From Sphaerolaimus hirsutus (Eukaryota > Nematoda > Chromadorea > Monhysterida > Sphaerolaimidae): DNA of 64,000 nucleotides. The notes beneath the pieces were generated by a model. The model made no database searches. It was not told the origin of the DNA and was given only the letters and a program-made list of their open reading frames with translations. Numbering within the stretch: the stretch's first letter is position 1; every line of letters starts with the position of its first letter. The position numbers and the translations under genes were made by a program. Below, in pieces: positions 1 through 64,000 of this stretch. The DNA lies in the NCBI GenBank assembly GCA_964036195.1, contig OZ038451.1:27545927-27609926 (forward strand). Reading direction: 5' to 3'.

Positions 1-78
1 TTAAACAGCTACCGTATTTCCTCGAAATACCCCCCCCCCTCGAAATACCCCCCTCGTTCTACTCCCCCCTCTCGGGAC

Positions 79-1221
79 CAACGATGGAAAAAACACAGAA
101 ATTGAACACAGAAACTCATTGAGTTTCTGTGTTTTTGTTTTACACAGAAACACGGAAACTCATAAATTTTGAAAAACTCAAAACTCATATGAGTTTTTTT
201 TTGGAGAACACAGAAACACAGAAACACGGAAACACAGAAAAGTTTTTTGAGTTTTTGTGTTTTTTTCAGCGAAGCAGTTGACTGCACATTAATTCAGTTA
301 AACTAAACAAGATAAAATAAGCATGTATAGTACATAATGTATTCATATTTTATGATGGTACAAAAAAGAAATTCAAGATGGCATGCACATCTCATGGTGG
401 ATTAGACAATTTAAGTTTTGACATTCAAGTATACCTTATTACCTTGAATTAACCCCCCTCAAAATGAACTGGTGAAATAATTAGCCCCCCCCCCCCCTTG
501 AAATACCCCCCTCTGGGATGATGTACATCATGTATCCAATGTACATGATGTATTTATTACTGCTAGTTTGCATCGCAGCTACACATAGACTGTACTAGGT
601 TGTGTAGCTATCTACATGTTTATTTCAAATATATCCTGTTTGTACGCATTCATAACCTGTTTTGGGTACGTAAATGCCTATTATTTTCTATGATCCTTTC
701 AAAACTTTCTGATGAAATAATAAACCCCCATGGGGGTATTTCAAGGTAAATGGTAGTTGTAGTTCAAATCAATTCCGTAGTCTTCCATACAGTGCACATC
801 CATTGAAGAATTTTGGAGTACTGCGTAAATTGTTGTTTCTGGGCATTTTGTTGCTGGTGTTGTGATGTTGATGTCCTCATTGTGGACATTTTTATGGACT
901 TTTTTGACACTTGAATGAATACACAAATGTTATGTGGGGTTAAAACATGTGTAAAACCAATATTTTATAAGAAAACCACTGTTTCCAGATCGAAATGCTG
1001 TAAATCGAAAACAAAATTTGGGAAAAACTCAAATTTTTTGGATAAAACTTGAGTTTTTTTTAGAAAAAAACTAAAAAAACTCAAGTTTTTACAAAAAACA
1101 CAGAAATAAAAACAGAGTTACTCAAGTTTTTTTTGAGGAAAAAACTCAAAACACAGGTATTCATTTTTGAAAAACTCAAAACACAGAAAGTGTTTTTTTT
1201 TTGAGAACTTACCCATCGTTG
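79..1221. mobile_element. hAT-type non-autonomous element (CAACGATGG ends)
   Basis: The ends are CAACGATGG and CCATCGTTG. They are flanked by an exact 8-bp direct repeat CTCGGGAC (71-78 and 1222-1229). An 8-bp target duplication with short inverted ends is the mark of hAT transposons. The interior is made of CACAGAAA and AAAACTCAA motifs in both orientations. The same family occurs at 28958-31991. Confidence 0.85.
434..753. mobile_element. TA-target MITE nested inside the hAT element
   Basis: It begins CCTTATTACCTTGAA and ends TTCAAGGTAAATGG, giving imperfect inverted ends next to TA on both sides. It is the third level of the nest at 12-1603. It also contains ATGTACATGATG repeats shared with the elements at 10085 and 18888. 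Confidence 0.65.
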
Positions 1222-2124
1222 CTCGGGACCACTATGAAACAATCACCCCCTCCTCGAAATACCCCCCCCCCAAATTGAGTGTAAACGGAACGTACATGAC
1301 AATAACTGTAGTTTGTGTTCTGTGTACTGCAGAACACACGTTAAAACAATGTCGGTGTCACGTTAGAACGTGTACATACCATCTACATACTAATATTAGT
1401 CTACAGATCCTTATAAATGGCGGTTTTTGTTGCATTTTTCAACGTCTGCGTACGTTTCAGATGACAATTTCGTACTTGGTTTTCAAAAATTTTCTTGTGA
1501 AATAATAACCCCCCCCTCGAAATACCCCCCTCGTTTAATCCCCCCCCCTCTCGGGGCCACTATGAAACAATCACCCCCCGGGAGGTTTTTGGGGGAAATA
1601 CGGTAGGTAAGTATATACTATTTTTGTACACATTCGCACACTGGATCATGCACCTAGACATACTGAATACCTATTTTATGTACACATCCATGTGTGCGTT
1701 TCATTACAATAAAATTCAGCTAAGCTACATTCAGCTACACAAACAGTGTAATAAATAACACATATATCACACAGAATAATATTTTTACATTTATGATCGA
1801 TAAAATATGAGCAGATAGATCGAAAAAGTCGATTATTCAGATATTTTAATAGATAGAAAAATGTCCGTTGGACATCCACTTCTGAGGCAGCTGAAAGGTG
1901 AGTTTAAAAACAATCTGACAATTGTGAATCAATAATTATGTCAATTGGGGTTGCAACGATATCATATCTGATATTGACTATATTTGGGTAAATGATCCAA
2001 TATCGATATCCAGGATAAATGTCAATTTTGATATTAAATATTAAGTCACAGAAAAAAGCTGTCAAATTTGAATATTAGCATGAAATTCTCATATTGTTGC
2101 AACCCCAAAACGTCATTTCTGTAA

Positions 2125-3010
2125 CGCTGCGATTACAGCTCGGGTGTAAAATTGACCAGCGTAAAATTGATTTTTGGGCGTAAAATTAATTACAGGTGAA
2201 TGGATAAAGATACGGCATTGTAATTTCAGTCAAAGAAAGCGCACATGCAGATGTTGCTCGTGTCCAAAGCTCATCAGTTTATTTTAATTGCACTAGAAGT
2301 CATGAATTTTGGCGCAAATTTTTTTAATTTTATGCCCTAATTTTACGCCACTTATGCTGCGATTACAGCTCGGGCGTAAAATTGACCGGATGTAAAATTG
2401 ATTTTTGGCGTAAAATTAACTACAGATGAATGGATAAAGATACAACATTGTTATTTCAGTCAAAGAAAGATTAAATGCAGACGTTTCTTGTGTCCAAAGG
2501 TCATGAGTTTATTTCAATCGTACTGGGAGTTATGAATTTTAGCACAATTTTTTCAATTATGCGCTGTAAGTTGCATAAAATTAGGGTGTAAAATTAACAA
2601 AAATTGCGCCAAAATTTATAACTTCTAGTACAATTAAAATAAACTGATGAGGTTTGGACACAAGCAACATCTGCATGTGCGCTTTCTTTGACTGAAATTA
2701 CAACACAATATCTTTATCCAATCACCTTGAATTAATTTTACGCCCAAAATCAATTTTACGCCAGGTCAATTTTACGCCCAAGCTGTAATCGCAGCATAAC
2801 AGCACATAATTGACAAAATTGTGCTAAACTCATAACTCCCAGTACGATTAAAATAAACTCATGAGCTTTGGACACAAGAAACTTCTGCATCTAAGCTGTC
2901 TTTGACTGAAATAACAATGTCGTATCTTTATCCATTCATCTGTAATTAATTTTATGCCCAAAATCAATTTTACGCCCGGTCAATTTTACACCCGAGCTGT
3001 AATCGCAACA
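2125..3010. mobile_element. Harbinger-like MITE pair, one inside the other
   Basis: The outer ends are CGCTGCGATTACAGCTCGGG and its inverted match ending GTAATCGCAACA. A second copy at 2355-2796 sits inside it, with TGCTGCGATTACAGCTCGGG at its left end and CGCAGCA at its right. Inner motifs such as CGTAAAATTGAC are repeated in both orientations. Cleaner copies at 21704 and 37814 are flanked by TAA or TTA, which points to the 3-bp TWA target of PIF/Harbinger elements. The flanks of the inner copy do not match perfectly. Confidence 0.65.
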
Positions 3011-3060
3011 TTAGTGTAATGCCCAATTTTTACCCTTTTAATAAATACCCAATGTCTCAG

Positions 3061-4115
3061 CTTACACAAGAGCGCTCTGCTGTGTGACTGTGGACATCAA
3101 CAATGAACAAAATTCAAAGTCGACTCTGGAGGAAAAACTGCAAAATCAAACTCAGATTATTGTGAATGACAAACACGAACATCTCACGGCACTTTGCAGA
3201 TTGTTAGAAGATATATTAAGCTATGGATTGAAATGTAGGTTCATGATGTATTTAGACATAAATACCATATTTCTTCTAATAGAAGGCGCCCTTCTATTTT
3301 CTTCATCAGCATTTTTACCTGCCCTTGTATTGGAGACCGCCCTTCTATTTTTTCGTCAACTTTTCCGCCAATCTTTTTCAAGTTCTGCCAAGGTTTCTCA
3401 AAGTGTTATAAATATGTCACAGACAGTTCATATAATGAAGATACATAAGAGTTCATCCAACATTTGATGTTAAAATAGCGCAGAATCAATTGACCAAAGC
3501 CATTAAATCACAGCGTCCGCTGATATCTTTCATTTTTTATGCATTTGGCTTAATTCCAGCACTTTATGTAAAATAGGAGACTGCGTACTATTTTTTTGGT
3601 GGCCCAAATTAAGTCGAACAAGTGTACTTTTTATGGGAGACGTCCTTCTATTAGAGACCTGGCGTTCTATTAGAAACAATACGGTAAAACATTTTTTGAT
3701 TTTGGGGTTTTGAAGAAATTTTTTTTTAGAAGAAGAAGAAAGAAAGAAGGGTTTTTTCGCGTTTCATTTTTTCTTCAATAACATCCTCTGCATTTTTTAA
3801 TCATTAAATGCAATTGACGCGTTGTCCCCAACCTCCTCGAATAACCCCCCCCCATGAGACGAGTGAGCATAAAATAATTCGCCCTTAAGGTTATGATAGA
3901 TAAAGTTGTTTTGTCCAATTAAAACAAAAATGGCACGTTATTTTGTGAATAAAGTATAGGTATTTTGTGAAATGAATTGATAGAAATATTTTTGAAAACT
4001 TTCACGACAGAAGAATTCATCCCTTGAAAAATTGCCACCTCGTCCTCGAATAGCCCCCTCTCAAAAAGTCAGATGAAAAAATAATTCCCCAGGGGAATTA
4101 TTCAAACAAATATGG

Positions 4116-4149
<34 letters not shown>

Positions 4150-7100
4150 ATATTCCGTGCCCCTATAACCAAAACTCCTCCCACCTCAGCCAACAGCTAC
4201 AACCCACAGAATCACCACAACTCCAAGACATCCCATCGAATATCTGTCTGGGCATGTCTATCTGCGCTGATGTCTAGTTACACCACCCAGCAAATTGGTG
4301 GCCAGCTGTGGGTCATTCTGGATGCTGTGAAAAAGGCTAAAAAGGTATGTTTTTGTTTTTTCGTTTTTTTAGTGCGTCCTTTGAACAATAGTCAACTATT
4401 TGTCAGAAATCTGGATAGCTATCGTCGACCTACCCCAGTTGATTTAGAAATTCGTATGCACAGATCACGCTGGCAAAATGCCAACGCAAACTAATGAAAG
4501 TCGTTTTTGTAAAATCTCAAAATATTTTTGTTGTTGTGAGAATGTTACACGTTTAAATTTCAACAACGACGTACTTTCTCATTACATTACAAGAGCTACA
4601 TTTTGGCACACTGCCAAGCCAATCAAAGACATAAATAGGTAAAATACACCCTCAAAAAACGCGCATTCTTCAACCAAAAATGTCATTTTCGCAGGTGTGC
4701 ACAGACGCCGGCCGCCTGCGACTTTTCATCCGCTGTGCACTCAACCAAAAACAACTCAGCCGCGCCGTGAACGTGCTCAGAACGCGCAGATACATACTGA
4801 ATGTAATGTAATGTTTGAGTGTTTGGTGCGAGGTGTATCTGCAAACTATTTTGCATGTGTAAATTAAAAATAAAATGAATTTAAATTTAAATTTATTATT
4901 TAGGAATTTGGAAATTTTCAGCTGAGTGGTGCAAGAAGCAATGACCACTTGCAGAATAAATTCCTAAATGCCATGAACATTTTGATTAATTTTTTTGGGA
5001 AATGTAGTTTCTGGAGTGATTACCGTATTTCCTTGAAATATCCCCAGGGGGTTTATTTTTTCAGAGTGAGAATGTTGAGCGAGAAACGTGAAAAATGCAG
5101 CAGTAACCACCATTTATAAGTTTTTACAGCCTTATATAAGGATGTAGATGGTATAAACGATGTTCTAACGTAACACAGTAAGTGTTTTAGACGTCTGTTA
5201 TGCATTTCCCGGACCACAAATTCATAGTGCCCATCTTGAGGGGGGGGGTATTTCGAGGAAATACGGTAACTGGAAATCAAGCAAAGTGCAAGCATTTTTA
5301 CAGAGACACCTTGTTCTTGTGCACTGGTTCACTTTTATGAAAGCAAATTACCGTATTTCCTCGAAATACCCTCCAGGGGGTGATTGTTTCAGAAAGAGAA
5401 TTTTGAGGGAGGGTTAAACGAGGGAGGGGGTATTCCGAGGGGGGGCTTATTATTTCGCCAGAAATTTTTTGAAATTCCAGTACTAAATTGTCGTCTGTAA
5501 CGTACGCAGACGTAGAAAAATGCAACAATAACCGCTATATATGAGTCTATTGACTTATTTAAGTGTGTAACAATGTTCTAACGTAACAATTCATTGTTTT
5601 TAACGTGTGTTTTGCATCGCCCGAATCACAAACCGCAGTTTTGTTATGTACGTACTCTGTACACTCAATTTGGGGGGGGGTATTTCGAGGGGGTGGGTAA
5701 TTTTTTCATAGTGTCTATTTTGAGGGGGGTATTTCGAGGTGGGGGGGGGTATTTCGAGGAAATACGGTAACAAAATCCGTTCGATTTAGGTGATTATTTC
5801 TAATACGCCTATTGGAAACGTAATTTTTATTTCTTTTCAGTGCTTCTTTGAAAATGTTGCCATTTTGGGTGATGACATTTTATCAGAGGTGTTTCTATCA
5901 CTTTTGGCAACTTTGGAGGACAGGGTCAAGTTCAATCTGCAAATTTCCTGTGCTGCATTCCTGGATGAAACTTGGATTTTACCAACATATAGGTATATTG
6001 ATTAAATTGTACAGAAAATGACATTTTTTGCAAAATTATAACATATACAAAAATTACAATTTCAAATTTATTGAAATTACTGAGAAATAGATATTTCCGC
6101 CAGGGGGGTTATTATTTCGCCAGCAACTTTTCAGGGAAGGGGGTAAATTTAAGTGCGCGAGTACATAAATCGTATTTGAAGGGGACAGAAAATGTTATTT
6201 TGCCAGACAGTTAGTGACTAACATAGGACATTTTCCTAAGAAATACTTATCAGGAGAGAAACACAAATCTTGATGTATTTTAGAGTAAAAATTGTAAAAA
6301 CACACCAAGTGTTACGTTATTTTTGTGAGAAAAGCACTCACTTTTACGTTTTCTGTGAGAATAAATACCCATTTTTACGTTTTCCCTGGAAGAAATACTC
6401 ATTTTTACGTTTTCTCTGGAAAAAAGTATTTTACTCACATTTTACACAGTGTAGAAGTAAAAATTAAATACTTTACGTTTTCTGTACTCATGTGTTAGTA
6501 AAATAAAAATACTTTACATTTATGTTCACTTTTTAAAAAGTTCAGTACTTTTAACAACTCTGAGAATATCACGACTAGTGATGGAAAAGCGCCATGGCGC
6601 TTTTGGCGCTTGGCGCTCAAATGCGCTGGCGCCATTGGCGCTTGGCGCTGGGGGACAGAAAAGCGCCATGGCGCTTTTGGCGCTTGGCGCCAAAACCTTG
6701 GCGCTTTTTCCATCACTAATCACGACCATCCTTAACAACAAATCCTCCCACCATTGTCATTTGTCACCTCTCAATTTCCAATTGGCACCTTGCCAGAAAC
6801 TACGAGCTGGTGCCATGCGACCACATCGGCATCGAGCTGGTCAGCGTCGAGCGCAGACTGGTCGTTGTCGCTGTCGAACAGGAATCCGTTGGCGATGAGG
6901 ATGTGCGTTCGGAAATATTTTTTATAATTTGTTTGGGGTGTTGTGTTGTCGGTTTTGTGATTTGACTGTACTTATTGCAATGACAATGTATAGCCTTTAG
7001 ATTTATTGTTGTGCAGTTTTTCATTTAAATACTCTAGGTAGAATTTCTGAAAAGTTATCTCCCAAAAATACCTGAAGGGTTGGGGGCACACTAAATATAC

Positions 7101-10100
7101 AACGCCACAAAAAAGCCGAACCCCAAAACCCCCCAAAAAACCAACCCCCAACCCAGTTAAAAATCGAGCCGGGCGACATAATCGACGAGTTATTCGGTGA
7201 GCCAATGCTGGGCACCTCTGTGCGCAGGGCAGTGGAATTAATGACCGATTTCAGGGGGTGCCCAATTTACATCAGTGTGGTCAAGGTTCGTTTGTTTGTG
7301 TGGTTGGGGGGGGGCAGTCGCGGACCCCAAATTATATTTACGTTAAAGTTTCTCTATTCCCATTCTCAGGCATTCGATTCTAGGCACAATTTCTTCACAC
7401 CGCTGCACAGATACGTTAATGGTGCCGGCCTTGCAGTGGCAACACTCAAAGTAAAATATTTTTTTCACATTGCCAGCACACACACTAGTTTACCAACAAG
7501 AAATGCTCGACCATTTTGGTAAACTGTTTTGATAAAACAGTACGAAGCACCGTACAAATCTGTACTGTGTTTCGTCCTGTTTTGTCAAAACAGTTTACCA
7601 AAATGGTCGAGCATTTTGTGTTGGTAAACTAGTGTGTGTGCGCCCATTATGCATTGAACCTGAACAATAAGCCATGTATTTATGCAATACGTTACAGAAA
7701 CGCAGACTGAGCAGAATAGCTGAAATGTTGAAATTGCAGGGTGCCTCTGCCACGAAAATTGCATTGCTTGCTGCTGCTGCAGGTTGTTTTTCCCCCTATA
7801 ATTTACCCATTTATTTTAATTGGCTTTAAAAGAGGTATTTAGTATTTAATGACATGTCATAGAACTCTAGTGACTTGTTTTGTTCCTCAAAATTAACAAT
7901 GAAATAAAACTGAGACTAGATTCTTTAATTCTCCCGAACAATCATGAAAATCTTTTCAAGATGAATTTACCTACCTTAACTTCTATCGATAGCTAATTAT
8001 CCTATGGACATAAAATTATTGTGCATTTTTCGCCCAAAAATTCACAAAGTGATGAAAAATTGAAAATTAGATCCTTAAATTTTCAACCATACCTCTATTA
8101 CTGCAGGTAATTCAGCGAATGAATTGTTGAATGAATTTGATACGGAGCAGCTTAAATCCGACTTGATGGATGGACTGGAACACTACAGTGTCAAAATGAT
8201 TGGCACAGTTGCTGTGGGAGCTGTGAGTTTTTGTGTTCAGTTTTTTTGGAGGAAAATATGTTTGTTTATTTTTCTATTTAGAACTAAAGAACTGAAGAAG
8301 TGTGATATTTCTAATAAATGTTCAAAAATTTCAGTTACTCTTTCTGTAACAGGATAAAATGCACACACAGTTTAAGGTTGGCGATAAGTGCTCAGTAAAT
8401 CAATATTTAAGGCAACATTTTCTTGAATTCATTGCTATACATCAACACAAGTCACAGCAAAAAATAGATCCGTGAAGGCTGTGGAAGCGGGCTGGATGCG
8501 CGTGAAGCGGCGCACTTCCACACGCTTCCACCAACATCACAAGATTCTGGGTGAAGTGTCTTCAACACGCTTCCCCTAGCTTCACCGCGGGCATCCAAAC
8601 ACGTGGAAGACACTTCACGCCGCTGGCGCTTCCACACGCTTCCCCGCGTATCAATTTGTGTGGGAGGACCATATTAAGAAGCGTGAAGTGCCTTCACGCA
8701 TTGTTTCGTGATGTGTGTGGAAGCGCTGGCATGCTTGGTGAAGTGTCGGGAAGTGTCGGCGTGAAGACACTTCCCGACGCTTCACCACGCATCCACACAC
8801 CCATTTTTCTATGCATTGTTATGAAGGAAACAATCCATCATAAAATAAAAACTCCTCCAAAAAACTTTTCAAAAAACACACTCCTGAATGTGTATGACTC
8901 CGCCTTTTTCTTTCTGAAATACTTTTTTTTGTGAAAGTGCATGCATGTTATCGACTAAAATAAGTTGAGTATACCTATTTCAATTCATTTGGCACACTTC
9001 CAGATTGGCACAGTGGAGCAAATAGAATCCGGTGTGCTCAATGCCTTACATTTGTATGAGAAAGCTCAGAAAAGTCCTGTAAAAAATGATAGCTTTATTG
9101 GTAAAACTGTTGAATTAACAATTGCTGAAACTGGTGTTTCAATTTGCAACAGTGAACGTGGACAGGTGAGTTGTTTCAAGGTTTCATTCATTCATTTTTA
9201 AGCCGGAGTTACAGAAGGTGATACGACAAATAAAACGACACCGATAAATCCATTATTTTCATGTTTACAAGTATTTTATTGAAAATAAATGTTCAATACT
9301 CGAATTAGAATGAAAACAATTTCATATGGGAGATGTTGAATTCGAATTTGAATGAAAAACGTTCGATGAAAAATGGTCCGCTGACAAATCAATCTCACGG
9401 TGATGCCCAAAAATCAATTTGTCGGCGGTCATTGCGTGAAATGGTCATGGACAAATTGATTTTTGGGTCGTATCGTTTGTATCAAAGTGTTGTTTTATTT
9501 GTCGTATCACCTTCTATTTATCGTTATGCTGTAACACCCGCTTAATACCGGTTTGCGTCATCATTATTAGCATTGGAATGAGAAAGCAATGGAAATGTGA
9601 TTTTTAGAAAATACAACTGAATAAAATCTCAGAAAATCCTTCAAAACATAAAATGAATCAATCTTTCTTGAAAAACCCGTTTAACGAAAAATTAATCGAA
9701 ATCCAACATGTTTTTTTTAATTTTCTGGTATTTTTAAAATATCAGAAAATAACCCAAAAAGATAATGTAATAATTACATCTCACTGAAAAATTCTGGAAA
9801 AAAGCAAAATATAAAAAAATCTGATTAAAAAAAGATGTTTTCTGATATTCTTAAAAATAAAAATCCCCAGAAATTGTTGCAATGCTAATCACGATTCATG
9901 CTTCATTTATTGTTTTGCAGGTGCTTCTGAGTCATGGGTTTCCAGAGATATCTTCATGTGGAAGGAGGATAGACCATCCTTGCAATTTTGCCTATATTGC
10001 TGGGTAGGTGTCTATGTGGAGGGGAATTCACAAGCATATCAGCTTATCAGGATTGCCTATCAGCTTAATTCACAAGCTATTATACCGTATTACCTCGAAA

Positions 10101-10780
10101 TACCCCCATGGGGGTTTATTATTTCGCCAGCAAAATTTGAGGGGGGGGGGGTTAATTCGAGGGGGGGGTTTATTCGAGGGTTTTTTTTTATTTCGCCAGA
10201 AAATTTTGTGGAATTTGTAGTAAAGAATACGCTATTTCTTACACAAAAACGGTTATAAATGTGAGAATATAGGTTATTTTGGGGCTATAGATGTACCTCT
10301 GTACACAAATGAGCGTATAAGAGTAGCTGCGATGCAAATAAGTAGTAATAAATACATCATGTACATTGCATACATGATGTGCATCATTCCGGAGGGGGGG
10401 GGGTATTTCGAGGGGGGGGGGGTTATTATTTCCCCAGCCCATTTTGAGGGGGGTTTTTTCGAGGGGGGGGGGGGTTAATTCAAGGGGGGGATAATTCGAG
10501 GTAATACGGTATCTCTGTTTGAACTGCAATAGCATTTAACTCCTTGAATATGTTAATTTTCCGGTAATGAGTGATTTATTCACATTAAAATGTGATTTTT
10601 TCACATTAAAATGTGTCTGTGTTACTATTTTTTAATCCCAATTCACCCCACAGCGAGACCACGTGCAATAATGCCAAATGCTTTGTGTGTTATGTTTTTG
10701 AGGCAAGTGACGTTGTTCAAGCGAGGGGCATACTCAGATCTATAGCTGAGGGGTTTGAGAGGACACATTGGGCTGTGTGA
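3061..10780 (+). CDS. RUN domain / PDZ-like / PTB domain adaptor protein (12 exons, 5' end missing)
   Basis: Exons: 3061-3234, 4190-4344, 4695-4802, 5841-5992, 6797-6902, 7157-7285, 7370-7450, 7698-7782, 8107-8222, 9004-9165, 9921-10003, 10654-10780 (stop TGA). All junction phases agree, which supports the model. Exons 1-4 read as a RUN domain: helices with LCRLLEDILSYGLK, then GRLRLFIRCALNQKQLS, the counterpart of the usual GRxRAWIRLAL motif, then a FENVAIL...LEDRVKFNL segment. RUN domains bind Rab/Rap-type GTPases and kinesins. Exons 5-6 contain IEPGDIIDELFGEPM...CPIYISVVK, which looks like a PDZ fold. Exons 10-12 form a PTB/PID domain: VELTIAETGVSI, VLLSHGFPEISSC, CFVCYVFEASD. The likely role is a cytoplasmic adaptor in membrane traffic (inference). 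The starting ATG is not in exon 1, so a 5' exon lies upstream or was missed. I do not recognise a named orthologue with this domain order. Confidence 0.75.
3265..3684. mobile_element. TA-target MITE, CTAATAGAA subfamily, in intron 1
   Basis: It begins CCATATTTCTTCTAATAGAA and ends TATTAGAAACAATACGG between TA dinucleotides. GGCGCCCTTCTATT and related 'TTCTATTAGAGG' motifs repeat inside. The same subfamily is found at 23584-23795 and 36362-36478. It lies about 30 bp after the exon 1 donor of the RUN gene. Confidence 0.65.
4116..4149. repeat. TA-rich microsatellite
   Basis: A run of alternating T and A with a CA interruption in intron 1 of the RUN gene, about 40 bp before its exon 2. Simple sequence; no function is implied. 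Confidence 0.85.
5023..5266. mobile_element. TA-target MITE, CCGTATTTCC family
   Basis: It is bounded by TA-CCGTATTTCCTTGAAATA and ATTTCGAGGAAATACGG-TA. It lies in intron 3 of the RUN/PTB gene and is close in sequence to 17953-18203. Confidence 0.8.
5351..5767. mobile_element. TA-target MITE, CCGTATTTCC family
   Basis: It is bounded by TA-CCGTATTTCCTCGAAATA and ATTTCGAGGAAATACGG-TA. It sits 84 bp after the copy at 5023-5266 in the same intron and ends about 70 bp before exon 4. Its central part resembles 49234-49729. Confidence 0.8.
6270..6575. mobile_element. Remnant of the TTTACGTTTTC / AACAACTCTG element family
   Basis: Repeated TTTTTACGTTTTC and GTACTC motifs end in TTAACAACTCTGAG, the same right end as the intact hAT-type element at 48229-48834. 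The left end could not be placed. The small hAT MITE at 6576-6718 starts just after it. Related fragments occur near 20050, 23250 and 35970. Confidence 0.5.
6576..6718. mobile_element. hAT MITE, GCGCC-rich, with exact 8-bp target duplication
   Basis: A 143-bp element with ends TAGTGATGGAAAAGCGCC and GGCGCTTTTTCCATCACTA. It is flanked by exact direct repeats ATCACGAC (6568-6575 and 6719-6726). The interior is a near palindrome of GCGCCATGGCGC and TTGGCGCT blocks. It lies 78 bp upstream of exon 5 of the RUN/PTB gene. Relatives are at 13668-13770, 18731-20146 and 46693-46880. Confidence 0.88.
7476..7641. mobile_element. Near-perfect hairpin MITE (CACACACTAG ends)
   Basis: Two arms of about 80 bp are inverted copies of each other. 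The left arm reads GCACACACACTAGTTTACC; the right ends GTAAACTAGTGTGTGTGC. Each arm contains GCTCGACCATTTTGG and CTGTTTTG. The whole unit can fold into one long stem with a tiny loop. It sits in intron 7 of the RUN/PTB gene. Confidence 0.75.
8453..8815. mobile_element. GAAGTGTC/CACTTC palindromic MITE (CACAGCAAAAAAT family), degraded right end
   Basis: It starts CACAGCAAAAAATA and is filled with GAAGTGTCTTCAC and CTTCACGC blocks in both orientations, as in the intact copy at 11589-11877. The right end reads ACACCCATTTTTCTATG instead of the expected TTTTTTGCTGTG. It lies in intron 9 of the RUN/PTB gene. Confidence 0.6.
9202..9541. mobile_element. piggyBac-like MITE with TTAA target duplication
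   Basis: The ends GCCGGAGTTACAG and CTGTAACACCCGC are imperfect inverted repeats flanked on both sides by TTAA (9198-9201 and 9542-9545). Inner arms (GGTGATACGACAAATAAAAC and its inverse) extend the palindrome. The TTAA target is typical of piggyBac elements. It follows the donor of exon 10 of the RUN/PTB gene by about 35 bp. Confidence 0.7.
10085..10509. mobile_element. TA-target MITE, CCGTATTACC subfamily
   Basis: It is bounded by TA-CCGTATTACCTCGAAATA and ATTCGAGGTAATACGG-TA. Interior blocks of GGGGGGG-TTATTCGAGG and an ATGTACAT/CATGATG patch match 18888-19323. It lies in the last intron of the RUN/PTB gene. Confidence 0.8.
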
Positions 10781-12095
10781 ATGGTGATTGTGAATTTTTG
10801 AATTTATATACACATTTTTATTTGTGTGGTAAAAATTTGTTTGGATAAGATTGAGCAATTGTGTACATTTTATGAAATATGTTTCTGACATCATAAATGG
10901 GTTTTTATTGTGATGTGTTTGAAATGTTGATGAATGCACATGAAGTATTTTCCAGGACTCTTCAGACGTCGTGTGTTTTTATCTCAGGCTTTTCGTACAC
11001 AAATTTTTGGGATGTAATTTGTGGTGAACTGTGAAACGCATGTACATTTTTCTGTGTGTCTGATGAAATTATGCATTATTTATGTGGGCATAGTATCACT
11101 TTATATGTGATTATAGTGACGAAATATTTCTGCTTACCCCTTTGTTTATTCATCTGGAAATGAACTGCATCTTCTTATGGTCCCAAAGCCAATATTTTAT
11201 GATGTTCATCTTATTGGATTAAAGTGTGATTTGGGAAGTAATGAAAACAAACAGCCATCATTGCAGTCTAACAAATTATTCACTATTTAGTAGCACAATG
11301 AGTGAGTCAACAGTCAATTTTGAAAATTTATCTAGATTAGAAATTATGCCAAAAAGTCTTGGGTATAAAGCTGAGCAAATGTTCTGAGCAAATAGTTTAC
11401 CAAAATTTGTGTAAATATAAATAGAAATTTAATGGCCGTGCTCCATGAATATATAATACAGTTGTGGTACCAGCACCAATGCTATTTATGTTATTGCAAA
11501 TAGACATTGTTGATTACAAATTAGATACTTGTTTCCAGTTATTTTCTGTTCTACTGGTGAAAAGTATGCTTTATTAAATACGACAGGTCACAGCAAAAAA
11601 TGGGTATGTGATGCGTCGTGAAGCGTTGTGAAGTGTCTTCATGCCGACACTTCCCAACGCAGTGAAGCGCTGGTTGGTACTTCCCGGCGCTTCACGAACC
11701 ATGCAAAGTATGCTGTAATAGTTCGTGAAGTTCACTTCATGAACTTAGGCCGTCGTGAAGCTAGGTGAAGTGTGTGGAAGGCACTTCACCAGAAATCTCG
11801 TGAAGCGTGTTGAAGCGTGTGGAAGTGTCTTCACAGAGGCCGCTTCACGACGCATCACACTCCCATTTTTTGCTGTGGGTAGGAATAGAGTATTCAAAAA
11901 TCACCAAATTCTCAACATCTTGACATTATTGACAATCAGCAACACTTTTTCTTTTCCTTTTTCTCACCAAGTGTTGTACCTGAGAATTTGAACAGCATCT
12001 TTTTCAAGTAGCTTTTGTTACTGGACAATTTTGTTGGGAAACCCGACACCCACAGTATTTTTGGAACCGAAACCCGATACCTGAACCCGACTCTA
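10781..12095. other. 3' flank and intergenic DNA without a supported gene
   Basis: After the TGA of the RUN/PTB gene I see AT-rich sequence that probably holds its 3' UTR, then a MITE at 11589-11877. No open frame with splice signals or family similarity was found. Confidence 0.6.
11589..11877. mobile_element. CACAGCAAAAAATGGG palindromic MITE, intact
   Basis: The terminal inverted repeats CACAGCAAAAAATGGG and CCCATTTTTTGCTGTG are flanked by a possible 3-bp duplication GGT. Inside, GAAGTGTCTTCA, CGACACTTCC and CTTCACGA blocks alternate in both orientations. It is the reference copy for the degraded element at 8453-8815. Confidence 0.75.
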
Positions 12096-12654
12096 CAGGG
12101 TGCGGCAATTTAGACGGACCCCATAAAGTTTTGAATAACTTGTCACTGGGTAATTTAATTAACGTAAAATTTTACGTCAACATTAACAGCTAAATAGGAA
12201 ATGATCCCTGATAATATGGCTGCGATAGCTCCACTCGTTCTCAAGTTATTCATGCAAACGCGTAATTGTCACTTTACCACCATCCCGTGATAGGTTTCAA
12301 ACGGGATCCACTTTTCGGGACACGGATCGGGATTGGGATTGTTATTTCAGCTTTTTTTCTCTCTTTTTATTCGCAGTGACATGCCAAAATGCGTGCTCGC
12401 GCACCACTTATCCGCATTACCGATAAGGAAATCTGCAGACGCTTGCGTTTGGTTGTAAAGCAAGGTGGCAGTAAAGCGAAAATTTTTTACGTTTGCATAA
12501 ATAACTTGAGAACGAGTAGATCTACCGCAGCCATATTTTCAGGGATCCTTCCCTATTTAGTTGTGAATGTCGACCTACAATTTGACGTTATTCCGACTAC
12601 CCAGTGACAAGTTATTCAAAACTTTATGGGGTCCGTCTAAATTGCCGCACCCTG
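12096..12654. mobile_element. MITE with about 170-bp terminal inverted repeats (CAGGGTGCGGCAATTTAGA)
   Basis: The left end CAGGGTGCGGCAATTTAGA is mirrored at 12636-12654. The symmetry continues inwards through AATAACTTGTCACTGGGT and ATATGGCTGCGATAG for roughly 170 bp on each side. Diverged relatives occur at 13214-13660 and 20800-20960. Class and target site are not clear. Confidence 0.75.
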
Positions 12655-12696
12655 CACTACCTGAACCTGAACCCGATACCTGACACCAATACCTGG

Positions 12697-12889
12697 GGCC
12701 AGTTCCGCAAATTGAGAAGTGAGAAGTAAAATGGCAAATGCGAAGTGAAATTACTTTTGATTTTGATTTTTCTTACTTCGCTTTTGCTTACCTATTTACT
12801 TGCCATTTCACTTTTCTTTTGCCAATTTTCTTCTCAATTCACCTCGCATTTGCCATTTTACTTCTCACTTCCCAATTTGCGGAACTGGC
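12697..12889. mobile_element. Short palindromic MITE (GGCCAGTTCCGCAAATTG)
   Basis: GGCCAGTTCCGCAAATTG with AGTGAGAAGTAAAATGGCAA on the left is mirrored by CCATTTTACTTCTCACTT and CAATTTGCGGAACTGGC on the right. It forms a hairpin of about 190 bp. A loosely similar palindrome is at 53398-53525. Confidence 0.65.
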
Positions 12890-13018
12890 ACCTGAACTCG
12901 CACTGGATACCTAAAAATACCCCCAAAATTCCCCACACTCATCAATAATTCAAGCAGTTCAGAAGAATTGTGAATTTAGCGCAATTTTAGTTTCACAGAA
13001 ATCGCAAAAATCACCCCT

Positions 13019-16000
13019 TCAATTTAAAAAAAATATCAAATCTACAACAAAATCCAAAACATTTAACCAACTGTGAATGTCATCGTCATCAGATTCAGAG
13101 GGATAAGACTGAATTGTCTGCTTGGCAAATTCCGCAGACTGGTTGCTCAGCACTCTGCATAGGAGACTGTTGAATACCTGCAATTGTTTTACAGTTCGCA
13201 TATCGTAAATACATAGGTATACAGTGTGGGTCAATTTAGACCGACACCTTGGATTTTGAATAACTTGACACTGGGTGTTTGGATGAGAGCCAGATTTTAT
13301 GTGAACATTAATGAATAAATAGGAAAGGATCCCTGAAAATATGGCTGCGATAGCTCCACTCTTTCCGAAGTTATTCACGCAAACGCGTAATTGTCACTTT
13401 ACCACCACCTCGTGATACGGTTCAAACGGGATCGATTTTTCGGGAGAGGGATTGGGGGGGGGGGGGCTCAGGTCCGGGATCGCGATCGTGTGAATAATAT
13501 GTGAACGAGTGTTCATGACGAACGAATTCAATGTGTTTGTATGAATAATATGTGAACGAGTGAACCTATCGCAGCCATATTTTGTGGAAACCTTTTCTAA
13601 TTAGTTGTTAATGTTCACCAAAATTTTGATCTTAATCCCACCACCCAGTGTCAAGTTATTTACATCAGCGTTCTGTGGCGCCAGGAACATAATACCTGGC
13701 GGTGGCGCTTGCCGCTGGCGCCAAAGCAAAAAGCGCCATGGCGCTTCTGGCGCATTTTCCGTCACTATGCATGAACTAAGACTGCAGCTATGAAACAAGA
13801 AACACGAGAAACAAATTCAACACAAACTCACTTCGTCCAAACTATTCGCATCCATGTATGCGCTTGTTTCAAAAAAGTCAAATGCATGTTTCGCTGCAAA
13901 CTGAAAATCATAAATGAAGATGTCTCACGTTTCACATTAAATTGAAAAAACAAATTTGTTGCTTGATCAGTAAATTATAATAATATATACCTCATTTCCC
14001 GCGTCAAATGGAACTTCTCTCCACTCATCCAAATCTGTTTTGTTAGCCACCAGCGTCACATCGACATTTTCTTTGCCATGGTTCCTGACAAAAGTGGATT
14101 GAAAATTATAAAAATGAACTAGGTATACTCCAGTAACTTTACACCCTGCACGCGTGGTTCCCGCTGGAAGCGTGCCAACGACTTTTTACGCACGCGATTT
14201 TCATAAAAAGTTGAAAAAGTCAACTCTGTTACATCGCTATGCGTTAACTTATTAACAACAATAATTTTTTCATCTTTTATACAAGAATCGCATGCTTTAC
14301 TATCATTGGCACTCTTCCAGCGTGAGACATAAATGAGTGCGAGGGTAGAGTGTCATGTCCGCCGAGTATATAGTGGTTTATTGGTGAATATACAATTCTC
14401 AGGAGTGAAACGGACAAATTAGGCATTCGTCACAGGCGTGCACCCGCAAAATAAGCGACAGGCACAAATTCAAAGAAAGATAGTGTACCAATCGTGTTAC
14501 CCCAAATACACCCACTCCCCCTATGAATTAACACCCCCACCCATAATAAGAGAATGTACACATCAAATACCGCAGTTTGTGATCTGTATGATGCAGAACA
14601 CACGTTGAAACCAATAACTATGTAAGTGACGTTTAGGACAGGGTTTATACGTACTACATACATACAGTTATTTATGTACATCTATAAACATATATATTTA
14701 CATCTATGTAATTGTTTGATTTTTCTATGTCTGAGAAAGTGGAATTTCACAAAATTTCTGCTGAAATAATATACCCCCTCGAATAAGACCCCCCTCGAAT
14801 ACCCCCCTCCTAATCTAGGGACTACCGTATATCCTTGAATAACACCCCCCTGTTGGCCAGGTGAGGAAAAAATAACGTCCACCCTTGAATAACTTCCCCC
14901 TCTTGAATAAGTCCCCCTCTGGGTAAAACAATCGATGAGCAACACACGAAAATGAAAACGAGACTAACAGAAAAATAAAGCTATGTCTGGGCTGATTCAT
15001 CGAATGGGGTTTGGTGGGTGAAACGAAAAATACAAAAGAATGTTAGCCTATGATATTTTTAGGTTTAGATGATTGAACACGAATTTTAGGATGAATACGT
15101 TGTTTTGTTTGTGTTGAACTGGTCATTTTCTGCATTAGATGTGTTGACGGAATGCATACAAACAATGAATAAAGTGAAAGTTTTCCTGGAAGTTCTGAGG
15201 AAAAAATCACTCCCCCCTTGAATAGTACCCCCCTTGAATAACTCCCCCCTCCGAAACCTCTGACAAAATAATAACGCCCCTGGGGTCTTATTCAAGGATA
15301 TACGGTATATTCTTTTCTAGGGATAAATAGCTGTTACACAAAAATTGACACTTTATCAACAACAAAACTACCTGACAAAATCTAGCCACTTATTGATGTG
15401 TCTGAATGACTGTGCATTTGTGATGTCATAAACCAGAATGACTCCCTGGGCCCTCCTGTAATACTGTTTAGTGATTGCTTCAAACCTCTCTTGCCCTGCA
15501 GTGTCCCTGAATGTCAAGGTGATCTTTTAGTGAGGGGCTTAGTTAACCATAGAGAGTTATACTGATTGGGCTGTATGGTTTTTAGAGAATTTTACCATAT
15601 TTTGATGAAAAAAGTTACATGACAAATCATGTGCAAAATAAACTGGTAGTTATGTTATAAAAAAAAGTTTTTAAGTCATATTGGGTGTGGTAGAAAAAGC
15701 TACAAAGTTTGCAGCTATTGGGATTGAAGTATTTATATGCATTTTTTTTAATGCTTACCATATGAACTGTTCCTTTTTGGAAACTGAAAATCTGGTAGTG
15801 CTTTTGAATAAAATGACGTAAAATTATGGCTCACAATGATTAATTTGATAAAAGCAACATTCATAGATGTTAAGTTACCATAAAGGATTAGTTTACAGAA
15901 ATGAGAATAATGTTTACAGATTGATTCAAATGACTTCAAATAGCTCACCAAATTTGTACCCTTACGCGTCTGCCATCAATAGTGAGATTTTTCACCTTAA

Positions 16001-16225
16001 AATCAATGCCAATTGTTGCAGAATAGGATGATTGAAAGTTGTCATCCACATACCTGTGCATTTTCTCTTTTTGACATTTTCTCTTTTTCTCTCTTTTCTC
16101 TCTCTTTTCTCAAGCAAAAATCAATATTATTGAAAGTGATCTAACCTTGACAGGAGGCAGGTTTTTCCAACACCAGAGTCCCCAATTACTAAAAGTCTCA
16201 AAAGTAAATCATATTGTTTTGACAT
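13019..16225 (-). CDS. Rab15-like small GTPase, first copy; frameshift in exon 4
   Basis: Exons in transcription order: 16225-16146, 16053-15949, 15506-15372, 14084-13990, 13900-13832, and a last exon from 13177 to at most 13019. The start [18 protein letters not shown] leads into the P-loop GDSGVGKT. Then come the switch I region ([12 protein letters not shown]), WDTAGQERF formed across the exon 2/3 junction, and [11 protein letters not shown], very close to the Rab8/10/15 group and to Rab15 in particular. The base-binding motif NKTD and FETSA follow. Rab15-type proteins act in endosomal recycling. In exon 4 the motif sits on a run of five A where four are needed, so the frame breaks inside NKTD and meets a TGA. 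This is either a sequencing error or a real lesion. The last exon ([18 protein letters not shown]...) ends without a Cys prenylation motif, so a further 3' exon may be missing; a possible GTTGGT donor lies in it. Confidence 0.8.
13214..13660. mobile_element. Diverged relative of the 12096-12654 element, in Rab intron 5
   Basis: GTGTGGGTCAATTTAGACCG, AATAACTTGACACTGGGTG and ATATGGCTGCGATAGCTCC on the left are answered by CTATCGCAGCCATATTTTG and CACCCAGTGTCAAGTTATT on the right. The right terminus is lost where the GCGCC element (13668-13770) begins. Confidence 0.6.
13668..13770. mobile_element. GCGCC-rich hAT MITE fragment
   Basis: GGCGCCAGGAAC, TGGCGCTTGCC and GCGCCATGGCGC blocks end in TTTTCCGTCACTATG, matching the inverted end of the hAT MITE at 6576-6718. 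The left end is not intact and no target duplication was identified. Confidence 0.6.
14825..15305. mobile_element. TA-target MITE present in copy A only (CCGTATATCC subfamily)
   Basis: It is bounded by TA-CCGTATATCCTTGAATAA and TTATTCAAGGATATACGG-TA. The matching spot in copy B (about 25717) reads CTAGGGACTATATTC with no insert and a single TA, so copy B preserves the empty site. This proves element ends and TA target duplication directly from the sequence. Confidence 0.92.
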
Positions 16226-16229
16226 TTCT

Positions 16230-17950
16230 GTTAGATTGAACTGAAATAAATGACATTCAAAATGATACAGAAAATTGATTATAAGACATACTAAAAGATC
16301 CTCCGCTCTAAAATCAATGTTCTATGACAAATTTCAGGAAACACACCAATACAACTGTGAAACACTTTCACATTTCTCCCAGATTCTGTTTACTATGGAT
16401 GGCACACATCTGTTGGTAGAGCACACTGTCTGCATATGAATCAGGCTTGGTTTCATGAATGAAAGCTATAACCCATACTAGCATTGGGAAAATGGGTCAT
16501 TTTTGAGAAAATATAATTAAATATAATTTCAGAGTAACACTCAGAATGATAAATTTGAATTAAATATATCTGATAAATATAGCCTTTAAAAGATCCCTGT
16601 ATAAAATAAAGGCCAGATGAAATGTGAATAAATATATATAGGTAAATGCAGTATTTTTTATATTTTGTGATATATTTTTCAAATCACAGAAAATCCCTCA
16701 AATAATAATTGTTCAATCTCTCTGGGAAATTCTGGAAAAATATAAATAAAACAGATGTTATGATTTTCTCACTAATATTTTAAATATAAATCTCCCTGAG
16801 ATTTTCCACTGCTAACCGCCACCCCACCCATGGATAATGCATACAATATACATACATACATGTACTCACACACACCATACATAGAACAGAGTGCTACCGT
16901 AGTTTGATGAATAAAGATGTGTGAAATGTGCATTATGCATTATGTCTCAAATTCAGTGATAGTGGGGGTGATCAGTGGGGATCAGAACAATTGACATATT
17001 TATTGTTGTTGTTTTATTCAGATGATATATGGTATATTCCATTGCAAAGTAGAAACCAGTGGATTATGAATACATATATATCAAACAGCAATGTTTAGTG
17101 ATTTCTAGAGTGTGCTTTAGTGCATCAAATTGTGTATGCTTTGTAAAAGTGCTGATTTGATTTTGCTGTGTGAACTGTGAATAGGTATTTTATATGTGTG
17201 ATTTTCATAAATTCTGCAGTTTACACCAAATTTTCATATGTATGTGAACAGCTTGAGTGTGCATATACAATTTCCCCATTTTTTACATAAACGTGTATCA
17301 ATGTAAAAATGCACAAATCCCCCGAGGAACTAAATTCAAGGTATAGTAAAACATGCTGACAGCAAAACGATAGGTACAACATGTGGCCACTTGTATATCT
17401 GTTTGCAGTGTGTACACACCATAAAATCTATATATGTTTGAATTACCATATTTTTCAGAAGTATAAATTTCCACGTGGAATTTGGGTGGAGATATAAAAA
17501 AGAAAAAATATTTAAAGTGAATGGAGATAAAAACGTCCAAAAGCAAAGGGCATTTAGAGATTTGATATATCATCATAAATATGAGAAGCTGAGAACTTGA
17601 AAAATACCTATCTGACATTGTGAGTTTTTTTTATCATACAAGATCAGAAAGTTAGAAATTACTTGGCACATTTTTTAAATTCAATAAATCTTGTATTTGA
17701 ATAAAAAAATGTTTGCACGTGCCAACCTGCTGTAAAATCCGGGTTATATTCGGGACAAAAATCAGATTTGAACGCTTTTGGGTTTACCGGAATGAGCGAT
17801 TGTGACAACCGTCAACTTCTTACAGTTGACGAAGATCGAAAGTTATTCAGTATCGACGGTGGTCAAGTCAAATGTGTTTTAAACATGCGTATAGGTAAGT
17901 ATCGGAAATTTCAGCTGTAAACATACCGTATTTCCTCGAAATTTAAAAGC
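16230..17950. other. Rab upstream region without a supported gene
   Basis: AT-rich DNA 5' of the Rab start codon, closely matched at 26630-28330. It holds an old element with CATTGGGAAAATGGG and CCACTGCTAACC ends (16473-16815) and a hairpin-type repeat with GTCAAC...GTTGAC near 17800. No coding signal was found. Confidence 0.6.
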
Positions 17951-17952
17951 TA

Positions 17953-18203
17953 CCGTATTTCCTCGAAATACCCCCCCTCGAAATACCCCCTCAAAATGGG
18001 CACTATGAATTTGTGGTCCGGGAAATGCATAACAGACGTTCAAAACACTTACTGTGTTACGTTAGAACATCGTTTATTTCTACATCCTTATACAAGGCTG
18101 TAAAAACTTACGATGGTGGTTATTGTTGCATTTTTCACGTTTCTCTCTCAAAATTTTCACTCTGAAAAAATAAACCCCTGGGGGGTATTTCGAGGAAATA
18201 CGG
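17953..18203. mobile_element. TA-target MITE present in copy A only
   Basis: It is bounded by TA-CCGTATTTCCTCGAAATA and ATTTCGAGGAAATACGG-TA. The equivalent place in copy B (about 28325) runs from CAGCTGTA straight to TATGCTCTTTCC, without this element. Confidence 0.85.
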
Positions 18204-18730
18204 TATGCTCTCTCCATTACATTATGGTCAATTTTTAATCGCTTCAACAGAATACAACAACAACACACTCCCATCTTCCACAAAAACTGTGCAACGAAAA
18301 AAATGACCGCGGTGTATCGATAGATCGCAATTGTTTCATCCAAAAAAACCATCTGCCCCCGTTCTCTGTGACGCGCGAAAATCATCAGTTATCATTCATA
18401 GAAATTTTTCTTAAATAAATAATTATGATCTGAGATGATACGCGATGCAAAAACATGTGCATCCATTCACTTGAGATAATTAGTGACATTTAGATATGTG
18501 GTTTAATTTGCCAATTAAGAGGCCATTTCAATTTTTTCGGGTCATAATAAACAACTAAAAGCATGTGTGCGTGGCGCTTTTTACGTCAATACTCTGCAGT
18601 TTGGATAGATCTGGTGGAACGCCCCTGAATTGACATTGTCAACTTATGCAACATATCCGTTGTCAGTATAAATATCAATACGTCAGTTATGTATATCGTA
18701 TGTAAAATACAATTGCGCGTGCCTCCATAC

Positions 18731-20146
18731 TAGTGATGCAAAAGCGCCATGGCGCTGGCGCCTGGCTGTGACGCCATAGTAGAAAGGGCCACGATGGCGC
18801 TTTTGGGGGCTTGCCGGTATTCTTCCATTGCGCCAGGATCAAAACATAAGAAATAGTTAAGTAAAAATAGTTGTTGAAACATATTTACCGTATTACCTCG
18901 AAATACCCCATGGGGGTTTATTATTTCGCCAGCAAAATTTGAGGGGGGGTTCATTCGAGGGGGGGTTTATTCGAGGGGGGGGGTTTATTATTTCGTCAGA
19001 AATTTTCGTAAGAATCGTAGTAAATAGTAGGCATTTGCATACCCAAAACAGGTAATAAATGTGTCCAAACAGGATATATTTGGACATAAAAACGTAGATA
19101 GCTACACAAACTAGTCTATGTGTAGCTGCAATGCAAATTAACAGTAATATACATCATGTACATTGCATACATGACGTATTTATTATGTACATGACGTACA
19201 TCATTCCAAAGGGGGGGTATTTCGAGGGGGGGGGGTTTATTATTTCCCCAGCCCATTTTGAGGGGGGGTTAATTCGAGGGGGAGGTTAATTCAAGGGGGG
19301 GGGGATAATTCGAGGTAATACGGTACTTTTACTCGATAAATACATATACTCGAGTATACTTGAAATAGATATACATTTCCTGTGAAAAACGTTATTGTAC
19401 ATATTATTTTTTGTATACTTTTTGAAAGTACTTGAGTAAAGAAAAAGTATTGCTTTTTCAAAGGGTGTTAAAAGGAGAAAAGGGTGTAAAAAGGCTAAAT
19501 AAAAAAAAATAGGCTAAAAAATATTAATAGACAAAAAATGCATATAAATATAACATCATTAGCATTGAAAAAATCTCTGGGAGATTTTTTCATAATATCT
19601 CAGAAAATACAAGATTTTCTGAGATTTATATTTTTTCTAGAGAGATTTTATTATATTTTCTTTTTGAGAGACTTTCTGAGATTTGAAAAAAATCTCAAAT
19701 TCTTATGTTGATATTTATAAATATTTTTTCCGGGTTTTTTGAGAGAGATTTCATTGTATTTCTTCTTGGGAGATTTTCTGAGACTATATTTCATTACATT
19801 TTCTAAAAATTGCTGATTCTTTCATTTGCTAAAGATCATATCAAGTCAAATATGCGAATTCACAGGTGAAAATGGGCCAAAATATGAAAATTACGATTTT
19901 GAATGAAAAGTGGGTCAAAATTTCTCAAAATACTCACTTTTTCTGTTTTCTGGGGAAAAGTATCTCACTCATAAGTAAAATAAAACAAGTACTTTACGTT
20001 TTCTGTACTCAGAGAGAGTAAAAATAAATACTTAATGTTTACGTATACTTTGGAAAATATTTGGCACTTAAAACAACTCTGGATGAATACAACGATGGCG
20101 CTGTTGGCGCTTGGCGCCAAATTCCTGGTGATTTTTTACACCACTA
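18731..20146. mobile_element. hAT-type element of about 1.4 kb in copy A, carrying a nested TA-MITE
   Basis: The left end is TAGTGATGCAAAAGCGCC and the right end TTTTTTACACCACTA. The flanks CTCCATAC (18723-18730) and CTCCATGT (20147-20154) agree at six of eight positions. The equivalent stretch of copy B (around 32110-32350) lacks it. It includes AGATTTT/AATCTC-rich and TACGTTTTC-rich blocks and the TA-MITE at 18888-19323. No transposase frame is visible. Confidence 0.65.
18888..19323. mobile_element. TA-target MITE, CCGTATTACC subfamily, nested in the hAT-type element
   Basis: It is bounded by TA-CCGTATTACCTCGAAATA and ATTCGAGGTAATACGG-TA. Its interior matches 10085-10509. Confidence 0.8.
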
Positions 20147-20525
20147 CTCCATGTCCACACTCAATTGCGCACTTCAAGACATCACGCATGTGAAATTGTT
20201 CATGGAAATTCCACACAACACAACACTTCTAATTACGTATCAATCAACATCTGCAGGGGTCAGATATATACAAAACTAGATGATGATATCTAATTTTCGA
20301 AACCGTGATTAAATCCAGCCCGCACTGTATAAACGATGTGAATTTGAAATCTATAGTTTGACCTTTACGCATTTTCAATTCGCGTTTTGTGTAAAAGTGT
20401 GAAGCGATTTTCTAACAATTGTGTTTGAGGCTGTGAAGTTTAATCATTTACCGGTCACTATTATTAAACATTTACGATTAAAGTATATTATGATATAATT
20501 GTCTAATTTAATTGGTGAATTAATT

Positions 20526-23475
20526 ATGTGGCCAATATTAATTACGTTCCTGTTTTCGTGGCACCATGCTTGTGGTTGGTTCAGCTGTGCGAAATATAAT
20601 TGAGGTCGATAGAAGTCGGTCGATAGAAGACCAAATCATTTACTGGTCTAAAAGTCGATAACTCCAAAATTGCACAAATTGTATTAAACAAAGAAATGGC
20701 CTGAAGAATTTGTCCCGCACACTTTTTAAATTTTTCCAAATTTTTCGAGAGTGCTTACCCCGTTTAAGTGTTACATTTCGGCACTTAAGCGAGGTGGTGG
20801 TTAAGTGACAAGCGCATTAGCGTAAATAACTTGTGAATGAGTAGAGCTATCGCAGCCATATTTTCATGGATTCTTTCCAATTTAGTCGTTAATGTTCACC
20901 TAAAATTTGACGTGAATCCAACCACCCAGTGACAAGTTATTCGAAATTACTGCACCCTGTACATATCTTCATAAACCCCAGGCCAATTCCCGCGACAAGG
21001 CCCCGCGCCAGCCACAGGGATCCCCTTGCAATTCGCCGGCTACGTAACTCCCAGGACAAATGTCTTTGCACCCAGTGAAGCCATGGTCAGAGGTAGGTTT
21101 CGGTTCGAAGTGGGGGTTCAGTATAAAAAATATATAAAGGACATTTTTGAGTGGTTATTGGACAGGGGGGGGGGGGGCTATTTGAGGGTTTAGGGTATGT
21201 GGGTGGAGTTTTGGTGAAGGTTTACTCGCTGCGGCAAATAGGGGCTATGAGAATCTAATTTTTATTTGAATAAAATGTTAGAAAAATGATTAGAGGTTGA
21301 TTTTTACTAGTTGTGGCAAACAATAATACTAAATTGGTGAACGTTTTCAACTTGTTTTCGAAATTTTGTTGTACAGTGAAACCCCCCCTGTAAAACCACA
21401 TCTTAAAAAATCTCAAGAAACATCCCACACCCATTTTCTACTATGACACATTTTTCAACCTCAAAAAACCTCCAATCCAAAAACCATTTCAAACAAATCT
21501 GAAAACCTTCAAAACTGCCCGCAGGTTTGTCCAGCTGGGCAGCGTGGTCACACTGGTCAACGTGCACAAATGACCACCAAATGAGGGTTAGAGCCTGCAG
21601 TACTGTCAGGGGATTCAGGTGTGTTACCGTATTTTGCACAATAGACCTAGTTACAATAGAAGGGCAGGTAGAGAAGTTAATGGCGATTTTCTATTTGGAT
21701 TAATGCTGCGATTACAGCTCGGGCGTAAAATTGACTGGGCGTAAAATTGATTTTTGGGCGTAAGATTAATTACAGGTGAATAGATAAAGATATGGCATTG
21801 TAATTTCAGTCAAAGAAAGCGCACATGCAGATGTTGCTTGTGTCCAAAGCCCATCAATTTATTTTAATCGTACTGGGAGTTATGAATTTTGGCGCAAATT
21901 TTTTTTATTTTACACCCTAATTTTACGCAACCTACAGCGCATAGTTGAAAAAATTGTGCTAAAATTCATAACTCCCAGTACGATTTAAATAAACGCATGA
22001 GCTTTGGACACAAGAAACGTCTGCATCTAAGCATTCTTTGACTGAAATAACAATGTCGAATCTTTATCCATTTATCTGTAATTAATTTTACGCCCAAAAA
22101 TCAATTTTACGCCCGAGTTGTAATCGCAGCATAAATACGGCGTTTTATTGAAGAGACCTGTCGGTTCGATTGGAGTTATTAGGCTTCAAATTGTTCCTGC
22201 GAAAATTATAATACACCGTATTTCCTCGAAATACCCCCCTCAAAATGGGCACTATGAATTAATAAGGCCACCCTCGAAATCCCCCCCAAATTGACTGCAA
22301 ACGGAACGTAAATGACCAAAGCTCTGGACAGTGCAGAACACACGTGAAAACAATGTGTGTTACGTTAGAACAGAGTTTATACCATGTACATATATATATA
22401 TATATACCTAAGTCTATAGACTCTTATACATGGTGGTTCTTATTGCATTTTTCTATGTCTGCATACGTTTGAAACAACAAATTAGTACTGGGAGTTCAAG
22501 AAATAATACCCCCTCCCTCGTTAACCCCCCCCCCCCCCTTCCAAATTTCCACTATGAAAAAATAAAGCCCCGGGGGGTATTTCGAGGAAATACGGTATAC
22601 ATATTATTTTATTAGATACATATTATTTAACATAAAATTTTATAACTCAAATTTCCGAATTGTCGGAATAGTGATTTTTACAATTTCCCTTTTTGTATTT
22701 TAGTCACCTGCGTTTTACTGAATTTCAAGACGGAAAATCATTTCAAATTCGACTGAAAAAAGTCAATTTCACTGCGAGCAGGTGCATGGGCAATTCGATG
22801 GATAGACGGATGTGCGGTGAAATGTTGCGAAAGGCAGTTATGAAAACTAAAGTTTTACCGGTGCGTCAGACATTACTGATTCGTTTCTGATTTTGAATGA
22901 CTAAATGTTAATTTTTTTAATTTTCTAATTTCATTTTAATACTCGGCGGACCGCATGCTATGCCTTTTTACCGAACTAAATAGTCCACCATGACGTCATC
23001 CATCATGACGCCATCAATACTACAAAAATTGACCCAAAATGAATAAAATAGTTTCAGGCAGTTAACATACTTACCTATTTTATTTTAAAAGTATTTTTAT
23101 ATTTTTTTGTCAAAGTGCATACATAAGTTTCCCGTTGCTACGTTGGCCCGTAAGACATTTAGCATTTACCATACATTCCAGTATTAACACTCTAAAACTG
23201 GGGAAGATATTTACGTTTAAGTTTACATTTTCCAAAAATGCCAATATTTTAACAACCCTGAGAACCATTCACACAAAATTAACTTCACACTTCACACTTC
23301 ACACTTCACACTTCACAGGTGGTCCGCCACACGGATGACTACGTAGTAGAAGATCCCTATGAAGAAGATAGGATAATCGCGTATGAGCAAATGCAGCCAC
23401 CGCCCGCAAATTACATGCAATTGTTAATTGCCGGAAAAATTGACAGGGACGCGGCGGCGACCAGAAATTTCGGAG
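20526..23475 (+). CDS. Secreted matrix protein, copy A: 5' exons 1-5 only
   Basis: Exons: 20526-20574, 20982-21092, 21525-21618, 22704-22860, 23319-23475. Exon 1 codes MWPILITFLFSWHHACG, a short signal peptide. Exon 2 is Pro-rich (FPRQGPAPATG). Exon 3 has the W-x-x-W-x-x-W-x-x-C signature of a thrombospondin type-1 repeat (LSSWAAWSHWSTC) and exon 4 ends with a Cys pair (RCMGNSMDRRMC). Exon 5 (VVRHTDDYVVEDPYEEDR) is acidic and Tyr-containing. All exon phases agree with each other and with the second copy. The remaining exons would fall beyond the 200-N gap. This copy is most likely the other allele of the gene at 32698-47840. Confidence 0.78.
21704..22131. mobile_element. Harbinger-like MITE with TAA target duplication
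   Basis: It begins TGCTGCGATTACAGCTCGGG and ends GTAATCGCAGCA. TAA flanks both sides (21701-21703 and 22132-22134), a TWA target as in PIF/Harbinger elements. The same insertion, with a damaged left end, is in copy B at 34365-34782, so it predates the split of the two copies. Confidence 0.78.
22216..22595. mobile_element. TA-target MITE shared by both copies
   Basis: It runs from CCGTATTTCCTCGAAATA to ATTTCGAGGAAATACGG. Copy B has it at about 34867-35238 with a mutated first end (CCGAATTTCC) and last end (ATACAG), so this insertion is older than the divergence of the copies. It lies in the intron before exon 4 of the matrix gene. Confidence 0.8.
23283..23317 (+). repeat. CTTCACA minisatellite at a splice acceptor, five units
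   Basis: Five head-to-tail CTTCACA units run directly into the CACAG acceptor of exon 5 of the matrix gene (copy A). They supply its pyrimidine-containing tract. Copy B has ten perfect units at 36018-36087. Confidence 0.9.
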
Positions 23476-23583
23476 GTGGGTATAAGAAGGGGGTTTGAAT
23501 ATGATTGCAGATTTTTGTGGGGTGAATGCAATAGGTATGTAAATATGTAAAAGTCACCTGGGGCCAGATGACTTTCTCGAGTA

Positions 23584-23795
23584 CCGTATTTCTTCTAATA
23601 GAAGAGCGCCGTTCTATTTATGTCGTCAACTTTTTTACCTGTCGTTCTATTAGAGGTGCCGTTCTATTGGAGGCTGCCGTTCTATTAATTTCGTGAATGC
23701 AAAAAAGTGCCAAAACATGCCGTTCTATTGGAGGTGCCGTTCTATTGGAGGTGCCATTCTATTTGAGGTATGCCGTTCTATTATAAGAAATACGG
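23584..23795. mobile_element. TA-target MITE, CTAATAGAA subfamily
   Basis: It begins CCGTATTTCTTCTAATAGAA and ends TATTATAAGAAATACGG. GCCGTTCTATTGGAGGT is repeated inside. Copy B carries a shorter form (about 36362-36478), with an internal deletion of repeated units or fewer units. Confidence 0.75.
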
Positions 23796-24403
23796 TGATG
23801 TAAGTAAGCTATGCCCTATATGCCTGGCAAATTAAGATCTGTATATGAAATAATTTTCAATGAACTTTTATGCATTTTATCGCAATTTGTTCCCTCACAT
23901 TATGATGCCGTTTTCACTCACGCATTACTCAATATAGCAATCAGACAGAATGTTACCTGGCAGTCAGCCATATTTTCTTTGGGAATTTTGGCAGATTGCC
24001 AGGAAACTTTCTGTTAGCTTTAACCATATCACAATGTCATGAAAAACATTGTGATGAAACACTTTCCCACTATTCGAGATTTAAATCCAATGTTTGTGCA
24101 TAAATAGTTTTTATTTATATACATTTTAGTTTGCCAGGTGCCTTGCTAGGGTACAGCTTAGGTATATAAATACTCACATTACTCAATGTTGGAATCTTGC
24201 CTCCGGAGTTAAACCGGTGTATTTTAATTGATTCATTGGCTGTCATTTGATGCTGCACATTAGAATTGATGTACTCAGATGGTGTATACTGTATATACGT
24301 CTTTGCTTAGTACCCCTCGAATAACTCCCCCAGAAGAAATGCCCCCCCCCGTGTAAGCTGCGTAGGAGAGAAGTAAACTTATGATTAAATTTAGAAGTGC
24401 ATA

Positions 24404-24817
24404 CCGTATTTCCTCGAAATACCCCCCCCGGGGGGGTGATTGTTTCATATTGCTCCCCGGGAGGGGGGGGGGGGGTTTAAACGAGGGGGGGGTATTTCGA
24501 GGGGGGGGGGGGGGTTGCGCTGGGGGTAGAAAAAATGCATCAATAACTGACATGTAAAGACTCCTGTAGACTAATATTAGTACGTAGATGTATAACAACT
24601 GTTCTAAACGTGATTCCGACATTGTTTTAAACGTGTGTTTCTGCACTACGCAGAGCACAAACTGCAGTTATTTGCAATGTACGTTCTCTTTACACTCAAT
24701 TTTGGGGGGGTATTTCGAGGGGGGGTGATTGTTTCATAGTGGTCTCGAGAGGGGGGGGGGGGGGGTCAAAACGAGGGGGGGGTATATCGAGGGGGGGGGT
24801 ATTTCGAGGAAATACGG
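24404..24817. mobile_element. TA-target MITE in copy A only
   Basis: It is bounded by TA-CCGTATTTCCTCGAAATA and ATTTCGAGGAAATACGG-TA. Copy B at about 37095 reads AGAAGTGCATGGTCACAAAC with no insert, so it is an empty site apart from one base. The left half repeats the right half in inverted orientation around long G runs. Confidence 0.88.
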
Positions 24818-24859
24818 TAGTCACAAACAACACATAAAATGTTCTGGTACGAAGTAATG

Positions 24860-25059
24860 NNNNNNNNNNNNNNNNNNNNNNNNNNNNNNNNNNNNNNNNN
24901 NNNNNNNNNNNNNNNNNNNNNNNNNNNNNNNNNNNNNNNNNNNNNNNNNNNNNNNNNNNNNNNNNNNNNNNNNNNNNNNNNNNNNNNNNNNNNNNNNNNN
25001 NNNNNNNNNNNNNNNNNNNNNNNNNNNNNNNNNNNNNNNNNNNNNNNNNNNNNNNNNNN
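24860..25059. other. Assembly gap of exactly 200 N
   Basis: A round-number placeholder, usual for a scaffold join of unknown distance. The sequence before it equals the sequence at 37098-37137, and the sequence after it starts inside a MITE within the Rab intron. Confidence 0.99.
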
Positions 25060-25259
25060 CTTTACAAGTCTTTAGACTTAGAGTCTTATAAATGGCGATT
25101 TTTGTTGCATTTTCGACGTCTGCGTACGTTTCAGACGACAATTTAGTACTTGGTTTTCAAAAAATTTCTGGCGAAATAATAACCCCCCCCTCAAAATACC
25201 CCCCCCTCAAAATTCTCACTCTGAAAAAAAAACCCCGGGGGTATTTCGAGGAAATACGG
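25060..25259. mobile_element. TA-target MITE, right part, starting at the gap
   Basis: Only the right part is present. It ends ATTTCGAGGAAATACGG-TA and contains the TCTTATAAATGGCG and GACGTCTGCGTACGTTTCAG blocks typical of the family. A contig beginning in such a repeat fits an assembly break. Confidence 0.8.
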
Positions 25260-25798
25260 TAGGTAAATATAGTGATTTATTGGTGAATATACAATTCTCA
25301 GGAGTGAAACGGACAAATTAGGGCATTCATCACAGGCGTGCACCCGCAAAATTAGCGACAGGCACAAATTCAAAGAAACAAAATGTACCAATCGTGTTAC
25401 CCCAAATACACCCACTCCCCTATGAATTAACCCCCCCCACCCCTAATAAGAGAATGTACACATCAAATACCGCAGTTTGTGATCTGTTATGATGCAGAAC
25501 ACACGTTGAAACCAATAACTAAGTGACGTTAGGGCAGGGTTTATACGTACATACATACAGTTATATATGTACATCTATAAACACATATATTTACATCTAT
25601 GTAATTGTTTGATTTTTCTATGTCTGAGAAAGTTGAATTTCACAAAATTTCTGCTGAAATAATAGACCCCCTGGAATAAGACCCCCTCGAATTAACCCCC
25701 CCCCTAATCTAGGGACTATATTCTTTTCTAGCTAGGGATGAATAGCTGTTACACAAAAATTGGCACTTTATCAACAACAAAAACAACAACAAAACTAC

Positions 25799-26622
25799 CT
25801 GACAAAATCTAGCCACTTATTGATGTGTCTAAATGATTGTGCATTTGTGATGTCATAAACCAGAATGACTCCCTGGGCCCTCCTGTAATACTGTTTAGTG
25901 ATTGCCTCAAACCTCTCCTGTCCCGCTGTGTCCCTGAATGTCAAGGGGGTGTTTTGGTGAGGGGCTTAGTTCTTCACAGAGAGTTATACTGATTGGGCTG
26001 TATTTATGGTTTTTGATAAATTTGACCATATTTTGATGAATAAAGGTACAAAATATGTGCCAAATAAACTGGTAGTTATGTTATTAAAAAAATCGTTTTT
26101 AGTCATATTGGGTGTGGTAGAGAAAGCTACAAAGTTTGCAGCCATTGGGATTGAACTATTTATATGCAGTTTTATTAATGCTTACCGTATGAACTGTTCC
26201 TTTTTGGAAACTGAAAATCTGGTAGTGCTTTTGTAGAAAATGACCTATGGCTCACAATGATTCATTTGATTAAAGAAATATTCATAGATTTTAAGTTACC
26301 ATAATGGATTAGTTTACAGAAATGACTACAGATGAAATTACAGATTGATTCAAATGACTTCAAATAGCTCACCAAATTTGTACCCTTACGCGTCTGCCAT
26401 CAATAGTGAGATTTTTCACCTTAAAATCAATGCCAATTGTTGCAGAATAGGATGATTGAAAGTTGTCATCCACATACCTGTGCATTTTCTCTTTTTGACA
26501 AGTAAATCAAGCAAAAATCAATATTATTGAAAGTGGTCTAACCTTGACAGGAGGCAGGTTTTTCCAACACCAGAGTCTCCAATTACTAAAAGTCTCAAAA
26601 GTAAATCATATTGTTTTGACAT
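25799..26622 (-). CDS. Rab15-like small GTPase, second copy, exons 1-3 only
   Basis: Exons in transcription order: 26622-26543, 26477-26373, 25933-25799. They match the first copy in length and splice phase (80, 105 and 135 bp), with silent changes visible in exon 3. They encode the P-loop GDSGVGKT, switch I, the WDTAGQERF junction and the YYRRAQG helix. Exons 4-6, with NKTD and FETSA, are missing because the block begins at the gap inside intron 3. The gene is cut by the assembly, not obviously a pseudogene. Confidence 0.8.
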
Positions 26623-28356
26623 TTCTGTTAGATTGAACTGAAATAAATGACATTTAAAATGATACAGAAAATTGATTATAAGACATACTAAAAGATCCTC
26701 TGCTCTAAAATCAATGTTCTATGACAAATTTCAGGAAACACACCAATACAACTGTGAAACACATTCACATTTCTCCCAGATTCTGTTTACTATGGATGGC
26801 ACACATCTGTTGGTAGAGCACACTGTCTGCATATGAATCAGGCTTGGTTTCATGAATGAAAGCTATAACCCATACTAGCATTGGGAAAAATGGGTCATTT
26901 TTGATAAAATATAATAAAATATAATTTCAGAGTAACACTCAAAATGACAAATTTGAATAAAATATATCTGAGATAAGCCTAAAAAACATCTCTGTAAAAA
27001 AAAAGGCCAGATGAAATGTGAATAAATACATATATGTAAATGCAGTATTTGTTATATTTTGTGATATATTTTTAAATCACAGAAAATCTCTCAAATAATA
27101 ATTGTTCAATCTATCTGGGAAATTCTGGAAAAATATAAATAAAACAGATGTTATGATTTTCTCACTAATATTTTAAAGGTAAATCTCCCTGAGTTTTTCC
27201 ACTGCTAACCGCCACCCCACCCATGGATAATGCATACACAATATACATACATGTACTCACACACACCATACATAGAACAGAGTGCTACCGTAGTTTGATG
27301 AATAAAGATGTGTGAAATGTGCATTATGCATAATGTCTCAAATTCAGTGATAGTGGGGGTGATCAGTGAGGATCAGAACAATTGACACATTTATTGTTGT
27401 TGTTTTATTCAGATGATATATGGTATATTCCATTGCAAAGTAGAAACCAGTGGATTATGAATACATATATATCAAACAGCAATGTTTAGTGATTTCTAGA
27501 GTGTGCTTTAGTGCATCAAATGGTGTATGCTTTGTAAAAGTGCTGATTTGATTTTGCTGTGTGAACTGTGAATAGGTATTTAGGTAATGTGTGATTTTCA
27601 TAAATTCTGCAGTTTACACCTAATTTTCATATGTATGTGAACAGCTTGAGTGTGCATATACAATTTCCCCATTTTTTACATAAACGTGTATCGATGTAAA
27701 AATGCACAAATTCCCCCGAGGAACTAAATTCAAGGTATAGTAAAACATGCTGACAGCAAAAACATAGGTACAACATGTGGCCACTTGTATCGCTGTTTGC
27801 AGTATGTACACACCATAAAATCTATATATGTTTGAATTACCATATTTTTCAAAAGTATAAATTTATTTCCACGTGGAATTTGGGTGGAGATATAAAAAAG
27901 AAATAATATTTAAAGTGAATGGAGATAAAAACATCCAAAAGCAAAAGGGATTTAAATATTTGATATAGGTATCATCATAAATATGAGAAGCTGAGAACTT
28001 GAAAAATACCTATCTGACATTGTGAGTTTTTTTATCATACAAGATCAGAAAGTTAGAAATTACTTGGCACATTTTTTAAATTCAATAAATCTTGTATTTG
28101 AATAAAAAAATGTTTGCACGTGCCAACCTGCTGTAAAATCCGGGTTATATTCGGGACAAAAATCAGATTTGAACGCTTTTAAGTTCACCGGAATGAGCGA
28201 TTGTGACAACCGTCAACTTCTTACAGTTGACGAAGGTCGAAAGTTATTCAGTATCGACGGTGGTCAAGTCAAATGTGTTTTAAACGTGCGTATAGGTTAG
28301 TATCGGAAATTTCAGCTGTACCTAAATATATGCTCTTTCCATAACAGTGGCTCTAA

Positions 28357-28587
28357 ACACACTAGTTTTCATCGTGACTGATGTGAAAACTGAAATGGCC
28401 GCATGGCGGCATCCAGTCCACTCTTTTTGTATGCTTTATGTGTTTTTCTTTTCAAATTTTTAAATTTTAACTTTCATTAATTTAAATTCAAATTCTAATT
28501 AAATAAAATCATTCAACCGTGTTCATTAATTTGCATTTGAAAAAATTTCAGTTTTCTCACGAAGTCACGGTGAAAACTAGTGTGTGT
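28357..28587. mobile_element. Hairpin MITE (CACACTAGTTTTC ends), copy B only
   Basis: The left end CACACTAGTTTTCATCGTGAC is mirrored by GTCACGGTGAAAACTAGTGTG. In copy A the flanking sequence is joined without it (about 18205-18225). It shares the ACACTAGT terminus with 7476-7641, suggesting one superfamily. Left end written here as 20 bases or fewer: CACACTAGTTTTCATCGTGA. Confidence 0.7.
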
Positions 28588-29097
28588 AGGCACAAAATGG
28601 TCAATTTTTAATCGCTTCAACATAATACAACAACAACACACTCCCATCTTCCACGAAAACTGTGCAACGAAAAAAATGACCGCGGTGTATCGTTAGATCG
28701 CAATTGTTTCAACCAAAAAAAACATCTGCCCCCGTTCTCTGTGATGCGCGAAAATTATCAGTTATCATTTATAGAAATTTTACTTTAAAAAAATAATTAT
28801 GATATGAGATGATACGCGATGCAAAAACATGTGCACTCATTGAATTGAGATGTTGATTACTTTCGTTGATAATCGTTGGTCACTTAAGAGTTTGTTTCGA
28901 ATTTTTGCCAGTCATAAACAAGTGGCGCTCATTACATCACTATTCTTCAGTCTGACATAACGATGGAAAAAACACAGAAATTGAACACAGAAACTCATTG
29001 AGTTTCTGTGTTTTTGTTTTACACAGAAACACGGAAACTCACAAATTTAGAAAAAACTCAAAACTCAAATGAGTTTTTTTTCGGAGAACACAGGAAC

Positions 29098-30913
29098 CAG
29101 AGTTGGAAAAACGTATTTATGTTTACCCGAAATACTCGGTTATTCGGGTATTTATACTTACATTTATGTTTACGTTTTCCAAAAATACCATTACGTGTTG
29201 TTACGTTTTCCTGACCAAAATACCCGGGTACAAGGGAAAACGTAAAAAAAAACTTGTGATCGTTCACATGATACATACATACAAAACATACTTACAAAAA
29301 TGTAGTGTATGAAAAAAGTGACTGCACACTTGCACTTACACATGGAATACTGGGTACATATTCATAAATGTGTTCAAAAGCTGAACACAAAAACCTTTTT
29401 GTTTGATTCTGGAGCATTGCGTTTATAATTTTTTTGTGATGAATTCCAACGACACCACTTGCAACAACTGTGAGTAGTACATGTTTCAAAACTGGCAGGG
29501 CGAGTGCAAGCTTTGGTGCCAATCCCAGACTCTGTTGGATGCCCTGTAAAATGTAAAATTTCATGCAAATGTCAAAACTCATGTAAAATGCCCACCATAG
29601 GCGGCGCAAGGTCCCAATTTGTGCTTGTGACATTCACAATCACATTGGCCAAAATTTGACCTTGTGCACTTTTTACCAGGTAAACATATGTATTTCTGCT
29701 TGTGACACCGAAAATTCCACTTGTGACATTCACAAGCGCACAAGCACTTACGCCGCCTATGATGCCCACCAAAATGGCAAAGATTTGCAACCTTCCAGGG
29801 CACTTTGCAAGACTTTAGACACTTTGCATGCCATTTGACATATTACAAGGCATTTTACAGGGTCTGGGACTCCCCCAGAATCACCAGTGTTAGTTGGATT
29901 TAGCCACACTTACTACAGAAAGTGGTGCAGATGGAATGATTGACCCACCTGAAGGTGAAAATAATGGTATATTCCAAAGCACAATGTCAAATATGGTGTG
30001 TAAAAAATTTTACGTTTATGTTTTTTTTTACGTATTGTTTGGTATTTTAAAAATACCTTACGTTTTAGTATTTATACTTTTTATTTGGAAAAGGTATTTA
30101 TGTTTACGTTTACGTTTTCCAAAAATACCATTACGTGTTGTTACGTTTTCCTGACCAAAATACCCGGGTACTAGGGAAAACGTAAAAAAAACTTGTGATC
30201 GTTCACATGATACATACATACAAAACATACTTACAAAAATGTAGTGTATGAAAAAAGTGACTGCACACTTGCACTTACACATGGAATACTGGGTACATAT
30301 TCATAAATGTGTTCAAAAGCTGAACACAAAAACCTTTTTGTTTGATTCTGGAGCATTGCGTTTATAATTTTTTTGTGATGAATTCCAACGACACCACTTG
30401 CAACAACTGTGAGTAGTACATGTTTCAAAACTGGCAGGGCGAGTGCAAGCTCTGGTGCCAATCCCAGACTCTGTTGGATGCCCTGTAAAATGTAAAATTT
30501 CATGCAAATGTCAAAACTCATGTAAAATGCCCACCAAAATGGCAAAGATTTGCAACCTTCCAGGGCACTTTGCAAGACTTTAGACACTTTGCATGCCATT
30601 TGACATATTACAAGGCATTTTACAGGGTCTGGGACTCCCCCAGAATCACCAGTGTTAGTTGGATTTAGCCACACTTACTACAGAAAGTGGTGCAGATGGA
30701 ATGATTGACCCACCTGAAGGTGAAAATAATGGTATATTCCAAAGCACAATGGCAAATATGGTGTGTAAAATTTTTTACGTTTACGTTTTTTTTTTACGTA
30801 TTCCTTGGTATTTTAAAAATACCTTACGTTTTAGTATTTATACTTTTTATTTGGAAAAGGTATTTATGTTTACGTTTATGTTTTCCAAAAATACCAGTAT
30901 TTGCACAACTCTG
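29098..30913. mobile_element. hAT-type element (CAGAGTTG ends) with an internal tandem duplication
   Basis: The ends CAGAGTTG and CAACTCTG are flanked by ACAGGAAC (29090-29097) and ACAGAAAC (30914-30921), matching at seven of eight bases. Inside, a unit of about 0.8-0.9 kb is present twice (about 29160-30100 and 30120-30880), nearly identical. The first unit carries an extra 166-bp MITE (29596-29761). Short frames in the unit are shared by both copies but show no family similarity I recognise. Confidence 0.8.
29596..29761. mobile_element. hAT MITE (CATAGGCGGCG ends) with exact 8-bp duplication and an empty site nearby
   Basis: 166 bp from CATAGGCGGCG to CGCCGCCTATG, flanked by exact ATGCCCAC repeats (29588-29595 and 29762-29769). 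The second internal unit of the host element, at about 30527-30540, shows the uninterrupted ATGCCCACCAAAATGG. CTTGTGACATTCACAA motifs repeat inside. Confidence 0.93.
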
Positions 30914-32697
30914 ACAGAAACACGGAAACACAGAAAAAAATTTTCTGAGTTTTTGAGGTTTTTTTCAGCGAAGTGGTTGAACACATTTTCAGAACGCACA
31001 TGAATTCAGTTAAACTGAACAAGATAAGTTATACATGTACACTACCGTGCAGAATAGTTGAGACTTTTCACACATAGAGAAACAGTAGGCTGGGGGTCCA
31101 TCGCACTTTTTTGCTTCCCAATTTCTTGTCCCTTGCCCAATTTTGATGCCGTTTGAGTATGTTGGGGTTCGATGCTGGGGCTACTATGAACATATTTTGT
31201 TTGCACAAATAATCCCCCAGGCTTGAGATAAGGGGGGTCCATAAAAAGATGGTCAATAAATATACAAAAAATGGGCAATCTGGGTGAGTGTCTTTGAAGC
31301 TCAATAACTCAACCATAGCTGATTTGAATCATTGAACACTTAAAATAATTGGGACAACCTGCGGATTCTATTTTTGTGGCGGGTTTAGTGACGTCTAAAT
31401 TCTGTAAGTCAATTTGACCCAGTTTTTGAACATGATAAAATAATTTATTGGAACATGCTATCATATACTTTAGACAACCAGGATTCATTTAAAACAAAAA
31501 TGAGTTCAATATCTGATCCCAATCAAAAGTTATGGCGCTTCAAAAAATTTCAATGGTGTTTAAATATTTTATGCTTATTTTAATGGGGTTTGCAACATGA
31601 AAATTTTGTTATTGAACAGTCTATAACATACTTTAGACAGAGAGAATTAATATGACAAAAAAGTTTTTTCAATATCTCTTTCCAATCATAAGTTATAGCA
31701 CTTACAAACTTCCATCGTCATTCCATCCAAACAAATTGCACATTACTCATTCACAGTTGGGCCAACTTGTTGGGAAAAAACTCAAAAAAACTTGAGTTTT
31801 CACAGAAAACACAGAAATAAAAACAGAGTTACTCAAGTTTTTTTCGATAAAAAACTCAAAACACAGGTATTCATTTTTGAAAAACTCAAAACACAGGTAT
31901 TCATTTTTGAAAAACTCAAAACACAGGTATTCATTTTTGAAAAACTCAAAACACAGAAAGTGTTGTTTTTTTGAGAACTTACCCATCGTTGGTCTGACTG
32001 AATCTGGACTGGAACGCCCCTGAGTTGACATTGTCAACTTATGCAACAAATCTGTTTTCAGTAGATAAATATAAATACGTCACTCACATCGTATGTCAAA
32101 TATAATTGCGCATATGCTGAGATATTTTACTCATTGTCTCGATACACACTTATTAGTACATCAATGAAGTTAGGGAAACTTCTAGATCAGTTTTGAAAGC
32201 ATTTGAGTTCACCAGAATGAATTATTTCTGACCGCCGTCAACAGTAGTTGACAGACTCCTCATTCTGGTCAACTCAAATGCGTTCCAAACACATTTATCA
32301 GTTTCCCAAATTTCAGTGGCGTACTAGACTAGTGTGTGCAGCGTAAATTGCGCATGCAATTGTGCAATTGTTCATGGAAATTCCACACAACACAACACTT
32401 CTAATTACGTATCAATCAACATCTGCAGGGGTCAGATATATACAAAACTAGATGATGATATTATATTTTCGAAACCGTGATTAAATCCAGCCCGCACTGT
32501 ATAAACGATGTGAATTTGAAATCTATAGTTTGACCTTTACGCATTTTCAATTCGCGTTTTGTGTAAAAGTGTGAAGCGATTTTCTAACAATTGTGTTTGA
32601 GGTCGAGAAGTCAAATCATTTACTGGACACTATTATTGAACATTTACGATTTGAGTATATTATGATATAATTGTCTAATTTAATTGGTGAATAAATT

Positions 32698-35600
32698 ATG
32701 TGGCCAATATTAATTGCGTTCCTGTTTTCGTGGCACCATGCTTGTGGTTGGTTCAGCTGTGCGAAATATAGTGCAGGCGTTCACTTCGAAAAGGCGACAA
32801 CTCAAAAATTTTCGAAGTTTATTGAGGACAGAAACGACATCTAGCCGTTCCCGCATATTTTTCATAATTTTAAATACTTTCCTAACGACACTTGCCTCTT
32901 TTTAAAGTGTCATATATCGACACTTTTCGAACAATTTTCAAAAGGTATTTAGCAAGAAGTCGGTAACCCCATGCAGTATACAGCAAAAGTCGATAAACAA
33001 TAACAAAAACACTAAAGACGTCAACAAAATCTTTTAAAAGTATCAATGTACAAATTTCACTTAAAACAACAAAACAACAGTTCACCAATATTTTTGTGCT
33101 TTAATTGATGATTTGCTTGGTTTACACGGATTAAACATTTGTTGAATTTTGTCTTAATTGAGCGACTCCTCGATTCTCTTTAAATTGAGTTTCAAACATA
33201 AATTTTTCATAAAAAAATTCAAAAACATCAAAGTATACGCGGCGGACATCACACTTAGTAAGAAAACCTACCATAACCCATCTGAATAATGAACCCAGAA
33301 TTATACAGTTATTTTCATCATAGTATTTCGTTTTTACTATGGAATAATAAATAAGGAAATTTATCACAAGATTTTATTCATCAAATTATGGTAGGTTTTC
33401 ATACTACGTGTGCTGTCCGCCGAGTATAATAAATATTCGTCAACCTTTCATTTCACGCTCCACCTACACCCCCCAATAAGTAACCCCCCTTACCCAAACC
33501 CCTCCCCCCCCAATAAGTAACCCCCCTCACCCAAACCCCTCCCCCCAATAAGTAACCCCCCTTACCCAAACCCCTCCCCCCAATAAGTAACCCCCTTACC
33601 CAAACCCCCCACACATACCTAGCCTCATAAACCCCAGGCCAATACCCGCGACAAGGCCCCGCACCAGCCACAGGGATCCCCCTGCAATTCGCCGGCTATG
33701 TAACTCCCAGGACAAATGTCTTCGCACCCAGTGAAGCCATGGTCAGGGGTCGGTTTCGGTTCGAAGTGAGGGTTCAGTATAAAAAAATATAAAGGACATT
33801 TTTGAGTGGTTATTGGACGGGGGGGGGCTATTTGAGGGTGAAGGGTTTGTGGGTGGAGTTTTACTGGAGGTAGCGAGAGTTTACTCGCTGCGGAAATAGA
33901 GGTATCTAGGTAATTTTTATTTGAATAAAATGTTAGAAAAATGATTAGAGGTAGATTTTTACTAGTTGTGGCGAACAATAATACTAAATTTGTGAACGTT
34001 TTCAACTTGTTTTCGAAATTTTGTTGTACAGTGGAAACCCCCCTGGAAAACCACACCTTAAAAAAAACTCAAGAAACATCCCACACCCATTTTCCACTGT
34101 GACAGTGACACATTTTTCAACCTCAAAAAACCTCCAATCCAATAACCATTTAAACCCATCTAAAAACCTCCAAAATATTCCGCAGGTTTGTCCAGTTGGG
34201 CAGCGTGGTCACACTGGTCAACGTGCACAAATGACCACCAAATGAGGGTTAGAGCCTGCAGTACTGTCAGGGGATTCAGGTGTGTTACCGTATTTTGCAC
34301 AATAGACCTAGTTACAATAAAAGGGCAGGTAGAGAAGTTAATGGCGCTTTTCTATTTGGATTAATGCTGCGCGAATTGAAAATTGACGGGCGTAAAATTG
34401 ATTTTTGGGCGTAAGATTAATTACAGGTGAATGGATAAAGATATGGCGTTGTAATTTCAGTCAACGAAAGCGCACATGCAGATGTTGCTTGTGTCCAAAG
34501 CCCATCAATTTATTTTAATCGTACTGGGAGTTATGAATTTTGGCGCAAATTTTTTTTATTTTACACCCTAATTTTATTAATTTTACAGCGCATAGTTGAA
34601 AAAATTGTGCTAAAATTCATAACTCCCAGTACGATTTAAATAAACGCATGAGCTTTGGACACAAGAAACGTCTGCATCTAAGCATTCTTTGACTGAAATA
34701 ACAATGTCGAATCTTTATCCATTTATCTGTAATTAATTTTACGCCCAAAAATCAATTTTACGCCCGAGTTGTAATCGCAGCATAAATACGGCGTTTTATT
34801 GAAGAGACCTGTCGGTTCGATTGGAGTTATTAGGCTTCAAATTGTTCCTGCGAAAATTATAATACACCGAATTTCCTCGAAATACCCCCCTCAAAATGGG
34901 CACTATGAATTAATAAGGCCACCCTCGAAATCCCCCCCAAATTGACTGCAAACGGAACGTAAATGACCAAAGCTCTGGACAGTGCAGAACACACGTGAAA
35001 ACAATGTGTGTTACGTTAGAACAGAGTTTATACCATCTACATATATATATATATATATAAGTCTATAGACTCTTATACATGGTGGTTCTTATTGCATTTT
35101 TCTATGTCTGCATACGTTTGAAACAACAAATTAGTACTGGGAGTTCAAGAAATAATACCCCCTCCCTCGTTAACCCCCCCCTTCCAAATTTCCACTATGA
35201 AAAAATAAAGCCCCGGGGGGTATTTCGAGGAAATACAGTATACATATTATTTTATTAGATACATATTATTTAACATAAAATTTTATAACTCAAATTTCCG
35301 AATTGTCGGAATAGTGATTTTTACAATTTCCCTTTTTGTATTTTAGTCACCTGCATTTTACTGAATTTCAAGATGGAAAATCATTTCAAATTCGACTGAA
35401 AAAATTCAATTTCACTGCGAGCAGGTGCATGGGCAATTCGATGGATAGACGGATGTGCGGTGAAATGTTGCGAAAGGCAGTTATGAAAACTAAAGTTTTA
35501 CCGGTGCGTCACACATTTCTGATTCGTTTCTGATTTTGAATGACTAAATGTTAATTTTTTAATTTTCTAATTTAATTTTAATACTCGGCGGACCGCATGC

Positions 35601-38600
35601 TATGCCTTTTTCCGAACTAAAACAGTCCATCATGACGTCATCTATCATGACGCCATCAATACTACAAAAATTGACCCAAAATGAATAAAATAATTTCAGG
35701 CAGTAAACATATTTACCTACCCATTTTATTTTAAAAGTCTTTTTATATTTTTTTGTCAAAGTGCATACATAAGTTTCCCGTTGATACGTCGGCCCGTAAG
35801 ACATAAGTATGTGCGGATGCATACTGTGTAACATTCTATTTAGCATTTCCAAGGTATTTAAAAGCTAGGTAAATGATATTTAGCATTTACCATACGTTCC
35901 AGTATTAACACTCTAAAACTGGGGAAGATATTCACGTTTAAGTTTACATTTTCCAAAAATGCCAATATTTTAACAACTCTGAGAACCATACACACAAAAT
36001 TAACGTCACACATCACACTTCACACTTCACACTTCACACTTCACACTTCACACTTCACACTTCACACTTCACACTTCACACTTCACACATCACAGGTGGT
36101 CCGCCACACGGATGACTACATAGTAGAAGATCCCTATGAAGAAGATAGGATAATCGCGTATGAGCAAATGCAACCCCCGCCCGCAAATTACATGCAATTG
36201 TTAATTGCCGGAAAAATTGACAGGGACGCGGCGGCGACCAGAAATTTCGGAGGTGGGTATAAGAAGGGGGTTTGAATATGATTGCAGATTTTTGTGGGGT
36301 GAATGCAATAGGTATGTAAATATGTAAAAGTCACCTGGGGCCAGATGATTTTCTCGAGTACCGTATTTCTTCTAATAGAAGAGCGCCGTTCTATTTATTT
36401 CGTCAACGTTTTTACCTGCCGTTCTATTAGAGGTGCCGTTCTATTGGAGGTATGCCGTTCTATTATAAGAAATATGGTAATGTGAGTAAGCTATGCCCTA
36501 TATGCCTGGCAAATAAAGATCTGTATATGAAATAATTTTCAGTGAACTTTTATGCATTTTATGCATTTTATCGCAATTTGTTCCTAACATTATGATGCCG
36601 TTGTCACTCACGCATTACTCAATATAGCAGTCAGACATAATGTTTCCTGGCAGTCAGCCAAATTTTCTTTGGGAATTTTGGCAGATTGCCAGGAAACTTT
36701 CTGTTAGCTTTAACCATATCACAATGTCATGAAAAACATTGTGATGAAACACTTTCCCACTATTCGAGATTTAAATCCAATGTTTGTGCATAAATAGTTT
36801 ATATTTATTATATACATTTTAGTTTGCCAGGTGCCTTGCTAGGGTACAGCTTAGATAAATTTAAATAAATACTCACATTACTCTATTTTGGAATCTGGCC
36901 CCCGGAGTTTAACCGGTGTATTTTAATTTATTCATTGGCTGTCATTTGATGCTGCACATTAGAATTGATGTACTCAGATGGTGTATACTGTATATACGTC
37001 TTTGCTTAGTACCCCTCGAATAACTCCCCCAGACGAAATGCCCCCCGTGTAAGCTGCGTAGGAAAGAAGTAAACTTATGATTAATTTAGAAGTGCATGGT
37101 CACAAACAACACATAAAATGTTCTGGTGCGAAGTAATGTAAAAGGGTCATGATGATGCCAAAGCAAAAACATCTTTGCGTTTTCGCCGCTTGGCGCCAAA
37201 TTTTTGGTGTGGTGACATCAGACATGGTGATTGGTGCATGGTAGGGTGTCAAATTTCCGTTTCCATTTTCCGTTTCCGCTTTTCCACAGGAAAATTTTTT
37301 ACCTTTCCGTTTTCCGTTTTCCGGCAGCTGAAAATTTTTTACCTTTCCGTTTTCTGTTTTCCGGCAGCTGAAATTTTTTTCCTTTCCATTTTCCGTTTTC
37401 CAGCCGATAATTTTTTTTTACCTTTCCGTTTTCCGTTTTCCGTAGAGTTAAAAAGTTTTACCTTTCCGTTTTCAGTAAAAAAATTTTTTTGGCACCCTAG
37501 TGCATGGCGCTACTTATTGCCAAAAGCGCCACACGTGCGGAGTTATTCGAGAGGGCTTACCTAGTCAACAGTATATGGATATTTCACAAGTATTCAAAAG
37601 GAACCAATAACTACCATATTTCCTCGAACCCCAATTCATTGTTCACCAGACAACTTTCATCGGGGTCATTTAATGGGGGCGTTATTCGAAGGGATTTCAT
37701 GTTATTTTAAATCCATAATGAATTCATCCCCAAAACTTATTGAAACATGAAGAGCTTGTCGAGTAGCAATGATAAGGAGAAAACGTAAAAAAACAAACAA
37801 CTAAAGTACATTATGCTGCGATTACAGCTCGGGCATAAAATTTACCGTGCGTAAAATTGATTTTGGGCGTAAAATTAATTAAATATGAATGGATAAAGAT
37901 ACAACATTGTTATTTCAGTCAAAGTAAGCTTAGATGCGGACGTTTCCTGTGTCCAAACCTCATGAGTTTATTCTAATGGTACTGAGAGTTATGAATTTTA
38001 GCACAATTTTTCAATTATGTGCTGTAAGTTGCGTAAAATTAGGGTGTAAAATTGAAAAAATTTGTGCCAAAATTCATAACTTCTAGTACAATTAAAATAA
38101 ACTGATGAGCTTTGGACACAAGCAACATCTGCATGTGCGCTTTCATGACTGAAATAACAACACCATATCTTTATCCATACACCTGTAAATAATTTTACAC
38201 CCAAAAATCAATTTTACGCCTGGTCAATTTTTCACCCGAGCTGTAATCGCAGCATTAAAGGCAGCCAATTCTAGTTATTTGCAAAATTTACTTCCTCACA
38301 GAAACCCCAAGGAATGGTAACTTTCGCTTTTTTGAAGTGTCATACATGACATTTTTGGACAAATTTCCAAATAAGTTTTGCAACACATCAATCTAAATAT
38401 GATAGGACAGTCTGATTCCAGCTAAACGTAAATCACTGTCGTAGTACATTTTTGTGGAAGAGAAAACGGTTGAATGTTGATGAAAGTCCATGATGAAAGT
38501 CCATGATGAAAGTCAATTTAATAACTCAACACCTCATTTTTGAGTGCACATCGTAACTGAAATTGGTATACTCTGTGGACCGCAAAGTATGCATACGCAC

Positions 38601-41600
38601 ATACTTACGCGGCAACGCATAACGCGATACTCATGCACGCACTTACCGTATTTCCTCGAAATACTCCCCCTCGAAATACACCCCCCCCCCTTGTTTGACC
38701 CCCCCCTCTCGAGACCACTATGAAACAATCACCCCCCCCTCGAAATACCCCCCCAGATTGAGTGTAAAAAGAACGTACATGACAAATACTGCAGTTTGTG
38801 TTCTGCGTAGTGCAGAACACACGTTAAAACAATGTCGGAATCACGTTAGAACAATGTTTATAATTACCATCTACGTACTAATATTAGTCTACAGGAGTCT
38901 ATACATGTCAGTTATTGATGCGCATTTTTCTACCCCAGCGCACATCACAAACAACGATTTTGTACTAGGATTTCAAACAAAAATTTGCGAAATAATAACT
39001 CCCCCTCGAAATACCCCCCCCCCTCGTTTAGCCCTCCCCCCCCCCCCCTCTCGGGAGCACTATGAAACAATCACCCCCGGGGGATATTTCGAGGAAATAC
39101 GGTATATAGGTATATTTATTTTTTTTCCAGGTTGTTTGAGAGAGATTTATTTATATTTTATCTCGAGAGCAGGGTTGGCAAAATCTCAGAAAAAAATAAA
39201 AATAATATAAAAATAAAATGGAAAATTGGAGAATAAAATAAAATAAAATAAAATGGAAAAGTAATAAAATAAAAATACAACTTTACTAAAATTCGAATTT
39301 TTGTAAAATTTTAGTAAAATTGTACAATAATTCGAATTTTTGTACAATTTTAGTAAAATTTTAGAAAAACTCGAGTGTCTGTTCAATTCTATAGAAAGTT
39401 TTCTATCATGTTGCTTAAGTTTCTAGCTGCCAATTTGCAGAACTAGAGCCTTGTTGTATCTTTCGTTCTTGTGATTGAGAAATGTTGTTGCTCAAAATTG
39501 CAAATTTTCACATTTTTTAAAATATTTTCACCTTAAAAATCACTAGTTTGTAATTTTTTTCTCATTTTCTTTGTTCCATACCTTGAAAAAGCCTATAAAT
39601 ATATTGAACCCCGCAAGCCCCCCCCCCCACCCAAAAAAACAACCCATTTTTAGCTATCTTCCCTTGGGAGGAGCAATTAGCTCCCCCTGAGGGTCAAAAT
39701 ACAAAATACCTACCTCGCAACCCGTGTCACAAGTTTACATAAATTTTTTTGTATTCATCCGCATGCTTCTAGCGTGCACATTGTTTTATGTCCTTGCATC
39801 CAAGATTTCCGATTTTTTGTAAAATTTTTGTAAAATATTTGTAAAATTTTTGTAAAATGGTTTCATTTTATTTTATTAATGACATTTCAGAATAAAATAA
39901 AATAAAATAAACTGAAACATGAATAAAATAAAAATAAAATACAATTTTAATAAAAATAAAATATAATTTTAGTAAAAAGAATTTTACTAAAACCAACCAT
40001 GCTCGAGAGATTGTTTGAGATTAAATTTTTTCTCTAAAAATTGACAATTTTTTTCTCAATGCTAATCGCACTCGCAAATCCGCATTTACATCCGTGATTT
40101 CTTCCTCGATCCTTGAACGAGTCCGACCCAATTTAGGGGGGTATTCTCGAGGAAATATGGTAGACAGTCAAAAGCTCCACGCCACTTCCCAAAATTCGCA
40201 CCAATTCGCGTAAACAACATTATTCAGGGTTCACAAGTGAAATTTAGAAATTTAATTTTTGTAATCTTTACCAATGTCTTTGGGTGTTACAAATTGGCAA
40301 AGTAATCAATACCCTTCGCATTTTATGCCCTGCCTGCGCATCTTCGATTTTCACTTGAAAAAAGCAAAATCTTCAGCAAAATTTGAAACAATTTTATCCA
40401 TCCTGCACAAAAGACAACGCCACATCATCGGAAACATCCCAAGAGATAAATACTACCCAATATACAACAAAAGATGCAATATCACATTCTAAATTGAAAA
40501 AGGAAATGGAAAAAATTACTACAACCCTGGCAGAAACAAAATCCACATTTTCACCGATCCCTGTACAGCCAGTTACATCTGAATTCCATACAGAATCACT
40601 AGAAAGTGGTGAGGAATCAGATTTGATATCAACAGAAACAGAAACTACGCCGTCCACAACAACAACTGCACCAACACCGGCACCAAAAACAACACCAGCA
40701 CCAGCACCGGCACCAAAAACAACACCAAAACCAGCACCGGCACCAGCAGCAAAAACAACACCAGCACCCGCACCGGCACCAGCACCAGCTCCAAAAACAA
40801 CACCAGTACCAGCACCCGCACCAGCACCACAAACTACACCAGCACCAGCATCGGCACAAGCACCAAAAACAACACCAGCACCAGCACCAGCACCGGCACC
40901 CGCACCAAAAACAACACCAGCACCAGCACTGGCACCAGCACCAGCACCAGCGCCAGAAGTTGATGATTCAGCAGAGTCACATGACATCACACTAGATACG
41001 AATTCAGAATCAAGAGAAGCTAGAAATAAATCGGAAGACATTACAACAACATCACAACACAATCTCAGTGCATTTGATACTGCTGACAATTCAGTAGCAA
41101 ATTCATCAGAAAATGGTACACACACATCTGAAAATCAGCATCAAATGTCAGATAGTAGTGAATTAAGTGATGCCGTACACATTGTGCTCAGCTTAGATTA
41201 CCAAAATGTTCATTTCATTGGCATTCCATCAAGGAGAAAAGCGAGTTCTGAAGGAGTCCTAACCAATGCAAACATTGTAATTACATCAGATGCGGATGAA
41301 AATGGTCAGTAAAATGGTTCAATGCCTACCTTTCAATGCTTCAAATTTAACTGATTTAATCCAAAACATTGCAGCTAAAGCACCAACTCCAGAATCAATC
41401 AAGTCCCTGCCAATTCCTAATTTGGCACAGAGCCAATCTGCAAGTGAAATCAAACCGTTGTCCCGCGACAACACTTTGGCTGGTGACAAATTCAAGGTTG
41501 CTGGGAGCAATACTTATATCGTTGTTGTGCCTTCTTATGGCACAGATGGGCAGCAAACAACAAGTTGGTGAAAAATCCTGATTTTTGTCCTTCCTTTTCA

Positions 41601-44600
41601 ATAGGTAATAACAAAATTGTGTTGACTCAGAGCTATATCAATTATGAATATGAGTTTGTGATAACCATTATTTCAAAGCACCTTATCTGATGGGCAGTCT
41701 ACTTTCACACTAATAACCACAGCAAGCAGTTTACAGCTAATCAAAATAAGTTATCACCTTTGAAACCATCCAATAAATTACTATCAGGCTTGTGAATATT
41801 ACATGAGTATGAGTCTAACAAGGTGAATGTTAGTGTTTACTGTTTAGGTGTGACTTCAAGGTGAATGTTTATAGAATTACACATTAATTTTGAAAAAGGT
41901 TGTGAAATCAATCCATACTCTCCTGAACCCCTTTTGTGAATACTTAAAAGTTTAAAGGGATTTAAAGTTCCGTTTTGCGTATACTCGTGATTCGATTCTT
42001 TGCAGAATCATTGGAACTAAATGATATTCCAACCAAGTTTTTTTCAGTGTAAATGTGTATTGTAGTGCTCAATCTATCTAAAAATAAATCAAATAGCCCA
42101 ATATTCATTTATAATAAAACATTTTATCTCATCATGCACAGAATATGGACCACCAGGAATCACTCCACCAAAGGACTTGAGCACAGCAACGCAGGAAACA
42201 TATGTACAGCCTGCACAGCAACCATATGGTCAGCCAGCAACACAAAAACCATATGCACAGCCAGCACAGCAATCATATGGTCAGCCAGCAACACAGAAAC
42301 CATATGCACAGCCAGCACCGCCATCATATGGTCAGCCAGAAACACAGAAACCATATGCACAGCCAGCACAGCAATCATATGGTCAGCCAGCAACACAGAA
42401 GCCATATGCACAGCCAGCCCAGCAATCATATGGTCAGCCAGCAACACAGAAACCATATGCAGAGCCAGCACAGCAATCATATGGTCAGCCAGCAACACAG
42501 AAACCATATGCACAGCCAGCACCGCCATCATATGGTCAGCCAGAAACACAGAAACCATATGCACAGCCAGCCCAGCAATCATACGGTCAGCCAGCAACAC
42601 AGAAACCATATGCAGAGCCAGCACAGCAATCATATGGTCAGCCAGCAACACAGAAACCAGCACATCCATCATATGGTCAGCTGGCAACACAGAAACCAGC
42701 ACAGCCATCATATGGTCAGCCAGCAACACAGAAACCACATGCAGAGCCAGCACAGCAATCATATGGTCAGCCAGCAACACAGAAACCAGCACATCCATCA
42801 TATGGTCAGCCAGCAACACAGAAACCAGCACATCCATCATACGGTCAGCCAGCAACACAGAAACCAGCACAGCCATCATATGGTCAGCCAGCAACACAGA
42901 ATCCATATGCAGAGCCAGCACAGCAATCATATGGTCAGCCAGAAACACAGAAACCATATGCACAACCAGCCCAGCAATCATATGGTCAGCCAGCAATGCA
43001 GAAACCATATGCACAGCCAGCACAGCCAACATATGGTCAGCCAGCAACACAGAAACCATATGTTCCAACAAATCATAGACCACACAAAAAGATACCTGCT
43101 GGAAAAGGTGTCTTTGCTGTGTCTATTTTATTTGCTTAAATTCCGTGTGACATTTATAATTGTTACATTTACTTCCAGATGAGACAATTTCACCATTCAA
43201 CCCACTAGGATTGGGATTTAATATTCCTGGAGGCAGTATCTATGCAATTGGTGCACCTGATGTCCCTGGAGGGAACAGTGAGTAGTTTTGGCAATATAAT
43301 TGACTCTAGTACAGCCAATGTTTGGAGCCAAATTATTGTCTGTCAAACTATCAAACCCTCATACACAGCATTCACCAAGAGAACACCATCTGGTTACGGA
43401 AGGTCTTCATTTGGTTATGGATATGTTGCTACTGATGATAACCAACCACAGCGCACTGGGGTGAGAGGGTAAAGATACCTAATTTATTTTATCTACAATT
43501 TATTTGGAAATCAGTCATCAGATGATGGTTGCATGTGTTGACTTTTTATCAAACTATTGCCCACACAGATCTGCTACATATAGAAATCTTCACTCAAAGT
43601 CCATCACAAATTTTTAGACCAACGTTTCAGGCATTGTCACTGAAGGATGGAAACCTTTCATATCAACCACTGCAGCCAGTGGTGGCTTTGGGCCGTGCCT
43701 TTGAGATATCCATGTCACATGGAGGTAAGCAATAAGTGCCCACACTGCTGACCTTCAAGGCTTCCATAGTTTAAGGATACTTTTTTTTAATTTAGTTCTA
43801 ACAGTGCATCTATGGCACCAATGCTTTTCATTACTGCCTGTTAGCATCAAACCATGTAGAACTAACCTAAAGCCTGTTGGTCAGAGGGGTTGCTTACTTA
43901 AACTGGGCATCAAAATTTTTTTACTGAACCCTTTAAATATTGCCAGAATAAAGAGCTGAATGCATGACATCTGCCACACCAGTATTCTTAGAACTGAACA
44001 AGTAGTTATCACTGGGCACCATTTGAAACAATACACTTGATGTGAAACAACAGGTAAAATTATTCACAGGGTCTGGTCCACCAAGCATTAGACCAGCAGA
44101 ATTTGGTCCACCAGGGCAGAGTGGCACAATAGAAAGACAGCCTTCAAACAGCTTCAGACAAACATTATCAGGACAATCATCATATAGCTACCCAGCAACA
44201 CAGCAACCATATGCTCAGCCAGCAAAGTCATCATATGGTCAGCCAGAAACACAGAGTCCACCAAGCATTAGACCAGCACAATTTGGTCCACCAGGGCAGA
44301 GTGGCACAATAGAAAGGCAGCCTTCAAACAGCTTCAGACAAGCACAATCAGGACAATCATCATATAGCTACCCAGCAACACAGCAACCATATGCTCAGCC
44401 AGCGCATCCATCATATGGTCAACCAGCAACACAGAAACCATATGCACAGCCAGCACAGCAATCATATGGTCAGCCAGCAACACAGGAACCAGCACAGCCA
44501 CCGTATGGTCAGCCAGCAAAACAGAAACCATATGCACAGCCAGCACAGCAATCATATGGTCAGCTGGCAACACAGAAACCAGCACAGCCATCATATGGTC

Positions 44601-47600
44601 AGCCAGCAACAAAGAAACCATATGCACAGCCAGCACAGCAATCATATGGTCAGCCAGCAACACAGAAACCATATGCACAGCCATCACCGCCATCATATGG
44701 TCAGCAAGAAACACAGAGACCATATGCACCACCAGCACAGCCATCATATGGTCAGCCAGAAATACAGAGTCCACCAAGCATTAGACCAGCACAATTTGGT
44801 TCACCAGGGCAGAGTGGCACAATAGAAAGACAGCCTTCAAACGGCTTCAGACAAACACAATCAGGACAATCATCATATAGCTACCCAGCAAAACAGAAAC
44901 CATATGCACAGCCAGCACAGCAATCATATGATCAGCCAGCAACACAGAAACCAGCACAGCAATCATATGGTCATCCAGCAACACAAAAACCATATGCACA
45001 GCCAGCACAGCAATCATATGGTCAGCCAGCAACACAGAAACCATACGCACAGCCAGCACAGCAATCGTATGGTCAGCCAGCAACACAGAAACCAGCACAG
45101 CCATCATATGGTCAGCCGGTAAGACAGAAACCAGCACAGCAATCATATGGTCAGCCAGCAACACAGAAACCATATGCACAGCCAGCACAGCAATCATATG
45201 GTCAGCCAGCAACACAGAAACCATATGCACAGCCAGCACCACCATCATATGGTCAGCCAGCAACACAGAAACCATATGCACAGCCAGCACCACCATCATA
45301 TGGTCAGCCGGCAACACAGAAACCAGCACAGCAATCATATGGTCAGCCAGCAACACAGAAACCATATGCACAGCCAGCACAGCAATCATATGGTCAGCCA
45401 GCAACACAGAAACCATATGCACAGCCAGCACAGCAATCATATGGTCAGCCAGCAACACAGAAACCATATGCACAGCCAGCACCACCATCATATGGTCAGC
45501 CGGCAACACAGAAACCAGCACAGCAATCATATGGTCAGCCAGCAACACAGAAACCATATGCACAGCCAGCACAGCGATCATATGATCAGCCGGCAACACA
45601 GAAACCAGCACAGCCATCATATGGTCAGCCAGCAATGCAAAATCAGCATGGGAGAGGATATGGTTTCCAGTTTGTTACACTCTGACTGTGACACCCACAC
45701 AATTGATGTTGAATTGGTAGCACCATGCACACTGCTTTACTGCTAGTGAACTCTGATTTGGTAAACTCATAAATCAGCTTTCAACCAATCTCTGTATATC
45801 AGACAAAGGTTTCTGGCAACCAAAGTTGACAAAGATTTAAAATAAATTATTTTAATAAACTCAAATATGGTCAAACCTGATTTATGAGCCACAAATTTTG
45901 AGTTTACTTGTGTTAGTAAACTAGTGACTGGGGCATTATTACCATGTAAAATATCCTCAAATTTCGAGACATTTTTCACAGGCGGAGAAATGAGGGCTAC
46001 ACAAACACGGCCCATGGTGGCTATAGCAGCAGCAATGTGATGCAAATCGACAGAATACAGGGTGGGTTAACTTTTGCACTAAATTTAATCTTTTGAGAAA
46101 TTATTGAAAATATCACTTTTGCACCAACATACACTAATTGCCGGATTTCTAATATTTACTACTTTCTAATAGAACGACATAAAGTACCTCCAATAGAAGG
46201 GCACTCCAATATAACGGCAGGCTTTGGCAAGTTTTTTCAATGATGAAAAAAATAGAACGGCGGGAAAATGTTGACAAAAAGTATAATGGCTGTTATAAGA
46301 AATATGGCAATAGCCAACATTTTGGAAACTGACAACCTGCTTTGGAATAAGTTGAGTTTTCAGGAATATGGAGTCAATCAACTACAGCTGCCGAGGTTAT
46401 AATAAATTCAAATCTCTAAAAATATTTACCAGTTTCCAAAACTTCAGCCATAAACTACTGTTCTTTCTGCCACATTTCCTTCCCCTTACACCAATCCATC
46501 AAAAACCACCAAATCGCAGACTTTGGCAAGTGGTCACCCTGGTCAGAATGGTCAAAATGCACGTGTCGCCAGAAATCACGTACTCGCCGGTGCCAGTACA
46601 CGGTGGCCCATTTAACCAGGGGATGTCAGGGACAGTCTTATCAGATTGAGCAGTGTGTCGGTGAGTGCTGTGGATTTGTAATTGCAGGGGATAGTGATGG
46701 ACAAAAAGTGCCAGGACTTCGGCGCCAAGCGGCAAAAGTGTCTTTTTCGAACCCCAGCGCAAAGCACCAATGGCGCCAGAGCAAAATAGTGCCAAGCGCC
46801 AGGAGCTTTTGTGATGTTGCTTTTTGTTTTGGCACTAGCGCCAAGCACCAGCGCCAGGTGCTTTGTTCCTGGCGCCACACTAGTGTGTCAAATTTCCGTT
46901 TTCTGTTTCCATTTTCCGCAGGCAAATTTTTCCCGTTTTCCAGCCACTCATTTTTTTCCCGTTTCCGTTTCCGTTTTTCCTGCTCATTTTCTATTTTCCG
47001 GTTGAATTTTACAGTTTTTCTACCGTTTTTCCAGTTTCCGGCTACATTTTCTGTTTTACCACTTTATTTTCCATTTTCCAGCTCAACTTTCTGTTTTTTT
47101 CCGCCTCATTTTACTGTTTTCTGGCTCGACGTCAGTTTTCTGTTTCAGCAAAACTGGTAAACATGCATGCAGGTTCTCAATTATGTAAACCTTTTTCAGT
47201 TTACAACAAAAGTTCAGCAATTATTTGTCCATTTCTGGATAAATATCTGCAATTTTTTTCCATTTCCGGCAAAATTTCAGCAATTTTTTGTTTCCAACAG
47301 AATTTCAGCAAATTTTTCCATTTCAGTTTCCGTTTTTCCAGCTCATTTTTCCGTTTTCCGACAAGATAAATTTTTTCATTTACGTTTCAGTTTTCCGCCA
47401 AGTGCAAATTTTTTTCCATTTCCGTTTCCGTTTTCTGTAAAATTAAAAAAAAAACACCCTACGCCACACAAATCGGCGCCAAGCCCGAAACGCGCCATGG
47501 CGCTTTTCACTGGTGCGGTGTCAAGCGCCAATGACGCCACAGGAAAATGGCGCCAAGCGCCAAGCGCCAAAAACGCTTTTGGCGTTTGGCGCTATCTTGC

Positions 47601-47840
47601 AGTCGTGCCATCCCCATGAAAAGCGCCCTGGCAGTTTTGGCGCTTGGTGATATTTTTGGCCGGCGCTAGGAACAAAATGCCTGGAGCTGGCGCGTGGCAC
47701 TAACGCTATAACACGAATTGACGCTTAAAACTACGATTTTAAGAATCACGAATCCCTCAGGTGAGACCTCAGACTTGTGTCCCAGGGTGAAGTTAGCACT
47801 TGGCGGAATGTATGGGTATGGCAGATTTCCATTTCAATGA
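32698..47840 (+). CDS. Secreted Tyr/Pro/Gln-repeat matrix protein with thrombospondin type-1 modules (14 exons)
   Basis: Exons: 32698-32746, 33638-33748, 34186-34279, 35347-35503, 36096-36252, 40414-41304, 41375-41563, 42142-43107, 43179-43277, 43369-43460, 43569-43724, 44070-45662, 46520-46660, 47761-47840 (stop). Exon 1 is a signal peptide (MWPILIAFLFSWHHACG). A thrombospondin-like W-W-W-C motif (exon 3) and a Cys pair (exon 4) flank an insert. Exon 6 is a Thr/Pro/Ala mucin-like stretch. Exons 8 and 12 are long Tyr/Pro/Gln repeats. Exon 13 is a full thrombospondin type-1 module (WSPWSEWSKCTC), and the last exon ends GMYGYGRFPFQ. Almost all introns are phase 1, typical of shuffled extracellular modules. 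Joining all exons into one gene is inference from phase. Exon 12 could instead end the protein at TGA 45683-45685. The exon 10/11 join is out of phase as drawn. The role is probably structural or adhesive. Confidence 0.68.
33466..33610. repeat. Minisatellite, about 35-bp unit, four copies
   Basis: The unit CCAATAAGTAACCCCCCTTA followed by CCCAAACCCCTCCC is repeated about four times with small length changes in the C runs. It lies in intron 1 of the matrix gene, about 30 bp before exon 2. It is not seen at the matching position of copy A, where a relative of the 12096-12654 element is found instead. Confidence 0.85.
34365..34782. mobile_element. Harbinger-like MITE, copy B version
   Basis: The orthologous insertion of 21704-22131. 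Its left end is altered (TGCTGCGCGAATTG instead of TGCTGCGATTACAG), while the right end GTAATCGCAGCA and the TAA flank are kept. Confidence 0.75.
36018..36087 (+). repeat. CTTCACA minisatellite at a splice acceptor, ten units
   Basis: Ten perfect CTTCACA units with one CATCACA variant on each side lead straight into the CACAG acceptor of exon 5 (36096). Copy A has five units. The array length therefore differs between the two copies at a functional splice site. Confidence 0.9.
37230..37500. repeat. Degenerate TTTCCGTTTTCCG tandem repeat
   Basis: About five imperfect units of roughly 55 bp contain ACCTTTCCGTTTTCCGTTTT, GGCAGCTGAAA and long T runs. A larger relative occupies 46885-47460. The stretch is pyrimidine-only over long distances on the + strand. 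GCGCC-type blocks lie immediately outside, so it may be the inside of a transposon. Confidence 0.7.
37814..38254. mobile_element. Harbinger-like MITE with TTA target duplication
   Basis: It begins TGCTGCGATTACAGCTCGGG and ends GCTGTAATCGCAGCA, with TTA on both sides (37811-37813 and 38255-38257). Inner CGTAAAATT and TCATAACTTCTAG blocks are mirrored. It lies in the long intron 5 of the matrix gene. Confidence 0.8.
38646..39102. mobile_element. TA-target MITE, CCGTATTTCC family
   Basis: It is bounded by TA-CCGTATTTCCTCGAAATA and ATTTCGAGGAAATACGG-TA. The centre (GTTCTGCGTAGTGCAGAACAC) is a small palindrome shared with 24404-24817 and 52101-52466. Written in 20 bases: TTCTGCGTAGTGCAGAACAC. Confidence 0.82.
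39170..40001. mobile_element. hAT-type element (CAGGGTTGG ends), AAAAT-rich
   Basis: 832 bp with ends CAGGGTTGG and CCAACCATG, flanked by exact 8-bp repeats CTCGAGAG (39162-39169 and 40002-40009). The interior is AATAAAATAAAAT and TTTTAGTAAAATT simple-like DNA. It interrupts an older AGATT-rich element. The nearby intron sequence holds no coding signal. Confidence 0.88.
40660..40955 (+). repeat. Coding TTPAPAP mucin-like repeat (matrix gene exon 6)
   Basis: Codon-level repeats of Pro-Ala and Lys-Thr-Thr-Pro (PAPAPKTTPAPAPAP type) in the middle of exon 6. Thr-rich and Ser-rich flanks carry N-x-S/T sites (DNATSS, NTTQ). Such stretches are usually heavily O-glycosylated in secreted proteins; that is family knowledge, not shown here. 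Confidence 0.85.
42195..43070 (+). repeat. Coding Tyr/Pro/Gln tandem repeat, array 1 (matrix gene exon 8)
   Basis: About twenty units alternate between a 51-bp form (QPATQKPYAQPAQQSYG) and a 39-bp form lacking PYAQ (QPATQKPAQPSYG). Unit ends keep CATATGGT at the DNA level. Units with E for Q (YAEPAQQSYG) cluster in the middle, suggesting block duplication. Because units are multiples of three, all frames stay open, which creates antisense frames without meaning. Confidence 0.92.
44070..45640 (+). repeat. Coding Tyr/Pro/Gln tandem repeat, array 2 with a higher-order unit (exon 12)
   Basis: The same 51/39-bp units as array 1, plus a longer module PPSIRPAQFGPPGQSGTIER followed by QPSNSFRQ and SGQSSYSYPA. 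The module occurs three times (about 44081, 44249 and 44770). The last third is nearly homogeneous, a sign of recent expansion. It ends QNQHGRGYGFQFVTL if read to the stop at 45685. Confidence 0.92.
45743..45926. mobile_element. Hairpin MITE (CTAGT ends), GTAAACTCA arms
   Basis: CTAGTGAACTCTGATTTGG and GGTAAACTCATAAATCAG on the left are mirrored by CTGATTTATGAGCCACAAAT and TTAGTAAACTAG on the right. It belongs to a loose family with 17766, 32190, 50935-51115 and 56585-56720, all with GAGTTTACC and GTCAAC-type centres. Confidence 0.6.
46693..47715. mobile_element. GCGCC hAT-type ends around a TTTCCGTTTTCC repeat tract
   Basis: TAGTGATGGACAAAAAGTGCC starts a run of GGCGCCAAGCG blocks. An irregular pyrimidine tract (46885-47460) follows, and then GCGCCATGGCGCTTTT blocks again up to about 47710. 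The layout resembles 18731-20146 and 37150-37510. Ends and target duplication at the right side were not resolved. It lies in the last intron of the matrix gene. Confidence 0.5.
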
Positions 47841-48089
47841 TGTGCCCAAGTTGCAGAAAAACTTGAGTATTTGGTGCTGAAAGAATTTTTCCAATGTGAA
47901 CTGCCATTTTTGATTGATTTGATTGATTTTTTCACTGTCATTCCATCGTTTGTGATTCTCATACTGAACTTTTTCGTCGACTGTGATTAAATATTTATAT
48001 ATTTATTATTGCGTTCATTTTGTGTATTTTCATCAGTGTTTAATAGATTTTCACAGCTTTGTGTTTATTTATTTTTTATTTGCTGCTCG

Positions 48090-48095
48090 AATAAA
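48090..48095 (+). terminator. Poly(A) signal AATAAA, matrix gene
   Basis: A canonical hexamer about 250 bp after the TGA at 47838-47840, in the expected orientation. Confidence 0.55.
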
Positions 48096-48228
48096 ATGAA
48101 ACTGCAAGCGGTTAGAGATCTTGTTTCTACAACTAAGTATACTCTGCAGACATGATATTCTACAATTTTGGTGCCCTTAGTGCCCAGTGACGTATGTTCA
48201 CCAAATTCGAATTTGAACGAATGGATTC

Positions 48229-48834
48229 CAGAGTTGTTGAAAGGTACGTACCTTTACTCGAAAAATACGCGTACGCGAGTACGCGGTAAATACATTTACA
48301 TATACTTTTCAAAAAAATACCGTACGCATTTGTACGCGTACACTTTCAAAGCGTACGCGTACGGAAAATGTATTTATGAAAATTCAATGTGGGACATATT
48401 TATAAAGTAACTACACTGCTATGTATTGAGAGAAGTGGTTCCATTGAATATTTTAGATATGCGGGGGTAGTGCCTTTAAAAATTTCAAAATTCGCAAAAT
48501 AAATCGAAATGGTTGTGTAGACAATGGATGTGGTAAACGAGTCGGGAGAACGATGATTTTTATCTCGTAGAAAAAAGAGACCTTGAAAACTATATAATCT
48601 GTCATTTGCTTATAGAAAAACATACGTTGTGCTGTACACGTATGAAAAAGTGGCCACTTTTACACATTCTATGAAGAAAAGTAGTCGTTATTACACTCAG
48701 AAAAAAGTACCCACATTTACGCGTACGTACGAGTAAAAAAAAGTATTTTATGTTTTCTATACTTTGTGGTGAGTAAAAAAAATACTTTACGTTTTCATAT
48801 ACTTTAAAAAAGTTAAGTAATTCTAACAACTCTG
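48229..48834. mobile_element. hAT-type element (CAGAGTTG ends) with exact 8-bp duplication
   Basis: 606 bp from CAGAGTTGTTG to CTAACAACTCTG, flanked by exact ATGGATTC repeats (48221-48228 and 48835-48842). The interior has GTACGCGTACG-type palindromes and AGTATTTTATGTTTTC-like blocks. It is the same family as 29098-30913 and the remnants near 6560, 23250 and 35970. Confidence 0.9.
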
Positions 48835-48842
48835 ATGGATTC

Positions 48843-49233
48843 CATATGATTCAAGGCATATGACAGCGGCCCACACACTAGTTGACACACGTTGTGTTAT
48901 TTACAGTCCTATTTATTCCATTCCGCAGTTATTATCGGCGACGCAGACATTTTCATTTTTCACTCTTGTCTGTATAATTTGAACTGCGCCAAGTTGGCCT
49001 TTTGCCAAGACGCGAGACACTCGTACTCACATCGTGTAAATAGAAAATTGTATAGCATAATGTCTGCTGAGTTTATGTACGATACGATCAGACATAAATA
49101 TTATCAATAGAAACAAACTTTTATCCAAATTAACTGACGAAAGTTCTCAATAACCCAGATTCAAGAGTTGCAAAATTATATACTAATAATCTTTTTTCGT
49201 TCTGAAGAAAATTTTAAATTGAAAACAAGAATA
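48843..49233. other. Intergenic DNA without a supported gene
   Basis: Between the matrix gene and CFAP410-like gene. One ACACTAGTTGACAC motif resembles hairpin-MITE ends. No coding signal. Confidence 0.55.
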
Positions 49234-49729
49234 CCGTATTTCCTCAAATTTCCTCGTACCAGGGGGTGATTGTTTCAGAGTGAGTATTACGTGGGGGGTT
49301 AAACGAGGGGGGGAGTATTTCGAGGGGCGGGGGGGGGTTTCTAGGGGGGGGGGGGCTTATTATTTCGCCAGAATGTTTTTTGAAATCCCGGTACAAATTG
49401 GTTGTTTGTAACGTATGCAGACGTCGAAAAATACACCAATCAATACCATGTAATAGAGTCTATACACTTACATAAGTATGTAGATGGTATAAAACGGTTC
49501 TAACGTAACACAGTGGTTCTTTTTAACATAACACAGTGGTTCTTTTTAACGTCTGTTCTGCATTGCCCGGATCAAAAACCGCAGCTTTTGTCATGTATGT
49601 TCCTTTTACATACAATTAGGGGGGGGGGATTTCGTGGGGGTGGGTAATTATTTCATAGTGTCCATTTTGAGGGGGGGTATTTCGAGACGGGGGTTTTTCG
49701 AGGGGGTGGGGGATATTGAAGAAATACGG
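49234..49729. mobile_element. TA-target MITE, CCGTATTTCC family
   Basis: It is bounded by TA-CCGTATTTCCTCAAATTTCC and TTGAAGAAATACGG-TA. A short duplicated segment CATAACACAGTGGTTCTTT occurs twice in the middle. It lies about 145 bp beyond the stop codon of the CFAP410-like gene. Confidence 0.75.
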
Positions 49730-49873
49730 TATACTTTTTCATTTTGGCTAATTTTTGGCAATATTTCCCCCTTTTTTTGCAACTCAGCAAAACTTTTCAT
49801 CAACAAGTAAATGAATAATTAGGTATTTTAACCGACTGAAAAACCCTCCACTAAATTCTAGTTGTCAAAAAAT

Positions 49874-52800
49874 TCAAGACTGTTTCTTGAGCTTTTGGTG
49901 ACACTGGTCGATCACATATCGCAGACTGTGCACATCAAGTTCATCTAGTAGATTTGTGATTGCTATCACAATGTTCCTTTGGTCCTGTGGTGTACAAATT
50001 CGATTTTAGTTGTTTAGTAATACCTAGTAAATATGAAAATTGACCAATAATGATGGAGAATGATAAGGAAAATAGTGTTAACATATTAAAAATAGTGTTA
50101 AAGTGTTTTTTTTAAAATAAATTGTTATTCTGTACTCTATTGTTAATGATTTTTTTGCATTATTGAAGTTTGGATTTGATTGCATTGCATTGATGAATTT
50201 TGCATTAATGGATTTTTAACCAATAATACAAAAAAAATTATAGACATGAAAATTTCAAAACTGATTATTGAAATTATAATAATTTTTGAAAAAAATGTGA
50301 TAGCACTCACTGCCAAACCGACCCTACTCGGACTAATGCTCCTTGAGCGATGGTGTGTTCTTTTGCGCGCACTGGCGCCCTGCGATGTCCTCGTGTTGCT
50401 CAGATTTGGCAGCGGGCCAAGCGGTGAGCCGGCCCTGAGCGGAACGAAATGTCGAATGTATTTGTGTAGATCCTGATTATGAGGCCGGAATTAGAGCTCA
50501 GCGTCGATTCGACGTGAAATGATGACGTGAAGCAGCATTCTGACGTGAAATGTCAAGTTGTTCCCTGACACTGTGACGTGAAATGATGATGACGTGAAAT
50601 GATAAAAATTGAATTTTTCAATTCGCTCTAGTTGTGGCTGATAACACTCAGTATTGGACACGATTAAGGTATTGATTCATATATTATCCTTAGAAAATTG
50701 TAGACCCGTAGCATGATCCACACTCGTGTAATTAATTTCACGACGTCATTTCACGTCATCATTTCACGTCGAATCGACGCTGAGCTCTAATTCCCGCTTG
50801 ACAGGTAGCTAGTGTGTGAAAAAGCGCGTAGAGAACGGGCGCCAAGCGCCATTGGCGCCATGCAAATTCAAATGGCGTTAGTGCCATGGCAACGTTGGCG
50901 CTGCACACGCCATTTTACTGGCAGTAAACTCGAATTCTGGTAAACTCATCAGTCGGCTTTGAAGTTTGAACGCATTTGTGTTTATTAAAATGATGCGTCA
51001 ATGATGATGTCAACTACAGTTGACGGAGAGTGGAAATTAACTCATTGTGGTGAACTCAAATATGTTCAAGCCTAATTTATGAGCACCCAATTTGAGCTGA
51101 CTTCCGTGAGTAACATGCCATCACTACATTCCGCTAAATAGGTAGTGCATTTACAAACTATGCGTAATCGTGGAAAGCACCTGTTTTCTGCGTCATTCGG
51201 TGACTCCGTGCCGTGTACATTTGTGTGCATTTGATGCATCTGTTGCGTCAGCGCTGGGGGTGACTCGTCTAATCTAAAAATATTTTACAAGCATATTTAG
51301 CAAGCACTTTGAGTAATTAAGCGGTAAGCAACGAAATACAATAAAAAGGCATTTACCGTTTATACTCGAATAAGACCCCATGGGAGTTATTATTTTGTCA
51401 GAAGTTTATGATGAAAAGTTATTCAAGGGGGGGGGGTATTAATGCGAACATTCATGTTCATCAGCAACCAAATCATTCAAATGCACATTGTGGATGCACA
51501 TATATAATACACAGAGTGGGGGTTATTCAAGAGGGGCAGTTATTCAAGTGGGGAGTTGTGATCTTTTCACACCTGGTCAGCAGGGGGAGTTATTCAAGGG
51601 GAAGTTATTAAAGGGGGAGTTGTTACTTTTTCTCAAGTGGCCAACATGTTGGAGTTTTTTGATGGGGGGGGGTCTTATTCAAGGATATATGGTATAACAT
51701 GCAACATACCCAAAATCCGGCCACTGGACATCAACATTCAAATTCTGCTGTTGTTGTTGTTGTTGCAAATGTTGTTGTTGCTGTTGCAGATGTTGTTGAT
51801 GTTGTTGATGTTGTTGCTGATATTGCTGATGTTGTTGTTCAGTGACATACACCGGTTGCTGTTGGCTGTGGCCCTGCGGCATGTACATCGATCGTTGCAT
51901 TATATTGTTCGTTGTAGCCGAGTGCGGCAGGCCCTGTGGATTGAGTTGTGGCAGTTAATATTTATATTTATGCAACATGTGGCACAGTTGCAAACTCAGC
52001 CAGCTGTCCAGCCTGTATTTTGCAGCAGACTGACCAGCAGAATAATTTGCACATGTGGCCATGGAGAAGAGTAGGTAGTTGTACTAGGGAAAACAAGGTA
52101 CCGTATTTCTCGAAATAACCCTCCCCCCAGATTGAGTGTAAAGTGAACGTACATGACAAATACTGCAGTTTGTGTTCTGCGTAGTGCAGAACACACGTTA
52201 AAACAATGTCGGAATCACGTTAGAACAGTGTTTATACCACCTATGTACTACTATTAGTCTACAGGAGTCTATACATGTCAGTTATTGATGCATTTTTCTA
52301 CCCCAGTGTACATCACAAACGACGATTTTGTACTAGGATTTGAAAAAAATTTCTGGCGAAATAATAACCCCCCCCCTCGAAATACCCCCCCCTCGTTTAA
52401 CCCCCCCCCCCTCTTGGGACCACTATGAAACAATCACCCCCCGGGGGGTATTTCGAGGAAATACGGTAAATGATTATATGGTTACCGTATGACATCATAT
52501 GACATCATAACCATAATCTGACTTAACTCTCAAAATGAAACGTAATTATCACAAAGTGGACACTGTCCAGAAAAAAATACAACCACAACCTTGCATTTAC
52601 TTTTTCTGGAACAAATGAGAATACAACTCCCATCCCATAGGTTCAAAGATCCCAGTATTCTGCCCTTACCTGTGGCACATTCATCAACAATGGGTGCATA
52701 CTCATAGTCATTGGGTCATTCACTTGCTGCATTGGTGCCCCCATCGTGTAGTAGCAGTACTGTATTTGAATGGTTTGTTTGTTTTTGTATTTTTTGTGTT

Positions 52801-55800
52801 TTTTTTTATAGAAAAGGAAACTCACCTCTGGCGCGATGGGTTGCATGTGTTGCTGTGAACTGGGGCAGTATACACTTTGACTCATCAAATCTACTCCTTG
52901 TGGCTTCCTAGGAGTGGTTGTGGCACTCATGCTGCCGCCTGTGGAAAATGAATTTTGTGATCGTGTGCAAATTGTATAAATTTGAAAAAATATTTCAGGT
53001 TTTTGGCGTGCATGAGCCCAATACAGATTCATACCTTGATTGTGAGCAGATACAGGTATCTGATGAACATTTGATGCCAGCAGGGCATCCGGTGCCACTG
53101 CATATTGTTGCTGAAAAACATTCACAGGTCATTTCCATCGCATAATTTTTGCATTTTGAAGAAATTTTTAAAGAAATTTACCTGTACATTAGAATCAGGT
53201 TCCTGTTTCTGGTGGTGCATCATAATGCCTGCCATATGTGGATTTTGCATGACTGCTGGGATCATGCTTGTGCTAGATACTGGTGGTGAACCAACTATGC
53301 CCATAGATTGTCTTCGTTGTATCTGATAGATTAGGTGATGATGGTTTAAAAAATTCTTGAAAAGTTTATTTTTGGATACATATTAGGCTTCAAAGTTCAA
53401 AGTAAAGGCAATTCATAAATGACAAGTGAAATGCCAAGTAAAACGTTAAATACATTTTTAACGATTTTTCATCACTTGCCACTTGTCTTTCAATGTTTTA
53501 CCAGCCATTTCACTTGTCAGTTCTAAATGCACTCTTTTAACTTTTGAAAGAATTCTGAGAATTGGCCACAAAACTCACCCCTGGACTGTCACTGGCAGTA
53601 ATAATGAGACTCCTGTCACTCATGTGCATAATGCCATCATTGTTTGAATTATTTGACAAAGTCGTGTCGCTTGGAGTTGGGGATTCGTACTCTCCACCAG
53701 CTTCTAGGACTTCTTCTTTTGTGACCGCTAGGGGGGTGGGAGGGTCAGATGTTTTGGTGGATACCGTATTTCCTCGAAATACCCCCCTCGAAATACCCCC
53801 CCCCTCGTTCTACAACCCCGTCGCGGGACCACGATGAAACAATCACCCCCCCCTCGAAATACCCCCCTCGTTCTACCCCCCCCCCCTCTCGGGACCACTT
53901 TGAAACAATCACCCCCCCCCTCGAAATACCCCCCCAAATTGAGTGTAAAGGGAACGTACATGCCAATAACTGTAGTTTGTGTTCTGTGTAATGCAGAACA
54001 CACGTTAAACAATGTCGGTGTCATGTTAGAACAGTGTTTACACCATCTACATACTAATATTAGTCTACAGGACCTTATAAATGGCGGTTTTTGTTGCATT
54101 TTTCGACGTCTGCGTACGTTTCAGACGACAATTTCGTACTGGGATTTCCAAAAATTCCTTGTGAAATAATAACCCCCCTCGAAATACCCCCCCCCCCCTC
54201 TCGAGACCACTATGAAACAATCACCCCCCGGGGGGTATTTCGAGGAAATACGGTATGTTGTTTTTAATGTAAATGTATTACATTTTGAAGGCTTTTTAGG
54301 TTGACACATTTTGTTGGATACTGTGAATTATTTAATTATTTTTTATGATCGAGAAATCCTATTTTTACTGAGTTTTTGTCGTGAGAAAGATCGGAAATGT
54401 TTGTTCTCTTTGACAAATTCAGTTGAAATGAGTAATTGAATTTGAATACACATCATTTGTAGCGAATTTGTGCCAATAACCTTCTTTGTGTCAGTTTCAA
54501 AAGTTGAATACTGTATTTCCTCGAAATACCCCCAGCCCCATGGATTTTATTGTGTCGCCAGAAAGCTTTTTAGCTGCAGGCTTTAGTTCGAGAACTATTT
54601 CGTCCGAAGTTTTTGTGAAAAATCATAGTAAACACCTTCCCGATCAAGGCCGGCCCCCCCATTTTTTATTTTACTTCTGACGTCCTATCTCCAGTTCTAG
54701 GACACGCCAGAAGCTGAAACTTGGGGTAGATATTGGCGCAACCCCCTCTACTTTGCTTGAATTGGAGCGGTTGCGGCGACTCCCTACAGCGTGGTCACCC
54801 TAAGTGCAACAAATTTTCGTGGCTTTTGTAGTGTCCCACACAGGTCCGGCCCCCACTGATTACTTGCACTGCGGGTGCCGAACCTCCAACTGTGGGAGGG
54901 ATATAAATCTAAAATTTTGGGGATCTGTCGCCAACACCCCTCCCCTACTTTACACTGGCCAGGCGGTTTTTGGCAACTCACCACAGTGTGGGGTGCAGCA
55001 TTCAAAATTTATCTAAACATTACTGTCCCACACAGGCCCAGCACCCAATTGAATTTTAAAAAATAAGCACTTTTGTGTTGTTTCAACACTAAAGTGATTG
55101 ATAATGTCAAATTAGCATTAAATATCCTCTATAAATATTGTATCCCACCAAAAACCGCCTACCAGATGAACCCATCCCTCCAGTGGCTGATGAAAAATCA
55201 CTTTTTACAACTTTCTTATTAGACACTTGAACTGCTGGTTTACAATAATTTTTAGGGAGAGTTCAAGGTTTCAAGTTGTGTAAAAAACCTTACCTCCAAA
55301 ATGCCTTCATAAGAAAATTTGCTTGGGGTGAATTTTTGAATTGAAAAAATGACATCCTGCTGAAATGCAGGAACAAAAATAAGTAAAATTTACAATTTTA
55401 AATTTACCCCAAGCACATTTTCTTATGAAGGCTTTTTGGAGCTAAGGTTTTTTACACAACTTAAAACCCTTAACCCTCCTCTATAAAATATTGTGAACCA
55501 ACAGTTCAAGTGTCTAATAAAAAAGTTGTAAAAAGTGACTTTTTGTCAGCCACTTTAGGGGATTGGTTCATGTGGTGGGCATTTTATGGTGGGATAAGAT
55601 ATTCATAGAGGATATTTAATGCTTATTTGACATTATCAATCACTTTAGTGTTAAAACAACACAAAAGTGTTTTTTTTAATTCGATTGGCTGCTGGACCTG
55701 TGTGGGACAGTAATGTTTTGATAAATTTTGAATGCTGCACCCCACACTGTGGTGAGTTGCCAAAAACCGCCTGGCCAGTGTATAGTAGGGGATGGGTGTT

Positions 55801-56474
55801 GGCGACATCCCCAAAATTGTAGATTTTTACCCCTCCCACAGCTGGAGGTATGGCACCCGCGGTGCAAGAAATCAGTGGGGGTTGGACCTGTGTGGGACAC
55901 TAAAAAGCCACGAAATTTTTTGCACTTAGGGTGACCCACTATGTAGGGGGTCGCCGTGACCCCTCCAATTCATGCAAAGTAGAGGGGGGTTGCGCCAATA
56001 TCTACCCCAAGTTTAAGCTCCTGGCACATCCTAGAACTGGAGATAGGACATCAGAAGTAAAATAAAAAATGGGGGCCGGACCTGATCGGGAAGGTGTTTG
56101 AATGACTTTCTCCATCAAGACTATGCGCAGATTGGATTTATTTGATTGAAAAAATATCAAGAACATAGGTAGTAGGCATGATATAAGATAGAAAATAAAA
56201 AGAAATAAAATTAAAAAGAAATAAAAATTTCCCAAAACCCCAAAACCAACGTCTATTATCCAACAATTTGAGCCAGGGCAAAATTTTGATCACTTTATTC
56301 CTATAATTGTCTTCCTCCGCGCATGGATTTTCATCCAACCAGAGTGTCCTCAATTGTGTACATTGCTTCAAGTGTTCTATTTCATCGAGTGAAGTGACAT
56401 TATTTTTGCGCAGATAAAGTTCCTCCAATTGTTTGCAGTGCGATATGGGTTTTAGCGACTGGATGGCATTGACA
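49874..56474 (-). CDS. CFAP410: CFAP410 (C21orf2)-like leucine-rich repeat protein with Gln/Met-rich insertion; first exon(s) not found
   Basis: Exons in transcription order: 56474-56251, 53727-53579, 53322-53182, 53110-53035, 52938-52826, 52759-52670, 51933-51706, 50472-50311, 49984-49874 (stop). The first visible exon has two leucine-rich repeats and a cap: LEELYLRKNNVTSLDEI, LRTLWLDENPC, ILPWLKLLDN. PVTKEEVLEA follows directly, as in CFAP410 (LDNQAVTEEEL). The last exon, VIAITNLLDELDVHSLRYVI, matches the family's C-terminal helical domain. CFAP410 works in cilia and DNA repair in vertebrates. Between these ends lie about 280 residues rich in Gln, Met, Ser and His, including a poly-Gln block, not found in the 256-residue human protein. 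Phases agree throughout if exon 7 uses a GTTGCA donor; the stronger-looking GTATGT four bases earlier would break the frame. The N-terminal start exon was not located and may lie beyond 58 kb. Confidence 0.78.
50479..50806. mobile_element. Palindromic MITE (GGCCGGAATTAGAGCTCAGC) touching a splice acceptor
   Basis: GGCCGGAATTAGAGCTCAGC and GTCGATTCGACGTGAAATG on the left are mirrored by CATTTCACGTCGAATCGACG and GAGCTCTAATTCCCGC on the right. Its left end is only about 6 bp from the acceptor of the CFAP410-like exon at 50472. On the gene strand, the sequence in front of that acceptor is therefore mostly transposon. Confidence 0.75.
51356..51692. mobile_element. TA-target MITE, CCGTTTATACTCG subfamily
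   Basis: It is bounded by TA-CCGTTTATACTCGAATAAG and CTTATTCAAGGATATATGG-TA. It ends 13 bp from exon 7 of the CFAP410-like gene, on its donor side. Confidence 0.7.
51748..51842 (-). repeat. CAA/CAG repeat coding poly-Gln
   Basis: Mixed CAA, CAG and CAT codons on the minus strand encode a Gln/His run (QQHQQHQQHLQQQQQHLQQ) in exon 7 of the CFAP410-like gene. The mix of codons suggests an old, protein-level constraint and not a pure microsatellite. Confidence 0.9.
52101..52466. mobile_element. TA-target MITE, CCGTATTTCC family
   Basis: It is bounded by TA-CCGTATTTCTCGAAATAAC and ATTTCGAGGAAATACGG-TA. It lies in intron 6 of the CFAP410-like gene and is most similar to 38646-39102. Confidence 0.8.
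53764..54253. mobile_element. TA-target MITE, CCGTATTTCC family
   Basis: It is bounded by TA-CCGTATTTCCTCGAAATA and ATTTCGAGGAAATACGG-TA. It begins 37 bp upstream (gene sense) of the acceptor of exon 2. CTCGGGACCAC/CACTATGAAACAATCA blocks occur several times; that is the motif into which the hAT element at 79-1221 jumped in another copy. Confidence 0.82.
54513..54631. mobile_element. Truncated TA-target MITE
   Basis: It begins CTGTATTTCCTCGAAATACC after TA. Its right half is missing where the long inverted-repeat element at 54632 starts. Confidence 0.5.
54632..56099. mobile_element. Long inverted-repeat element of about 1.47 kb
   Basis: AACACCTTCCCGATCA and GGCCGG on the left are mirrored by CCGGACCTGATCGGGAAGGT on the right. 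The symmetry continues through GACGTCCTATCTCCAGTTC, TCCCACACAGGTCC and AACATTACTGTCCCACAC to a centre near 55380, so each arm is about 700 bp. No protein is evident. It lies in intron 1 (as visible) of the CFAP410-like gene, 152 bp after the leucine-rich repeat exon. Confidence 0.8.
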
Positions 56475-56749
56475 CTGCGTGGGTTTTGTTATATTTTTGT
56501 CGCTGCACACATTAGTCCACAAATGAAATTTTTAAAACTTGCAACTTTTTTAAATTTAAAAACATTTTAAAAACCTTTAATAACGCATAAATCGGCCTTG
56601 AACGCATTTGAGTTTACCGGAATGAGTTATTTTTACTCTGCGTCAACTGTAGTTGACGAATACCGATTCCAGTAAACTTCAATGTTATTCAAAGTTTTTT
56701 TTATGAGTTAACTAAATTTTTACTTTACTAGAAGTGAACAAGTGTGGGC

Positions 56750-57350
56750 TATTTACACAGGTCCCGGCCGGGGACCGGGACCCGGCAAAAAATTAAAAAA
56801 ATACAAAAATTAAAAATTGGTTTCTACGGGTTATTTGCATGTTAATTAAGGTAATTATCACCAAATAAGCATGCGCAAAATTTCCGCAGGACGTTTAAAC
56901 ACGCTGACGAATTTTTGTCTGGACGGTATGTAAAAGTTTATCGATTTGGCTCAATTTTTGCATGCGTGTACTCATGCGTGTGGTTAGTTCGCATGCAAAA
57001 TTTCAGCTCGGCGCGGTAAGTGGTTCTCATTTTTTTCACTCTTTAAATTTTTTCAATCACTGTATTTTTGTACAGTGCTTGAAATATTGCCGGGGTCGGG
57101 TCCCCGGCAAAATCAAAATGTCCCCGATTGGGGCCGAACGGCCCCGGATAGGAAATTTTTTTTTCAGTAAACAAAGAATTTTTGTCCCCGATCGGGGTCG
57201 ATCGGCCCCGGTACCACACGAAAATTAATGGTACTTTTTTGCACTTTGTGGTAATTGTCCCCGACCGGGGCCAAACGACCCCGGTAAGAAATATTTTTTT
57301 CTGTAATTAGAAAATTAGTGGCCCCGGTCGGGGTCATTCGTCCCCGTTTG
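56750..57350. repeat. CCCCGATCGGGGCC dyad repeat cluster
   Basis: At least five short palindromic blocks such as CCCCGATCGGGGTCGATCGG, CCCCGACCGGGGCC and GGTCGGGTCCCCGG are spaced by AT-rich DNA, strongly contrasting in composition with the neighbourhood. No terminal inverted repeat or coding frame was identified. Confidence 0.6.
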
Positions 57351-57913
57351 TAAATTTTTGTTTCAACACCACTATTTTTGGGAAATGAAGCGTTTTTTGC
57401 TTCATTTCGTTCGTTGTCCATTTTTTGTTTTCGTTTTTGTTTTTCAGCGGTTCTCCTAATAGAACGACAACCCCAATAGTGCGGCACTTTTTGGCACACT
57501 TTTGCGGTCATGAAATCAAGAGAATTGCACCCTCCAATAGATGGGTGGGTAAAAGTTGATGCGAACTGCGCTGTTCTATTACATGAATGGCGAGTATTTA
57601 TACTGTCAATGTTCTTTTTTGAGCAGATTTCGACCGCATTTATGATCACTGTTTGCTCATTGAACAGAGGGATCATAGTGCGGCATACGCGCTTTGTACT
57701 TTACACACGATTATCTGTTTGCATATGCCCTGCGGCACCATTTTTTGATCTCCGAATGATCGAGATTGCGATTTACAATGACCCGTGGTGCACAGCGGTA
57801 ATTACTTGGGAACGTTATGTAGATGACGGAATATTCTTTTGATCATTTTTTACAGTCGGGTATTTACTGTGGCATTATCTCTATATTGCAATGGGGCATA
57901 GAGTGAACTGTTG

Positions 57914-57920
57914 TATAAAA
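57914..57920 (+). promoter_or_regulatory. TATA box (TATAAAA)
   Basis: GTATAAAAGG lies 99 bp upstream of the ATG at 58019. A pyrimidine-rich CTCTTGTCACTT about 30 bp downstream could be the transcription start. Supports a core promoter for the membrane-protein gene. Confidence 0.65.
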
Positions 57921-58018
57921 GGAGAAACTTTTTGCACTCTTGTCACTTATTTGCCTCTGTCGAAACTTATTACTCTCTACCACTACTACCTCTATCACTG
58001 TCAATTCAAAGAGCGAAA

Positions 58019-59332
58019 ATGGGCATTTTCGGCATTGTTTCCCTTATCGTTCCAGTGATCTTTTTTGGCGCGATCCTTTTGGGTTTGTTTCCTGTTTGAT
58101 TGGACTTGACGTTTTATTTGTGCGTGGTAAATATTTACCATGTCTAAATTTTTGTACTTCTGCATGATAAATATTTACCATGATTCAATTTTGTTGTTTT
58201 ATGCCTAAATTTACCATATTTGGTTGAATAATCCCTGGCGAATAATGATCCCTTGAATAATGGTTGATCCCTGGCGGATTATTTTTTCGTCTTACATTTT
58301 TGAGGGGGATTATTATTTCGTCACACGTTTCAAGCATGTTGCGTCAACTCATGTTGCTTTATTAGCAAGATAACCTGATGTTTTTGTTCAAATTCATTCC
58401 ATTATAATGTTGTTGGCTTAATAGATTTTCTAGATATGCAGTCATGCAAACTTGTAACATGTTATCCCCACCCCACTCAGAGGAGCTGAGGTCGTCTCCT
58501 ACGGTCAATATGGACGATCTCGTGCTCAACAGCAACAGCACTGAGGTGTTGTCGCGTGCGCGCCGCGCATTCGGCAGTTCGGTGCATTTGCCGCTGGAGT
58601 TGCACGAGACGACCGAGGCGCCCGCCTGGCTGGCCGAGGCGCTCAACGGGGCGAACACGACGCAGCCGTGCACCACGGTCATGTGCGAGCTCTTCACCAA
58701 GCTGAACGACCTCACCGCCAAGATGCAACAATTACCCCAGATGGTGAGTGCTCCCATTTTCCGCGTTCCGTTCAGTAGTGGATGCTGAATCAAAAAGATT
58801 GCTGGCGATTGCTGCGTGGTACAAAAAGATAGTGCAAAAAACCTATCACTTAGTAATTGTTGTTAAAAGATAGAAATCAAAATCGATTCTCGAATAACTC
58901 CCTCCACGTGAAAAAGTTCACATTGAGTACCGTATTTACTCGATTAATTCCCCCCTCCCCAATGATAGAACAAAGATATCCTTGTACACGGAGTATAGTG
59001 AATAAGATTTGATTAATTGGTCCGTGTTGGTTTTGTAAAAGGGCCATAGCGCTGGCGATTTTTGCATCACTGCTCGGCAGTGACAAATTACTCCGCGGAT
59101 GAGTTATGGTAGTCTACTGATTTGTTTGTGGTAAAAAAACATAGTGGAGCAATTGTTAGCTTATGCGCTTATCACAACGCAGAAAAAGCCGCGCGACTCG
59201 TCGTCACCCTCCATGTACTTCCTGATTCTGGGACAGCTGATCGTCATCATCATTCTCGTGGGCATCGCTGCAGTTTTTTTCACCTACTACAAAAAGTTCA
59301 TGCAGGGCAACCGCGTTCTGCATGAAGTGTGA
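58019..59332 (+). CDS. Small type I membrane protein, 169 residues, function unknown
   Basis: Exons: 58019-58082, 58481-58743, 59150-59332. The phases fit exactly (21 codons plus one base; two bases plus 87 codons; 60 codons plus stop). The start has a good context (GAAAATGG) behind a TATA box. Residues 1-21 form a hydrophobic signal peptide. The ectodomain carries N-glycosylation sites (NST, NTT), two Cys (CTTVMC) and RARR at a possible furin-type cleavage site. One C-terminal membrane span follows (LILGQLIVIIILVGIAAVFF), then a short basic tail (KKFMQGNRVLHEV). Exon 2 is strikingly GC- and CpG-rich compared with everything around it. I do not recognise the family. An upstream AG at 59143-59144 gives a different frame and was not used. 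Confidence 0.72.
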
Positions 59333-59936
59333 GAGGCCATTGTCAAAGTTTTTGTTGTTTTTTTGGTTTGGGAATTTTGGGAAATTGGCAAATTAGGAAA
59401 TTGTCGTTGTTATGTTAAATTTGTTTGTTTACAAAGTTACTTTTTTTCAGTCGACAAAAACAAGAGAAGTGAGTGAAAAAGTTCTATAATTTTGAAATGA
59501 TCTTTGTTATAGTGAGTTGATGGTCAGATATCTGATAAGTTCAATATTTTCACTGAGCTACTGGTAAGTGTACCAGCTGTAATTAGCTAGTAAGTGTATA
59601 ATTTGAGCTGTTGTTCAGCCAAAATTCAAAAAACAAAATTCACATGATTTTGTTGCCCATATTTCTGGCTGATATGAAACTTTATTGCGGAATTATGGAA
59701 CTTTTTTGTTTTGTAACAGTAAACAAACCATGTAAACTGGTAAACCATAACTGCTCTTACATAGACAAATTGGTTATTCATTTGTTTATTTACTAATTTT
59801 TAGATTTTTGATTTTAGTGTTTTCTGAAAGTGTTGTGTAAGATAATGTCGTGCAAGTAGACTTGACTTGAAGTGCTTTACTTTAGACTGTCTGTAAACTG
59901 TTTTTCTGTAGACTTTATAATTATATACTGTATGGA

Positions 59937-59942
59937 AATAAA
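59937..59942 (+). terminator. Poly(A) signal AATAAA, membrane-protein gene
   Basis: A canonical hexamer about 605 bp after the stop at 59332, giving a plausible 3' UTR of about 0.6 kb. Confidence 0.5.
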
Positions 59943-60045
59943 ATAGAAGATTAAGAAAATTTGGTTTACAATGTAACATCATAAGTATATAATTATAAAG
60001 TTTTCGACAGTGTAAGTGTCATTGTATGTCACATCTATGTAGGTA

Positions 60046-60262
60046 CAATATTTCCTCGAAATACCCCCTCGAATAGCCCCCCTTCTCAAAATACCTGGAA
60101 CTGAATCTGAAACTGAAAAGACTTAATACGTTAGTATCAATTTTGCGAAATGTTTGACACAATAATACGTGCCCCGGCTCGAATAAGCCCCCCCCCTTGA
60201 AATGTCTCACAATTTCCACTATGAAAAAATGGATCCCCGGGGGATATTTCGAGGAAGTACTG
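60046..60262. mobile_element. Decayed TA-target MITE
   Basis: It runs from CAATATTTCCTCGAAATACC to ATTTCGAGGAAGTACTG, both ends with substitutions relative to the family. Confidence 0.6.
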
Positions 60263-60269
60263 TCATTCA

Positions 60270-60990
60270 ATGCGTTCTAGTTTATTTTTATATTCTACTT
60301 TGACATTCTGCGATTCTGATATTTTATTTTGGCTATTCTGATTTTGATGTCTGTCATTCACACTTGTACACTTAATTCACAGCAAGTTATAACGCAGTAA
60401 AGTTTTGATTTGATAAAATGCAAGGTGAAAAATGCAGTTCAAAATGAGAACAAATGAATAAATAAATTCATAAATGAATGAACACGTAATAAATGAATAC
60501 ATAAATAAGATTTTGACAGCGAGTCGCTTTTGATGACGTTTCCGAAAGTTGACCCCTCAAACAAAGTTCTCGCACAAGTGAAAATCTTGAATACCATATT
60601 TGGAATTGGCATACATGTGCAGTTATGTATGTCATGTACACAAGGCATGTGTATTTTTCCTGCTTTTATACATTTCTTCCACTTTAAATAAATATAGTGG
60701 ATTAAAATGTAAGCTTTTGAACTGAGAATGTCTCTGAATCGAGATGGCAAAAGAAAAGATGGCAAAAAAGAAAAAGATAAAAAATATTACAAATAACTGG
60801 TTAGAGACTTTGCATGTTTACATGACGTACAGTACTGAACATTCAGTCCGAATGTCATACGAAGCTTTTTAAACGCAAATTCGAGAAAATACTGTATATG
60901 ATAGGAAACCGATAGAAATTCACTTTCAAAAATTATGGAATGGTTTAACTTTTGCAATCGTTATCAAACTACAAAACATCTTTTTGTGCA
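60270..60990. other. Intergenic DNA without a supported gene
   Basis: AT-rich, with ATAAATGAATA repeats near 60455-60510. Tail-to-tail position between the membrane-protein gene (+) and the gene at 60996 (-). Probably contains the 3' UTR of the latter. Confidence 0.55.
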
Positions 60991-60995
60991 AAGAT

Positions 60996-63938
60996 TCACT
61001 CAGTGATTTCTACATAGAATACAAAATGCGGATTGTAGTTTGCAGTGTAGCGGTGGGAATGGTAGCCACAAGTTGGGCCATATTTGTCATTTCCTTTTGC
61101 GTTCTTTGCAGACGTTTTCATTTGTCCATCATAGACAATTGGCAATCCCTTGTAGTTTACGACTGTCGTGTAGTGCGTCGTCGATTTTGTTTCCACGTTT
61201 TCCCTGAAATTTTCAGCACATAGGGATTACAAATTTTCAATGTGGTATTTAAATACCATGAATTTTTTTATCTGACCTGTAAAAATGAGCTGTAGGAAAC
61301 AGTGTTTGTTGGACCAGTTCTGGTTGTGAATTTCGTGTAGCATGTACCACTCCTGCGCACTTGTACCTGTGTAAATTTGTATGTGTACATATAGGTATTG
61401 CCAAACATACCATATTACTTCGAATTATCCCACCCCTTGAAATACCCCCCCCCCTCAAATTGAGTGTAAAGAGAACGTACATCACAAATACCGTAGTTTG
61501 TGATGTGTACACACCTATAAACACATATACATCTACGTTCGATTTTTCTACGTCTGCGTATGGGGCATTTCCAAAAATTTCTGGCAAAATAATAGACCCC
61601 CCTCGAATTAACCCCGCCTCAAATTTTGCTGGCAAATTAATAAACCCCCTGGGGGTATTTTGAGGTAATACGGTACACTCATTTCATGGTATTTTCATTA
61701 AAATTGATTACTACCTTCTTCTGTTGACGACGAGCTCCTTGGGCATGCTGCGGGGCAGCAGCAGTGGGTCCATCAAAGAATCTTCATCAGAAAACGATAG
61801 TTCAAATGCCAACAGCCATGCTTTTGCTGGGCTTTGTCCGTCGATGGCATATTCAGCACAGTTTGTCACTTTGCGTCCATCCTGATTTTCTTTATGGAAC
61901 CTGTTGTTTCAAATCGTAAATGTAGTTATTTTTAACGTAGATGTGTAATTTGTAATTTCAATAAAGTGGCTTACATGCATGGTACGTTTGGTACTTTACT
62001 GTATTGGTCAACCAAGCCAAACTGATCGAAATAGCCTGGGTATGGCACCCTGCCATCAGCAAACAGTTGCAGCACCTTTGGCAGCACCAGGTGCGTGTTT
62101 TTGCGGTCCGATCTTTTCTGTTTTGCATATTTCATTAAGATGTGTTTTTTATGAAAAAATGGGTGTCAAGAATACAATGGTTCTTTTACATAACAAGTCA
62201 AGACAGCTCGACTTACCACCAAGGATTGCGGTGGCTCTTTGGTGTTTGTGAATTTACTCTCAAGGTAAGCTGTGTATGACACTGCGCACCAGTCGTACGA
62301 GTTGCCGAATGTGATTGTGTTGTACTTTTCTGGCCGCAATGCACTCCATGTTGCTACTGTATAGTCTTCAGCATTGCGTTGTGAACACTGTTCGTATTCA
62401 CAGCGGAAAAAACATCGGCTATCAAGTTGTTCTTTTTTGAACAGTGCATTCACGTAATCAGCCACTTCTCCAGTCAGATCCATGACTGGTCTGGTGACAG
62501 TTTGATCAGCGCTTTTCCTTGCATCCGCAAAATCGTTGAGTGCGCTTCTCTCCTTTCTTCTGGCTTCTTTGTCACCTTTGTTGCCCATCAATCGCCACAC
62601 GTGCACTGTTGTGTCAGCTCTAGCCTTATCAATACGTCTTTCATGCACAGCCTCAAGATTTTTTACGAGACTAGCGTCACCGTTTCTACCTCCTTTGGAC
62701 ACGATATTCAGCAATTTTGCATCAGTTTGCATCTGGTTTGTAGATTATCGTGGTACACGTATTTAGTGAACAAACACAAACAAAACAAAAAACGTACAGG
62801 GAGCAGAAGAGTGTACAGCAAGGTATCCAGTGATGCTGTGCACTGCAGGATCATTGGATCCATTGATCGATCATTGTTTCCCCCTTTCCATGGGCTGAGT
62901 TCACTGTGAAGGTAATACAGTGTAGAAATTGTAATGTATTTATTTTGAATAACTTACCCCTGCAGTTGGCACAGCGGACAAAGCCAATATTTGGCTGTAT
63001 CTTTTGGAGGACTTAGTTCCTTTGGCATGCACTGCAACTTGATCACCTTCTTGTCCAGCCCAACTGCGTTGCAATGATACTTAAGGTCTCCCCTTTTGCA
63101 GTTACTATTTGAGCACTGTCGTGTTGTCCACTTCACTGTTGCAGGTACGTGTTTCACATTAGGGAAGGCGCACACACATTCCCTGCGGTCGAATGTGTAC
63201 TTTCATTTTCTACACTGAAGTTTGATTTTGTTTCAGATGAAATGTGAATAAAATGTAACCTACCTCTCAAAAGTGAATGTTCTATTCCTTTTTGTCTGAT
63301 TTAGATACATGTGACTTTTCATTTCGTCCTTTGATGCTGCAGGTACTTGCGGAATCGCATCGGTTTGGTTTAATTGGTTTTCTGTTGAGTAGATTATTTC
63401 TCTGTACGGCTCAATATACGTTCTGTAGAATTTTGACAGCTCATTGTCCTCGGAGCATTTGAAATTGGCCTGCCACTGCTTTGGGTAGATCCTGCGTTCA
63501 TTGTATATTTAGCAATCTTCACAATATATAGCCGCTAACATATATATATATATAAATATATTTCCTTACTTTTTCGTGCTGTAGTCACCGCGCATTATGT
63601 CGACTAGATGAGCAGTCAGGTATTGAACAACTCCTTGAACTGTCAATTTGTATTTGGGACCTCTTGGTTGAGTCCACATAATAGTTACTTGGGGTCTCAC
63701 CCTGTTGCTTGAACACGCAGCAGCCGCCTGTGTGAGTTTACATTGCATTGAAAAATAAAAATTATGAAAATTGGTTGCAATAATTAACCATTAGTTCCGC
63801 ATTGTTCTCGGTCACCTCTGTATCGTCTCTGGTGGGATCATAAACATTCACGAAAGTCAGTTCAGTGTCCACTGGATGCAAGAATCGGTGCAGAATGTAT
63901 ATTTTTCGCAAATCGTGCAGCAGAATCATATATGGTTT
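60996..63938 (-). CDS. Unrecognised Cys-containing multi-exon protein, 5' part outside the window
   Basis: Exons in transcription order: 63938-63789, 63727-63570, 63491-63264, 63182-62958, 62903-62798, 62732-62217, 62075-61975, 61900-61715, 61366-61277, 61203-60996 (stop TGA). Every junction is GT-AG and in phase, which makes a real gene very likely. About 610 residues are visible. Exon 4 is Cys-rich (CVCAFPNVK, RQCSNSNCKRG, WLCPLCQLQG), possibly a zinc-binding or disulfide module. Exon 6 is a charged region with an Arg/Lys-rich segment followed by CFFRCEYEQCSQRN. Exons 7-10 include LFADGRVPYPGYFDQFG and CAEYAIDGQSPAKAWLLAF. No signal peptide or membrane span is visible in this part. I could not assign a family. 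The 62075 acceptor (GCCAAAG) is weak. Confidence 0.65.
61410..61673. mobile_element. TA-target MITE, CCATATTACTTCG variant
   Basis: It is bounded by TA-CCATATTACTTCGAATTA and TATTTTGAGGTAATACGG-TA. It lies in the intron between exons 8 and 9 of the unrecognised gene. Confidence 0.7.
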
Positions 63939-64000
63939 CTGTATGTTGTGGAGAAATGCCATCAATATTGATCACTCTATCGTGCAATTTTATGCGCCAT

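Follow-up and report, generated by a model that had tools for sequence, protein, structure and literature searches.

The locus described here raises the question of whether two copies of the same genes, lying on either side of an assembly gap in the nematode Sphaerolaimus hirsutus, represent a real duplication or two alleles of one locus that were placed end to end. The window, i.e., the whole 64,000-nt stretch of DNA that was analyzed (C2:27545927-27609926), belongs to an assembly whose 762 scaffolds total 348,482,957 bases. Judging from the assembled sequence, we give a probability of about 0.91 to the explanation that the two copies, A and B, are alleles of a single locus joined end to end, which is called heterotype false duplication in the terminology of the Vertebrate Genomes Project as excerpted from PMC8081667. 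Probably, no gene duplication at the locus is real, and the arrangement would be an ordinary assembly artefact. An earlier note on this DNA had proposed a false duplication arising from two overlapping haplotype contig ends, and the proposal is supported by the complementary truncation of two genes, the gap, the divergence of the copies, one-sided MITE insertions, and the selection test described below.

Comparison of the window with itself demonstrated that A and the homologous part of B share an identical order and strand (Table 1). Realignment of the two copies gave 7 collinear blocks with 7,039 aligned sites, 6,739 of them identical and 300 different (4.3%), and with 45 indels that total 318 bases; the scores of the main blocks reach 3,371 bits, so that chance is no explanation for the match. 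These blocks bear out the claim of the earlier note that the same genes occur in the same order and strand on either side of the gap, and the block coordinates given there were correct within 2 bases. By summed block lengths, A is aligned over ~69% and B over ~60% of its length, and the remainder is mostly one-sided, made up of insertions (MITEs and others) and of two central stretches, not mentioned in the earlier note, in which homology is nearly absent (A 18477-20189 versus B 28851-32361, and A 20598-20960 versus B 32770-33616). These stretches speak against the interpretation as alleles, for which they constitute a large structural difference. Taken together, the 300 substituted sites, the 45 indels, and four one-sided MITEs place two copies at a putatively haplotype-level divergence within one scaffold. 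Inside the first of the B stretches having almost no homology to A, a separate internal tandem duplication was observed in a single contig (29163-30896), in which 29163-29597 corresponds to 30103-30536 with 99.1% identity and 29762-30130 to 30527-30896 with 97.8% identity.

Table 1. Coordinates of the gap, the two copies, and the genes and insertions discussed in the text (window positions)
Feature	Position	Strand	Remarks
Scaffolding gap	24860-25059		Exactly 200 N; sole N run in the window
Copy A	14368-24859	+	End of left contig, up to the gap (proposed haplotype 1)
Copy B	25060-37138	+	Start of right contig (proposed haplotype 2); homology to A spans 25267-37138
Rab exon 4 (near 14044), exon 5, probable last exon	11936-14100	-	Exon ends placed by eye
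Rab exons 1-3 in A	16146-16225, 15949-16053, 15372-15506	-	Exons 1-5 joined: Pfam Ras, E 1.1e-56
Rab exons 1-3 in B	26543-26622, 26373-26477, 25799-25933	-	Gene then cut by contig start
TSP1/'matrix' exons in A	20984-21109, 21527-21618 (TSP1), 23319-23475	+	Exon limits inferred; gene then cut by contig end
Same three TSP1/'matrix' exons in B	33640-33765, 34188-34279, 36096-36252	+	
Repeat-rich ORFs and second TSP1-like exon (near 46540)	40359-46600	+	Beyond the duplicated blocks, to the right of B
MITE, B only	25060-25259		Truncated by contig start; followed by TA (25260-25261); A lacks it at 14367
MITE, A only	14825-15305		Perfect TA duplication 14823-14824 / 15306-15307; B empty site 25717-25718
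MITE(s), A only	17926-18203		Flanking TA; element-free site in B near 28328
MITE, A only	24404-24817		TA duplication; B empty site 37097-37098 reads TG

The 200-N gap that had been reported between the copies is present and falls exactly at their junction. The homology of A extends to the final base before it, with 39 of 40 bases at 24820-24859 matching 37099-37138, and A therefore stops in the middle of shared sequence, as had been noticed before. On the other side, homology begins at 25267, after the MITE that is cut by the contig start, so that on either side of the gap the overlap continues up to the contig end. The start of B falls beyond Rab exon 3 in the direction of exon 4 and hence in Rab intron 3, inside a MITE, in agreement with the earlier description. 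The further claim that both contigs were broken in repeats held for B and failed for A, which ends 40 bases past a MITE. The junction between the two units, which in a true tandem duplication is expected to be read within one contig, is the N run itself. A second gap, also of exactly 200 N, occurs in another scaffold of the same assembly (C674:30575-30774), and its recurrence suggests that 200 is a preset placeholder length; gaps 'each marked by 200 Ns' were likewise reported for an assembly made with hifiasm and YaHS (PMC12134992). The flanks of this second gap (C674:22575-39999; 8 kb on the left compared with 9.2 kb on the right) contain 5 inverted collinear segments with 81-95% identity among 13 segments listed, the other 8 lying off the collinear line. 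These inverted segments may represent either a head-to-head join of alleles or no more than transposons, and we gave them no weight as evidence.

The positions of the exons explain what each copy retains. The Rab gene is complete in A, as far as it was modelled, with exons 4 and 5 and the probable last exon, which ends in KKKCC* at position 11936, lying to the left of A and outside the duplicated blocks; the copy in B is cut after exon 3. The Rab splice sites that could be placed were, by eye, kept in both copies. By sequence, the closest solved structure to the gene product is Rab-10, and the gene itself presumably most resembles Rab15. Conversely, the copy of the TSP1/'matrix' gene in A is cut at the gap, and the one in B runs on beyond the end of B. 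The TSP_1 match in this gene (E 0.0062, 17.1 bits) lies below the Pfam cut-off of 21.6, and the repeat-rich frames together with the second TSP1-like exon to the right of B are probably the rest of the gene. Rab is thus complete only through A and the 'matrix' gene continues only past B, and the pieces complement each other; that the first copy has the whole Rab gene and half of the matrix gene, and the second the reverse, had been recognized before and is confirmed by the exon placement.

Several other features of the window were recorded. Minisatellites with a 51-base unit (42180-43062 and 44358-45648) can be read, through open frames 357 and 552 codons long, as YGQPATQKPYAQPAQQS, a repeat rich in proline and glutamine, and a Pfam search of the larger frame (552 codons) at E 1 gave no match. 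When 10 ORFs, one of them inside B, were searched against Pfam, the only matches above the curated cut-off were two LRR families in one ORF. A palindrome-like inverted repeat at 54630-56099 is 87.8% identical to its own reverse complement over 1,486 aligned columns. Scans of the window for Rfam families at the gathering threshold and for tRNAs yielded 0 matches each.

Four MITE insertions distinguish A from B, and for three of the four an empty site could be read in the other copy. For the B-only element, the A side (at 14367) is only roughly alignable. The A-only element at 24404-24817 sits between the preceding aligned block and the last 40 bases of A, and a MITE-like sequence at A 22215-22597 lies within one continuous aligned block and is therefore common to both copies. 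The element at 14825-15305 appears young, with CCGTATATCCTTGAATAA termini and a TA duplication, and the right-hand 311 bases of this region have at least 38 further strong matches elsewhere in the genome, with 96-98% identity among the 40 of 2,091 candidates that were scored. Such presence/absence differences bear on the idea that one haplotype was assembled twice as a result of sequencing error (homotype false duplication), in favor of which the copies do meet at a gap, at contig boundaries. However, neither substitutions at 4.3% of sites, mostly silent in the exons compared, nor whole MITE insertions are sequencing errors. The copies are not identical apart from error, and this idea, to which we assign next to no chance, was rejected.

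A tandem duplication and an allelic overlap both give the order X-U-U-Y, and geometry alone therefore cannot separate them. Decay of the orphan halves would separate the two, unless the duplication is young. We therefore compared the exons that are present in both copies under a neutral model in which one truncated copy per gene has evolved without constraint from the time of divergence. Over the 106 codons of Rab exons 1-3, 8 synonymous changes and no nonsynonymous change separate the copies; the three matrix exons differ by 9 synonymous and 2 nonsynonymous changes, giving 17 versus 2 in combination, and neither stops nor frameshifts were found in the compared exons of the two genes. Under neutrality, the rate of all aligned sites predicts ~11.6 nonsynonymous changes, and the probability of seeing no more than 2 is P = 0.0008; with the synonymous rate, the expectation rises to ~30 (P = 4e-11). 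At the slower, aligned-site rate, Rab alone gave P = 0.0048, and the matrix exons alone gave P = 0.052, by which neutrality is not rejected at 5%. The cut halves of both genes are under purifying selection and are not decaying.

These data contradict, mainly through Rab, an old tandem segmental duplication in which the truncated Rab gene in B and the truncated matrix gene in A are relics. Such a duplication shares the observed geometry and would account for a divergence of 4.3% and for the transposon differences, but the relaxed constraint expected of it was not found; we rejected it on the selection test and consider it very unlikely. One aspect of the same comparison counts against alleles: synonymous divergence, at 17/152 sites (11%), is ~2.5 times that of aligned noncoding sequence (281/6,323; 4.4%), an excess that may come partly from the omission of noncoding sequence that could not be aligned.

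In a genome search with 2 kb of A (window 15000-17000), of whose 2,091 candidates 40 were scored, the non-MITE part (1.7 kb) matched A and B and no third place; any full-length copy would be expected to score well above the MITE copies that were listed. This result weighs against a misjoin, by the scaffolder, of two paralogous loci from different parts of the genome, both carrying a complete Rab-matrix pair. Wrong joins at gap-flanking contig ends can occur, but it would be unexpected for two such ends each to be missing exactly what the other has, and we regard this origin as extremely unlikely and, within the candidates scored, rejected it on the genome search. Separately, no clear haplotig of the window was present among 15 fetched stretches (14 from other scaffolds and 1 from beside the window on C2), with matches listed from at least 400 aligned columns. 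The longest match was 838 columns of AT-rich sequence, between one of these stretches (L017) and window 39170-40005.

A recent real tandem duplication was also considered. Two strongly diverged haplotypes could have undergone an unequal exchange that put both alleles of the Rab/TSP1 gene pair on one chromosome, as a polymorphism; the order X-U-U-Y would result in this case too, and intact halves with divergence at the level of alleles would also be predicted, because there has been no time for the halves to decay. However, the contig break would then have to coincide with the junction by chance, and the junction, which would fall inside the gap, is nowhere read. In addition, a 12-kb tandem whose units differ by ~4% and by dozens of indels should presumably be easy for accurate long reads to resolve. 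This origin appears unlikely.

The interpretation of A and B as alleles draws most of its weight from the selection test and from the position of the gap exactly at the junction; diploid allelism, the history of the assembler, and the role of the scaffolder are inferred within it. The animal would be highly heterozygous, and A and B would be alternative alleles of a single locus that were built as separate contigs because of the ~4% substitutions and the many insertions. The left contig, from haplotype 1, would end at 24859, and the right contig, from haplotype 2, would start at 25060, which corresponds to a point ~12 kb earlier in the coordinates of the locus. This heterozygous overlap may have escaped purging, and the scaffolder may have placed the contigs next to each other with a standard spacer of 200 N between them. 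In reality, the locus would then consist of one Rab gene and one TSP1/'matrix' gene in a divergent arrangement, without duplication.

This type of artefact is already well described. As in the heterotype false duplications of PMC8081667, separate, diverged haplotype contigs would both have been placed in the primary assembly; the cases in the excerpted text of that paper were identified by half coverage, haplotype-specific variants, and k-mers, whereas A and B were assigned from the assembled sequence. The 4.3% divergence between A and B exceeds the heterozygosity quoted there for the genomes concerned (zebra finch 1.6%, others 0.1-1.1%) and is close to the 3.2-4.2% quoted for amphioxus (PMC12862219). 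The term 'heterozygous overlap' was used in the purge_dups paper, which, in the part excerpted, states that long-range scaffolders do not handle such overlaps to the knowledge of its authors (PMC7203741). As in that case, an overlap between primary contigs of homologous chromosomes would be retained here; a call by purge_dups also uses low coverage on both contigs, whereas our assignment is made on sequence. According to PMC9516828, false duplications are marked by a gap separating the copies, by a read depth of one half, by discordant read pairs, and by one-copy k-mers. The same text describes NPNT and NPNT-like in the zebra finch assembly bTaeGut1.0 as a false gene gain, in which one of the two partial genes lacks 5' exons and its neighbor beyond the gap lacks 3' exons. 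The window similarly contains adjacent partial genes across a gap, each lacking exons at one end; unlike in the zebra finch example, in which one gene is affected, two divergent genes are cut, one per side.

An annotation of this assembly would likely contain two spurious additional partial genes, one Rab and one TSP1, and would overcount the locus. As a by-product, the join provides a direct view of the two proposed haplotypes of this animal, which would differ by 4.3% substitutions and by the presence or absence of MITEs with readable empty sites.
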